A stretch of 64,000 bases of DNA from Cyanidiococcus yangmingshanensis. Its lineage: Eukaryota; Rhodophyta; Bangiophyceae; Cyanidiales; Cyanidiaceae. Position 1 is the stretch's first letter, and every line of letters starts with the position of its first letter. The DNA is taken from positions 62,001 to 126,000 of the forward strand of contig VWRR01000015.1 in the NCBI GenBank assembly GCA_013995675.1, in the 5' to 3' direction. The position numbers were made by a program, and so were the translations under genes. Positions 1 to 64,000 of this stretch are shown piece by piece. Under the pieces are notes generated by a model. It searched no databases, was not told the DNA's origin, and worked only from the letters and a program-made list of their open reading frames with translations.

Positions 1-216
1 AATCGTGTGGCCTTGGGTTGCTCCATACGCTCTGCAAGTCGACGGATGGCCTGATGTATGCTTCGTCTTGGAGAGATGTGCCTACTCTGAGTGTTCCGAA
101 TATGGTCGCGTCATCATACATGCCAGGTTTTTTCTTGTTGCTGGGTGCGTTTCGGGCGCTCTCGGCGCCTGCATTCGGCTGACGCCCCAACGGCGAGTAC
201 GATAGGCGCGTTGGTC

Positions 217-918
217 ATGCGCTTGCGAGTTATGGGCCCAGAGCCGCTTCTGGGTCCCAACTCGGAGCTGGATCGTCCAGATAGAGAGGAACACGAGCAG
301 ATTCGTCTGTACATGTATGACTTTGGGCAGTGCGATGTGCGTCGCTGTACTGGACGCAAGCTGCTTCGACACGGCTTATTGTGCTCGTTGCGGTTAGGGG
401 TCCCGTGTCACGGGGTACTGCTCTCACCGGACGCTTCCACAGTGCTTTCGCGCGCGGACGAAACGTGTGTGCGCAAATGGGGGCTCGCTGTTATCGACTG
501 TTCATGGAATCAGATTGAAGCGTCTTCTTTACGTCGGGTACATTGTCGGGGCCTAGGACAACGACGACTCTTGCCGACGCTCCAAGCAGTCAACCCAGTA
601 AACTACGGCCGTGGAGCTCGACTGAGTTGCGCGGAAGCTCTCGCTGCGGCGCTCTATATTGTGGGTTGCAAGTCGACAGCGCGGCGTGTCTTGCAGCCGT
701 TCGGCTGGAGCCATGCTTTCTGGGATGTCAATCAGGTGGCTTTGGATATGTATGCGGCCTGTCCGGACGCTGATGCTGTTCTTCTCGCCCAAGATGCCTG
801 GCTAAAGCAGGTAACGCGAGAGTATGTGGAAGCAAGAGCTCAATGGGATCCTTTCGCTGGTCTGGACTCGGATGAATCGGACTCCAGTGCGAAAGCAGAC
901 GCTCCAAACAACGGATGA
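217..918 (+). CDS. TSR3: 18S rRNA aminocarboxypropyltransferase Tsr3
   Basis: Tsr3 transfers the aminocarboxypropyl group of S-adenosylmethionine to a hypermodified pseudouridine of 18S rRNA in late cytoplasmic 40S maturation. The 233-residue product carries the family signature in order: an acidic start, QCDVRRCTGRKL, a run of VLSRAD, GLAVIDCSW, a RLLP strand, then PVNYGRGARLSCAEALAAAL, which is the most conserved block and lies in the SAM site. An acidic serine-rich tail follows (DSDESDSS). The ATG at 217 is chosen because similarity begins just after it. The same frame is open upstream to an ATG at 91, and an ATG at 232 is also possible. The gene is intact. Its stop codon lies inside the first unit of a 98-bp tandem repeat. 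Confidence 0.92.
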   Translation: MRLRVMGPEPLLGPNSELDRPDREEHEQIRLYMYDFGQCDVRRCTGRKLLRHGLLCSLRLGVPCHGVLLSPDASTVLSRADETCVRKWGLAVIDCSWNQIEASSLRRVHCRGLGQRRLLPTLQAVNPVNYGRGARLSCAEALAAALYIVGCKSTARRVLQPFGWSHAFWDVNQVALDMYAACPDADAVLLAQDAWLKQVTREYVEARAQWDPFAGLDSDESDSSAKADAPNNG

Positions 919-1280
919 AGGGGTATGGTCGTTACTCTCATGGTTTCATCGCTCGGGTTCGAGCACGGTATCGCCATGATTTAGAAGTGGTCTTATCTGC
1001 CCGAGATAACGGATGCAGGGGTATGGTCGTTACTCTCATGGTTTCATCGCTCGGGTTCGAGCACGGTATCGCCATGATTTAGAAGTGGTCTTATCTGCCC
1101 GAGATAACGGATGCAGGGGTATGGTCGTTACTCTCATGGTTTCATCGCTCGGGTTCGAGCACGGTATCGCCATGATTTAGAAGTGGTCTTATCTGCCCGA
1201 GATAACGGATGCAGGGGTATGGTCGTTACTCTCATGGTTTCATCGCTCGGGTTCGAGCACGGTATCGCCATGATTTAGAA
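913..1280. repeat. 98-bp tandem repeat, 3.75 copies
   Basis: Units begin at 913, 1011, 1109 and 1207 with GGATG[A/C]AGGGGTATGG and are almost base-identical. The last is cut after 74 bases. The first unit differs at position 918 (A for C), which creates or keeps the TSR3 stop TGA at 916-918. Each unit holds a short palindrome (GCTCG-GGTT-CGAGC) and a 19-codon ATG-to-TAG frame. The near identity of the copies points to recent expansion or gene-conversion-like homogenisation. It covers the TSR3 3' end, so it probably lies in the transcript's 3' UTR and terminator region. Confidence 0.97.
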
Positions 1281-1989
1281 CTAATACTGTATGCGCTGAA
1301 CTGAGCATATCTTGATGGACCTCGTGATATTGCATCTAAGCGCTAGTGCAAACAAAACAACGTTTCTGGTCTTCGAAACGTTTTTCGTTGGACTCGCTGC
1401 CGTTATGTAAAGGACGCAACATCTTCCACTGAAGTGAGATTCGCACTCACCGTTATAGGAGCGATGGGATGAGCATCACACGCACACACGAGCAGTCGAT
1501 ACCAAGAGGCTGCGTATCCAGTACGGATCGGTCTGGAAGCTCAGTGGTCCCTTCCTCGAGCAATCTTGCCGCGATTGCGACTCAGTCTCAACAAGTATCT
1601 AGAATCAAATAACCCTCTGAGATTTACAATCCTGCTGATAATCCCGGCCTGAGATCCTGACACGGGGCGATGCTACTCACCGGGAAGGATTGCACGCGGC
1701 CATCGGAGACTGCATCGCCACCGATCGAAATGCTATCAGAATAACCCTGTTTCAAGCCGGGGCAATCACAGAAATCAAGAAGCTCGCTTCCCGATCTCAA
1801 AGATCTACGTACCTCAACTCGCACAATATCCTTGAGGTTCCTGGCGAAAGTAAGTGCCCAAGCTCGAGCCCGAGGCGGTCCCTGAAAAAATGCTCGCGAA
1901 TGAATACACCATGATTTGCGGTACGTGGCGCCGAGCAACCGGGCGCTGAATGACTGCCAACTGATGCAGTGTAGCGCTGAGCTGGTGTA
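1281..1989. other. Intergenic, no recognised gene
   Basis: Between the 98-bp repeat and the convergent lifeguard gene. Only short frames (up to ~104 codons) without family resemblance or consistent composition. I see no tRNA, repeat or clear signal. Confidence 0.6.
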
Positions 1990-2809
1990 CTAGTTATCAC
2001 TGCTCGCTTGCAGGCGTGTGAGGATCTGCAGCAGGTTCAGGAAGAGATTCAACACATCCAGATATAGCGATATGCAGGCGATAGACCAGTCATCTGGCCC
2101 CAAACGGTGAATGATCATGCTCGTGTCGAAAAGGATGTAGCCGCAGAATAACAGCGCCGATGCGACGCTCACAATGAACGAGAACGTCGGGGACAGGTGC
2201 CCTGTCCAACCCAGAAGCACATTCAGTAGCGCCGCGCCGAAGACAACCATTAGCGCCGCCCCGAGGAAGCCACCCAGAAAGCTGAAATCGCGTTGTGTCT
2301 GCCAACAGTATAGTGTCAGGGCTGTGAAAACCATTGCGGTGAGAAAGCAGGCTTCGAAAACGATGACGCCGAGACCTGACGCGGCATACGCCGCACAGAC
2401 CATCGCAACGCTCAGCGCCTCGAAGAGCGTAAAAACCACAAGAACCCGAAAGCTCCATTTGGGATGCGATCGAGCCCAAAACGACCCCGCGAGCGCTCCC
2501 AGGGCACCCAAGAAACACACCCAGATGAGCCATGGTGCGGCTGAAAGAATCCACTGGTTGAGAGCCGAACTCAACATAAACGCTCCAGAGAGCGCTGCGG
2601 TGAAACCAAGTTGCGCCGCAAGAATGGTATATACCTTGCGCAAAAAGTCCAAAGCGGATGCGCGTGACGCAGGCTGCCACCGTCATACCCACTTCAAAGT
2701 CGTCAGCTGCAGTCGCGCTTCGAAGACTCGAGGACCCACGTTTTTCTGCCGACGAGTACGTACCATACTCGCCGCTCTCGAGGTCGGCTGGCGCGTACTT
2801 GTGCTGCAT
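1990..2809 (-). CDS. Bax inhibitor-1 / lifeguard (TMBIM) membrane protein, split by one +1 shift
   Basis: TMBIM proteins are six- to seven-span membrane proteins of ER, Golgi or mitochondria that modulate calcium leak and cell death. The ATG at 2809 begins a soluble head (MQHKYAPADLESGEYGTY...) that reads to DDFEVGMTVAACVTRIR. The body, in the next frame, starts DFLRKVYTILAAQLGFTAAL, the hallmark RxxFxRKVYxIL..QL block, and continues through hydrophobic segments to GYILFDTSMIIHRLGPDDW, the conserved FDT.MI.... calcium-channel motif, and a final LYLDVLNLFLNLLQIL helix. Skipping one base within 2650-2682 (for example in TTTGGAC) joins head and body with no residues missing. No stop separates the frames at the join, so this is an indel or frameshift and not an intron. 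Confidence 0.85.
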
Positions 2810-4499
2810 GTGATGCGATTCCGAAAGACGATGTAATGATTGCTGAGCGACAGTTATGTCCGTGTCAGTGCCAGACGTTCGTGTTCGCGGTCAACGACGC
2901 AGTGCGTTTGTGCGTCTATTCCAACGCAACTCAGCGGAAACGTTATACGAGTTAACAAGGAACTGCGAGTCGTTTCGGATTGTGCGCGCACCCATGATCT
3001 CCCATTCCGCGGGCAGCAGGCAAAGCGACCATACCGCCTCTACCCGGATTCGGGTAAGTCTTGAATAGAAACAGGTGTGCTTCAGGGAAACAAAACCTAC
3101 ATGCTTGATCTGCTGAGCCAATGGAATCGTGTCATATGGTTCTGGAGCTGGTCGATAGGTGCAGCTCAGTGCTGCGATCAGACCAGAACTTTGATGTGGT
3201 TTGGAGCATTCGGGGTGCAGGAGTTGGACGTATGGAACCGAGGCTTGTCTCATGATCGACACGCAAGCACTTATTCTCTGCCCAAGAGGGTAGAAAGTTG
3301 ATCGTTTGGATGAAACATTGCTGCGGAGTCGAACATGATACGATCGTGCGTGGGACGTTCAGGTCAACGTTGATGTGCGGCATCTTGCCGGCGTCAGAGA
3401 CACCACCGTATCGATGCATTCATCCCCTCTTTTTCATATTGCCTGGATTTATTGAGAAAGCATACTCGAGCCGATGGCCATCAAAGAAGCGTTCTGGCAC
3501 GAATCGGGAAAGTAGCTGAGGCCCCTGAGTGATTTCCATTTGCTGCGTGCGAACTAGGCATCAGACTTCTGAATGACTCGTCACGTTCAACATACCCAAG
3601 CGCATACGCAAAGCGGTAAACCACTCTTTTCGTATGATCCAGACTCATTCGTGTCTTTGAGCATTCCAAAGGTTTGCTAGTTTCAAGCACGTTTGTGTTC
3701 CGCTCAGTTCTGCTTACTTGAACGACATGTTCACTGTCTCTTCAGTGTTTTCTTTCATTCTCATCAGCGGTTGTGGTTTCTCGGAACGCTGAACAAGCAC
3801 CCCAAAATCAAGCTGACCGCTGTGCCATTACTCCCTAGAGAGTCTACAAGGCCGCTTTGAGTGATTCAACAAGGTCCCGGAAAGCTGGCGACACGTGATG
3901 CCACCGACGAGGATGTGCGTCGTCGTTGCTTGCGTCCGCTCCTGCTCGGGCACGTCGGCAGCGATCGAGTCAGCTGAGGCAACCAGATGATCATGCAGCC
4001 AATCTTGGAAACGGAAAATCAACCAGCAAGCTATTCGTACGATCGCGCAGCCAATCACCTAGTTCTAAAGCCAAATAGAAAGCCGATCGGGACTTGATTG
4101 AAGGAGAAGCCATTCATTGAGCGGCCAAACCATGCTGGTGATCATTTCATCTTGGGATCAAGCCAATTATTCATGCATGTCGTCATTCGTCTTCAGAGAG
4201 GAGTCATTCAGATGTCTTTCAGCGACCCGAGCCCGCGTTTCCGGAAACGGACATGCCCGCTGACGATGATGCGCCGACACGCTGAACATGCTAAAAATCG
4301 TAGTTGACACAACGAACAGTTCGGTTCTCGACCACAGAGACAAGGGTGTGTCAAGCGTACACGTTGTGTTCAACGACCACCTCTGAGCTCTTCGGAAACT
4401 TGAACGCTCGAGCAAAAAATTGGCGGAAGAGTTCTGCGTTGATCGGTGAAAAAGGGTTTCGCTTTGGTCTTTTGCGCGGATTGCGAACGAAGCGTGGAT
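2810..4499. other. Long intergenic stretch, no recognised gene
   Basis: About 1.7 kb between the divergent lifeguard and ubiquilin genes. It contains only short frames (up to ~123 codons on either strand) with no recognisable motif. It should hold both promoters, but I cannot point to a specific element. Confidence 0.55.
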
Positions 4500-6213
4500 A
4501 TGGAGGGCGACCACACCAAGTCATCGGGAGACAAGTCGGTCACGGCTGGCGGGGCTGATCCTTGCGACTTTGAGCTTCACTTCAAAAGCAGCACTGGAAG
4601 CAAGTTCTCACTGCCTGTTCCTGACCTGGAAGAACAAGTGGGAGCGTTAAAGAGCCGGCTTGCTGAACCGAGCGGCTTCGCACCAGAGACCATGCGGGTC
4701 ATCTACAAAGGACGCGTTTTGAAGGACAGTGAGACTTTGCGTGATCTACAGGACAAGTATGGGCTCGAGAGTGGACACACCATGCACTTGGTTCGCGGCG
4801 TGCGACCTGGGACAGCAGCGAATCCAAACAGTGGCACACACGCCGCCGCGGCGCCTCCGAGCACGTCGCCAGCAGCGTCTGGTGTACCCGGTGCAGACGG
4901 AGTGACTGACGCGAGCGCCGGATCAGTACCCACTGGATCGAGCTTCGCGGCAGGAGGAGGCACGACTCAAACGGCGTCATCTGCTGCACCGCCAAATACT
5001 GCCTTTAATATGTTCGGACAGACTGGCACAATCGGCTGGAATGCAGCAGCAGGTACAGCAGGCACGGCTACTGGTGGCGCCTTTGGAGATCCTGACGGTG
5101 CCGGTGCTGCGGCTGGGCTGAATCCTGGTGGATCAGCGACGATGCAGCGGCTGCAGCAGCAGATGCAGCAGCAGTTACTGGCGAATCCCGGAGCCATGCA
5201 GGAGATCCTTAACAGCCCCCTGATGGAATCGATGGCGGAGAATCCGGAACTGATGCGGACGCTGATGATGACAAATCCCCAGATTCGAGAAATGATCAAC
5301 CAGAATCCCGAAGTGGGACATATCCTGAACGACCCAGCAGTGCTTCGACAAACGATGCAGTTGATGCGCAACCCGCGGTTAATGCAGGAGATGATGCGTA
5401 CCAGTGATCGAGCCATGGCCAATATCGAATCGATGCCTGGCGGTTTTGATGCACTTCGGCGTTTATATACCGACATACAGGGATCCCTGGACCCGAATGC
5501 AGCTTTAGCCACTGGTGCTGCAGCGGGAGCGCGTCCCGGAACACCAAATACAAATCCCTCTAGCGAAACGACCAGTGGACGGGTGAGCGAAGCGTTTCCG
5601 CTACCATCAACCTGGGCTGCAGGTCCCCAAACAGGTGCTGGTGATTCGAATCAGCACAACTGGATGAACTCTGAGCTTTCCGAGGAAGCTGCGATTCGTG
5701 CTACTCGAGCCATTTTGGACAATCCTGAACTGTTTCGCCTTACCCAGGAGCAGATGGTTGCTTCGGATACTTTTCTATTAGCGAATCCGATGATTTCCGC
5801 CATGGCCGCCATGAACCCACAGATGATGCAAGCACTCCAAGACATACAGTTCCGTCGCCATCTGTTCACACGCGAGTTCTTTGAATCAACATTGGCGATG
5901 CAGGAGGCCCAGCTGCGCTTTCGACGGGCGATTCACAACGCACTGCGACAGAGCGGCCTATGACCCAGCCATTGCAGCGTCACCGAGCCCTCCCACTGGT
6001 CCTGGACTAGGTGGCTCTGGCGCTGCAGCAGGTGCAAGTTTTGCTGATCCAACCGCTCATATGACGCGCGAGCAACTTGAACAGCACTTTGCGACGCAAC
6101 TACAGCAGATGCGAGAGATGGGCTTTTTCGATACGGACGCCTGTATCTCTGCCTTACGTGCCACTGGTGGAAACGTAGCTGCTGCATTGGATCGCCTCTT
6201 GAACAACTCCTAA
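4500..6213 (+). CDS. UBQLN: Ubiquilin / Dsk2 proteasome shuttle factor, one +1 shift before the UBA
   Basis: Ubiquilins carry polyubiquitinated clients to the proteasome. The ATG at 4500 is the first in the frame. Near residues 20-100 is a ubiquitin-like domain ([14 protein letters not shown] ... [14 protein letters not shown] ..[13 protein letters not shown]). A 100-residue Ala/Gly/Thr linker follows, then a first STI1 region with Met/Asn/Pro repeats ([32 protein letters not shown]), and a second STI1 region (LDNPELFRL ... [11 protein letters not shown]). The C-terminal UBA ([18 protein letters not shown]...[17 protein letters not shown]) is in the next frame. The first frame stops at 5961-5963 and the second is open from before 5881, so one base must be skipped between them. 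Domain order and ~570-residue length are typical. Confidence 0.92.
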
Positions 6214-7280
6214 GTCAAACTTGGCTGATTAGCCAGATTCGAAAACCATGATGGGAGGCAGTTGTTGCATCGACGTTTTGTTTTTGCGTCAAGCGATCGA
6301 ACGTGCATCAGCGACCAGACATTTCGAGTGTGTGTGTATGTGCAGGTCTAGCGTCGAACTGCTGCAACGTACAGGAAGAGCGCGTGCGACGGAACGGCAT
6401 CTTGGTTGCGCGATCATTGTGGAGGATGCGTTTTTTTCTGGACTCGGATCAAAGTGTTGAGACGGAGCCGGATATTGTGCTGATGCCTCCGCAGCGGGCG
6501 TTGGCGGCACGCCATGAAAGACCGGATAAACCCCGAGCACGTGTCCCAACTTGGTCTCGCAGACGGTGGCAATTCCATAGAATCGCTCTCGCGTCGTTAT
6601 CATGGGCCTGTTCGCATAGAGCTCGATCCGGAGGGTTCCTCTTCGGCTTGCCTAAAAAGGATTCTGAATTTACGGGAATCGACCTGGTTTGCGCACAGAC
6701 CATCCATAGGCTCTGTGGAAGAGACTCAACGGGAACGTGGATCCAGGTGCGCGCGGGCTACAAACCTGAGCGCGAGACAGAGCTCCATGGAGACCTTGGC
6801 GGATCCAGTCGAGTTTGGCGAATGCGCTCTCACCCATCCCCGACGACCACGTGTGCAAGAGACGTCTGACAGCGGTCCGAACGAGTTTCGTTGGAACGTC
6901 TCGTCTATGTTCTGTAACGACCCCATTAAATTCACTGAAACGCCACTCAGAGTGAGCGTAAATGCCTAAACGACGACTCGTGGTTGATGATATCGTCGGG
7001 TTCGCTCCTGTTCGTGCTGCTCACATGTTGAATGCTGCACTTGCAGAGACAATCGTCGCATCCGTTTTCACGGGGGACAACCCGCTTTTCCTAACGCAGA
7101 CATGATACGGATCGTTTGCACCATGGCGATCGCAAACCTAGACGCCCATCCGCGACCATGTCGTGTGCCTGTGTGCTCGCGAGCACTAGGCACTGGAGAG
7201 CAACTGCGCGAAAATCCTCTCTCGGTGACAGATTGGGGTCTTTGGTTTTCAAGGCCTCGAGCGTTCGTCGCAGAGTCAGA
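6214..7280. other. Region of overlapping open frames, no assigned gene
   Basis: Frames of 80-190 codons overlap on both strands (for example plus-strand 6303-6869 and 6514-6969, and minus-strand 6726-6935, 6449-6703 and 6289-6603). None shows a family motif I recognise. Both strands could be strung together by +1 steps, so frame alone cannot decide. A real small gene here is possible but unsupported. Confidence 0.45.
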
Positions 7281-9386
7281 TCACGTGGTGGGCTCCCGTT
7301 TCGCAGTGAGGATGACGCGAAACGCCTCTTTGGGTACGCGGATCCCGCTGGCCAAGGCCCGCTCAGCCGCCAGTTTCTTACCTCGTTTTTGCTTTTCAAG
7401 TAGTTTCTTCTTTCGGGTGACGTCTCCACCATATAGCTTTGCCGTCACATCCTTTCGCAGGGCGCTCAAATGTTCCGAAGCAATCACTTTGGATCCAATT
7501 CGAGCTTGGATCGCGACTTTGAATTGCTGCCGCGGGACAATCTCCAGCAATCGCTGACACAGACTGCGTCCGAGTGCTTGAGCCCCAGACCGATGGCAGA
7601 GGACGCTCATGGCATCGACCACTTCACCGTGGATGGCAATGTCGAGCTTGACGAGGTCACTCGGACGATAGCCAATCGGACGATAGTCGAGCCCAGCGTA
7701 GCCCTTGCTTCGCGATTTCAGTTGATCAAAAAAGTCGCTCACCATCTCGCCCAGTGGCATCTCGTAAATCAGCACGGCGCGTGTCTCGGTCAGGAAACGC
7801 ATATCTATGAATTCACCACGACGACTTTGCGCGAGTTCCATCAGAGGGCCCACATGTTCCGTGGGTGTGATCATCTCTATTCGAACGTATGGTTCCTCAA
7901 TTCGTTCGATGCTGGTCGGCGGTGGCAACTTGCATGGGTTGTCGACTTCGATCATATCTCCTCGAGTTGTGTGCACTTGATACACAACCGAAGGCGCCGT
8001 CGTAACCAGATCCAGATCGTATTCAGTTTCCAGCCGTTCGATAACAACGTCGAGATGCAACAACCCGAGAAAGCCACACCGAAATCCGAAACCCAGTGCC
8101 GGCGAATTCTCGTTCTCAAAATAGAGCGCTGCATCGTTCAGTTTCAGCTTCTCAAGCGCATCTCGTAGCTGATTGTACATGCCAGCATCCGACGGGAAGA
8201 TTCCACTGAACACCATTGGCTTCACCTCCTTGTAGCCCGGAAGCGGCTCAGGAGCTGGATCTGTCGCCAGCGTGATGGTGTCACCGACTCGAGCATGCGC
8301 CACCGCTTTGATGCCTGCCACAAGGTAGCCGACCTCGCCTACGGAGAGCTCCTCGACAGGTAGCGGTTTGGGCGTCAGAACACCAATCTCGCCGACGTCG
8401 TATTCTCGGCCATTTGCCATGAAGCGAATTCGATCCGACTTGCGCAGCGTTCCATCAAAAATCCGGAAATACACCACAACACCACGATAGTCATCGTAAT
8501 CACTATCAAAGATGAGCGCACGCAGTGTTGCCTGCTCAGCACTGGCCTTTGGTGGCGGGACGCGTTTCACAATTGCTTCCAACGTTTCCTCGATGCCTAG
8601 CCCGAGTTTGGCGGATGTTCGCACTGCGTCTCGCATATCGATACCGATGACCTGCTCAACCTCCTGCGCGGCCTGTTCCGGTTGAGCCGCCGGCAGATCG
8701 ATCTTGTTCAGAATAGGAACAATTTCCAAATTGTTTTCCAGAGCCAAGTAGGCATTGGCCAGGGTCTGCGCCTCCACGCCTTTGGTCGCATCGATGAGTA
8801 ACAGCGCGCCTTCGCATGCTTGTAGTGAGCGAGATACTTCATAAGAAAAGTCGACATGGCCAGGCGTATCGATCAAGTTCAGGACGTAGGTCTCTCCATC
8901 GCGCGCGGTGTAGTTCATCCGCGCTGCTTGGAGTTTCACAGTGATGCCCCGTTCCCGCTCCAGCTCCAGCGAGTCCAAATACTGTTCGCGCATTTCTCGG
9001 GCGCTCACCGCCCCAGTTCGCTCTAGCAACCGATCTGCAAGCGTAGACTTTCCAGCATCAACGTGTGCAGTGATTGAAAAGTTGCGGATGCGCGATGGCG
9101 GTGTCCGTATCAATTTTCCATCGCTCGCGGGTACACGCTCACCATTGACTCGTTCAGGTGCCGTACTTGCATCCGCGCCCGGGTTCGAGTCGAGATCAGC
9201 GCGGCTACGCAGTGAACGTTGCCCGGCCACGTGCTCAGATCGCGCCATCAACCTAAAACGCAAGCGCCTGCATGGTGGCCAGCTCCCTCGCGTGACGTTT
9301 CTGCTCGTCACGGTCGTGAGCGGTCGCCAACACCAAGTCTGCCGGAAGACGCCTCGCAAGGCAGCGTTGAAAACGGCGAAAGCCAT
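7281..9386 (-). CDS. LEPA: Translation GTPase LepA/EF4, organellar (probably plastid)
   Basis: LepA/EF4 is an EF-G-like GTPase that acts on organellar or bacterial ribosomes. From the ATG at 9386 the protein has ~700 residues. A Ser/Thr/Arg-rich presequence ([18 protein letters not shown]...) is followed by [23 protein letters not shown] (G1), [13 protein letters not shown] (G2), IDTPGHVDF (G3), NKID (G4), domain II, and the LepA-specific C-terminal domain ([34 protein letters not shown]). The C-terminus resembles cyanobacterial and chloroplast LepA, which favours the plastid over mitochondrial GUF1. The frame is open 85 codons further upstream, but that part has no presequence character. The gene is intact over 2.1 kb. 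Confidence 0.93.
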
Positions 9387-10727
9387 GGGCAAAGTCGGCC
9401 TCAGACGCGGAGCGTCGCAGCTATCGGTGAGGAGCCCAGAGTCCGCGTCCAACGCGGCACGCGAGGAAACTGGAGATAGCCACACCCCGAGACGCTCCAC
9501 TGGAGAGAAATTATGCTGCCACAGAAACCCAGCAGGTTCCGTTTGCGGGAACTGGTCCACGTGCTCGTCGTTTCGGCGAGGACGCGAACTAAGGGCTCGC
9601 ATAGCGCGCACGTTCACGTCCCAGCTCGTCCCCACCGACAAATAAACGAGCGGTGGGTCTTTTCTATACAGATTTTTCTATGAGTTCGTGCACAGTACTC
9701 ACAAGAATGCCAACAGTGTGCGAAATTCACGCCTAGATGTCAAGGTCGTTGCCTCTTGGCTCCAAACTAAGTAGCGTCTTCGAACGTCTGATCCGCAGAG
9801 GCGGGTGCGTCGCCCGCCACCCATGCCGACCGTCGACCGACGACGACGACGCGCAACGACATGGAGGCTGACTGGCGCCCGACGACGACGCGTCCCGAGT
9901 GGGCGTCCATGCAGGCAAGACAATGAAAGAGCATTGACATCAGAGTCTGTACGAATACGATTAAGTAAGGTATTGTGATTCCCCACCTCATATGGTCATG
10001 GATGATATCTAGGAATCGCGAGCATGATGGATCGCGTGTGTGCATATCGCGAAGCATAGCGACAGCGACCAGGTCAGCGTCAAAGCGAGTCCTCGCTAAC
10101 AACAACGACATCGCTGGTCGAGGTTGCGTCTCTCGTGAAGCTCCAAGTCTGTGCCACCGGCCGAGTGTTGTACGAGCCAGAACGACGCCCACGCAGCGAG
10201 CGTCTCGTGCGCATCCATCGGCTGATCCTTCACCAATTTCTCGAAAAATGTCTCGGAGGTTTCCTGCGCTCGTTCCACAAACCAACTTTCCTGAGGCGAT
10301 CATTATCCCAAAATTCGACGTTAAGGAAACAATGCTCTCGGTATGCCTGGGCGGACTTGAGCCAGCTGCACCGCGGACAGGTCCCTAATCTGGAGGCGCA
10401 AGTCTCTCACAAGCGCATCCGCGTATTCCTACACAAACATAGATGCATACTCACTCATTCCAAGATACATATTCGCATCTGGATGGATACATCCATGCAT
10501 GCCCATGCATCGGCACACGCAGCCGTGCGTGCATGCCCAGGCGTTCGCCGATGCGTGCAGGCGGTGCTGATTGGGGTCTTTATCGTCGTCGTGCGCGCCC
10601 ATGGCCAGGTCTGTGCGCGACATCTGCCGCCGATCCCCTGTTGGCCAACGAATGCTGGCGCGTGCGCGCTAGGCACCACCTGCCGGCGTTCGCTGACAGC
10701 GGGCTGCTGCAAGTCGTCGACGTGGCC
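9387..10727. other. Intergenic with simple-sequence patches
   Basis: Shared 5' region of the divergent LepA and gamma-CA-like genes. A CGACGA-rich patch lies around 9830-9895. A stretch at about 10440-10560 is rich in ATGCAT/GCATGC palindromic hexamers. No supported gene. The open frame upstream of 10728 has a His/Cys/Arg-rich composition unlike its downstream domain. Confidence 0.55.
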
Positions 10728-11273
10728 ATGTCGGGTCTGCGTACGCTCGTCGCGCTACTCAATCAGCAGGTGCGGCCATTTGTGCTACCGAACGCTCATG
10801 TGAGCCCATCTGCAACGGTGATTGGGAACGTTCTGATCGCAGACCACGTGTTCATCAAGCCGAACGCTGTGTTGCGCGGTGACAGTCTTGTGCCCGATGA
10901 TGTGATCCGTCTGGGCGGTTACACAAGCGTTGGGGAAAACTCCGTGTTGAACGCCGCTGTACAGGTCGGTTCTTGGTGTCGGATTGGAGTGGCGTGTCAC
11001 ATCGGCCGAGGTGCTCGAATCGGCAACGAGGTCGCGCTCGGAGACGGCACGCTGATTGGTGCCGGTGCACAGATACCCCATCGTGTCTGTACTGAGCCGC
11101 ATACGGTGGTTCCTGAGGGGGCTCGCTTGGAGTCGAATTCGCGATACGCTGGGAACCCAGCTGTTCGAATCGGCGACTGGTCCGGTGTTGAGGTCGAGGA
11201 CAGCGTCAAGTTGGCGCGTGCTGAATGCGCGCTCGGTGCGCGTCATGCACACGAGTTCTTGCCTCTGGAGTAG
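10728..11273 (+). CDS. Gamma-carbonic-anhydrase-like left-handed beta-helix protein
   Basis: The 181-residue product is built of hexapeptide turns typical of left-handed beta-helices: PNAHVSPSATVIGNVLIADHVFIKPNAVLRGD, then VGENSVLNAAVQVGSWCRIGVACHIGRGARIGNEVALGDGTLIGAGA (quoted here as consecutive turns), ending SNSRYAGNPAVRIGDW. The VLRGD turn and the closing YAGNPA..I segment match the gamma-CA family, whose plant members form a domain of mitochondrial complex I. The usual zinc histidine triad is largely missing, as in the CA-like subunits, so catalysis is doubtful. The ATG at 10728 is preferred because the frame upstream is compositionally odd. A dynactin p25/p27-type helix is the alternative. 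Confidence 0.62.
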   Translation: MSGLRTLVALLNQQVRPFVLPNAHVSPSATVIGNVLIADHVFIKPNAVLRGDSLVPDDVIRLGGYTSVGENSVLNAAVQVGSWCRIGVACHIGRGARIGNEVALGDGTLIGAGAQIPHRVCTEPHTVVPEGARLESNSRYAGNPAVRIGDWSGVEVEDSVKLARAECALGARHAHEFLPLE

Positions 11274-12667
11274 TTAGGTACGCGAAAAGTTGTATGCACT
11301 TCTGGAGCGTTTCTCCTGGGTCGCGCAAAAGTGCATCGGGTTGTGGGTGTCGTTCCAACCCGAGACGCACGCGAAATCCGAGACATCATCCAATGCGCAG
11401 TCATCGGTCCCGTTCTAATCTGGCACGCTTCCCAGATGCGTCGTGCTATGGAGCCCTTCATCTGGCGGAACGCTTTTCGATAGAGTAGGCGCGGGGAAAG
11501 AGCCATCGTTTTAGTCGATATTGGCTCTAACGTGACTAGTTTTCCGCGAATATCGAAGGGTGTAGCGATTGCACGGAGGAGAGGTGGCGGCGCGATGCAT
11601 ATACGCCCAGTTAATCCTGCTGCTCGCGGTTCTGTCTCATCGATCAGGGACAGGCTTGTTTTCGCAACAAGCGTCGGATCTGAACGTCGAATCGCTTAAT
11701 CCTCAAAGGGTGAGCAGATCGGATTCGAGGAGGCCAGTCTTGCAATGATGATGGTTGCATGTTTGCCCTCCGAGGACCATATCTAGAATGGGCACGCAGT
11801 GAAGAAAAGAAACCTGACCTGCATGAACAACATCTGCCAACAAGCCCTTACCTTCCAGAATCGATGAGATGCTCTCGCAACCGGATCGCACGCGAGAACT
11901 TGTGGAACGGCCATGCTCGCGGAGCAAAATGTTCCGCAAAGATCCGTCGATCGTTTGGTTGCCATGGCTGTCGGAATCACATTTCGAGTAACAGCAAGAC
12001 TTGCTTGTCGAGAACACATTCGTCTGGGCCGAAACATAAATGGACCTGTACATGGATGACGGATCTCTACGAGTGCGAATCACTGCAGCCGCTTGGACAA
12101 GGGCACAGCACCCAAACAGGCGGCAAAGAAAGGGTTCTCTGGTAACCTTGCGCTCGCTTGTGGGCGATTTTGAAGCGCTCGTCTGGGAAAACTTGTACTT
12201 GAGGGCGCAGGACTCTAGTCATGAGCGCAGAGGCGACGCAGGAGTCCGTGCTTGCGCTGGGTCAGGCAGAGTCGTCCATGCACTCTGCTCGAGAACATTC
12301 ATGACGCGATCCAAGATCATCTGCATAGATTGCTGACGCTGCACTCGTTTATACATTGTCACCGACGGTGATGGCGAATGCTCAACTGGATCGAGTTATG
12401 CGCGAATGCCCCCGCCTCACGAGGCGAAGCGATTCTTCACACCATGACTCTACGAGATACGCTTTTGACGAGAGCTAACTTGGATGGGACGCTATGTTCT
12501 TGAACCGAGCTCGACAGCAACAATAAGCGAGTTCGGGAGTTTCATCAGGACTTTTGCAAAATAGTCACGAAGATGCGCGCCTAGCGAACCAGGTTTCGAG
12601 GTGTGATCCGACGGGTGCCTCTCGCCACGCGTGGCGATTCGCAGGAACCGACAGCAAAAACACCTAG
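11274..12667. other. Intergenic, no recognised gene
   Basis: 1.4 kb between converging genes. Frames up to 128 codons (for example 11759-12145 plus, 11703-12083 minus) show no motif or consistent codon pattern. No RNA gene seen. Confidence 0.5.
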
Positions 12668-13829
12668 TTATGCCGACATTCTTGTTCCAGAACTGTGTGA
12701 AGAAACTTCGCTGGTAAACTCGGCCATTTCTTCGGGTAGCGTTGCCTCGAAGCGCGCTGGTAAATGAAAACGTTCTTGCAAATAAAGGGGCAGTTCGAGT
12801 TCGGCAGCGTGGAGCATCATGCGGGAAAATCGGTCGTCCTCATCCGGCAGGGTTGGATAAGTCGCGTCTCCAATGATACCGTGACCGATACCCCATAAGT
12901 GAACGCGCAACTGGTGCCGCCGCCCCGTCTCAGGCCAGAGCTCCACCAACGTTGCTGGCAGATCCCGAAAACTTCCCACCATAATCACGCGACCATACGT
13001 AACGGCTTGGTGAGCTTTTTTCAAAACAGTTCCTGGTAAAGGCTGCAACGACCGGCACGGCTCTAGATGCACGAAACTTTCGTGTTTCAGAGGGTCATCG
13101 CGCAGCGATCTGAAAGATGAGCTGCCTGAGCTGGCAACACCTCTGCCCGCTGAGGCTTCGTTCGAACCGCTGCGCAAGCCGTCTTCCACAACCGTGTATT
13201 CAGCCGCGTCGGCTGGGCGCTTCTCCGGCACGACCTGATCTGGATTCATGTCGCAAGTCGGATCCTGGTTGAGCGTCATTGGCGGCATCAGCCGAATCCG
13301 AAAATCATCCACGTATTCCAAGAGAGGGGCATCCATGATGAAGCGCTGATTCTTTTCATCGAGCCGCAGATGCCCGTGAACGAGAGCGAGATATCGTTTT
13401 CGCACTTGGCGTTTCCGAAACGCAATGTTGAACTGCGCAGTTGGTCTCTTTTGTAGGCCAAGAAGCAGTACACCAGAGGTCGCATAGTCAAGCTGGTGAA
13501 TCATGCGGACCATTGGTGGCGGAAGCGGCAGACGAGCATGTCCAACGCGGTGCCAGCCCGTTGGTCGTACCTGTTCCGCGAGTGCCGAACCAGGGTCGCT
13601 AATCTGTTTCTGAGCGAGTGCCTCTACCGTTATCGGGAAACAGTCACCTGTCCATGCGCATATCTGCTGGTTTGTTGACCACAAGCAGGTGCTCAGACGC
13701 GTAAAGAACTGGGAGCTGACAACAGCGACTGGGGTGCCGTCCTCGCTCTCGACACGTCGGTGTCTGAGGCGTTTCCAATATAGACGCACGCGGTCGCAAA
13801 ACCTGCGTCACAGCGCTAGTGCGCCACAT
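12668..13829 (-). CDS. RluA-family pseudouridine synthase, one +1 shift
   Basis: RluA-type enzymes isomerise uridines in rRNA or tRNA. From the ATG at 13829 a presequence-like head leads to PVLYASEHLLVVNKPADMRMD, the family's N-terminal strand. That frame stops at TGA a codon later (near 13632-13634). The next frame continues immediately with DCFPITVEALAQ and then MIHQLDYATSGVLLLGLQ, which holds the catalytic Asp (codon near 13489), KRYLALVHGHL, VTYGRVIMVG, and the C-terminal block ELWPETGRRHQLRVHLWGIG..IIGDATY. Joining needs one base skipped within the GACAGGTGACTG stretch and leaves no gap in the family alignment (MDGD or MDSD). A ~100-residue Ser/Glu/Asp insertion sits mid-domain. Substrate unknown. 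Confidence 0.88.
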
Positions 13830-14967
13830 GAACCTTCCAGTGCACACCAGTGAGCGAGAGCGCCTCAGAGAAGAATACTTGCGTATCGAGTTTGCGCCAC
13901 GCTGACCCAAGCGATCAGACAGAGGCGCCGTTGCTATCGAATCATTAGCCGACCACGAGAACCGTTCGCCAGCGCCCCCGAAGGACAACGTGCATGGAAC
14001 CGACCACAAAATTCGATGGCCAAACCGCATGCCCTGATGCGAATCCACCAAAAGAAATCCAGTGAGACCATAGGCATCGAGTGCGGAACCGCGCTCGAAT
14101 AGACACCTCATTCATTCGCCGCGCCAGGGCCAATGACCACCTGATAGCGAGATGCCCAAAGAATCCAAGGAGCGATCTCTCCGAGTGGCAAATAGACCAC
14201 ATTCCATCTCGAATGAAACCCCCGTCCACATCTTGGTGATGACAAACTCGAGCCGAAGCGCCAACGGGTGATCCGATGGATGTCTTGAATTCTGTATTCT
14301 TGTGCGTTTCGCAGTGCTCAAACTTGTCAAAGGCAAGCAGGCAGGTAGCCAGCCACGAATCAGAGAGACAACGCCATCGAACCTTGATTCCCTAGACTGG
14401 AATGCTCCTTGTGTCAGTACCAACGACTTGATAACCAATGGAGAAGTTGCAGCTGTGCTAGCCCTATCGAATGCTAACGTCAAGCCTACTTTTTGATCGT
14501 TTCCGAGTGGCCGGCTCTCGCTCCGGATTCGAAATCCATCTCGCTGCAATGCCGCGTCGACATCTCGCGGCGGTTTGGGGAGCACGCACCCGCACCTGAT
14601 CGAATCGAGTCCCAGACCGTTCACGCAAACACGCACCTTGCGTCCATGCGGCCTCATCGATGGCCATCGAGCACGCGGATGGTGATCGCGCTCACCAGTT
14701 CCGTGCACGCACCCATCCGCGCACGGATCCGAGTCCAGCGCTCGTTTCGTGACCGCGCGAGGGGATCGTTTCACGCGACTGGCGATCGCCAGGTAGCGGA
14801 TCGAAGATGCGCGGGAAGCAGTGCTGTTTGCGCGGGAACTGACGGGACGCCGATGCGACCCTGCGTGTGGATGCGTGTACGCACGTAGCTGGATCCCGTC
14901 TTCCGGCACGCTTACGCTACTGCGTAGTTTGTAGACGTGCGTATTGCCCCGAAAAAGAGCTTTGTCA
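13830..14967. other. Intergenic, long unsupported minus-strand frame
   Basis: A 265-codon open frame lies on the minus strand (14112-14909), and another continues toward the RluA gene (to 13830). They are rich in Arg/Ser/Pro and have no recognised domain. I treat them as chance frames in GC-rich DNA. The MCM2 promoter should lie near 14900-14967. Confidence 0.45.
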
Positions 14968-17900
14968 ATGGTTTCGTCTCCTGAGCGCTCTCGCGACTAT
15001 GAACGTCGCAACAGAAGGCAGAATCGTGTGAGGGGACAGTGGTGGTGCAAGCTCATCTGAAGAGGCAGGAACGAGTCGATTGGGCTTTCCGGACGAGAAC
15101 ACCCCCCTCGAGTCGAACATCCCGGATGGGCGCGCTGGCTCGCGCCGCGAAGCTGGAACGCTCCTCTCCGATACATCGCCGGGTTGGAGTCAGATACGAG
15201 GTGCCCTTGACTCTGCTGAAGAGGCAGCGTACGCGAGTGATCTGGAGTCCGAGGACGGAATACGGGCTGGTGAGGCAGACTCGGAGGTCTCCGGCGAGGA
15301 CCTTTTGGAGAATATGGAGCGAGACTATCAACCAGATCCCGAGCGGGATCACTACGAAATTGATCCGGAAGCCGAATATGACTCTGAGGCCCTGGAGCAG
15401 ATGGATGCAGCAGCGCGGCGGCTGGCGGATGCAGCTGTTGATCGGCGTCTGCGTCAGGAGCGCCGTGAGCGCGCCCGACGCCGTGCTAGTCGCACGCGTT
15501 CGCGCCTTGTCGAGATGCTCTATGCGGACTCTGCGGATAGCGGATCGGAGGCGCGCTCCCTTGAGGCCAGCGGACCCGATACATTCGAGACCAGCTCAGA
15601 GCGGTTGCCCCATCCGTCGTCATCCTCACCGATCAGGGGAAGGCGTTCACACGCACTGCCTACGTCGTCCCCGATTTCGACCAGTATTATGCTTGCGGAT
15701 GGGCTGTCGTCCGCTGCAGATCCTTTGGATGACGGCACCGAGGAAAACACCTTTCATCTGGAGGATCATGGCGGCGATATTCGGATGTGGCTCTGTCAAG
15801 AGCGCCCACAACGGGCTCTGCAGCGGCGGTTCATCACCTTCCTTCGGCAGGCGGTTGATGACACGACCGGCAAGGCCATTTATGTGGAGCGTATTAAGCA
15901 CATGTGCGCGGAGAATAGTCAGAGCTTGATTCTGAGCTATCATGATCTCATGACATCTGATCCCTTGCTCGCGGTATGGGTTTCGGAGGCTCCCGCCGAG
16001 GTCCTCCGAGTCTTCGATCAAGCGGCCATGTATTTCCTGCTCAGCCTGTTTCCGCAATATCGCGCAATCCACAGAGAAATCCACGTGCGCATCGCCGACT
16101 TGCCAATCAGCGATCCGCTGCGGGATATCCGGCAGGTGCATCTGAACTGTCTGATTCGCACCTCGGGTGTGATCACAAAGCGCAGCGCTGTATTGCCTCA
16201 GCTCAAACTGGTTAGTTTGATCTGCAGGGCATGCGGCGAATCGTTGGGTCCAACCGCCACCAACACGTTGAATCCGGAAAAGTCCGTAAGACATTGTGCT
16301 AGATGTGGCTCTCGGGGACCATTTGAGATCAATGCACAGCAGACAGTATACGGGAATTATCAGCGGATGCTCGTGCAGGAACCTCCAGGTACTGTTCCGC
16401 CGGGACGTCTGCCACGCTACAAGGAAGTGATATGCACAGGCGACCTCATCGATGCAGCTAGGCCTGGTGACCTTGTCGAGGTGACCGGGATCTACCGCCA
16501 CAGTTTTGATGCGTTTTTGAATTTGCGTAACGGCTTCCCTGTATTCGCGACGGTGATTGAAGCCAATTACATCCGGCGCCTGGATGGTGCTCTCACTGAT
16601 CTTGATGCGCTCACTGACGAGGAAGAGAAACAAATCCAAGCTATTGCCCGTGATCCGCGCCTCACGGAGCGCATCACGGCAACGATTGCACCCTCCATCT
16701 ACGGTCATGAAGACGTGAAGAGAGCGCTGGCACTGGCGCTCTTCGGTGGCCAGGCCAAGGAGATCGGCGAAAAACATCGCACCAGAGGAGATATCAACGT
16801 TCTCATCCTCGGCGATCCTGGTATGGCCAAGTCACAGTTTCTCAAGTTCTTGGAGAAAATCGCGCCGCGTGCCGTCTACACGACAGGTAAGGGTGCATCT
16901 GCTGTTGGCTTGACTGCGGCCGTCCAGCGGGACCCAGTCTCGCGCGAATGGACGCTAGAGGGCGGTGCGCTCGTCCTCGCCGACCAGGGCATATGCCTCA
17001 TTGATGAATTCGACAAGATGAACGATCAGGATCGAACGTCGATTCACGAAGCCATGGAACAACAGAGTATCTCTATCTCCAAAGCTGGCATCGTAACGAC
17101 GCTGCAGGCTCGTTGTTCCGTTGTGGCCGCAGCCAATCCCATCAAAGGCCGGTACGATCCAGCCGTCTCTTTCATGGAGAATGTAGACCTGACGGAACCA
17201 ATTTTATCCCGGTTTGATGTGCTCTGTGTGGTCCGTGATGTTGTGGACTCATCCGCCGACGAGCAGCTCGCAGACTTTGTCGTGCGTTCACACATGCTCG
17301 CGCATCCGTATGGTGCAAGCACGCCACAGACGACGCCCGCCGTGGATCCATCCGATGAGCACGATGGCAGTCACGGGTCGAGAGATCGCAGAGTCCCGAC
17401 GCACGCCTCGGTCAATCAAGGCTCTGGACGGGTGGAGACCTCCCAATACGAGCTTCAAGGGAATCTCAATGCCGTCGGTTCTGGCGAACCTGCATCCGCA
17501 TCGAGGACGATACCAGACGCTTCCCAGTTGCAGGTCGCGCGCGCGACGAGTGACCGTATCGTCGAGCCGCTTCCCCAGGAACTCTTCCGCAAATATGTCG
17601 TCTACGCTCGTCGCCGGGTGAACCCTCGTCTATCGAATATTGACGAGGAGAAAATCGCCCAGCTCTATATCGACCTTCGCCGCGAGTCACTCGCCTGCGG
17701 CGGCATGCCTATCGCACTGCGTCATCTCGAGTCGATCGTTCGCCTCGCCGAGGCACATGCGCGGATGCATCTGCGCTACCAAGTCATCGATGAGGATGTG
17801 AATGCCGCCATTGCTGTCATGCTCGAGTCATTCTTCTCATCTCAGAAGTATTCAGTGATGCGTGGTCTGAAGCGAACCTTTCACAAGTATCTTGCGTTCC

Positions 17901-18235
17901 AGCGCAACGATAACGAGCTGCTTCTGTATCTCCTCAATGGCCTGGTTCGTGAGTATGCGACTGCGGCAACCACCGGCGCTGTGCCCATGCAGCAGCTGTC
18001 TCAAGCTGGGCACGTGACCGAAGCCATTGGTAGCCAGTCAGAGCCCACGTCGCACCAGACGAACTCACAGCAGACGAGTGTTCCCGCAACGATTCGTGTG
18101 GATCTCACCGATTTTGAGAACCGTGCTCAAGCGCTCGGCATCATCAACATTGAGCGCTTTTATACCAGCGATCTCTTCCGCGCTCGTCGTTTTGTGCTCG
18201 ATCGTCGCCACAGGTGTATCCTCAAACATCTCTAA
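14968..18235 (+). CDS. MCM2: MCM2 replicative helicase subunit; 5' end needs a +1 shift
   Basis: MCM2 is part of the MCM2-7 ring that unwinds origins. The main frame (open from 15032) encodes an acidic, serine-rich N-terminus, a C4 zinc finger (CRACG near 382, CARCG near 411, counted from 15080), Walker A GDPGMAKSQ near 578, Walker B CLIDEFDKM near 640, the SRFDVL arginine finger near 710, and a winged-helix end (RFYTSDLFRARRFVLD). It has no ATG before 15314. An in-frame ATG at 14999 is cut off by TGA at 15029. An ATG at 14968 in the preceding frame gives MVSSPERSRDYERRNRRQ, a typical MCM2 N-terminus, and joins the main frame if one base is skipped at GTGAGGGGACAG (15028-15040). The rest is intact. 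It converges on RPB7, 81 bases away. Confidence 0.93.
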
Positions 18236-18316
18236 ATCAATGTCCGTCTGTTCAAAAAATAAACGCAAGATGAACGTACCACCAGTTTCGGTTACGTGAT
18301 ATCACGATCGATATCG

Positions 18317-18841
18317 TCACCCGAGGACGCCCAAATAGTCGGCTCGTAGTGTACCCACAGCGGCGATCTCGGTTGCGTCTCGCCGCATACCAACGATCCG
18401 CAAGCGCACCAGCGTGCCCACCTCTAGACGATCCTCACTACCTTGTACGACCGAGGTAAAGCATTGCTCAGTCTCATCAAACTCCATATCGCTCGGAACG
18501 TTTCGAGCACTCACAAAGACGCTGAGAGGCCCTACAGCAACAAAGACGCCGTGTCGGGTAAGCGACGCGATGACACCATCCAGCACCTCGCCCAGAAACG
18601 GTCGGTACACCAGCGCTTTATATCGCAGCGGAAAGACTGCATGGCCGGTACCAGGAAGGATGCGTCCTGGTGGAAGCGGCCGTTCGACTTGGACCACCGC
18701 GATCAGGTAGCCGTAACGACCCGAGGTGGTCCCTTCCGTGAGCGCCAGCAACCGACCGATAACGTGGTCTCCAAGTTTGGCATGGAAATAACGCGGGTGC
18801 ACTGTAACACTTTTCGTAAGCTCAACTAAGTAAAATGCCAT
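18317..18841 (-). CDS. RPB7: RNA polymerase II subunit RPB7
   Basis: RPB7 forms the stalk of RNA polymerase II with RPB4. The 174-residue protein begins MAFYLVELTKSVTVHPRYF, the RPB7 N-terminal RNP-like strand with its HP.YF signature. It continues with FPLRYKALVYRPFLGEVLDG, the hinge into the OB/S1 domain (VIASLTRHGVFVAVGPLSVFVS), and ends with the VRLRIVGMR strand. Length and order match eukaryotic RPB7. It is intact, with an ATG at 18841. It converges with MCM2. Confidence 0.93.
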   Translation of the reverse strand: MAFYLVELTKSVTVHPRYFHAKLGDHVIGRLLALTEGTTSGRYGYLIAVVQVERPLPPGRILPGTGHAVFPLRYKALVYRPFLGEVLDGVIASLTRHGVFVAVGPLSVFVSARNVPSDMEFDETEQCFTSVVQGSEDRLEVGTLVRLRIVGMRRDATEIAAVGTLRADYLGVLG

Positions 18842-19224
18842 TCCTAGGTAAGGATAAAGGGCATCGTCGACCGCTTACGAGGACGCTGCAGACGGGTCGC
18901 CCAACTGCAGCCAGACTGCCACGACCGCCGCGGCGGAATAAACCATGCGATCGGAGACCTATCGATCACACTCCTCCGTCTGGTTGCGTAGGGTTTGTCG
19001 TTGGAACATTATTTTCCAGTTCATGTTTCGGTCTGTTTGATTCCTTCTGATCAGAGGGTGTTATTGGTAATTTAGCGTGAATCAAACAACGGTTCGAGAA
19101 GAACGCCAAGAAGTCTGGTCGGTAGAGCGCTTTCCAAGCACGAGCACGCGCTCGTCGGGCCCTTCACGAGACGGATCGAGACTTTGTCGAGCTGTACGAG
19201 GCGCTCAAACGACGTACTAGAACC

Positions 19225-19999
19225 ATGTTCGCACTGAACGTGGTTGGTTACAGCCTAACTCGACGTTCGTTCGCAGCCACTTTAGGTCGAGTTGGTGTTT
19301 TGACTGTTCCGTCTGCCCTGCGTAGAACGCGATGCAGCTCGTCGATGAGTGCAGACGCCCATGGTGAGCTGGCTATTGTTCGTGAACAGGTCGCCTATCA
19401 GCGCTATGCTACGGTGCTGTTGCGCACGGTTCGTTACCCGGACGGTCGTAGCGTTACCTATGATATTATTGGTCAACCAGCGGTGCAGTGCGCATCGGTG
19501 CTTGTCTTCCCTTTTGATACCCGCAGTCGAAAATGCTACATGATTCGAGAGTACTGTCCTGGGCCCAATCGAGTGCTGTACGGTTTTCCGGCCGGCATGG
19601 TTGAGGCCAAACACACCTCGATGGAGGCAGCGGCCTTGGCCGAGCTCTCCGAAGAGGCCCACCTCCGTTGCACGGAACTCATTGACTTGAGCGCTCAGGG
19701 GGCAGTCTGGGAGCCGGTATCGTCCAGAGAATCCACCGAGCGATGGTACCAGCGAGGTGCTCCGCGGTTTCGCTGCAGACAAATACTCCCGAAACATCTG
19801 TAAGATGTACTTAGCGTTGGATCCCGAACTGGACAAGAGTCCGGGAAAAATGGATGCCGAGGAGCTGATTGAACAAGTGGGCGCTGTCTCGATCGCGCAG
19901 CTCGAAGCGTGGCTCTGGAATGGCCAGATGACAATGCCCCATATGTTACTAGCGATGTGTGCCCTGAGTCACCTCCGGCGCAGTGGAATGTTGGTCTGA
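19225..19999 (+). CDS. Nudix hydrolase (ADP-sugar/NDP-sugar diphosphatase type), one +1 shift
   Basis: The ATG at 19225 starts a presequence-like head (MFALNVVGYSLTRRSFAATL), which suggests mitochondrial or plastid import. A beta domain follows, then the Nudix box GFPAGMVEAKHTSMEAAALAELSEEAHL (positions ~125-155), which keeps the E..xEE metal ligands in slightly degenerate form. Downstream, the family block LRGFAADKYSRNICKMYLALDPELD is in the next frame, which opens just after 19690. The first frame runs on without similarity to TAA at 19801-19803. A skipped base between about 19692 and 19765, for example in the GGGGG at 19698-19702, restores a continuous protein of ~257 residues. The closest plant comparison I know is the NUDT14 ADP-sugar pyrophosphatase group. 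Confidence 0.8.
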
Positions 20000-20947
20000 T
20001 CGTCGCGAACATGCTACCCGGCCCTCGGAGAGAAACGCACAAACCGAGGGAAGGTATCTGGCATCAAGAAAGCAGACGATTATTTTGAGTAGCTATTGAC
20101 GAGGGACAGAATCTTTGGTGCGAGAGAACGAATCGAGTCTGATGAGGGGCGTATCAGAGAGCCTTGTCGGTAACATGGTCCGTGGCGTCGCAGGAGTGTT
20201 CTCCCGGATCGACGAGAGAGCGTTTCGATCCGCATATAGATATCGGTGTTGCGATCATTGCGAGCTCCATTCCGTGGTGAACCTTGTCATGGGCGCCACA
20301 GGCATCAGCCCGAATGCTGTTTCTGTCCGCAGGGGTCGCTTTTGATCCGCATTGGCCTCATCGGACGCTATCGTCATGGAAAGCACGTGAAGCTCGTGCC
20401 TCCATACGAGTCCATCGGCGTGCGCCCTCGTGCCGGTTGCGTTTGATGTCCTTGTCCCATGAATGCTAGCGATCGTTATTGCGGAGCCTGTGCCAACAGC
20501 ATGGTTGGGTTGCTGCATCGAGATCTTCAGCTCGAGCGGATAGTGGTGATTGCAGGCGACTGGCAACTGTTTATTCGTTCCAACAGGATATACTCTAGTC
20601 ATAAATGCGTTTGCCACGAGGAGCGTGCATGCAACGGCGAACGAAACGACAGGACTCCTTGGGCGAGACCCACAAGTTCCCAGCCGAGTCGCGTAGAGAG
20701 CCTCGTCCGTTTCAGGGCCCCGATTATCTCCGTCCTCGGTCCAAGCTCTGTTCTGAAGACCAAGCGTTATGTCACCGAGCCACGGACCAGGACCAGTCTA
20801 TGGATATGCCTCCCAGCACGTTCAAAGATCGCCCATACGGATCAAGGGCGCGGCTAGGTTCCCTGTCCCTGGCCCATTTTCAATAGGTCCCCTCTCAAGG
20901 CAGATGTGTTTCTGGACAGCGTACCGTCTGGGCGACTGTTGTCACCG
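20000..20947. other. Intergenic, no recognised gene
   Basis: Several 60-130 codon frames overlap on both strands (for example 20459-20857 plus, 20255-20617 minus). Some can be chained by +1 steps, but no motif supports any of them. Confidence 0.45.
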
Positions 20948-21163
20948 TCAGATCTGTCTCACTGGACGAATGATTGGGTTCATCTGATCCATATAACACA
21001 TGAGCCACATCAACCACATGCAATAGCCGGATACAAGCACGGTGAGACGCGCGATAGCACAAGCGTCCCGGTCCTTTCTCCAGAGGGCACTCACGATAAA
21101 CCACGCGAACAAAGTCAAGGCAAGAAAGACGACGGTTCCAGCAGCGATACCACCCCAGGCCAT
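20948..21163 (-). CDS. V-type ATPase membrane subunit e
   Basis: Subunit e is a tiny two-span component of the V-ATPase Vo sector. From the ATG at 21163 the frame gives 71 residues. They comprise a first hydrophobic helix (GTVVFLALTLFAWFIVSALW), a short polar loop, and a second helix ending in the family signature WLMWLMCYMDQMNPIIRP, equivalent to the W.MW...Y..QMNPLI.P end of animal and plant subunit e. Length is exactly that of the family. The same frame stays open for another 205 codons upstream, so a fusion cannot be excluded. Confidence 0.85.
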   Translation of the reverse strand: MAWGGIAAGTVVFLALTLFAWFIVSALWRKDRDACAIARLTVLVSGYCMWLMWLMCYMDQMNPIIRPVRQI

Positions 21164-21778
21164 GGCTGCAAGATGCGCTAGAAAGCCGATCGTTCCGAGA
21201 TAGAAGAGTACAAAGAGACCCTTTCGAAGGAGAATCCAGGAACAGCACGCACGCGCTCGTCCTGTAGCGACACTCCTCACGAGCCCGTCGCTATCCACAG
21301 TAGCCACCAAAGCACTGGTCTGTTGCTGGAGTTGACCCAACTCGTCCGCAAGGGACTCGATCGCACCAGCAACCAGTGACTGCGTCCAACTGAATCGTTT
21401 TCCACGTGTTGGTCTCGCAGCTGGTGCAGTAGGTCGTGAGGCTCCACTTCGAAGTAAAGCAGAGGTCGAAACACCGCTACCAATCCGATCAAGTCGAGCG
21501 CTCAACGACGGCTCTGTGGAGGCTTCTCGCCACGTCTGTTGCTGCCCTGGGGATGGCCCGGCCCAAACACGCCCTTGGTGAGACGGCACCGTCCGCACAC
21601 CCGACTCTGCGTCGTCAACGGGACTCGATCGTAGACGCACAAGTAGCTGAGCACGCCACGCTTGATACGGGTCTTGCAGACTCGTAGATTCTACTGAGTT
21701 TTTACGCCTTCGATGACCCAATCGAGTCAGGTCTCGCATACACAACGCGCGTGGCGACGATGCTGCGCCGCTCCCCAC
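21164..21778 (-). CDS. In-frame upstream extension of V-ATPase e, unassigned
   Basis: This 205-codon stretch runs without a stop into the V-ATPase e coding region. It starts with a polar Ser/Arg-rich part (ATG at 21778), passes a helix SLVAGAIESLADELGQLQQQ, and ends in a hydrophobic segment SWILLRKGLFVLFYLGTIGFL just before the subunit e methionine. A heptad-like helix followed by a tail anchor would suit a small SNARE-like or tail-anchored protein, but no family signature is clear. It may be a real fusion, a separate gene with its own stop lost, or a chance frame. The 407 bases upstream to EBP2 hold nothing I recognise. Confidence 0.4.
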
Positions 21779-22185
21779 CGCCCAGTCTCAGCGCGCTTTC
21801 ACCAAAAGCGTCTATACACTGGTTCCGACACGCTGTGCGAGATCAACCAAAAGCAGCCCAAGAATAGATAACGCTTATTGTGCTGTTCTTGAACGAGCTA
21901 GAACGCAAGGAACACACTCCTAGAAGCGATCACCGAACTGGCTGGAACGAGCCTCTTTCGAAAACGAGCCAACCCGTGGCGGCTCTCGTCGGCGCCGTGG
22001 ACGGGATCCTTCGCGGAACTCGCTGACTGCTTGCGGAGTCTTCACCATCACCAAGACCAAAATTGAGTCAATTCGAGATTCATCTTTCTTATCATTGATT
22101 CGAAACGCCGGAGTACGCGTTATTGATCGAAGGGCACCAGGAACAAACGATTGACGCTGGTCTCTAGGACAAACAGGGCTGCATC

Positions 22186-22936
22186 ATGTCACCGAACCGT
22201 TCTCGCGACGACACGAAGGATGTTTCCGCGGACGACAGCGATGAATGGGAGCTGGAGGCTGCTGCCCTCGGGGTACTGCGCGGGCGCAAGGTCAGTGAGT
22301 TTATCAACGACGCAGCGGGTCTGAGGACAAGCGCTGAAGGCGCTGGAGACACCAGCAGCTGCTCCCTCCAACAACGAGCAGTCACGCTTTGCAGAACAGT
22401 TTCGAGTCACTCTGTCCAGTGCAGAGCAGCCGAACTGGAGCATCGACCTGAACCATGATCAGGATCGGGAGACCTACTTCCGAGCAGTGGCTGCGCTTGG
22501 GGCTTGGCGTGGCTACGAGTGGTGTGCCGTCCACGCGATTCCGACCGAGCGCCCCGAAGACTACTTTGCAGAGATGATCAAGTCGGACGTGCACATGACG
22601 CGTGTCCGCCAATCACTCCTTCAAGAGCGTCAACGTCTCCACGAGATCCAGCGTCTACGATCAGAGGCACTCACGCGACTCGAGGCCAAACGACGCCAAC
22701 GGGAAGCAGCGTTTCGACAACAAGAGTCAAAGCGGACCGGTCTGGCTCAAATAGAGCAGTGGAAACAGGAACAAGGTCTGGATCGTTTCGATCGAAATAG
22801 TCGTGAAAAGCGCTCGCAGCGAACGGCGCATCGTCGACCTCTACGCTCATCAAAGAAGACGTATCGACAGAAGAAGAACCGTCCCGGTAAGCACAGACGA
22901 GAACAGTTGCGTCAAGCTCGACACGCCGGACGTTGA
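22186..22936 (+). CDS. EBP2: rRNA-processing protein EBP2, one +1 shift
   Basis: EBP2 is a nucleolar factor for 27S pre-rRNA processing and 60S assembly. The ATG at 22186 opens an acidic head and leads to KVSEFINDAAGLR, the family's N.v.GL+ motif. The next frame continues QALKALETPAAAPSNNEQSR, FRVTLSSAEQPNWSIDLNHD, YFRAVAALGAWRG and AIPTERPEDYFAEMIKSDVHM, the signature IPT.RP.DYFAEM.K.D.HM, then a long basic coiled coil and a KNRPGKHRRE tail as in EBP2 orthologues. The join falls at GGTCTGAGGACAAGCG (near 22319-22334), where one skipped base gives GLRQALKAL with nothing missing. The first frame ends in TGA at 22456-22458. Confidence 0.93.
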
Positions 22937-25562
<2,626 letters not shown>

Positions 25563-26797
25563 GCGACGAACGAGGCAATGCAATGACAGCAGGAACGTGA
25601 ATCATGACAACAGATTCGAGACATCACAAAGACTACTCGGGAATGGTTACTCCGTGCCATGACTGGTGCTTCTCAAATGTAACGAGCGACCCGGATACGA
25701 GACTAGGCTGCTTTCGTCTCTAGTGCAAGACTGCCCTCGACGACGCGATGTCGGATGCAACAATCCATAACAACGACGAACGTTGCTAGAGATGCTCGCG
25801 ATGCGTACCGTATCATTGTCGTGTTACGATTGACACTGACGGTACCGTGCGGTAATCCGCGAGGCTAGGATGAGGAGACGTCCCTGATAACGAGCCCAAA
25901 AGAACGCCTGATACGCTTTTCCTACCAATGACTAAATAGGACGACACGTTGGGAACTTTACCGGACACGAGCCGACCAAACAAGATGGCTCCTAGATCAG
26001 ACGCTTACGCCCGAGTCCGTCTTGGGTGCTGCTGCCTGGGGTTGCAACCGACCACGGCACGGTTCGCATCTCCCTCGAAGGCGTTGAACGGTATGCATAG
26101 AGGCGCGCTCGTTCGACCTGCTGGCCTTGAGTCGAACGAGGCCTGACCCGCGCCCCATATTCTCTTGTCTTCGGCGCGACATGATACCACAGCAGACGGT
26201 GTTGATGCACGACCAGGATCTGAGTGTTGGCGCCTCTCCTTGCACTGCAAGCACGCGGCGTTGGACACTAGAAGCGTCCGGAGGCGTCAGCCTCGCAACA
26301 ACGGACCGATTCTCTCACCACGCTTTCATGAAGGACTCGTTTGTCTTCGAGATTTATGGTCCTTGGAGAAGTCGCTACCCAAAGACCATCTCGCCGAGAC
26401 GCCAGCTGTTCGAACTCGAGGGCAAACATCCAGGATCGCTTCTGCAAAGGACAACGCCTCGCCGCACGTATGGACCAAACGACAACCTCTGAGCGATGAT
26501 TTCGTCTCTAAACCGCCACAGCACTCTCTTATACCCATCGTACCATTATCTTCCATAGTCTTCGATCGCGGAAAGAGGTTCTATCTTTCATTCAAGTCGT
26601 CTGGTGTGCACCGTCTACGGAACCGAAAGAGACGCTCACGCAAACCGGGACGAGAGACCGTTGCGACGCGCCGCTATACTCCTCGACGCGGTCGCTACTG
26701 GGAACCAAGCGCTCACTTGGGCCACGTCACTGCCCGATCATACAGCGTGCCGTTGTAACACGCACTGCCCAAGCTAGTCCTAACTGCGCTGGTTAGC
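25563..26797. other. Intergenic, no recognised gene
   Basis: 1.2 kb. A 197-codon plus-strand frame (26165-26758) ends just before the nuclease gene. It is Arg/Ser/Pro-rich with no domain I recognise, and I do not call it. Confidence 0.45.
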
Positions 26798-27733
26798 ATG
26801 GCGCTGTCGCTTTGGGTAGTTGGCCCAGCTTTGCCGTGCCGTCCAGCACGTCGCGGAATCTCGACATGGCCTAGGCCAGGCTACGTACTTGTCGAGCCGA
26901 CGCATCGAGCTCTAGACGTAGCACAGACAAGTTCACGCTTCGAAATCGACCGCTGGCGACGCCGAGAATCATATCTGTGTCTCAGTGGCGGTGAACAGCT
27001 GCACCAACTGACTCGTATACGACTCTATCCATCTGACTTGAGCTATCGCTGGAGTGGGTGTCGCTTTTGCTTTTGGCTCAAGTGCAAGTACGGAGTGGCG
27101 ATGAGGCCGCCTTTTCCGGAAGTTTTCAACCATATTGATACCGCAATGAAGGAGACATATCATGGAAAAGCTCTGCGAGCGGTTGCCAACGTTCCAGACG
27201 ACTGGCCCGATGGCACCATTGACTGCTCCGCAGCTGTGGAGCAGGTACGCTCCCAGGAGTTCCAACTCGCCATGCATTCCTGGGTACGTTTCACCATCAC
27301 TGGTCGTCTCGATGCTCTTGTTCGCTTCACCGATGAGACACTGGGTGTCATTGATTTTAAGGTATCCCGGCTCGAAGCGACCAAGTTGCACGAGACCTAT
27401 GCGATGCAACTACAGGCGTATGCGTTTGCGCTGGAGCATCCAGCGCTCTCCGCGGACGACGTTCTGGACGGGCCACCAGGCCTCGGACGGCCAGCTGTTC
27501 CTCGTCTAGCACTGATCGCTTTCCGACCGGAGCGTTTCGAGATCCAGGGTCGTCACCATGAGAGCCATCTCCGTGGACACACCGAATTGATTCCGATCAA
27601 GAGAGATGACGAGGGCTTCTATCGTCTTCTCGAAGAGATTGCGGAGATATTCGAGTCTTCAGAGCCGCCACCGCCGAGCGAGTCCTGTACTACCTGTAAT
27701 TTTTACGCTGCTCGATACCCTTTCCAGTCCTAG
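26798..27733 (+). CDS. PD-(D/E)XK (RecB-type) nuclease-superfamily protein, cyanobacterial-like
   Basis: The 311-residue protein has IRLYPSDLSYRWSGCRFCFWLKCKYGV followed by PPFPEVFNHIDTAMKETYHG, the N-terminal pattern of a cyanobacterial/plastid family (S.L..W..CP.CFYL....G..RPP.PF...N..D). The nuclease core is GRLDALVRFTDETLGVIDFKVS (Asp then DFK), with a Q.QAYAFAL helix downstream. The protein ends SCTTCNFYA. The D...DFK..QxxxY arrangement is that of RecB/Cas4-type folds, so the active site looks complete. The biological role is unknown to me. A short hydrophobic head could be an organelle presequence. Intact. Confidence 0.7.
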   Translation: MALSLWVVGPALPCRPARRGISTWPRPGYVLVEPTHRALDVAQTSSRFEIDRWRRRESYLCLSGGEQLHQLTRIRLYPSDLSYRWSGCRFCFWLKCKYGVAMRPPFPEVFNHIDTAMKETYHGKALRAVANVPDDWPDGTIDCSAAVEQVRSQEFQLAMHSWVRFTITGRLDALVRFTDETLGVIDFKVSRLEATKLHETYAMQLQAYAFALEHPALSADDVLDGPPGLGRPAVPRLALIAFRPERFEIQGRHHESHLRGHTELIPIKRDDEGFYRLLEEIAEIFESSEPPPPSESCTTCNFYAARYPFQS

Positions 27734-28170
27734 AGTTCTGGGCACGAAGGATGCATGGCAGGCATCGAGTTCGCGTGCGCATTGCAGAACGTGGCTTGCC
27801 TGAGATGTGCTCCACACGTCGCACGCTTGGTTGCTCTCTGTACAGGTGCGTGCCAGTCGGACCTGTGTTCGGTCAACGCGGCATGATGGCTCGGTTCGTG
27901 GTCAGCAGGTTGGTATTGCTGTGGACACTACCACGACTCGAGTCTCGGATGCTGCCGACGACAACAGCAGCGATAGCGGCAGTGCTGACGCCGAACCTTG
28001 AGCTCGAACTGAAACAAGTTCATGAGCGAGTCATCGAGCTGGTTCCCATTCTAAACCTGACGTGAATGCTCGTGCGCAAACACATTTTTCATTAGGAAGA
28101 GACCGATCCGCCAGCGATGCCACCACCTCACCGGATGTGGTCGACGGACCTACAGCACATCGGGTCGGCG
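27734..28170. other. Short intergenic, no gene
   Basis: 437 bases between converging genes with small frames only. No motif. Confidence 0.55.
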
Positions 28171-29655
28171 TCAGTGACCAGATTCTGTGCTTTGATCACA
28201 CAAGACCCGCACCGTCCACGGCGGCAAACTAGTAAGAACTGTTTCCTCAGGTGCCAGCAAGTCGCGATGGTAACCGTTCCGATAGCATACCGCGGTATCG
28301 GAGTAATTGGCCACCACATGCAGATGCGTTGGTGTATCGTCCTCGAGATGCATCGATTCATCTAGGTACCAATTCCAAGTGATTAAACGCCAATGCTGAC
28401 GCGGACCCTCCTCATCGTAGACCCATATTCCGTGTCGAAGAATTGGCAGCGACAAGACATCCTGAAGGCGTCTATAGAAACAGATCTGAGCAGCCTTGTT
28501 CTGCACTTTCGACTCGCTTGCAGCCCGCCTCAGATGCACATCAAGACGAGTTTGTCGACCCTCTGCCTGGCCCCAGAACTCTAGTCGAATGCCCGGCAAC
28601 AAGAAGCTCAGGGCTGCCGCCGCATTGGCGACAAGGCGATCGCCAAAATGATGGACTGCTCGTGGTTCATCGTGATTTTCCACAAAGTGCACCGAGCGAG
28701 CGTGAAACGCCGCGGGTCGTTGTTGCAAATAGGTGCGCAGATGATCCAAGTGCCGTTCATGCAACAGATCATACAGCTTCTTGTCGTAGGTGGCATGAAA
28801 GCCCAACTCTTGGAGGCGCGTCTCATAGCCCCAGTAGACCTCCGCCAGGAAAAGAAAGTCCGATCGACGCTGTCGCACGGCGACGATGGCCCGCTCCCAG
28901 AATTCATCCTGATTCGGCGGGGCACTTTGCGTCTCTGCCGCTTTGCCACTCCAGATCCATTCAAAGACTTCGTGGAGTACCATCATGGCCATGTCGGCAC
29001 GAACACCATCCGCCATGTCGGCAATCCGACACAGAACCTCGATAAGCTGCCTTTGCATCGCCTCCTCACGATAATTCAGCTGAGCTGTGTCTGGCCATGG
29101 ACCAAAGTACGGGTCCCGACCATTCAGTCGTCGTGGACTCGTTCGGCGCTGTTCGGGTCCTTCGACAAGGGATACGCTCGACACCCTTGTCGAGACCTCG
29201 TTTGCCTCCTCTGGAGCGGATGTTGCTCGCTCGTGGAGAAAGAACGATTCCGGCCACGGACAATCAAGAGCCATGTGGTTGGGCACAAAGTCCAACAGCA
29301 GTCGAGCAGGTGCCAGGCGACGACGAAACACCGCGAGCGCTTCCTCACCGCCCAGGTCAGCCGCTATCCGATAGTCGTAGATAGCGTACGGCGATCCGAT
29401 CACATCCTCTACAGTCCAATCAGGCAAAATCCGATCATACTCCGCCCGTCTTTCCGGTGACGTGCGATCTAGTTCAATTCCTAGAGAGCCCGTCTGCCAG
29501 ACACCTTGCAACCAAACGTAGTCAAACGTGACAAGGTAGGCGAACGCCGTATCAGGTACTTGGTCGAGGCCACCACTGCCGATGCCTAACGAATGGAGCC
29601 ACGCGCGAGTCGGTATTTCTAGCACCTTCAATCCACCCTTGCTCAACGTAAGCAT
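28171..29655 (-). CDS. GH13 (alpha-amylase family) glycosidase-like protein
   Basis: The 494-residue product (ATG at 29655) begins LEIPTRAWLHSLGIG...VPDTAF and VWLQGVWQTG, characteristic of a bacterial/cyanobacterial GH13 subgroup of unknown substrate. Canonical GH13 regions are present: DFVPNH (122-127), GVRADMAM with the nucleophile Asp (~221), LAEVYW with the acid/base Glu (~272), and FVENHDEPR with the NHD transition-state stabiliser (~327-329). A C-terminal beta domain ends in PWTVRVL. All three catalytic acids are kept, so it is probably active on an alpha-glucan or trehalose-like substrate. The frame is open another 116 codons upstream but shows no similarity there. It diverges from the PsbQ-like gene. 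Confidence 0.85.
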   Translation of the reverse strand: MLTLSKGGLKVLEIPTRAWLHSLGIGSGGLDQVPDTAFAYLVTFDYVWLQGVWQTGSLGIELDRTSPERRAEYDRILPDWTVEDVIGSPYAIYDYRIAADLGGEEALAVFRRRLAPARLLLDFVPNHMALDCPWPESFFLHERATSAPEEANEVSTRVSSVSLVEGPEQRRTSPRRLNGRDPYFGPWPDTAQLNYREEAMQRQLIEVLCRIADMADGVRADMAMMVLHEVFEWIWSGKAAETQSAPPNQDEFWERAIVAVRQRRSDFLFLAEVYWGYETRLQELGFHATYDKKLYDLLHERHLDHLRTYLQQRPAAFHARSVHFVENHDEPRAVHHFGDRLVANAAAALSFLLPGIRLEFWGQAEGRQTRLDVHLRRAASESKVQNKAAQICFYRRLQDVLSLPILRHGIWVYDEEGPRQHWRLITWNWYLDESMHLEDDTPTHLHVVANYSDTAVCYRNGYHRDLLAPEETVLTSLPPWTVRVLCDQSTESGH

Positions 29656-30001
29656 ATTGAAAAACTGCGTCGATATCAAGCAAGATCCGCACAAAAAGGT
29701 ACGAATGCTATGGGTTAGGCGCACACTCTTCTGGTGCAACCGACGCCCAGCCGGCGACAGCCAACGCAATGAGCTGTTCTCGTCGACGTCTCGCAAAACC
29801 ACCCGATAGCCGGTACCTTGAACCTCCCTGTTCTTTCTTTTACTGTATACAGTGTTGAGAACTTCTTTTTGCCCTCGGCGAGCTGAAGAACGTCTATGGA
29901 AAACGTCGCTCCGCTCGAAAACGTGGATCCCGAAAACCCGCTGACATGACGCCGACCCTGGCCATTCCTGGCGTTGCTCAACTGAGGAGCAACGACTCGT
30001 C
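29656..30001. other. Divergent intergenic region between GH13 and PsbQ-like genes
   Basis: 346 bases that must contain both promoters. The GH13 frame stays open across it without family similarity. No TATA-like element stands out. Confidence 0.5.
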
Positions 30002-30706
30002 ATGTTTGTCTCGCTCTTTGTTCCCGCTGAGGCTTGTATTCGATCAGCAACTGATTATGGCGCTCGTCAGCTGCGAGGGAGATGGTCTCGAAAGCAGCGT
30101 CATCAGCCGATGCAGTGTTGTCAAGAACAACCGAGGCGGGCAATCCGCGAGCGACTCGAACAGCTGCTTGGCGGTCTGCTCGCGTCCGCTTGGCTCACGA
30201 CCAGCTCCGCATGGGTATCGCCGGTGCCAGCGATAGCGGCAAACCAGTACACCATTGGAATGGATCGCGGTGTGCAAGCGGTCATCATTTGTCGAGAGCT
30301 GCTGGAACCTATTCCGCGTTATGTTGAGGACGGCGCCTGGGACAAGGCACGCTCCAACGTGAACTACTGTACCCGAACGCTGCGACTGAAGAGTGCGTTG
30401 CGTGCGGTTACGGACCAATTATTGACCCCAGAGTATGATCTAGAGAGGCACGAGACAGCGAAGCGACTCGTTAATGACCTCCCGAACTTGATGACGCAGT
30501 TGGATGCCACCCTCTACACCCCGATCTTTATCGCAAGCGATCAAGGCGTGTCGCCTGGGCAACGTAAATACGGGAATGAGGCTCTTGACTATCTGGGGCA
30601 GGCCAAGCAGATGTTGGAGTGCTTCTTGGAGCTCATTCCCGAGGATGTTATGACGCGGAACGTAGAACAAGCATCGAAGATGCGGGTCCCGCTCGAACGC
30701 CAGTGA
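30002..30706 (+). CDS. PsbQ-like thylakoid lumen protein of photosystem II
   Basis: The mature part fits the PsbQ/PsbQ' four-helix fold: RGVQAVIICRELLEPIPRYVEDGAWDKARSNVNY, TLRLKSALRAVTDQLL, AKRLVNDLPNLMTQLDATLY, and KYGNEALDYLGQAKQMLECFLELIP, each an amphipathic helix in the order of PsbQ. In red algae PsbQ' stabilises the oxygen-evolving complex. Ahead of it lie RRAIRER, a hydrophobic stretch LLGGLLASAWLTTSSAW and AIAAN. These look like a twin-arginine lumen signal with an AxA cleavage site, preceded by a transit-like region. The exact N-terminus is uncertain: ATG 30002 is used, but a more transit-like start at 30082 lies in the neighbouring frame. Confidence 0.62.
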   Translation: MFVSLFVPAEACIRSATDYGARQLRGRWSRKQRHQPMQCCQEQPRRAIRERLEQLLGGLLASAWLTTSSAWVSPVPAIAANQYTIGMDRGVQAVIICRELLEPIPRYVEDGAWDKARSNVNYCTRTLRLKSALRAVTDQLLTPEYDLERHETAKRLVNDLPNLMTQLDATLYTPIFIASDQGVSPGQRKYGNEALDYLGQAKQMLECFLELIPEDVMTRNVEQASKMRVPLERQ

Positions 30707-32268
30707 ACGGCACCCGGCTTGGTTCAGGATAAAACGAGCTAGGATCTGTAAGCTGATTTCCATCGGCTGGTTCTCGTAAAGTAGAACAGACGAGGGCGTG
30801 TTCATCGACCGTGTTGAAAACAGCGAGTATCTGTACAAGAGCTCGCCAAATGGGATCAGGAGCGGGTGACCAACCACCGAATGACAGCAGGCGCTGAAGC
30901 ATCTTGTTTCGGTACTTTCCACGCCTCCTTACAAAGACGTCGATTATTATTGGGGAAACATGGCATGAAACGAAAAAAACGCTGGTGCTTGGTATCAGAG
31001 AGCGTTACTGGTCACGCGATGAATGGTCCTTTGAACGCAAGATCGTCGCGATACGCTCGGGGAGCGTGTTCTGCAACAAACCCAATAGCGCCGATGGTTG
31101 CTGCACCAGCCAGACACCAGACGGGGACTTGATTTCTAGAAGATCTTTTTCTTGGGCACCCGTACACACCCTATCGTGCGAACGGGACGAGTAAGCGCTG
31201 GAGGTCTGTTCATCCAATCTTAACGCCGAGTTGATCAGGATGTGTTGTTGCGTTTGATTGCCAGTCACGGTTTTTGCAGAGACTGGTCGACAAGCATCCA
31301 TCCCATGCAATGATGGAATGCTTGGAACGAGACGTTCTAAGTTCTGATGGATCCATCCTAGGACCAGGAAAGACTGGCAACGACGAAAACGGGTCTGGTC
31401 GAGTCCTCGATGTCCATGAACCGTTCAGATGACTGACTTGCACCTCATTTTGTTGCACATCAAAATGACCTTCTCTAAACCTCAAGACTGATCGCGCTCT
31501 TTATACCTGTTCCAACTCAAGTTCCGCAACCAACTCTTAGAGACCTGAGCCTATCGAAAATCGGTCACCCCTAAAGCACCCATACAGGCAGGTATCCGAC
31601 CTCGGGAAACGACTTGGGGTTGGGCGCCGGTCTCTGCGATTCCCTCCCGAAATCGACATCGACCTCAAGAACGACTCACTCTCCAGCATGTGTTTCCATT
31701 GACTCGAATGGACGATACGCCGAAACTTGGACTTTGAATGAATCGTGCTGTCCAAGCCTGTGTCGCCTCTGTACAGCGCGTTTTCCCCATCGCACGATAT
31801 ATGATATACCAAGCCGTGAAGCTGACCGAGCAATCCATGCATCACCGCTAAAGATACTTGGCTCGGTGGTTACTGGAAAGAAGTCTCTCGCCTTCCGAAC
31901 CTCTTTATTCGGACATCAAAACAGTCCTGCAAGAGGCTCTAGAACAGAGACTGTTTCGGAACGCTTTCGCGGCTCGATGACTCCTGATCATAACGATGTA
32001 TACCGATCATGGACGTGGATCATCCAGTGGCCCCCATGAAATCCACTTTTCCAGGTTTCCTCAATCGATAATCGACTTATTCTGAGACACAAGTTTCTTG
32101 GAGAACTTGATCTGAGCACGTGGCATCGAGAAGCGAAGGCGCGTACCACAACAAGTGCTCACCGAGCCCGCTATCGTTTGAGGTGCTCGTTCGAACGCTG
32201 ACTCCTACGGTCGCTTGATTAGCGCTGACGCTGGGCTGATTCGGGCAGTGTGCACTGGTGCAAAGACC
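30707..32268. other. Intergenic, no recognised gene
   Basis: 1.56 kb with frames up to 160 codons (30440-30922 minus is antisense to the PsbQ-like gene). Nothing recognisable on either strand. Confidence 0.5.
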
Positions 32269-32745
32269 ATGAACCCGGAAACTCTTCAGCACTTGCCGCA
32301 CTATGTGTATTGGTGTGTACTGGCCGTAGCGGTGGCGTTCGAGCTCATGGGTACGACGTTCATCCGTGAGGCGAAGGGCTTTGCCTATCCTGCTGCTGCA
32401 CTCAAGGCCTGCCTCTGCTACAGTATCTGTACAGCACTCTGTGTCGTTGCCTTCGCTGCACACATTGATCTTTCTGTCGGGTACACAGTTTGGTGTGTGC
32501 TTGGCATTTCGGCAACGGCCTTGATTGGAAAGTATCGCTTTGGGGAACATTTTACTCTGTTGAAGGTTCTGGCGCTATTGCTCTGTGCACTTGGCTCCAT
32601 GCTCCTGGTCTTCCAGTCGGAAAAGCCTTTGTTCGTGACAAGTGAGGCGAATACACCACTGGAGCGATCCTTCACAACGGTTGCGAACGGCTCCGCAGGG
32701 TCGTTGGCAGGACCTGCCAACGCGGAAACGGCAACGCTCCCCTAG
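32269..32745 (+). CDS. Small multidrug resistance (SMR/EmrE-type) transporter
   Basis: From the ATG at 32269 the protein has 158 residues with four hydrophobic segments. The first contains WCVLAVAVAFELMGTTFIREAKGF, in which Glu ~25 matches the essential proton/drug-binding Glu14 of EmrE. The third contains GYTVWCVLGISATALIGKYRFGE, matching the conserved AYA.WSG.G...TALIG..LFGE helix with its Trp. The fourth is LLKVLALLLCALGSMLLVF. A ~45-residue polar C-terminal tail is extra compared with bacterial SMR proteins (~105-110 residues). SMR pumps are essentially prokaryotic, so this is a candidate acquired gene. Its base composition does not stand out by eye. Confidence 0.88.
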   Translation: MNPETLQHLPHYVYWCVLAVAVAFELMGTTFIREAKGFAYPAAALKACLCYSICTALCVVAFAAHIDLSVGYTVWCVLGISATALIGKYRFGEHFTLLKVLALLLCALGSMLLVFQSEKPLFVTSEANTPLERSFTTVANGSAGSLAGPANAETATLP

Positions 32746-33212
32746 CCGAGGCCTCGAAACGCTTCACGACATGGGCAAATCTCCTCCGCATCCATGTCCA
32801 TGAGCGATAACATCATCTAGAGGACGACTCCATCGATAGCATGATGGTTACAAAGCACGGCAGCGGACAGTATCGGTCGAGCATCCGCGAGGGCGACGGC
32901 ACGAGGTAGCGTACAAGCCGCGAAGACAACGGCCCCGTGTCGGAACGTGGAGCTTGCTGGAATCGGTAACCAAACAACGACCCTTGACAGACGTTTCCCA
33001 TGTTTATGACGTTGATAGAGGCAGCCATCCAGAGTCCTTTCAACGGTAAACTGCTGTGACTCAAAAAGTAGTTCATAGGAGCGAGAACAGACAAACGGGT
33101 GACGAACGCTGGAATCGAAACCCGCAACACTGCTCAGGAACCGAACACTCCGAAGCGATAGCATTCGTACTGAGCGTCCAGCGTGATCAACATCGTTTCT
33201 TTTCGGGGTTCC
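32746..33212. other. Short intergenic, no gene
   Basis: 467 bases between converging genes. Small Ser-rich frames only. Confidence 0.55.
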
Positions 33213-33569
33213 TTAGCGGGCTCGCTCCTCCGTTGCAGCCGGCGCTTGCGTCATCTGGAGCTGCCGTTGCAGCTCGTTGATGACGTATTGAAGACGATCA
33301 CGTTGACTCTCCAACAACGCCACGATCTCTTCTTTACGACGCTCTACCAGTACACTACCAACTTGCTGCCAACATCTTCGAGGCAACCGCTCGAGGCTGC
33401 CGTCGCCTCCCTCCGATCGAAGCGTAACCTCCGTCTCCAGTCCAGAGAGCGTCTCCAAAACGAGTTCACACTCTGCCCGCTCCGACTCGAGTTCAGCTAC
33501 TTTTTTGGCTAAAGTGGCTGTCTCTACACTGTAGCTAGGAAGGCGTTGTGCAGGCTGACCAGCTTCCAT
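33213..33569 (-). CDS. PFD2: Prefoldin subunit 2
   Basis: Prefoldin 2 is a beta-type subunit of the hexameric chaperone that hands actin and tubulin to CCT. The 118-residue protein shows the beta-prefoldin plan: an N-terminal coiled coil (LAKKVAELESERAECELVLETL), the beta hairpin pair ending CWQQVGSVLVERRKEEIVALL (family R.VGGVLVE.TV.EVLP.L), and a C-terminal coiled coil (DRLQYVINELQRQLQ). An unusual Gly/Ser/Glu insertion lies in the hairpin. It is intact, with ATG at 33569. Confidence 0.85.
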   Translation of the reverse strand: MEAGQPAQRLPSYSVETATLAKKVAELESERAECELVLETLSGLETEVTLRSEGGDGSLERLPRRCWQQVGSVLVERRKEEIVALLESQRDRLQYVINELQRQLQMTQAPAATEERAR

Positions 33570-34703
33570 TCAGCAGAGCGTTCCGCCAAGTGGTTGGGCG
33601 ACACAGCTTCGGAACAGGGACGCATTCCCCAATACTGCAGTGTCGCCTGTGGGCGAGATCATCATCATCGTCATCATCATGTGGACTTTGCGTTCGATAC
33701 GACTGGGTTTCGTCATGAACCTCGGCGGAAAGACACGAGTCATCGACTAGTCATCGACTAGTCATCGAGAGAGGTTCTCTCTATGCAAGATTCGTCTCCG
33801 AAAGAATGATCGGTTCTCTCGGAGGAGTCGTATCAAGCATCGGTATTGCTCTTTTTCAGAATAGTCAGTTGCCGCAGTTCTCTCGAAAATAACATACCTT
33901 GAGCGATCTAGGCGACTGAGGTCTGATCAGAAGCCTCGCTTCAAGACGTTTAGTCCAAACAAAGGTATTGTGCAGCGCAGGTGCAAGCGTCGCGTCGTTT
34001 CGCAGAAACACCGAATAGAGCGATCAGCGATAAAGCCGTTTTTCAGATCAGTCTTTGTCAAGTTTGATGTTCACCCAATGGCCGCGTAAGCTCACTTCCT
34101 ACTGCCCAAGAATAAGTGAAGAGAATTTGGTACCGGATAGATTAGAACGATTCGCAGAACAAACCGTTCGTCTAGTGATGGGGATCGTCCCCTCGGGTCC
34201 ACAAGGACGCCCTGCGATAGGGATTCTTGCTCGTGCGCTACCTAGCTACGAATAGAACCCATGCGTTCTTAAAAAGTTAAACACTTGTCGAGATGCGTAT
34301 CAATGTTCCTAGTCCAGGCAAGTCGTGGACGCAGATGAGGCTCGCAAGGACAAGCGGCAACCGAAGAGATGACGACGACTCTAGTAAGTCTGTGTCCTCA
34401 GCTTGCATCACAAGCGAGAGCCGAATCAAGCTTTCAGTCGATCCAAGTTGATATTCGAACTCCGTTAGAACGAACTCGTGGTGGTGCTTTGTAGAAACAC
34501 AAGTCCTTTGATCGCTGATGCCACACGCGGTGTTCGTAGGCGTCCAAGAAACCTCTGGTTCTTGCCGATATCTCCTCGCCAGCCTGGAGTCTATGGTCAA
34601 GACTCCAATGCATCTCCCTGAACTGTACCCGAGCAGTCCATGGTACACGATCTCATAGAGCGTGGGTATACCAAAACTTTTCCAGGAAAAACACAGCCTA
34701 ACC
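33570..34703. other. Intergenic, divergent promoters, CAT/ATC microsatellite
   Basis: 1.1 kb between the divergent prefoldin and epimerase genes. It contains an ATC/GTC trinucleotide run at ~33658-33681 and the 11-bp repeat. No gene recognised. Confidence 0.55.
33738..33769. repeat. 11-bp direct repeat, about 2.9 copies
   Basis: AGTCATCGACT is repeated at 33738 and 33749, then AGTCATCGAG at 33760. Each junction creates an ACTAGT palindrome. It is a short tandem repeat in a gene-free interval. Confidence 0.9.
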
Positions 34704-36284
34704 ATGGGGATCTGCTGTGCCGCAGAAACCTCAAGGGCTTCTCCTGGACGAGATGGTACGCGATACGCTATGCAGTCGTTGGCATTGTCCCGGAGCGGAC
34801 GATCACGGTATCAGATGGACCACAAGCTGGCTGTAAATATATCCAAAGATCCAATTCAGGAGGTTCAGGAGCAGTATGGTGTTCCTGGGAGGCTTACCTT
34901 CTTTCGGGGACGAGGTGGACTCGAGATGGTGCTCCTACAGACCGCTGCAGGAGCGTGTGCAGAGGTCAGCTTCTTTGGTGCCCAGGTGCTGTCCTGGCAA
35001 CCACCTCGCACAGCCAACTCGCTCCTCTTTGTATCCAGAGAGGCGATATTTGATCGGAGACGAGCAGTGCGTGGTGGCATCCCCGTGTGCTGGCCCCAGT
35101 TCAGCAAGTATGGACCGCTCGTTCAACAGCACGGCTACGCTCGCAATACGAACTGGGAACTCGTCTACGCAGATGGTGACCACCCAGATGGACCGCTAGT
35201 GGTCTTCGAGCTACCAACGCTATCGCCGTCTGTGATTGCAAAGCTTTTGGTACCATCACCGGTTGCGGCACCGACTGGAGCAGCGACCGCCAGCTCGACG
35301 ACCTGGACGACTCGAGTGTTCCCGCGAGCACGACCCCAGTCGCCTGGGCACCAAGCGATGTCAAGTGAGCATGGCGCCTCTGCTGATTGGAATCAGGAGA
35401 ATGAGAAGCGCTCCTCAGGTGTTCCTGATCAATGCGATATCTTAGCGAACACGTCGGGCATGGCGAGTGCAGCGGGACGCTGCACGACGATAGCATCCGT
35501 CCCGGAGGAGTCCACTGAGACGACCGCTGCAGTGACCCTGACACCCCGCACCACGAGTCCAGTCTTTGAGAGCGAGCTCCAACACGCGCAAGTGCGTCTC
35601 ATGGTTCAACTCGGTGCAGAGCGTGGTGATTTGCGGCTTCGTCTTGAGGTATGGAATCGAAGCCCCTCCGATGCCGATGTACTAGAGTTCACGACTGCAT
35701 TGCACGCGTACCTGCGGGTCGATGCGGTGACAGAAATACGAATAACGGGTCTCAGTGGGTGTGAATTCATTGATCAGACACGCCAGCAGCGTATCGAGGT
35801 GGACCAGGAGCCATCGTTGACACTCCAAGGAGGCGAGGTAGATCGCATCTACCGACGAAAACCACAGACCAGTGACTTGATCCAGGTCGAACGGGTGAAC
35901 GCCCAACAGGGCACCATTCGTATTGAGGCATCGACAGATGACTTTCCCGAGCTAGTGATCTGGAATCCGGGTCCACAGAAGAGTCACGAGCTTGTCGATC
36001 TCGATGATCAGGAATGGATGTTCATGGCATGTGTCGAGCCAGCGGTGATCATTGAACCGGTGCGACTGCATCGAGATGAGCGCTGGTGTGGTCATGTGAC
36101 GTTTACCTATGTCGCAGCTGCTAAGACATCAGCCGCGACCAAGCGACTGAGTATGTGTGCACTCCACGATCGTGGTGGCGGCTGGTGCACTTGCGGGTAC
36201 TGCTCTCGCCCGAGTCCATCGATACGATGCTCCATGTCCGTAGCGATGCAGAGGATGATCATATCCTCAGTGAGGTGCGCTTGA
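34704..36284 (+). CDS. Glucose-6-phosphate 1-epimerase (hexose-6-phosphate mutarotase)
   Basis: The enzyme interconverts the anomers of hexose 6-phosphates. From the ATG at 34704 come ~526 residues, with GRGGLEMVLLQTAAGACAEVSFFGAQVLSW, LLFVSREAIFDRRRAVRGGIPVCWPQF, and QQHGYARNTNWEL, the mutarotase core with the phosphate-binding Arg and the catalytic His region. After a ~110-residue Thr/Ser/Ala/Arg-rich insertion, the fold resumes: VLEFTTALHAYLRVDAVTEIRITGLSG, DRIYRRK, VIWNPGPQKSHELVDLDDQEW, and the catalytic Glu segment MACVEPAVIIEPVRL. The insertion is not found in the bacterial or yeast enzymes I know. The last ~60 residues have no similarity, and all three frames are open there, so the true end is uncertain. 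Confidence 0.86.
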   Translation: MGICCAAETSRASPGRDGTRYAMQSLALSRSGRSRYQMDHKLAVNISKDPIQEVQEQYGVPGRLTFFRGRGGLEMVLLQTAAGACAEVSFFGAQVLSWQPPRTANSLLFVSREAIFDRRRAVRGGIPVCWPQFSKYGPLVQQHGYARNTNWELVYADGDHPDGPLVVFELPTLSPSVIAKLLVPSPVAAPTGAATASSTTWTTRVFPRARPQSPGHQAMSSEHGASADWNQENEKRSSGVPDQCDILANTSGMASAAGRCTTIASVPEESTETTAAVTLTPRTTSPVFESELQHAQVRLMVQLGAERGDLRLRLEVWNRSPSDADVLEFTTALHAYLRVDAVTEIRITGLSGCEFIDQTRQQRIEVDQEPSLTLQGGEVDRIYRRKPQTSDLIQVERVNAQQGTIRIEASTDDFPELVIWNPGPQKSHELVDLDDQEWMFMACVEPAVIIEPVRLHRDERWCGHVTFTYVAAAKTSAATKRLSMCALHDRGGGWCTCGYCSRPSPSIRCSMSVAMQRMIISSVRCA

Positions 36285-36896
36285 TGCACGAATGATATGG
36301 TTATGGGCATGGCCAGTAGGCGAGTCGAGTAAGGCATCGAGTTCCTGAAGATACGCCGCACGGGCCGCGGCGTTGGATCGCATGTCTGCGTTTTCAAACA
36401 GAGTGACTCGTCGAGCTGCGTTCACCTAGGTGATGGATGCGTTAAACAAGGTCTTGGTTATCCGCCAGATGCGTATGCCAATCGTTGGTCAGCGGCGATC
36501 ATGATCACTGGTCTATGGTTAGCAGCCAGACGTCGCGAGTCCCAACGTGCATACAACCATTGAATCGTGCATGGTTTTGGATTGGAGTCTTCGCAAAGCC
36601 CGCATGAGACGCTCTGCAGAAGCGTTGTTGGCAGGATTCTGTGTCCGTGAGGGAGGTGGTACCGCGATGCTCTCTCTCACGGATCATCCATCCTGATGGA
36701 TTGTTCTCCAGTCAGAGTTCGGTTGCTTGGCTTTCACGCTCGTGCGTTGCTCGCTCGTCGGACAATGCTCGAGCGATGCTGGCAGCGCACGCGAGCCCAG
36801 ATTCGGTGTTCGAGCACATCTCGAGAGTCACTAGCGGCTCGTCTATAATGCACCTACGAAGGTTACTGCAATCGAGCCAGAGATGCCTCCCGCTTA
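36285..36896. other. Short intergenic, no gene
   Basis: About 600 bases between converging genes. No frame with support. Confidence 0.55.
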
Positions 36897-38117
36897 CTAC
36901 GAGTCATCCTCGTGGAGCAACGGCAAGGCGCTCGCAAGAATACCGCCACCCTCCTCAAAAGGCTCCCAGGACGACTCGGCGTGATGCTCGTCCGATGCTG
37001 CGTTCCGTTTCAGCATGCCCTCTTGGATCGATATCGAACGACGAAGTTGAAACATCGGATCCCGATCTACTTTCCGCAGCAATTGTTCCAGCAGCTCGAT
37101 ATCATCAACGCTACCCATATAAGCGGGTACGTGATCATGCAACGCTGCCGGTCGCACATCCAGCAAAGAGCGCTTGCCGTCAATAGCTCGACCACCAGCT
37201 TGCTCAACCAGGAATGCCAACGGTCCTGCTTCGTAGAGTACTTTCAACTGACCACGTGGCCCATCTGCATGGGTTGGATACAAGACGACACCGCCATCCA
37301 CCATGACCCGATGCAGGTCAGCGACCATGGAACCCGTCCGCCTCAGTGAACGCCGCTCACCATTCAAACAGACCGATAACTTGAAACGTCGGACTGCATC
37401 GCGCAACTCTCCATCCCAGAGCGACTCAAAGCCTTCGTCGAGACTGTATCGATGACCGCAGAAAGGAATCCGCACTTGCTGCTGAGTCAAAACCCAATCA
37501 TTCATCGCTCCATCCAGGGTAAAGCCCTGTACACCTGCTCCAAAGGAGCTGTAAAGGACGACCGACGGACCATAGAGCACATAACCTGCACAGACGAGCT
37601 GACGAGCGGGCTGAAGGGCATCACGCCAGTCTGGAGAGTGCTCCTTGGTCCCGCCGTAGCTGAGCTGTCGAAAGATGCCGAAAATGGCGCCCATCTCTGT
37701 ACAAGGAGGATTCGCTCTGCCTGTTAGTGGATCAAAGACAACAACGAACTTGCCCTGGGTTTCTTCGTCGAGAACCAGTAGCTCGGGGAGGTCCTCGCTC
37801 ACCAGCAGGCAGCTACGCTGACTTGCGCTCAGCTCGTCAATCCAAATTCGATTCGCCTCCTGCTCCATCTTCATCGCGCTCCATTCACCAGCTACTCTGG
37901 AAGAACCCGGGGGCAGTCCAGCTCGACGAACCATGGCTCCGACACGTTTAGCTGCCACACTCACAGCGGAGAAGACCGCCACCAGGTCCATCCAGGCATC
38001 AAAGACAGGTAGCGAGCGCCTGTCCTCCGTTGCGGAGCACTCCACGTTCTCCAGCGCGTGCAGTGCATGCCGAAGCTTCATCAGATACTGAAGGATGGAT
38101 GTATTCCCTAGCCCCAT
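36897..38117 (-). CDS. Divergent fructose-1,6-bisphosphatase-family protein with altered metal site
   Basis: The 406-residue protein aligns over the whole FBPase fold: EWSAMKMEQEANRIW, VSEDLPE (~106-112), KFVVVFDPLTGRANPPC (~123-139), GAIFGIFR, DALQPARQLVCAGYVLYG, LRRTGSMVADLHRVMVDGGVVLYP (~258-281), GQLKVLYEAGPLAFLVEQAGG, and GSVDDIELL. The usual VFDPLDGSSN loop reads VFDPLTGRAN, so the second metal-binding Asp is Thr and the two Ser are Arg-Ala. The substrate Lys of the GKL.LLYE motif is Gln. The first Asp and the LYE Glu remain. No redox-regulatory cysteine insertion is seen. Most likely it is a paralogue with lost or changed activity. ATG at 38117, frame intact. Confidence 0.83.
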   Translation of the reverse strand: MGLGNTSILQYLMKLRHALHALENVECSATEDRRSLPVFDAWMDLVAVFSAVSVAAKRVGAMVRRAGLPPGSSRVAGEWSAMKMEQEANRIWIDELSASQRSCLLVSEDLPELLVLDEETQGKFVVVFDPLTGRANPPCTEMGAIFGIFRQLSYGGTKEHSPDWRDALQPARQLVCAGYVLYGPSVVLYSSFGAGVQGFTLDGAMNDWVLTQQQVRIPFCGHRYSLDEGFESLWDGELRDAVRRFKLSVCLNGERRSLRRTGSMVADLHRVMVDGGVVLYPTHADGPRGQLKVLYEAGPLAFLVEQAGGRAIDGKRSLLDVRPAALHDHVPAYMGSVDDIELLEQLLRKVDRDPMFQLRRSISIQEGMLKRNAASDEHHAESSWEPFEEGGGILASALPLLHEDDS

Positions 38118-38701
38118 GAATGAGGCAGATTGTCGACCTAAACGCCGACCTAGACGAGGCCGAGAAACGGTAACGACTCAAGTTGGCGTCGGGGCAGAGA
38201 CACTCGACCGCGCTGCCGCTGCTCGAGCACGACGTTCGCGAACGGCAACGTTATTGCAAGTGCTGCACGCAAACGGAGCTCGATACTGCTTTGTCTTTTG
38301 GAAATCTATTGAGAGGCTCTGTTTTATCGTTCATACGAAGCACCGTGAGTTGGTGCGACTCAAAGCCATCACAAGTGCGTGGGTTTGGGTCAGCGCTGTC
38401 TTCCCAGTAGACGACGGCACGAACGGGGACAAGAGGGAGACTGCTGGGAACGGACACGTTTATTAAACTCGTCGGTCGTGTAAACTGTTTCAGAAGCGAC
38501 GACGGCGTCTTGCGTTGGAGGGTCGCATCTGTGATCATCAGGTAGGGAAAGCAGGTAAGGAAGGATCAACCAACGCGCTTTGGGGGAATCGCGCCGGAAA
38601 GCGAGACGCTCATCATTCCTATTGGTGCTGCGCTCTTCTCGTGACGATATCGACAGAGAAACCCAATTTCCGATATCTTCCGAAACTGGAACCCGCTCTG
38701 C
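38118..38701. other. Divergent intergenic region
   Basis: 584 bases between the FBPase-like and PEX22-like start codons. A 123-codon plus-strand frame (38095-38466) has no motif. Confidence 0.5.
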
Positions 38702-39427
38702 ATGAACTGGATGTGGGAGACGCCCGCTCTGAGTGCAGCGGTGGCGGTTGTCGTACTCGTTGTTGCCATCCGAGGCATCTTTTACCAGCGAGAGCCCGAG
38801 ACAAGGTTAGCGGCAACACGGACAGGGACGAGAGGGTCCGGTCAACTCCGTGAACCTGAGGCATCGAGACATGCCTCGTCTTCGACCCAACGACTGGTGG
38901 TCACTGTCGTCGATGATCTTCGCCAGACACCACTCTGGGTACAGAAAGAGACGTTGGAATGGTCGGATTTGGGACGCCAGTGGCTCCAACGATTCGCACA
39001 GTATGCCAACGCAGAACTGTACTTTATCCTGCGCGTTCGAGACGATCACGATAGTGAGGCTTGGTCACGTGCTGTTGCGACACTGTGTCGGTCAGCGGAT
39101 TATTCCTGCTTGGATGAGCGAAAGTTTCTCGTCTGCGATACAGCAGTAGGCGCAGCAGCGATGGTTCGGCAACTGGAGCCGTCCGTTCACTTGGAGACGC
39201 TGGCGTTGGTGGATGAATGTGCTGCCCGTCTCAACCGTTTCATACCGCGGATCGTGCTCGTCGGCGGAAAAGCTGACCAGGTTGAAACGAATGGTCAGTC
39301 AATCATAAGCCAGTTTCATACTTGCAATAGTCGTCAAGTCCCGAACCGAACAAAGGTCGCCCTGATCGCGGATCCGATGGAGGTCTTCCAGCATCCGCTA
39401 TGGCGCGAGGCCGGTTTCATCGCGTAA
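38702..39427 (+). CDS. PEX22: PEX22-like peroxisomal membrane protein
   Basis: PEX22 anchors the ubiquitin-conjugating enzyme PEX4 on peroxisomes. The 241-residue protein has an N-terminal membrane helix (ALSAAVAVVVLVVAIRGIFY, residues ~9-28), a polar linker, and a cytosolic Rossmann-like domain. That domain contains LYFILRVRDDHD and KFLVCDTAVGAAAMVRQLEPSVHLET..., which closely matches the plant PEX22 pattern of G...VRQLEP..H.D followed by L.RFI. It ends with ADPMEVFQHP. Intact. The assignment rests on that one strong block plus the membrane topology. Confidence 0.7.
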   Translation: MNWMWETPALSAAVAVVVLVVAIRGIFYQREPETRLAATRTGTRGSGQLREPEASRHASSSTQRLVVTVVDDLRQTPLWVQKETLEWSDLGRQWLQRFAQYANAELYFILRVRDDHDSEAWSRAVATLCRSADYSCLDERKFLVCDTAVGAAAMVRQLEPSVHLETLALVDECAARLNRFIPRIVLVGGKADQVETNGQSIISQFHTCNSRQVPNRTKVALIADPMEVFQHPLWREAGFIA

Positions 39428-40874
39428 GCCTCATGAGTCGTGAAGAGCGTGTCTCGGTTCTGATAGCGTTTGCAACCGTAGCAAGATCATGTTCGAGCAG
39501 CACAGGCCATGTTGTTGGACGTTCACGACATTCATGAATCCGTGGTGTGAGCCTCGGTCCGCAACAGACGACGCCCCTAATGTGTACATGACGAGTGAGC
39601 TGCTTCTTTTTTCACTTATCGTGGTGGTTTCTGTCGTGGCTGAACTGCAAACGAACCCAAACAAGACCTATCTTGAGCAGACGTGTTCGCCTGACGCCTC
39701 TTTATGAATAGAAAAAGGCAGAATCTCACGCCAGACACGAGTCTGCTTGATGACATGGAGCTCCTATCCATCATCTGGATGCGGGATGATTTGCGAACCC
39801 ATGCTTGCATGAGGCAAGTTTGCGTGGATACCTGGTGATTGTCAAATCATGCTCATTGATTGGGTATTTTTCATTTCCACTGCTATAAGAAAGGCCAAAA
39901 GGCGTCTTGGATCACTTGCTTTCGACCAGCATCGCTCAAGTAGATGCAACGCTGCTGTCGCTGGCGCTGCATCATGCCAGGGAAGCAGCGAGCGTCATTG
40001 AGGTTCTGGGCTGATGTCGGGTCCAGGTCATGTATCTCTTCCGGCAAACTCGGAGCATGGCTGGACGATGGACGTGGTCTCGCATTCCATAGAATCACAT
40101 GGGGCAGCATCTGAGACAACGAATGGAATCATCGATCCAATGTTGTACTGGAATCATGTTCAAAGGCAGACAAGTTCATGAGGAATTGGACGCCGAGCTG
40201 TTCTTGTTGGGTCAAAGAACAACCTCACATGGGTGATTCTTGACTCTGGATCATTGATACGATTCGACAGGCATCGATTCTCTAATGAGCACTGTCATAC
40301 CGGGATGTCTCCGATCGAAGGAGCATGATCGTATCATCGGTTGGAGTGAATACTTGAGAAACGCAATGAATCCTTCGGTGATTCCCATCCTTGGCTGAAA
40401 GGGCACCACTATAAAGATGTTTCGAATGGTACGAATACAGGTCGCCAAGCATACACATGCTGGACACAGTGAAGTGGCTTCGATGACGACACTGCTTGCC
40501 CTTTTCGCTCATCAAGATCCGGGTTTGGGAATCGATCGCGATGCCTCTCGAGTGAGAAGTACTCTCGATTCCGACGCGAAACCCGATGATGCTTTTCGCA
40601 GTCTCTGAAGCGTCATACGCCACATGAGAGACAGAGAGAGAGGGAACACCAAAGTTTTCGCGCGCGTCAGATCCTTCGTCTGCGATCAAAAAGAGAAAGT
40701 ATTTTCTGAACCTGCAAACCTCAGGTTTCGCCTGAGCAGTCACAAGAGGCCCATGTGCAATTGCCGCACCATCGATAGAGGTCCAGCGTGAAGAGCGAAC
40801 CAACCCAGTCTGAGATACGCTCTGATGGTTGTTGCCGCCAATCCACATGGGCACTCCAGTGCGGCAAAAAGCGT
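39428..40874. other. Intergenic, no recognised gene
   Basis: 1.4 kb between converging genes. A 215-codon minus-strand frame (40282-40929) overlaps the 3' end of the mannosyltransferase-like gene and shows no motif. Confidence 0.5.
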
Positions 40875-42803
40875 CTACAGAGCCGTAACTGGGGCCAGTT
40901 CGCTGCGATTCGGGTACGAGTAGGCGCAACGACCAGAATAACCTTTCCTGAATGCGTTATGGACGCACTTGCCGTAGTACGAGTCAATGTCGCTTGTTAT
41001 CCTATCGCTCAGCGCGTCATCCGCTTCCACATAGTGTCGAAGATAAGCAAGCGTTGGCGAGCGTAGATGATGAACTTGTGTAGTGCGTAACGGTCCAGCA
41101 AAGAGCGCTCGCGGAGGCATGTCTGTGTGAGCATAGACAAGATGCGCTGGATATATTCCCTGCTGATGTAGATAATATGGTACGCGAGCGAGACCAGCTT
41201 CTCGAAAACCTATAAAGAATATCACCCAGAAACTGTGAAAGAAAACAAAGAGTATCCAGAGCGCCCTTCGGAGCCATTGATTGGACCAGCGTTGGCCGTG
41301 ATGCCAGGCTCATCATCATAAGCGAGATGCAGATCGGTAAAAGCGAAGGCCAGTCTCGTTCCATACCCATGCTGTAGCATGCGAAACCAACAGATGTCAC
41401 TAGCAGCAACGATTCTGACCAGATCTGTTCCGCTGATACTCCAGAGACTCGTTCTGAGGCCATCAAAGGACCGGATGTGCGCATCGATAGCGTCTTTCGT
41501 CTCAGAGCACGGGATCGTTTGCGATGCAGAGACCCCGCACGGAGCACCCGACTCAGGATAACGCCGAGAAGATTGAGCCCAGATGGACCGAGCATCCACG
41601 GCAATGTTGTCCAGGCAAAATCCAGTCGGTATTGATAGTAAAGCTGGCTCAACCAGAAATCTTTGGTCAGAACCAGTCCCAAGCGCGTCACCTTCAAGTT
41701 CTTTGCAGCTTGGAACAGCGAAGCAACGAGTCTCGTGCTGTACTCTGACCCTTGCACAGCAGTGTCCACGACGATAGCAATAGCGTGGAGCACTAGACAC
41801 GAGCCGTACAGCGCCACTGAGTGATCGATTCATGTGCCTTGCGCTCATTTGCTGCTCCGCGTCACCGAAATGCGCATGATATCGTGCCCAGAGCAGCAAC
41901 AAGGGAAACGTGTAGAGGGCGCTGGCTGGTCGAACGCAACAGGCCACAAAGACGAAGCCTAGGGCTAGCCTACCGAGTCGTTGCTGATGCGTTCGCGTGG
42001 CCTCCGAAGGTTGCTGCAATCCCCTGGCAATCGTCGTGGCGTAGCCAATCCATACGAGCAAAGCGAGCACAGCCTAAGGCCTCGATGGCTTCCCTGCTCG
42101 GACGCATGAACAACACTGTGCAAGGCCATGACCAGACTGTGCCCCAGTAGAGGCAATAGAGCTTCTCCGCCGCCGCCTCGTCATCGTCGCCGTCCACGAA
42201 TCGCATCCAGAGAACGTATTCGAAAAGCGCGAGCAACGGCTGCATGAAACATAACGACGGCACCAGGTGCAGCACTTGAGGACTCGGCCAGTGAGCGACA
42301 CGCCTCATCGTCACACCCGACCAACGTGCTAGACCCGCAACCAGCGACCAAGGCACGCCATAGAGCACTGTCGCCAAGAGCACGGCGCTTCCGCGCTCAA
42401 GCGCCGTCGTCTCCAAATCATTTCCATGGACAGAGAGAATGCCTTTCATTCGAGCCGCTGCCGCATCGATAAGCGTCTGGTCAAGCGCAGCGTCCGCTGA
42501 GCTCCTCGGTTCCGTTGACAGTGCCAGCTCGACTGCTGGTCGTCGGCGTAAGGTCATCGGCACCCACCCCGGCGCTCGAAGTACTCCTCGTGCAACCCAT
42601 TCAGAACCATCACGGATCATGTACCCATCGTACGGGTTGCCTGTGCCCAGTGACAGGAGGAGTCGCCCCAACCAGACCAGCCAGAGGTACGATCGCCACT
42701 TTCGTCGCCAAGGTCTCGTCGCTGGTCTGGTGAGGACCCCGCTTTCGTCCACCGCCGAGTGTGCAGACGACCTCGTCGCTGTTGCTCGACGCCATCGAAG
42801 CAT
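40875..42803 (-). CDS. GPI-anchor mannosyltransferase-like (GT22, PIG-Z/SMP3 type), three +1 shifts
   Basis: The protein is hydrophobic and multi-span. Segment one (ATG 42803) reads to MRPSREAIEALG. Segment two, next frame, continues VLALLVWIGYATTIARGL and LALGFVFVACCVRPASALYTFPLLLLW, a GT22-like LLRPT block. Segment three reads VALYGSCLVLHAIAIVVDTA ... YQYRLDFAWTTLPWMLG. Segment four reads ALWILFVFFHSFWVIFFIGF, YYLHQQGIYPAHLVYAHTDMPPRALF, resembling the HQ.G..P ... TYMPPR.L C-terminus of PIG-Z/SMP3. Joins lie near 42076-42082, 41826-41838 and 41285-41310. Each needs one base skipped and, at the first, the new frame opens within two codons of the join. The family's HPDE loop in the first lumenal segment is not recognisable. 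Total ~640 residues. Confidence 0.55.
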
Positions 42804-43717
42804 ATCTCACCTTATACTGAACACGACCGTTTCGTCTTCGCAAGAGAAGCGTCAGAGAATAGAATCAATGACAAGAACCCTGAACCCATTTCCTGACTAG
42901 AACGCGTGAGGCACCCAAAGCCGAACGTCCTTTGGACTGCAACGACCCATCATGTACAAGTATGTCTCTTTTCAGACACCTTTATGCGAACGGAACGTTC
43001 GTTGGATGCAAACGCTCAGAAGAGACCTGTTTTACGATGGCGTCGCTCGTATCCAAGACTGAACCATATCTCTGCATGGTACTCATAGCGTTCCCCGACA
43101 TGCCAGACAAGACACGAACAAACCTATCTCCTTGAAACGATGCCTGGCGTTCAGGACAGCGATCCAAAAGAAAGCGTCTCGCGCCAGACCCGCTTTCACA
43201 AAGGTATACTCACCAGAAGACTGAGAGGCTGCACATCCTCGATGGCCAATGCCTATTCTAAATCTAATTCATCATCAAAACCAATCTCGATTCGCATTCG
43301 AGTGAGGAGGAGAACCCATCGAGTTCGAGGGCGCTGGAGCGGCGCCAACAAGGTGCGTCACGTTCAGAATTATTTGGGTCACAGTCTCGTTGCAACGTTG
43401 TCCACTCATCTCGGTACGGCCTCTACGGGGGTAGATCTCACTCATCTCGAGGACGGTTTCTACTCATTCGTGTTCATACACTGTGTTTTGGACCAAAAAA
43501 GGTGTCTGGTACAGAGCACAGCGACGACGACTGGAAGGTTTAGGCGGGCGCAGGCGAACACCACGGGACGAGCACCCTTGGTGACAACTCTCGAGCGGGA
43601 ACAGGCGCTGCGAAGGGTCGTTTCTCGCACCTGTTGGATCGATTTGCTTTTCAATCCACTTGAAATAGAGATTCAAAAGGATTCTATTGACTGAACGAAA
43701 CGTTTGGTGATCTTTTC
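42804..43717. other. Divergent intergenic region
   Basis: 914 bases with one 184-codon plus-strand frame (43140-43694), Ser/Arg/Thr-rich and unrecognised. Holds both promoters. Confidence 0.5.
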
Positions 43718-46700
43718 ATGGTTCGTGGCGACGAATCTGGGGACGCACAGGCGATCGAACAAACGTCGACCGCGACGCCCTTGTCGACCCGTACAGCGGG
43801 TGCGGAAGCCGGCGGCTACGCAAAACTCTACCTGAAAGTGTTTGACCCTGATACCGATCAGGTGGCAACCAAAGAGTTTCTTGTACAGAAACTTGAGGTC
43901 TCTCTGGGGCGAAGTGTTTCGGCGGATCAAACACAGGCTTTTGCGGCGGCTGCCGAAGGCGTTGATCTCGGGGCGGGATTCTCGAACAAGCTCTCTCGGA
44001 GACATGCGACGATCCAATGGAATCAGCAGCAGCAACGATTCGAGGTATATTGTAGTGGAAAAAATGGAGTTTTGGTTGTCCATGCGGATACGTTTCGACA
44101 CATGCGACCTGGAGATGAGCCGGAGCCGCTCGACTCTTACTCCACCATCATGCTCGGAGACTGTCTCGTGGTACTACTTTTGCCCAAAGCGACACGAGTG
44201 CTCCCCGGAGCGTCATTATCCCCTGCTCGAGGTCGCCATGCCTTTCGCCCCGCACAGGGTCGTCCGTGGATGCAGCGCGCAACTTTGCTTCGTCATGGTA
44301 GTGCAGTAACGGCCCGCGACTGGCATCGTGTCCGAAGCAAATGGAGCAAAATCGATCAAGAGACATTGCTGCGTGGTCTCATGCGTTATGGCTATGGTCG
44401 CTGGAAAGAGATTGTGCAGCATGCGGAAAGTGGTCGATTGGATCGGAAACCGCTCGACGAGATGATCATGATGGCCCGCCGAATGGTGATCATGGCAGCA
44501 CTACACGTCACTGGTGCTGAGTATCGTGCCATGCTTCGTATTCTGAGTACAACCGGTGAGACCCGCTCATCGACTGCATCGATGGTTCCGATGCCTCGAC
44601 AGATCGAGCAGGAAGTGACCATGGTGGCAGCCGAAATGGCCGAGGCGAAACTGGAGAAACGCAAGTATGTTCGGTGGGCTCGACGTTTTCGTCTGCCTTC
44701 ATCGCATTGAGCGTCTCGTTCGAAACGCGAATGTGATGCAACAGATCGAACAGGAGAAGCTGGAGATTCCTGGCAAGCTACCATCAGAACGATGGGGTGG
44801 TATCGATGATGCCGATCTGCTCCGAGGTGTGTACAGCCTCGGCTTTGGAGACTTTAATCGATTCTGGGAGGAGCCGACCCTGCATTTTCGCGAACGGTTT
44901 CAACCGCCACAGGGTATGTCATCCAATCCGCCTGACGATGGAGCGCTCCCAGAGCAAGTCGCCACCAGAGCAGACGACTTGGACGAAGATGAGGATGTTG
45001 ATGAGCCTGCAATGAGCAAGACAACATTGCGATCGAATACATTCCAAGCTTGATGAAGAGCCGACTCCAGTCGGCGCTGCAGCTGCGATGACGCACAGCC
45101 TCGACACCGTAACGATGACCAAGGAGACGAGCGTGAAGCCCGGAACGGTCGCCTGCACCGTGGACAGCGGAGACGGGTACGCAAACGACGGACGTTGCAG
45201 GCGTAACACTTCAAGGACCGCCTCCAGCATCCACCGCAGCGGATGACGATCGACCTCCGTTTCCCAGTTCAGTGGAACTTATCCGGCGTCTCCGGATCCT
45301 GGTCAATGCAGCTGCGCGACTCATCGAGTCCCGAAAGAAGGATGAGCCTCTGACAAGCGCGTTGGCTGCATTCGCTGCAGAATGGCCTCGAACGATCGAC
45401 GAAGCATCGTCAAGCGCACGTCAGCATGACTCGAAACGTTGGAACACATCACGAACTGCTGAGCAGCGAGCGCTGCTAGCATCGAGGCTCGCTCCCAAGG
45501 TCAACACTCCGAGCAAGGATGATCCCTCGCGCATCGAATGGGCTCGATATCGACTGGAGAAGGCGCAGCGGTTCACGCGCAAACAGGCGATGGAGTTTGA
45601 ACGTTCTCTCGTGAATCACGGCCTGGACTATAACCCGAATGAGCGACCAGACCAACCCGAAGGTGTTGTTCACGACTGGGTGCGCTTTGTGCATCATTGC
45701 GCATACGCTCAATACAAGCTACCAGATGCGTTAGAGGAGGCCTATATTGAACTCGTTCGGGAGTGTTATCGCGTTCTGGCTTCAGCATCGGTCGAGTTGC
45801 CGCATCAGGCCACTGGTGACCCGAATGCCAGCGAAGAACCCGAGGATGAGCAGGAGCAGGATGCTGCAAACGAGACTCCACCAAGAGCAGCGGCGGGTCG
45901 CTCGCCAAACCCCTACGCTTCGGTCAGTCCCGAGTCGAGTATCGATCCAGAGATGTTGGAGAAGGCACGCTCGTTCGCACCATCGGCGCTCTTCCGAGAC
46001 TTGGATCGAAAACGAGCCCGAAAAGCACTTACTCGACTGCATTTGTTTCGGGTGCTCCGCGTTTACGTGCTCGCTGCACCCGAAAAGTCGCTGGCTGAGT
46101 TGGTACGACAACCGATGCCCCCTTCACTAGCATCATCATCATCGACGGGTGTTGTCAAGTGACTTGCCACCTTGGTGGCGAGCGGTTCACGACCGCGCGC
46201 TCCTCTACGGTATCGACCGACATGGCCTTGGCCTTGGAGCATTCGAACGAATCGCTCAGGACCACGAACTTGGATTTCCACAGTCCATCGAGACGTACTG
46301 CGCAACGCGACAGCTCGATGGTGCAACCGTGTCGCGACTACAACTCGGATTCCCGCGTGTTCATGTGGCTTTACGACGAGCTCGAGCAGTCATAGACTCG
46401 GTTTGTGCGACCATGCAGGTGCCGCCGCTGCCAACAGAGAGCAGTCTGTATGTGGACGAGGCTCGGAGGGCGGCCCTCGCGCGAGCACGACAACTTAGCA
46501 TAGAGGCCAACTGGATGGAGCGACTCGTGCATCAATATCTGGCTGAGAACGAAGCACGAGCGGGTTTGACACCGACGCTGAACTCCAATTTGGAGTCCAT
46601 GCGGCCCCTGCAATCGATATCTTCACTGGTTGGAGGCAGTGAATCAGCGTTGGACTCGGAATGGCCCACGGATGAGCAGCAGACGAGCAGCGCACGTCAG

Positions 46701-47632
46701 CCTCGCAAGCACTTGTCCACTGAGGTGACTCGAACGACGGTCGATGTCCAACGTCGTCATCCACTGGTGCGTTCAAAACGTCCGCCGACACGTTTTTGAG
46801 CAACTGCGTGCCCAAGGATACATCGCTCAGGGTCTTGCTAGCGGATCGGCCGAGGTGTTGCCGACGCAACCCGTTGATGTAGGCAATGGTCTGGTGCTGC
46901 TATCGCTGGGTGCATTTCCATCCGCAACGGCTGACCGAGTTCGTCTCTATCGGAATGAGGGATACCTGTTACCGCCTGGTTTTCACTCTGTTCGTCAGTT
47001 GAGCGCCTCAGGGCATTGGTACGAGACTCGAATAGAGACCGCTTCGTCGTCGAGTCCGAACACCACCAGCAATGGGCCTGTGTATCGTGTGCAACAGGTA
47101 GAGTTCGTTTTTCCTGAACAAGACAAGCCCGCCGAATGTCTTGTTCCTGTTGCAGACGGGTTTGCGAAATCGGGGCCCAACCTGAACGAACTTTGGATTC
47201 AGGTCATGAACAGTGAAGCGGAGACGGGTCTCGCTCCAGGCACAGCCTCCTTTGTGACCCTGGTGAGTGGTTTCGAGCGAGCCGGACTAGGCGACCCCTT
47301 GTACAACGCTGTTTACGAAACTTGCCGAATGCGCATGCCTATCTTGTGGATGCGGAAGCATCGACGGACGATTTCCCTACACCACAACCGCAGCAGCAAG
47401 CAAGGACAAGGCTCTGAATGGAGCGACGCGACGACCCGTAACACTGAAACAGATGGACATGAGGTTGCTGGACGAGCAGCAGCAGCAGCAGCAGTGTCTG
47501 GTGTTTCTAAGCGGCTCATTGGCCGCGTCGTCGTCGTTTCCACCCAGCGCCGAGTCTCCAAGGAACGAGCCCGAAAGCAGACCATCCTTCGAGGCCAATG
47601 ATCTGGTCGAGAATCGTGCTCCTGATCCCTAG
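43718..47632 (+). CDS. FHA - SANT/SLIDE-like - FYRN/FYRC chromatin protein, five to six +1 shifts
   Basis: Segment one (43718-44710) has an FHA-like domain: VSLGRSV, FSNKLSRRHATIQW, FEVYCSGKNGVLV, IMLGDCLVVLLLP. A SANT-like helix set follows: WSKIDQETLLRGLMRYGYGRWKEIVQ. Segment two (to 45053) has the SLIDE-like LLRGVYSLGFGDFNRFWEEP and a DEDEDVDE tract. A linker then changes frame twice (45012-45245). Segment three (to 46162) has ARYRLEKAQRFTRKQAMEFERSLVNHG. Segment four (to 46799) has LPPWWRAVHDRALLYGIDRHGLG, like the CHD6-9 C-terminal repeats. Segment five has an FYRN block (EGYLLPPGFHSVRQL, HWYETRIE, VYRVQQVEFVF) and an FYRC-like end. A final frame with a polyQ tract ends at TAG 47630-47632; the alternative frame stops at 47601. 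Domain calls are moderate. No helicase core is present. Confidence 0.68.
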
Positions 47633-48066
47633 AGACGCATCGGGAACAGAGATCACGCTTTTTCGATAAAGCAACCAATCGATGGCGATACTGCAGTTGG
47701 TCTACGCATCACCGCTGCATCCACTTTGTGGGTCGATGTTCGTTCGGTAACGAATCCGTGCCGGTGATGGTGTCTGCACTGGAGTTTGGGCTTCTCATCC
47801 GTCGCTCGTGAGTGCGACGTATCGAGCGATGAACAACTGCTTGTTCGTTTTTTGGAGGTGTCAAGAACGATGGCACGAACCGAAAGCAGGGTACGAATCT
47901 GGAGTCGTGTTGGTACAGGTCCAGATACAAAGCAACATGACCGTCTCGAATGAACGGCCTGTATTTTTCATCAACATTCCAGCCAAGGCAGCACGACGAA
48001 CCACGAATACGGACACGTTTCCCGTAAAACTTTATTGTAGACGGTCTTTAAATGAAGAGATGGTGG
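47633..48066. other. Short intergenic, no gene
   Basis: 434 bases between converging genes. No supported frame. Confidence 0.55.
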
Positions 48067-49905
48067 TTAGATCGAAAGACTTGTGTTTTCAGACGCTTCT
48101 TCGCTGTCGGAGCGCTCATCCATGTGCTCTTTCCACGTCGACTGAGTGAGCGCGACCACTGGGACTGGTGCTTCGGCCAGTGCTGAACCCGGAAATCCCA
48201 ACAAGGTCATCAGCGAGCGAGGTGGTGGTTTCGTTGCCCCCAAATGAGCGAGAAAGCGCTCTAGTGCACGGTCTCGTAGTGTCTGTAATGATCCTGGGCG
48301 TTGATGAGCCTCCACCAAGGCAGCCTGGAGTTGTTGACGACGACGTTTGCTCGTGGCCAATGCATTGGCCAGGTTTCTCGACCTAGCCATGTCTGCTGGT
48401 TGAAGAAACGTTCCGTGCAAGTCGTTACTGGACGCGCTCGACTTGGATGTCGTCAGGAACGGTTCACGCGTTTCCATAACCGGCATCGATTCGGGATGGC
48501 TCAGCCATTGCTCCAGAAGCGAGTCACCCCATGCCCGACAGAGTTCACCAAGTTTGGCGGCAGAGGCCCGCGCCATCGCTGCTCCAATCCTCCGACAGAG
48601 CGCGGTATCGGCGGAGAGCGGTCTCCGGAAGAGACGAGCTTGCAGAGCCAGACCAGTGATGGGCACTCCCAGAATCTGGCAGGTTTGCAGACAGAGCAGA
48701 AACGCCGGTTGGAACTTGTCCAGCCATTCCTGGTAGAGACGCGTACAGGCGTCAAGCAGCGTCTGCTGATTAGGTTGCTCCATAAGCCGAGCCTGTACCC
48801 AACTATAGGCAAAACGAAGCACCTGGACAAGCTGAACGAGCGACATTGACCCAGTGGCTAGTTCTCGGTCCAAAACCATGAGCATATTGGCATCGAGCAG
48901 CAGTGGGCCCGGCAAGAAGAGGCCACGCTCGGTGAGCCATGGTCGTAGCATCGTCGCCGTCGACGGAAGACACAACGACTCACTGGTTAAATAGGGTCGT
49001 TCCCGAACCGTAAGTAGATCATCGAGTATCGACTGGACGAGTTCATCGATGTTGTGTCGCGACAGACCCGAGGCATTCCCCGAATCATCCGCTGTTTGAG
49101 GCTGATCGACGCGCACCTCGACCGCAGTCGGTTCCAGGGCACCATAGAGGAGGAAACGCATCGGTTTCACCACCGATAAAGTCACAGAAACGTCGTCAGC
49201 AGTCTGTGTTAAGTCAAGGTTGGCTACGTAATAGAGCAGGTCACGAATCAGTTGCGTTGTACTTGGTGTTGATTGAATCGCGAGCAGATCCAGCGCCACA
49301 ACATCCACCGAACGGATGCGTTCCCATACACTACGTAATCGTTGACCTGGTATTGGATCCAGAAAGACCCAAGTATACGTTTGCTGCATCTTCAAAAGCT
49401 CGTCCACGGTCGCTCGGTCACCATTGAGGACAAACACCAAGGAGCGTGGTCGTTGGAGCGCTGCAGTCAACTGCTGACTCCATGGCTTGAGCATTCGTCG
49501 CCATGCTCTGCCCAGCTGTATCATGTACTTATGGAGTGGGTGTCGCTCGTTGCTATCGATCGCCAACCAGTCTGAGCGCGCTTCCTGATCATCACTCGCT
49601 GGGACGGTCTGGTGAGTGCAGGTCTCGACACTAGCCGAACGACGTCCACGTAGTGCGTATCTTGTCCGACAAGTCTCCTGATCGACTGCTGGGGGCGTTG
49701 TGGTCGCCTGAGGCTTGACCAACCAACGATAGGCTTCCGTAACCGCCAACGATCGTGGCGGAGACGCTGCTGAAGACTCCATCCGAACACGGTGTTCGGC
49801 AACGCAGTCGTCGTCGTCGTCGGGCTGGAACGTTCTCGTCCGGCGACCTCGGCCAATAGAACGTTCTTCTATGGGTTCGGGTCTGGGCACGTCACCACAG
49901 CGCAT
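48067..49905 (-). CDS. Unassigned 613-residue protein, weakly ORC3-like
   Basis: The frame is long and clean, with an ATG at 49905 and ordinary coding composition. The N-terminal ~100 residues are polar with a poly-Asp run (FQPDDDDDC). Then come alternating helices and strands: PRSLVFVLNGDRATVDELL, TYTWVFLDPIPG, VVALDLLAIQS. The C-terminal helical part includes SLVQLVQVLRFAYSWVQARLM, LYQEWLDKFQPAFLLCLQTCQIL, and a charged end. An AAA-like fold without Walker residues and the F...L....L......FLL.L pattern recall ORC3, but the match is weak. I treat the function as unknown. It is intact. Confidence 0.55.
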   Translation of the reverse strand: MRCGDVPRPEPIEERSIGRGRRTRTFQPDDDDDCVAEHRVRMESSAASPPRSLAVTEAYRWLVKPQATTTPPAVDQETCRTRYALRGRRSASVETCTHQTVPASDDQEARSDWLAIDSNERHPLHKYMIQLGRAWRRMLKPWSQQLTAALQRPRSLVFVLNGDRATVDELLKMQQTYTWVFLDPIPGQRLRSVWERIRSVDVVALDLLAIQSTPSTTQLIRDLLYYVANLDLTQTADDVSVTLSVVKPMRFLLYGALEPTAVEVRVDQPQTADDSGNASGLSRHNIDELVQSILDDLLTVRERPYLTSESLCLPSTATMLRPWLTERGLFLPGPLLLDANMLMVLDRELATGSMSLVQLVQVLRFAYSWVQARLMEQPNQQTLLDACTRLYQEWLDKFQPAFLLCLQTCQILGVPITGLALQARLFRRPLSADTALCRRIGAAMARASAAKLGELCRAWGDSLLEQWLSHPESMPVMETREPFLTTSKSSASSNDLHGTFLQPADMARSRNLANALATSKRRRQQLQAALVEAHQRPGSLQTLRDRALERFLAHLGATKPPPRSLMTLLGFPGSALAEAPVPVVALTQSTWKEHMDERSDSEEASENTSLSI

Positions 49906-50426
49906 CGAAGGAGAAGCGCTCGGTTTTCTCTGCAAGCAACAACGCGGGATTCGAAGCGATCTGGCTCAAGCACGCGACTGCTCCACGTTGTCGCCGTCAG
50001 TGTGATTGCTTCGTCCCAGTCGCACCAAGTCCGTTCGATTCAGGAATCGATCACCTGAGTCTCAAACAAGCAGTGTTCGTTCGTCCCTGGTGCGCTCCCG
50101 GACCCTGGCGGCTTCCCCAAAGCCGTTCTCCACTTGACGAGCACCAGCGGGTACCCTGGTATCGGGACGATCTCGAAAATCTCTCTCTCAGATGCTTCCA
50201 GATCCAATCAACCCGTTTGTATTCAGATAAGAACTGCTCATGAGTTCCAGAAAGGAATCAACGCTTGGAGAGCAGTCGTTGGTTCGAGACGAATAACGCG
50301 TTGCCATCGTTCCCGCTCGGTGTTCAAACGCGTGCTGTGAACAGACGAGAAGCGTTTCTCTTTTTCGGTGCTCATCGGGGTTGTTTACAAAACCTACACT
50401 GACGCTTCAGAGCGATTGCATTGATC
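49906..50426. other. Divergent intergenic region
   Basis: 521 bases, no gene seen. Promoters of the flanking divergent genes are expected here. Confidence 0.55.
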
Positions 50427-50699
50427 ATGTCCGCGTCACGTACTCATTATACCGGTTTCGCTGGCGTGAGGAATGCCGTATACAACGTGTTCATGCGTCG
50501 GTCCTCGGTTTTCGCGTTGGTCATTGTCGCGCTCGGTTATGCTGGCTCGGAGGCGATGAACACTGCCACGGAACGTTTTTGGGAACGAGCGAACCGAGGA
50601 AAACTCTGGAAAGACTTGGAGGCCCAAGTTTTGGCCAGGAGTGCCCAGGAAGCAGAAACAGCACCCCCGGAAGCGGAAGCGTCGTCTGCAGCGAACTGA
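50427..50699 (+). CDS. QCR9: Cytochrome bc1 complex subunit 9 (QCR9/UQCR10)
   Basis: QCR9 is a small single-span subunit of mitochondrial complex III. The 90-residue product contains YNVFMRRSSVFALVIVALGYAGSEAMNTATERFWERANRGKLWKDLE. In the family this corresponds to the Y...F.R...F......A......D......WE..N.GK.WKD pattern: a membrane helix followed by the conserved N-x-GKLWKD end. A short acidic Ala/Glu tail follows. The ATG at 50427 is preferred over the in-frame near-start two codons earlier. Confidence 0.88.
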   Translation: MSASRTHYTGFAGVRNAVYNVFMRRSSVFALVIVALGYAGSEAMNTATERFWERANRGKLWKDLEAQVLARSAQEAETAPPEAEASSAAN

Positions 50700-51544
50700 C
50701 GAGGACCAGCGTTGCTGTCTCCGTAGACTTCAACGTCCGAGACTAGAAACGAATCGTGCTGGACCACTCAAGACTGATCACTGTTAGCGATCGTATAGGG
50801 ACTGTTCTGGTGGGTTGGTACACCAGTGATGGGCTGGTGTGGTCGACAGGGCCTCTCCGCCACGAGCCTTGCGGCCTCGGTCGCGTGCACTCGACACGAC
50901 TCGGAAGCAGGTCAGCGTCCCAGACGAAGAAAGCATGGCGTTTCCAACAGTCGAGCACCAATATATTCTATCATCTTCTGTGGATGCAGACGAGCAGCGT
51001 GTCTCCCCTGGGAAGGTATCGATCGTGTCGGTCACGGCTCGGTACGGCCTGCCCTGCGCAGGGATGGGGTTCGCTGTACGAGCCACTGCTGAACAAGCGA
51101 CCCGTATCGTTCTCGGTCTGACGTTCTAGGGCATGGAACGGTATGCTTCGCCCGCATACGTATCGCTTTGTGCTGTCCTTTCGAGCATATTTTCAGACAG
51201 GTTCGGTTCAGGGCTCTTCTGCGTAAAATCGCGTCGATACCTCGTCGACATGGCCACGGTGCTGGTGATCGTGTTGTTCAGTTGCTGAATGCGTTCGTTG
51301 GTGTTCCAGAGGCCGAGCTTGATCGAGGCTCTGTTGATGCTCTCGGAACGGAGCCCGCTGCGCTTCTCGTGAACTGCGAGGCACTCGGTCGTGGTTGCTT
51401 CGTTTGCGGAGCAGTGTTCGCTGCTCTTGGCGACGGTAGCCGAAGCCGCCAGCGTCAAGCCTGGGTGTACGCAAACGGCGTACGAGCGTTCCGAAACTTG
51501 AACGACATCTGTTCTTGGTGTCGTGGTGGTCTTTTTTGGTACTC
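50700..51544. other. Interval with unresolved small open frames
   Basis: Two stretches look moderately protein-like. Plus-strand 50839-51129 ends GFAVRATAEQATRIVLGLTF. A minus-strand pair, 51543 down to 51126 with one +1 join, includes LGLWNTNERIQQLNNTITS. Neither has a family I recognise. The minus-strand ATG overlaps the SAMHD1-like ATG in a CATG palindrome, which makes it suspect. Confidence 0.35.
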
Positions 51545-53095
51545 ATGACGACGGTAGGCGTTTCCGTACCATCAGGCAAAGTGTTTAACGATAGCATCCA
51601 CGGCCATGTCTTTATGCCTAGTTACTGTGTGCGTGTGATCGACACGCCGCACTATCAGCGGTTGCGAGACCTCAAGCAACTCGGAGCCGTGTACTGGACT
51701 TTTCCGGGAGCGTGTCACAACCGATTCGAACATAGTATAGGGACAGCTTACCTGGCAGGCGCGATGGTTACCAATCTATTGGCTCGCGACGATACGTTGG
51801 CGCTGCAACTCGCTGTCACTGCTGACGAGGGAAGCACCGGCTGCACTGCGCGATCGGGGGCTCTCTCTCAGCTCCCGGAAACCGTGACGTTCTCAGCGAA
51901 GCGAACACACCACTGCAGTGCCACTGAGGTCGCGCTATCAGGCTGCCGTGAAATAGAGCGTGATCTGCGTCTGGTACGGTTAGCAGGTCTCTGTCATGAT
52001 CTCGGTCATGGACCATTCTCCCATGTCTTTGACCATCAAGTACTGCCTCGACGCGGTATCACAGATGACCTATTCGGTCGTTTTCACGAACAACGATCGA
52101 CGATGTTGCTAAGGCATCTCTGTCACCATTTCGAGGTGGCCCTGGATCGTTCAGAGGAGGCACTTGTTGCCGACATCATTCTTGGACGAATTCCACCAAC
52201 CAGTGAACGCCTGGAACGCCGATTCCTCTTCTCGGTCGTCAATAATCAACGCTCTGGTGTCGATGTAGATAAGTTCGACTACTTGACTCGAGATGCACGC
52301 TATACGCTTCCCCGTTCTGCTGGCTTCGACTATGAGCGCTTTCTTCGCTTCAGCCGAATCATCGATGATGAGATCTGTTACCACATCAAGGAGGCGAACA
52401 ACCTCTACGACATGTTCAGTACCCGAATGCGGATGCACAAAATGGTCTATAATCATCGAGCCGTCAAGGCGTGTGAGTTCATGATCACCGACGCCTTGGT
52501 GCTGGCGGATGAACACTTGGGCCTCTCCCGCTCCATTCAGGACCCCGAGGCGTTCCTGCAACTCAGTGATTGGGTCTTGAAACGCATCGAGTTTGCCACT
52601 GAGGCGGCCCTGGCGCCGGCCAAAGCCCTGGTCCAGCAGTTGCAGCGACGAGAGTTGTATCGCTTTGTCGCCGCAGCGCTGATTCCGGACTCGTGGCCAA
52701 CGCTGAGTGCCGAGGACGTGACTGCCTGGCAGCAGGATGGCTCGGTGCAATTGCGGCCCGAGGATCTCATTGTTCACTACCAGGTCATCAATTACGGCAA
52801 ACACGGGGGTGCAGATCCTGTCGAGCAGGTGCGATTCTTCATCGACTGGTTCACGGACGAGACCATAGGTGTTCGGAGGGATCAGGTGAGCTCTTTGATT
52901 CCGGTGCATTTCGAGGAGCGCATGATGATGGTTTATTCGCGAAACCGAGAGCCGCGCTATGTGCACAGTGCACGGCAGGCGTTTGAGCGGCTGCTTCAAC
53001 GACGAGGAGGTCTCAGTCCGTCACATCGTCGATTGGTTCGCGAAGACCAGCTACCGTATCTCTTCCCGGAAAGCAAAGCCCGCATGCATCCATGA
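51545..53095 (+). CDS. SAMHD1-like dNTP triphosphohydrolase (HD domain)
   Basis: SAMHD1-type enzymes cleave dNTPs to nucleosides and triphosphate. From the ATG at 51545 come 516 residues with KVFNDSIHGHVFM and DTPHYQRLRDLKQLGAVYWTFPGACHNRFEHSIGTAYLAG (metal His ~63). Next are LAGLCHDLGHGPFSHVFD (His-Asp ~151-152), FHEQRSTMLLRHL (catalytic His ~181), and VVNNQRSGVDVDKFDYLTRDAR (metal Asp ~242). The full H...HD...D set is present and the C-terminal domain is normal in length. A ~45-residue low-similarity insertion separates the first His from the HD pair. There is no SAM domain ahead of it. The gene is intact. Confidence 0.94.
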   Translation: MTTVGVSVPSGKVFNDSIHGHVFMPSYCVRVIDTPHYQRLRDLKQLGAVYWTFPGACHNRFEHSIGTAYLAGAMVTNLLARDDTLALQLAVTADEGSTGCTARSGALSQLPETVTFSAKRTHHCSATEVALSGCREIERDLRLVRLAGLCHDLGHGPFSHVFDHQVLPRRGITDDLFGRFHEQRSTMLLRHLCHHFEVALDRSEEALVADIILGRIPPTSERLERRFLFSVVNNQRSGVDVDKFDYLTRDARYTLPRSAGFDYERFLRFSRIIDDEICYHIKEANNLYDMFSTRMRMHKMVYNHRAVKACEFMITDALVLADEHLGLSRSIQDPEAFLQLSDWVLKRIEFATEAALAPAKALVQQLQRRELYRFVAAALIPDSWPTLSAEDVTAWQQDGSVQLRPEDLIVHYQVINYGKHGGADPVEQVRFFIDWFTDETIGVRRDQVSSLIPVHFEERMMMVYSRNREPRYVHSARQAFERLLQRRGGLSPSHRRLVREDQLPYLFPESKARMHP

Positions 53096-53739
53096 TTTCG
53101 ACGAGGACACCAAGAGAGGAGTCTGACGAGCTCGCTGATCCATACCCGAGTATAGAGGGAACTCGGAAGCTTAACGCTGTAGGAAGTCTAAAAGCGTGAA
53201 ATCGTCGAAGCATGACCCGGTTGACACCTGATGCCGCTCACACGTCCTACCGAGAGCACTTGGGGAGTATCGGGAATGCGACCGAGGCCCCTACCGTTTC
53301 GATGGGTCAGGATCATGCGTCACACGTCTAGAGCGGCGCCTCCTCGACCCTGGCACTTGTCTGACGACGACACCCATCGCATGGCTCGTTATGCAGCCAT
53401 GGGCATGGATACACGCCTCGGAGGGATGTAGAGGCGACTTGCTGTGGTGGCAAGGACGCATCCATGCTGGCGACATCAACGTTCAGGGTCTGTGTCGACT
53501 CGAATCGGGCGGCTTGCTCAAGGACGCTCCTTCGGTGCGTTCCGCTCGAAGAGCCGCCCTGGACGATTGCACCCTGTTCGTGCAAGAGCCAGTCTCTGGT
53601 TCGGACACCAGCTTGGCGAGCGTTCCATCAAACACGAGTGACGCAGGGCAGCATCGGATTCCATCGTGAACAGAACCGCTGCGTTTGGCCCTATTTGGCG
53701 AGTAGGTACGACCATCGAGCATGGTTCATCCAGTGGCCT
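53096..53739. other. Short intergenic, no gene
   Basis: 644 bases between converging genes. Overlapping 60-120 codon frames on both strands, none supported. Confidence 0.5.
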
Positions 53740-55560
53740 TTAAGTATGTCTGTTGCTCAAGGACGTGAGGTGCTCGAGTGCCTTGTCGGCCTGGTAGGCA
53801 ACATCGATATCGGTCTCTGCGTCGCTGGCTGACGAGCGTGCTTCCAACGCCGGCCGGAGGTGCTTCTCTCGGGCCTCCGACGATAGATAGGGCGCAACCT
53901 GGATGCAGATCTTGGCTGCCACCAGCCGAACGTTCGCCACAGGGTCATGAAAGGCTTTCTGTAAGAGCAGTGGAAGCAGATACGTCTCGTTGGTTGAGGC
54001 GTCAAGAACTGCCGCCAGCTCCCCAACTGCCTGCAGCGCCGTGATTCGATACAGATAGGAGCTGCTAGAATCAAAGATATGCTGGATGCACGGAATGGCT
54101 TGATCGATAGCCCAGCTTGTTCCAAATAGACGCACCAGCTCTCGCAAGTTGGTAATGGCTGCTTCCCGGACAGCATACACGGCATCCGTCAGCCAGGCTA
54201 CGCAGAGTAAGCCAAGTTTGCGGTCTAGATCAAAATAACGTCGGCCCAGTTGTTTCGCCAGTGCCGCCATATGCTCAATGATTGCGAGACGAACGCGCCA
54301 GTTGCGATCCTCCGCGAGCTCCACAATCGCTGGCAAGAGATCGCTCACGAGGCGTTCGATCCCCACAACTGAGCTCAGCTGGTCCAGGTGCGAGATGACA
54401 CTCAGACGAACATCCGGGAATTCGTCCTTCAAAAGGATCAGAACCAGGGGAAGCAGCGCGTCCAGCGTCTCCGTGCGACCAAGTATGGGCGCTAGCGAGA
54501 GGATTGAGCCCGCTACCGCTGTTCGTACATGTTGATTGGCGTCGTGCACGAGTTCTTTCAGGATCGGAACAAGCTCACGACCAGTGGCATCGGCACCAAC
54601 CACACGCGCTGCATCCGCCAGTTTCATGGCTGCAGCGGTGCGGACCTCGGCCTCACCATCACGAAGCAGTCGACAAAAGTCACTCAGCATTCCCTCTGGA
54701 TTCACACTGGTGAGCCGGTCCGCTACCAGATAGCGCACTCGCCAGGATTTATCCGCAGCGAGGCGGTGTATCAGATTGTAAAGCGTCGATCGATCCGCCT
54801 GGGGAAGCAAGTTCGCCATGTGTTCCGCGTTCTCCACCACGAGCAGACGCACCGAGTCCTGATCGTCTTCCGCGAGCTCTGCGAAGAGCTTTAATAGAAA
54901 ACCAGCGACATGGACAGGTTCGAGTGCGCTGGCAAACTCACCTAGACGGGAGGCTGCTGCTCGACGCACCATCGGCGTATCGTCTTTCGCCAACGTGAGA
55001 AAGAGAGATCGCAACTCGGCTCGAGCATCCGTTTCGGATTCAGGGAGGCCAGCGTACGTCACTGCGAATAGGGCCGTGGCCGAAATGCGAGAAGTGAACC
55101 AGTCGCCTTCCGAGAGTCGCTTCACCAGTGGATAAAAAGTCGATGCAAACCACCCCTCACCAGGCGAGCAGCTTCGCGCCAAGGAGAGGATCGACTCTAC
55201 CGCGCGCTCACGAACGACCGTCTCTTCGACCTGGGCGAGCTGCTCCAGCGGCTCCAGCAACGCAGGCAGGTGCTCTTTTCCGCCAATGTATGGAATGAAG
55301 TGTGCGTCCAGTTGACTCGCCAGGGCCAGCAACACCTCATCCTCATCATCGATGGTCTCGATAACGAAGGGCAAAAGTTCGGTCCGAGTTCGTTCCTCGC
55401 CGATTGCTCGCGCAATCGTCGGCAACTGCTCCACAGAATGAATCCGCAAGGAAATATCTTCATTCCGAAGTTCATCGATCAAAAGCGCGATTGGAGCCGC
55501 GTCGCGCGACTCGTCATCGGTAATATTCGCATTATCCAAAGCACTGGTAGCCACTTCCAT
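53740..55560 (-). CDS. Protein phosphatase 2A scaffold subunit A (PR65)
   Basis: PR65 is the HEAT-repeat scaffold that joins PP2A catalytic and regulatory subunits. From the ATG at 55560 the ~606 residues start [23 protein letters not shown], the first HEAT repeat. Repeats of ~39 residues follow to the end, including FRRRR-free but typical blocks [46 protein letters not shown], and [14 protein letters not shown]. Length and ~15 repeats match the family. The frame extends 49 codons further upstream without similarity. Intact. Confidence 0.95.
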
Positions 55561-56699
55561 GCTGTCTTGAGCTCCGACAAACCGCGGAGCGCAGCGAGTG
55601 CGTCCCTGAAGCAACGGTTCGCGCGCACAGCTCTGGCTTGAGACACGAACGCCCTTCGACACCTCCCGTGCACGCTGCAACGCCGAGTGACCAGACAAGC
55701 GGGACAACGCTCTGAATACCCAATCACGCGTTTCAAGACCGACAATCTTACTCGTCTAGACGATCACACCCACAATAACCGACAACAAGCTTCGAGTAAC
55801 ACAGTTTCCGACCCCGTAAAAGCGCACGTCAGGGCCACAGAGACGCTCACCACGTCAGCTCGATAGGCGCGTCGCACGAGACGCTCCCAGGTACTGCAAC
55901 CTACTGTTGCTACCGTCGTTGCAACCGTAACCGTTGCACGGGCAGCTCCTCGAATGCCTCGAATCAAGCCAAACCCGTCTAGGGACTGCGCCACCCAGCA
56001 CGACACCGATCGCGTTGGCTTACGAGACACCGTGCCAGAAACGCGTCTAGTCACGGCTGCGTACAGCGGCAGACGCATCGCGCGCCCCTGATCGAGAGAA
56101 GCGCGCATGGGCCGCGCGACGTGACGACGAGGCGCCTCCGTCGCTGCCGCTGCCACCACCGTCGCGGACGATGTGGACCGATATGGGCAAGTTTTTGGAT
56201 CGCTGGCACCTGGTGTCTGGATTGGCCATGCTTGTCCGTGCTCGCGTCGAACGTCGATTCGAATCGGAGGATCACAGAGACTGGACTTTTTGGCACATCC
56301 GTGGATATGCATGCACCAGGAGCCGAACTGCTGGATCCTGGAAGAAAATGTATCTTTTGGTTTAGGATTGTCTATCGACGGGGAGGCCCTCGAGGGTGTC
56401 GGCGGACCGCCCCGGCCGTCGTCCCAACGACTGCGTCGCGCTCAGCGTGAGCGTTGTCCGCTGGACCCGTGCAACGCAGTCGACGGTGTCTTGTCGGATA
56501 GGCTGCAGTGGCAACGGGCACTGGAACACCTCGGTTGTCATCGAATTGGAACCGGTTTCGCGGAGAATTGAAGGCTTTGAAGAGAACGAGGCTACAGTGA
56601 CGTCTCCGGAGAAGACAAGGGCAACTTGTAGACCAGCCATCCTTTAATTCTGCGAAGGAAGCTGTACGGATTTTCTATAAAGGAGCACTCGTGGGTACC
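55561..56699. other. Divergent intergenic region
   Basis: 1.1 kb between PP2A-A and the plastid-targeted gene. A 182-codon minus-strand frame (55764-56312) and overlapping plus-strand frames (to 132 codons) lack motifs. Confidence 0.5.
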
Positions 56700-58062
56700 A
56701 TGTTCATTGGCACGAACGTTATCGCCGTGAGTGTGCACGCGCTCGGGTTACGTCGACGAGCGGCGCAACGGGTGGCTGCACGCGACGCCTCCGCACGGTC
56801 GAGGACGCCGCCAAGCCCCGCGCTGCATGCTTGGAGGCACCCGTCGAGGCTGCCGTTCGGCGCATGCAGAGCCGGGCGGTCGCTACGAATGATGACCGAG
56901 GTGCCACCTATTCAGCCGTGTCGAGAGGATGTCCTCTTAGGACAACTTGTTTTCATGAATCCGGAGCTTTTACCCAAGTTTATTGAAGAAAATTTGGAAG
57001 AATTCGATGCTTCTTTCTACGAATACTTGCAACAGAAAATAGACAAGTCGACTGATCTGGAGGAACGCGTCACCCTGAATACACTCAAAGACGCCATCAC
57101 GGATCTGATGAATCAGCTATTGCGGAAACACGCAACAGAGATGAAGGACGCCAACCCAAAAGATGCAGAGGCCGTCTCCGAGGCACAGTCACAACGTCAG
57201 CATGAGGAGATGTACCGAAACCTGGTCCAACATGCGGATGATCCCGAGCGGCTGCAGGTGGCGGTCTCTGCGAATTATGATCGCTTCACAGCAGATTTTT
57301 TGAACTACGTCTTCGGGAAAGCACACTCGGAACAGGCGAATTCACCGGCCGTGGCCAGAGTCTCCCAAGCCATCAACGATGAGATGAAGTCACGTATGGA
57401 AAAAGCGGCTCAGCGCTTGACGGAGGTATTGCGAGGAGGATCTCCGAACGAGATGACCAAGAAAATGCGTGAGATTGGATCGGCAGGTGGTATTGATGAA
57501 GCGTTTATGCTCCTGGTAGCGGCAAACACCGAGAGAGCCAAGAAAGAGGGCGCCAATGTGCAGGTGCTCCAGATTCTCGAGCAACTGCGTGAGCAGGCAT
57601 CACGAATCATCGACGAAGCCGTGAAGGACAAGGAATTGCGGCTTGTGCGTGCCCTCTTGCGTACCGAGGACCCGGAGAAGCGACGCCAACTGCTCTTTGC
57701 AGCCTTTCTCTCCAAAAGATCGCGTGTTCTTGCCTTCGGGAGCGGAACCCGATACCGAGATGGAGATCAATGGGAAGCGGTTTCTGGAAATTATCAAAGA
57801 GCTCATCGAAAAGTATGGATCCATCGATCCGAAGTTGGTTTCGCGCTGTCGCGAGATTGGTGATCAGGCCGAGGAGGTTGCTCGAGAGCTCCTCGAGCTC
57901 ATCGGCAAGGATCCGCGCGAACTTCAGAACGAGGCGTGGATGCGGAGCGTGTCAGTCTTTGAGCTCGAGCGAATGGAAATTCAAGCTGAAATGGAGGGTC
58001 GCAAAATGCCCTGGCAAGAGCGCCCACCGGGTTTTGACGAACAAGGGCGCCGCCATTTGTGA
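56700..58062 (+). CDS. Plastid-targeted conserved unknown, helical, one +1 shift
   Basis: From ATG 56700 a ~60-residue Arg/Ala/Ser-rich presequence (VHALGLRRRAAQRVAARDAS...) precedes an acidic, strongly helical protein: LLGQLVFMNPELLPKFIEEN, EERVTLNTLKDAITDLMNQLL, SRMEKAAQRLTEVLRG, LLVAANTERAKKEGANVQVL. Frame one carries on to TGA at 57861-57863, but similarity to coding sequence switches near 57708-57722: LLFAAF, then SPKDRVFLPSG, INGKRFLEIIKELIEKYG, RCREIGDQAEEVARELLEL in the next frame. One base skipped in TTTCTCTCCAAAAGATC joins them. The fold recalls an uncharacterised plastid-lineage family. I cannot name a function. Confidence 0.65.
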
Positions 58063-59889
58063 GCGGAGATGTCTACTTCTGACTCGGAAGGAAATCAGGA
58101 CCCGTGAAACATCGCTTCGTGGAGCGGTGTTGGTCCCTGACAGGTGCGGTCGGGTGATTCGTGGCCCCGGACGACATGCCACCGGGTCACCTTTTCAGAT
58201 GCATGATTCGCATGCTGTGTGGGTGAGCACCAGACTCGGTCGCGAGTATCACGTCACGAATGAGTGGGAATGAGAGGGCACAGAGCGTCGAACCTTGGCG
58301 TTTTTCTGTACCAGCACGATGCTGTGCGGCTAGGATGTCCATGCTTGGGATGCGAGTGCTTTTTGTCCTTCAGATAGCGTCTTAAAAAGAGGAAAAATGA
58401 CTCGCCAATGGGTATGTTCTAGGGTCTCCTCTGAGTATGAATCCCTGACAAGGACGGGGTCATCGTTCAAGTACTCTGCAGATGCAGCCTCCTTGTTATC
58501 GCGGTAGGCTGATGAACCATTCCGAGCGGCTCTGCTGTAGTCGGTGCTGATTCGGATTGAACGAGAGCGGATCGTTCTTGGTATGAAACCAGGATATTCG
58601 AAGCCCTTCTAAAGGCAATACTCAGAAGCAGCCTCGTTCACCGCTCAACGTACCCGAATGACGAGTTCGATGCAAAAAAAGAAACAGACGCCGAGTTGAG
58701 TACAGACAATCATGCCAGTCCTGATGCCGTTCTGCATGCAGCTGCTGGTCCTATACGCACGTCAAGAGCGAAAACGAAGCCGCTGTATCGCACGCTCCTG
58801 TTACGAGTCTGTGCAGGCGTCGCCTATGTTCAGGGGTGCGCTCGATAGGCAACTTTTCGAAATCAGTATGAGTGTTGGAACGCTCTCGAGGCCATATTGA
58901 CACGATTGCCAGGTAGCATCCATGCACTGTGAAGCAGTGCTGAGCTCAACCCCAGTTCTGTCGTTTGTGGTGTCTCACCTGGTTCGCATGGAGACCAGGG
59001 GAATGAGAGGCAGCGAAGGCTCGCGTGCCGAACCAAACCACCGTATTCCCATACCGTTCAAGACCGATCTTTCCACAAATCCACCTGGATCCAAGGTGTG
59101 CGTCAAGGCAGTGACGTTCGCGATCACATTGTCAGAAACCTCTGAAACTGTCACAGAAGTGCACGTTTCAACCGCGTTTTCGTTGGTGACGCAAGTCGTT
59201 AGAGAGGAACGACAAAACCCGGGCGAGAGCAGGTTGACAGGTCCTTTGTACCCAACAGTCGTTAACATGTAGAGCTCCGTTTTCACGGCTCGTTACGAAA
59301 GCGCCGATTGGAGACCAAATAGGATTGCTCAGACATCGGGAAGACGCTCTCTGCTCCCCTTTTTACGCTTGGGCAAAAGGCTTTGGAGGCGACTCGTCCA
59401 AAGCTCCCTGTATGGACGCCCCTTCGGTTCAGTCTCACGAATGGTGCACCACCAACGATGCATGGTTGAGCATGGCACTCCAATGAGTTCTGACGTTTGA
59501 GCACCAACCAGTCCAGTCTATCGGACGCGACTCCGGGAACAGCTCCAGTTCCGACCGAGTCTTCACCCGGACAAGCGCTCCCTTGCCGACTTGAGACGGG
59601 GAACGGCTCCAGCGCGTAACGAACTTGCTTTCAGGCATGGTCGCTCTATCTGAACGAAGTGTCACGCTCCGAAACAGAAGCAGCGATGGAATTCGAACTT
59701 GAGCTCCAGAGCGTAAGGAACAAGTCGGAAGAGTCTAACATGAGTTGTGGAAAAGGCTCGACCTGAAGCTGCTACCCGGAACGGACGTGACTGACAAACT
59801 TCGTCCTAGGCAACCACGAGAGACTTGTCGTTGGTGGCACCATCGACACCAAACTCCCAAAGCGATTTCTTAACTCCTCCGGTACTAGA
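58063..59889. other. Long intergenic stretch, no recognised gene
   Basis: 1.8 kb. A 116-codon plus-strand frame (58922-59272) and its 103-codon antisense partner are the largest. Neither has a motif. The 58300-58900 part is without any long frame. Confidence 0.5.
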
Positions 59890-61757
59890 ATGAAGTTGAA
59901 ACGATCGCGTCAACGCCTGGAACCAGGCCAGACGACTCTGAACAGGTCTGCCCAAGTCAAGCCTGTCGGGAGCGTGTCCTGCCCAGCGTGTGGAGAGCGT
60001 ATTCCCGTCGCGAGCGTCAGCTTTCATAACCTTTACGACTGCAGTGAACGCATCCCAGGAACAAATCTAAAAAGAACTGAGCCTGACCTGGCGAGTTCAA
60101 CCCTACGAAATGATCAACAGCAGGCGAGGTCTGTTGCCGCTGGGACATCCCCAGAGGGTACGCGTCAATGAGTCCTTTCCGAAACCGACCCGACACTGCG
60201 AACGGCCAGCGGCGACACAACCAGCTGAACCACCATCCATAGCATCAACGTCAGAGGCAAGTGGCTTCGCAGAGGCAGACAAGCGCCCTTCACTTGAGCC
60301 GAAACAGAACGCCTTTATCATCCTCATGACACCGCAGATATATCTCGAGTGCTACTGGACATTGCGCCGGATACCCGACCCTGCTCAGGTCGATGGGGTC
60401 GCCGACTCCCGTTTTCAATGTGATGTGGTGTTTGCAGGCGAGCCAGCTGCTCGGACGTTGCTCGAAGAACCGCACTGGCACCGACTGGGTCGTTCACGGT
60501 TACCGTACGCTCTTTGGCGACCCGATGATGCACGTCAGCAGGTCTCGGACTTGAACAAAATTCGAACAGAAGTTGTCTGGATGGCACATGAGTCTCTCTC
60601 TAGATCAACGTTTTATGAGTCACTCGCCGAACGACGAGGCACACAAGAGCCTCGTCTGTCGCGCTCTTTGCTGCTCTCGGCGTTGCAGAAGAGTATTCGA
60701 CGGGGTTACCGACAACAGGTGGTACATCTCTCGCGGTATCTGGTTGATCACTACGGCTTGGGTACACTGGCACGACGACTGCTGGTCATCACTGTGGAGG
60801 ACTGCATCGTGCATCCCGCCATGCCAATCTTGGCCTGGTACATGGGTGCAACAAGCAAGGCCTATCGACCGACCGTCGCTGACGTGGACGCAATCCTTCA
60901 GTACGCAGCCGAGATAAGCGCTGTTCCTGTGCGCGACCACGTGTTGACAAAGCGCTATGAAAGCGTAGAGGCTTTTCATCGTGACTGGCTGTGCTATGAA
61001 CACGCGTTCAAGGCGACATTGTCGGCAGCGGCGCGTTCTCTGGTGGCCGCTATGCTGTTACGAGCGCTTTACGGGGGCATGCTCGGTGACCAGCTCATGT
61101 TACGTGACTACGCCCTGGAGTGGTTGCAACGACTGGTGCCATCCGAGAACGATCTACCACCGCGGTCCCAGGAGGGATCGCTGGCGACACGACAGGTCCC
61201 ATCCGCATCGAAAGCGTTCGTGCCTCGAAGAGACTGCTCGCGTCTGGTACAAGACGCCTGCAGAGGATCCACCATCGCCGTGGTTGACTTTTGTGGAATG
61301 GCTCTACGAAAGGGTGCGAAGTCAGTTGTCACACGAGGGGATTCGGGTAGAATCGGACCAGCCGCTGACGATCGCTGACGTGCCCACAGCAGCACTCGGT
61401 CCGTCCTGCGGTCTTCCATCACCGACGCTTGAGCGAGCTCGTCATAGTCCCTACTGGCGGCGAATCTATCGCGTATTACATGAATATGATCCAGAGAGGG
61501 CCCCCGAACACACTTGGACATCGCTGCTTTGGCACCTACGAGGGAAGCTGAACATTCGACCCTGTTGGTCGGTTGCTTTGGCGTCTGCTTTGCAGAGTAC
61601 GGATATCACGTGCATACGGCTCGAGGAGTTATGTGGAAAGATCGAGCCTTCATATGCGGATGAGCGACAGCGAGTCTGCTGGCAGCAGCTGGCTCCTCAG
61701 GTGGAGGCGCTCTCTGAGCGGATCCTACATAGGCGCTTTTTCGAGCCCTTGTCTTGA
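59890..61757 (+). CDS. UBZ-type zinc-finger protein with clamp-loader-like helical region, two +1 shifts
   Basis: Segment one (ATG 59890) holds CPACGERIPVASVSFHNLYDC, a C-x2-C-x11-H-x4-C finger fitting the UBZ4/Rad18-type ubiquitin-binding finger. Its frame ends at TGA 60169-60171. The next frame (open by 60110) has IYLECYWTLRRIPDP and LLLSALQKSIRRGYRQQVVHL, RRLLVITVEDCIVHPAM. The ALQKSIRRG...RRL....EDC pattern recalls the C-terminal helical collar of RarA/clamp-loader-like proteins. The third frame continues ETARVWYKT, WLTFVEWLYERVRSQL and a helical end at 61757. A DNA-damage-tolerance role is an inference from the finger only. The gene converges on the VTT gene 13 bases away. Confidence 0.55.
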
Positions 61758-61770
61758 GCGAGCGTTGCGA

Positions 61771-62793
61771 CTAGAGGCTGGTGGTCCCCGCTCCGGTATC
61801 CGGGTTTTCGTTCGCAGCATCCGCATCCGTATGGTCGGCCTTGAGCATCGGTGCTCGAGATTCCAGTCGTTGTCTATACAGACGCACCAGCAATCCAATG
61901 AGGAGAATGACTCCTACCAAGGTGCTCCCGAGACGCAGCAGGTGAGCCCAGGTTGGCACCGCAGCCTTGGACAAGCCTCCCTCGGCTCCGATGGATAAGA
62001 GACTTAGGTCGCGGGCGCCAACGCCTGCTCCAACCAGCGGCAGCAGACCTGGTATGGTACCCAATGCAGTCGTCCATAAAAAGTCCGTGAAACGAACCCC
62101 AACGGCGGCGAGGAGATAGTTATTCAGAAATGAGGGGACTGGAGACAGTCGCATATAGAGCATCATGGTTGGGCCCTCACGACGAACAACGTCTAACCAA
62201 TCACGGAAGCGAGGAAACCTTTCGCTCTGTCTCTGAACATAACCAAAGAGAATCGTTCGGCCGAGTGCGAAACAGACAACTGCCGCAGCCACTTTGCTCA
62301 CATGCATGGATAAAAAGCCGAGCGGAAAGCCAAGTGCGTAACCTGCGGCAACCTCAATTAGGGCCGACGCTGGAAAACAGAGCACGATCGCTACCAAGTG
62401 TAGAACCGAAAGCGCTGCAGTTACCTGAACGACGCCATATTTGTCTGAAAGCGTCAAGAGATGCTGAACAAGTGAAGCGATCCAGGCGTGCAGCCAGGGT
62501 TGCTGCCACAGTCGGCGTACCAACAACGTCACCGTGACGAGTGCGACCGCTGCGAGGGCCCACAACAGCCGACGGTTCGGAGAAGTGACTTTTGGAGCTG
62601 CCCCTGCTGCTGTAGGCTGCTGCACCATCCCGATCGGTTGGGTTTCCCCCGAAACCGAGAGGCACGCCAGCCGAACACGAGCTCTGTGCAGCAGGGTGAA
62701 CGATCGCCACCGTGCTCGCAGGGTAGGTCGTTGCGTCAGTACCGAGCTCGTCCTCCAACGAACTGGCTTTACAACGAGTAACTGAAAGGCCAT
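61771..62793 (-). CDS. VTT-domain (DedA/TVP38/TMEM41-like) membrane protein
   Basis: The 340-residue product (ATG 62793) has an Arg/Leu/Thr-rich head that could be a presequence, a first helix (LLWALAAVALVTVTLLV), then the VTT core. The core includes FPASALIEVAAGYALGFPLGFLS, VAAAVVCFALGRTI, the re-entrant MMLYMRLSPVPSFLNNYLLAAVGVRF, and FLWTTALGTIPGLLPLVGAG. A last helix and an acidic tail follow. VTT proteins are lipid scramblases or transport factors of ER/Golgi and, in cyanobacterial-type forms, thylakoid or plastid envelope. The location is undecided. Intact. Confidence 0.85.
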   Translation of the reverse strand: MAFQLLVVKPVRWRTSSVLTQRPTLRARWRSFTLLHRARVRLACLSVSGETQPIGMVQQPTAAGAAPKVTSPNRRLLWALAAVALVTVTLLVRRLWQQPWLHAWIASLVQHLLTLSDKYGVVQVTAALSVLHLVAIVLCFPASALIEVAAGYALGFPLGFLSMHVSKVAAAVVCFALGRTILFGYVQRQSERFPRFRDWLDVVRREGPTMMLYMRLSPVPSFLNNYLLAAVGVRFTDFLWTTALGTIPGLLPLVGAGVGARDLSLLSIGAEGGLSKAAVPTWAHLLRLGSTLVGVILLIGLLVRLYRQRLESRAPMLKADHTDADAANENPDTGAGTTSL

Positions 62794-63796
62794 GACTAAG
62801 GTCACGAGTGATGAACCGGAATACGGTTTCGGGATCTATGTCGCGAAACCGGAAACGACTTTGCAGCGCTTCGAAACCGACCGGGTTGTGAACGAGACTC
62901 AAACCCTGTGGATCGATGTGGTCCGCGAACGTTTCCGCTGTATTCGGTTCCTGAGGTATCTCGCTGTCCTCACAAAGGGTCGGCGAAAGTCACTTTCGTG
63001 ACAAAGCCTTGTTGGAGCTGAGTCAGGTATGAGTCATTGAATGAAAGCACGGAGTTTCTCGAAGACTTCTATAGCGCGGGTAGTGTAACGAACCGGAGAC
63101 TCCTCGTTAGTGCAGGGCTTCTCTGGTGTCGTTACGAGTAACGATTCGGGTTGCTGTTCTTGTGCGGGAGGTCGAAAGCGACCGCTTCAGAGGGAAACCT
63201 TGTCTAGGTTTTGAGGTTTATGTTTCAGTGAAAGGGCCATGGTTCTTTTGGCGAGTCGAGGTGCCCTCGGGACTCGCTGACGGCGCTGTTGAAAACCCAC
63301 GCGTTGAACCAACTAGCTTTCCAGACCAGATGCACCAAGAAAATCAAATAACCGACACTGCATGATGACTTTTGTTCTTCGGCTTCATCCGAATAGGGAA
63401 CTGTAATAGGTTCGTGCTTGATTCGCCGGGTACACCAGAGTAGAATTTGATTCCTGGGGTGCCAGTCTGCTGCCGGTCTCTGCTGGGTTTTCGCGAACAA
63501 ACCTCCGCGGCAGCAGCATCCAGAAGGCTGGTCCCAATCGTCTTGATGGATTCTTCGGCGTTGGCGACGCTGCAAGGGTGGCATCGCTTTCGAGTCGAGA
63601 GATGCTGGAACATGATAGCGGGGAAAACCGAGGCTTGTCACCGGCCCCTTGACAGAAGAGTTGCCGGAGGAGGCAGCAGACTTTGTCAGCTTTGATCAGC
63701 TGGAGAACGGGGTTGCAATGCGCGCTACTGGCGACGAAAGTTCCCAGTACTGTTGTTCTATTTCCATTGGTGCGAATACATCGGGATACTGAAACG
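62794..63796. other. Divergent intergenic region
   Basis: 1 kb. Overlapping frames up to 153 codons on the minus strand (63385-63846) without motifs. Confidence 0.5.
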
Positions 63797-64000
63797 ATGC
63801 CGGTGATCTGGTGGTTACTCGGCGCTCTGTTTCTCATGCAGAGCACTGCGAGAGCGGATTACCCGTCGGAGACTATCGCCTCTCTGTCAGTAGCTCGCGG
63901 TTCGCGCCTGGAAAGCGAATGGCGCACCGCACACGACTTGAGAAACCTCTGACCCATACGATGGATGTACGGCAGCGTTCGAGGCACTTGAACGCTGAGA
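63797..64000 (+). CDS. Start of a putative secretory protein, cut by the window edge
   Basis: The ATG at 63797 begins a classical signal peptide: MPVIWWLLGALFLMQSTARA, then DYPSETIASL, with a good -3/-1 cleavage site after ARA. The frame reads 51 codons to TGA at 63950. The next frame continues DPYDGCTAAFEALER without interruption, giving an NLT glycosylation-like triplet at the join, in the same +1 direction as the other split genes. Product unknown. The signal peptide is the only real evidence that this is a gene. Confidence 0.4.

Follow-up and report, generated by a model that had tools for sequence, protein, structure and literature searches.

Two described systems come close to the pattern reported here. 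In Euplotes, +1 shifts occur where the first frame meets its stop codon. Long-read assemblies keep residual indel errors, which likewise take the form of single-base indels that break intact genes, with one sign in excess and across contigs, and to which gene callers likewise answer with split genes or false introns. The window analysed here (64,000 nucleotides; C7:62001-126000, on a contig of 514,145 bp) belongs to an assembly of the red alga Cyanidiococcus yangmingshanensis comprising 12,072,675 bases in 20 contigs, whose proteins carry the tag F1559_. Its genes resemble those of Euplotes in their frequent within-gene +1 changes. Unlike the shifts of Euplotes, those seen here are not linked to stops, are mixed with -1 changes and are absent from another strain, 8.1.23 F7, in the two genes compared. 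Judged from the assembled DNA and the proteins of relatives, the split genes are almost certainly intact, and the extra bases would be sequencing or consensus errors of this assembly.

Proteins tagged CCYA should belong to the F7 assembly, given their shared prefix; the F7 report uses CCYA as the abbreviation for that strain (PMC9812998). The same report describes PacBio data with correction by Illumina reads and 36 introns in 4,832 genes; it gives the values 12.0 and 8.8 Mbp in reverse order with respect to its own Table 1, and the table is followed here (PMC9812998). Strain NIES-4659 is reported to have 4,884 genes, of which 34 carry a single intron and one carries two (PMC13353863). Between F1559 and F7, about 1.5% of the residues differ in the FHA and PIG-Z-like proteins, so these are not one clone. 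The accession listed for the species in PMC9832785 is GCA_013995675.1. The literature searched does not name the sequencing platform behind the F1559 assembly. Among the papers listed by a search, which is not exhaustive for absence, no title or first part of an abstract dealt with frameshifting in Cyanidiales.

The argument turns on two adjoining genes of the window, FHA and PIG-Z-like, each with an F7 orthologue (Table 1). In a frameshift-aware alignment, the FHA gene is identical to the F7 protein P0001 (1302 aa) at 1284 of 1301 residues with zero in-frame gaps. The PIG-Z-like gene, none of whose four pieces has a Pfam match, aligns to P0005 (692 aa) with 681 of 692 residues identical, again with zero in-frame gaps. 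Both F7 proteins are full length and together span 12 frame changes (11 +1 and one -1), and continuity in an independent assembly was thus found for two of the two genes with an F7 protein (P0001, P0005). The single -1, in the FHA gene, is also given by the more distant relatives P0002 and P0003 and is not given by P0004; the alignments of all three end before 47400. The F7 comparison covers these two genes, and ubiquilin, RluA, PRMT1, Nudix, lifeguard and the 57-kb gene lie outside it. For the UBZ-type gene no F7 protein was among the 5 search matches. It is identical to a relative, P0009, at 562 of 617 residues; measured against P0010 and P0011, its +1 places differ by as much as about 80 nt. 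In all three genes, other lineages have proteins that run continuously across the joins (P0002 and P0003 for FHA, P0007 and P0008 for PIG-Z-like, P0009-P0011 for UBZ).

Table 1. Split genes of the window. Positions are those of the window; in the FHA gene the exact base of a frame change can shift within short runs.
Gene	Position	Strand	Frame changes	Remarks
Lifeguard (Bax1-I)	1990..2890	-	+1, two frames; 590-nt frame overlap	Pfam PF01027 in second frame
Ubiquilin	4443..6213	+	+1 between ubiquitin/UBQLN part and UBA domain; 83-nt overlap	Parts by Pfam
RluA-type pseudouridine synthase	12668..14111	-	+1 near 13645	Pfam PF00849 in second frame
Nudix	19126..20042	+	+1	Pfam PF00293 in first frame; end of second piece approximate
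PRMT1-type methyltransferase	24401..25562	+	+1 within 17-nt overlap	Pfam PF22528 in second frame
PIG-Z-like	40724..42803	-	Four +1, near 42074, 41818, 41304, 40979	Orthologue of CCYA_CCYA16G4081; annotated here as F1559_000823; name from initial annotation
FHA/HTH-domain	43718..47629	+	Eight: seven +1, near 44696, 45048, 45139, 46148, 46782, 47400, 47509; one -1, near 47299	Orthologue of CCYA_CCYA16G4082
Helical-repeat-like (57 kb)	56601..58062	+	+1; 239-nt overlap	Frame-switch model
UBZ-type	59902..61754	+	Two +1, near 60160 and 61235	Name from initial annotation

The initial annotation of the window had proposed that all of its split genes change frame by +1 and none by -1. Fifteen joins, picked by eye from that annotation and from six-frame translations, were re-read (lifeguard, ubiquilin, RluA, PRMT1, Nudix, five in FHA, the 57-kb gene, one in UBZ and three in PIG-Z-like) and all 15 are +1 in the reading direction; EBP2, MCM2 and a tentative extra FYR join lie outside this confirmed set. 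The rule fails at the -1 that P0001 places in the FHA gene. The five FHA/FYR and three PIG-Z-like changes of that annotation hold as +1, and the F7 alignments extend them: two +1 (near 47400 and 47509) and the -1 had been missed in the first gene, and the second has four +1 by P0005. In the UBZ gene, the alignment to P0009 adds a +1 near 60160 to the one re-read. The 57-kb gene has a weak match to Cse1 (Pfam E = 3e-4, below the curated cut-off). At 907-1279 of the window, about four tandem copies of a unit some 100 bp long were seen by eye.

The three genes aligned to relatives sum to 13 +1 and one -1 changes in 7.83 kb, about 1.8 per kb, which is not an average rate as these genes were picked for their many joins. 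The ratio of 13 : 1 departs from equality (p = 0.0018). Neighbouring pieces of genes from six Pfam families were then paired across the assembly: among 105 pairs, 75 share a frame, 26 are related by +1 and four by -1 (26 : 4, p = 6e-5), with the +1 pairs on 12 contigs. This count used 172 of 278 listed matches, chosen by eye for having a neighbour that shares their contig and strand (PF00118 16/16, PF00069 30/80, PF00133 14/16, PF00176 7/18, PF00270 4/38, PF00153 101/101); the seventh family, PF07690, has nine matches, none with a neighbour (0/9). Pairs more than 1500 bp apart were excluded, and those with wide gaps (up to 824 bp) may contain several indels or an intron; a net -1 may equal two +1. 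A CCT-family chaperonin gene (G000:C1:208051-209635) lies in four pieces, with joins of +1, +1 and -1. The assembly-wide bias and that of the three genes do not differ (Fisher p = 1.0, at low power), and the +1 bias is a property of the whole assembly. Both signs are present at both scales, with four -1 among the 30 shifted pairs. The proposal that the bias exceeds chance is borne out by both counts.

An unsupervised frame-switch model with equal cost in both directions, run on 256 kb of C7, shows the same bias; it misses most events and is too weak for counting them. With a penalty of -10, its loosest threshold gave nine +1 and one -1, and the one following gave 7 : 0. At a penalty of -14 a single switch remains (+1, outside the window), therefore the sensitivity of the model is low. 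Six of the +1 and the one -1 at the loosest setting fall inside the window, a quarter of the sequence, and the window may be richer in frame changes than its flanks. The -1 of the model, at 36191/36192 in an aldose-epimerase gene, has a short, weak second segment (score 5.9). At its start, contig C7 carries a subtelomeric-looking array (C7:1-10289; L002, L003) whose self-matches are 90-96% alike and offset by about 200 bp.

A strong +1 bias is what genuine +1 ribosomal frameshifting of the Euplotes kind, with many shifts in every 10 kb, would produce. In several joins the first frame also stops soon after the shift. Of 14 first frames, 12 have TGA as their stop, one TAA and one TAG, where about half would be expected to have TGA by chance, on a rough estimate from the codon table. 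This TGA excess is the only result that points to a stop-linked mechanism, and the abundance of GAN codons accounts for part of it. F7, which is the same species, nevertheless needs no shift in FHA and PIG-Z-like, which argues against the extra base being part of the organism's gene. Where the F7 proteins place the shifts, the first-frame stop follows at no fixed distance, some 3 to 600 nt downstream (about 3, 11, 12, 15 and 105 nt in FHA; about 105 to 600 nt in PIG-Z-like), and not at the stop itself as in Euplotes. Skipping one base per stop had given smooth joins in the FHA gene; the F7 protein put the shifts elsewhere, and a shift at the stop codon was rejected. The 11 F7-placed +1 sites share no common slippery word by eye, a -1 belongs to the set, and the two lifeguard frames overlap at length (Table 1). 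Ribosomal frameshifting is accordingly an exceedingly improbable explanation. In RluA, PRMT1 and ubiquilin, which lie beyond the F7 comparison, the stop of the first frame coincides with the frame change of the conserved residues or follows it closely. That a minority of such joins are real +1 sites hidden among errors is, in our estimate, exceedingly improbable.

Removal of bases at the RNA level, or very small introns, would also restore the frames, and the depositors' annotation takes the latter form. Their model of the PIG-Z-like gene, F1559_000823 (P0006), agrees with the window at 637 of 638 residues but jumps over parts of it: it skips 64, 46, 37 and 22 nt as "introns" at the four joins, each length being 1 modulo 3. 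A spliceosomal intron would be absent from the protein and from its orthologues; the F7 protein retains the residues that the F1559 model drops. FHA and PIG-Z-like alone would need 12 introns, set against the few dozen reported per genome. The reports on F7 (PMC9812998) and NIES-4659 (PMC13353863) describe very few introns in either strain. With 36 introns in all, the F7 gene models therefore cannot conceal the shifts as introns. Removing one base, moreover, cannot yield a -1. We consider this explanation scarcely credible. The initial annotation had named frameshifting or RNA-level base removal as candidates; the few F7 introns, the variable distance to the stop and the -1 in the set speak against both.

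The extra bases might instead be true insertions in the DNA of this strain, reflecting widespread pseudogenes or strain polymorphism. The divergence from F7 in two proteins would allow for some true differences, as would the DNA differences of 1-2% that PMC13353863 gives for cyanidiophycean strains. Core functions are among the broken genes, however (PRMT1, ubiquilin, the CCT-family gene on C1), residues are conserved outside the joins, and the 12 frame changes come without any in-frame indel. Each of the 12 in FHA and PIG-Z-like involves one base, never a multiple of three. True indels under selection would favour multiples of three, and the 12 of 12 single-base changes therefore favour error. 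True insertions are very unlikely as a general cause.

Near-identical stretches on contig C11 offer a case, counted in favour of error, of one frame with and without an extra base. Two copies of a kinase gene (L022:2-2986 and L023:1-2986, that is C11:151001-153985 and C11:234815-237800) are 98.96% identical over 2,986 bp; what separates them is 30 substitutions and one inserted base. In the copy without the extra base the frame stays open for at least 1013 codons of the stretch examined (1090 in another listing), in the other for 673. The pair could be true copies, one of them genuinely broken. A second pair of about 3 kb on C11 (L024:1573-4637 and L025:1-3065) is also 99% identical; one of the two pairs is direct and the other inverted, and they may be either recent duplications or haplotypes joined in one contig.

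We therefore favour errors of this assembly as the best reading, on the full-length F7 proteins across 12 changes, the occurrence of both signs and the recurrence of the bias on other contigs. Errors biased to insertion would make nearly all frame changes +1, and a deletion now and then would give a -1. The cause would thus be sequencing or consensus error rather than true strain difference, and we hold with high confidence that the bias in direction is real but technical. A one-sided insertion error of the assembly had been among the first candidates, and it gains support here from the F7 proteins and from the bias on many contigs, with the amendment that some changes are -1. Some platforms do not usually show a one-sided bias, which was counted against this reading. 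Runs of four or more equal bases near the joins of PRMT1, lifeguard and the 57-kb gene had suggested homopolymer errors; among the 11 F7-placed insertions, read by eye, eight can be placed in runs of two or three equal bases, three cannot, and none (0/11) lies in a run of at least four, and homopolymer errors were rejected as their source. In this the insertions are unlike the long-read homopolymer pattern.

For the biology of C. yangmingshanensis, the finding is useful mainly as a warning on this assembly. Conclusions based on its gene models, with their split genes, small introns and missing domains, would be wrong in many places; the public protein F1559_000823 is a case in point, as parts of its F7 orthologue are missing from it. 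The F7 or NIES-4659 assemblies are preferable for genes of this species. Frameshifting, if true, would have made this alga the second massive case beside Euplotes; the evidence speaks against it.
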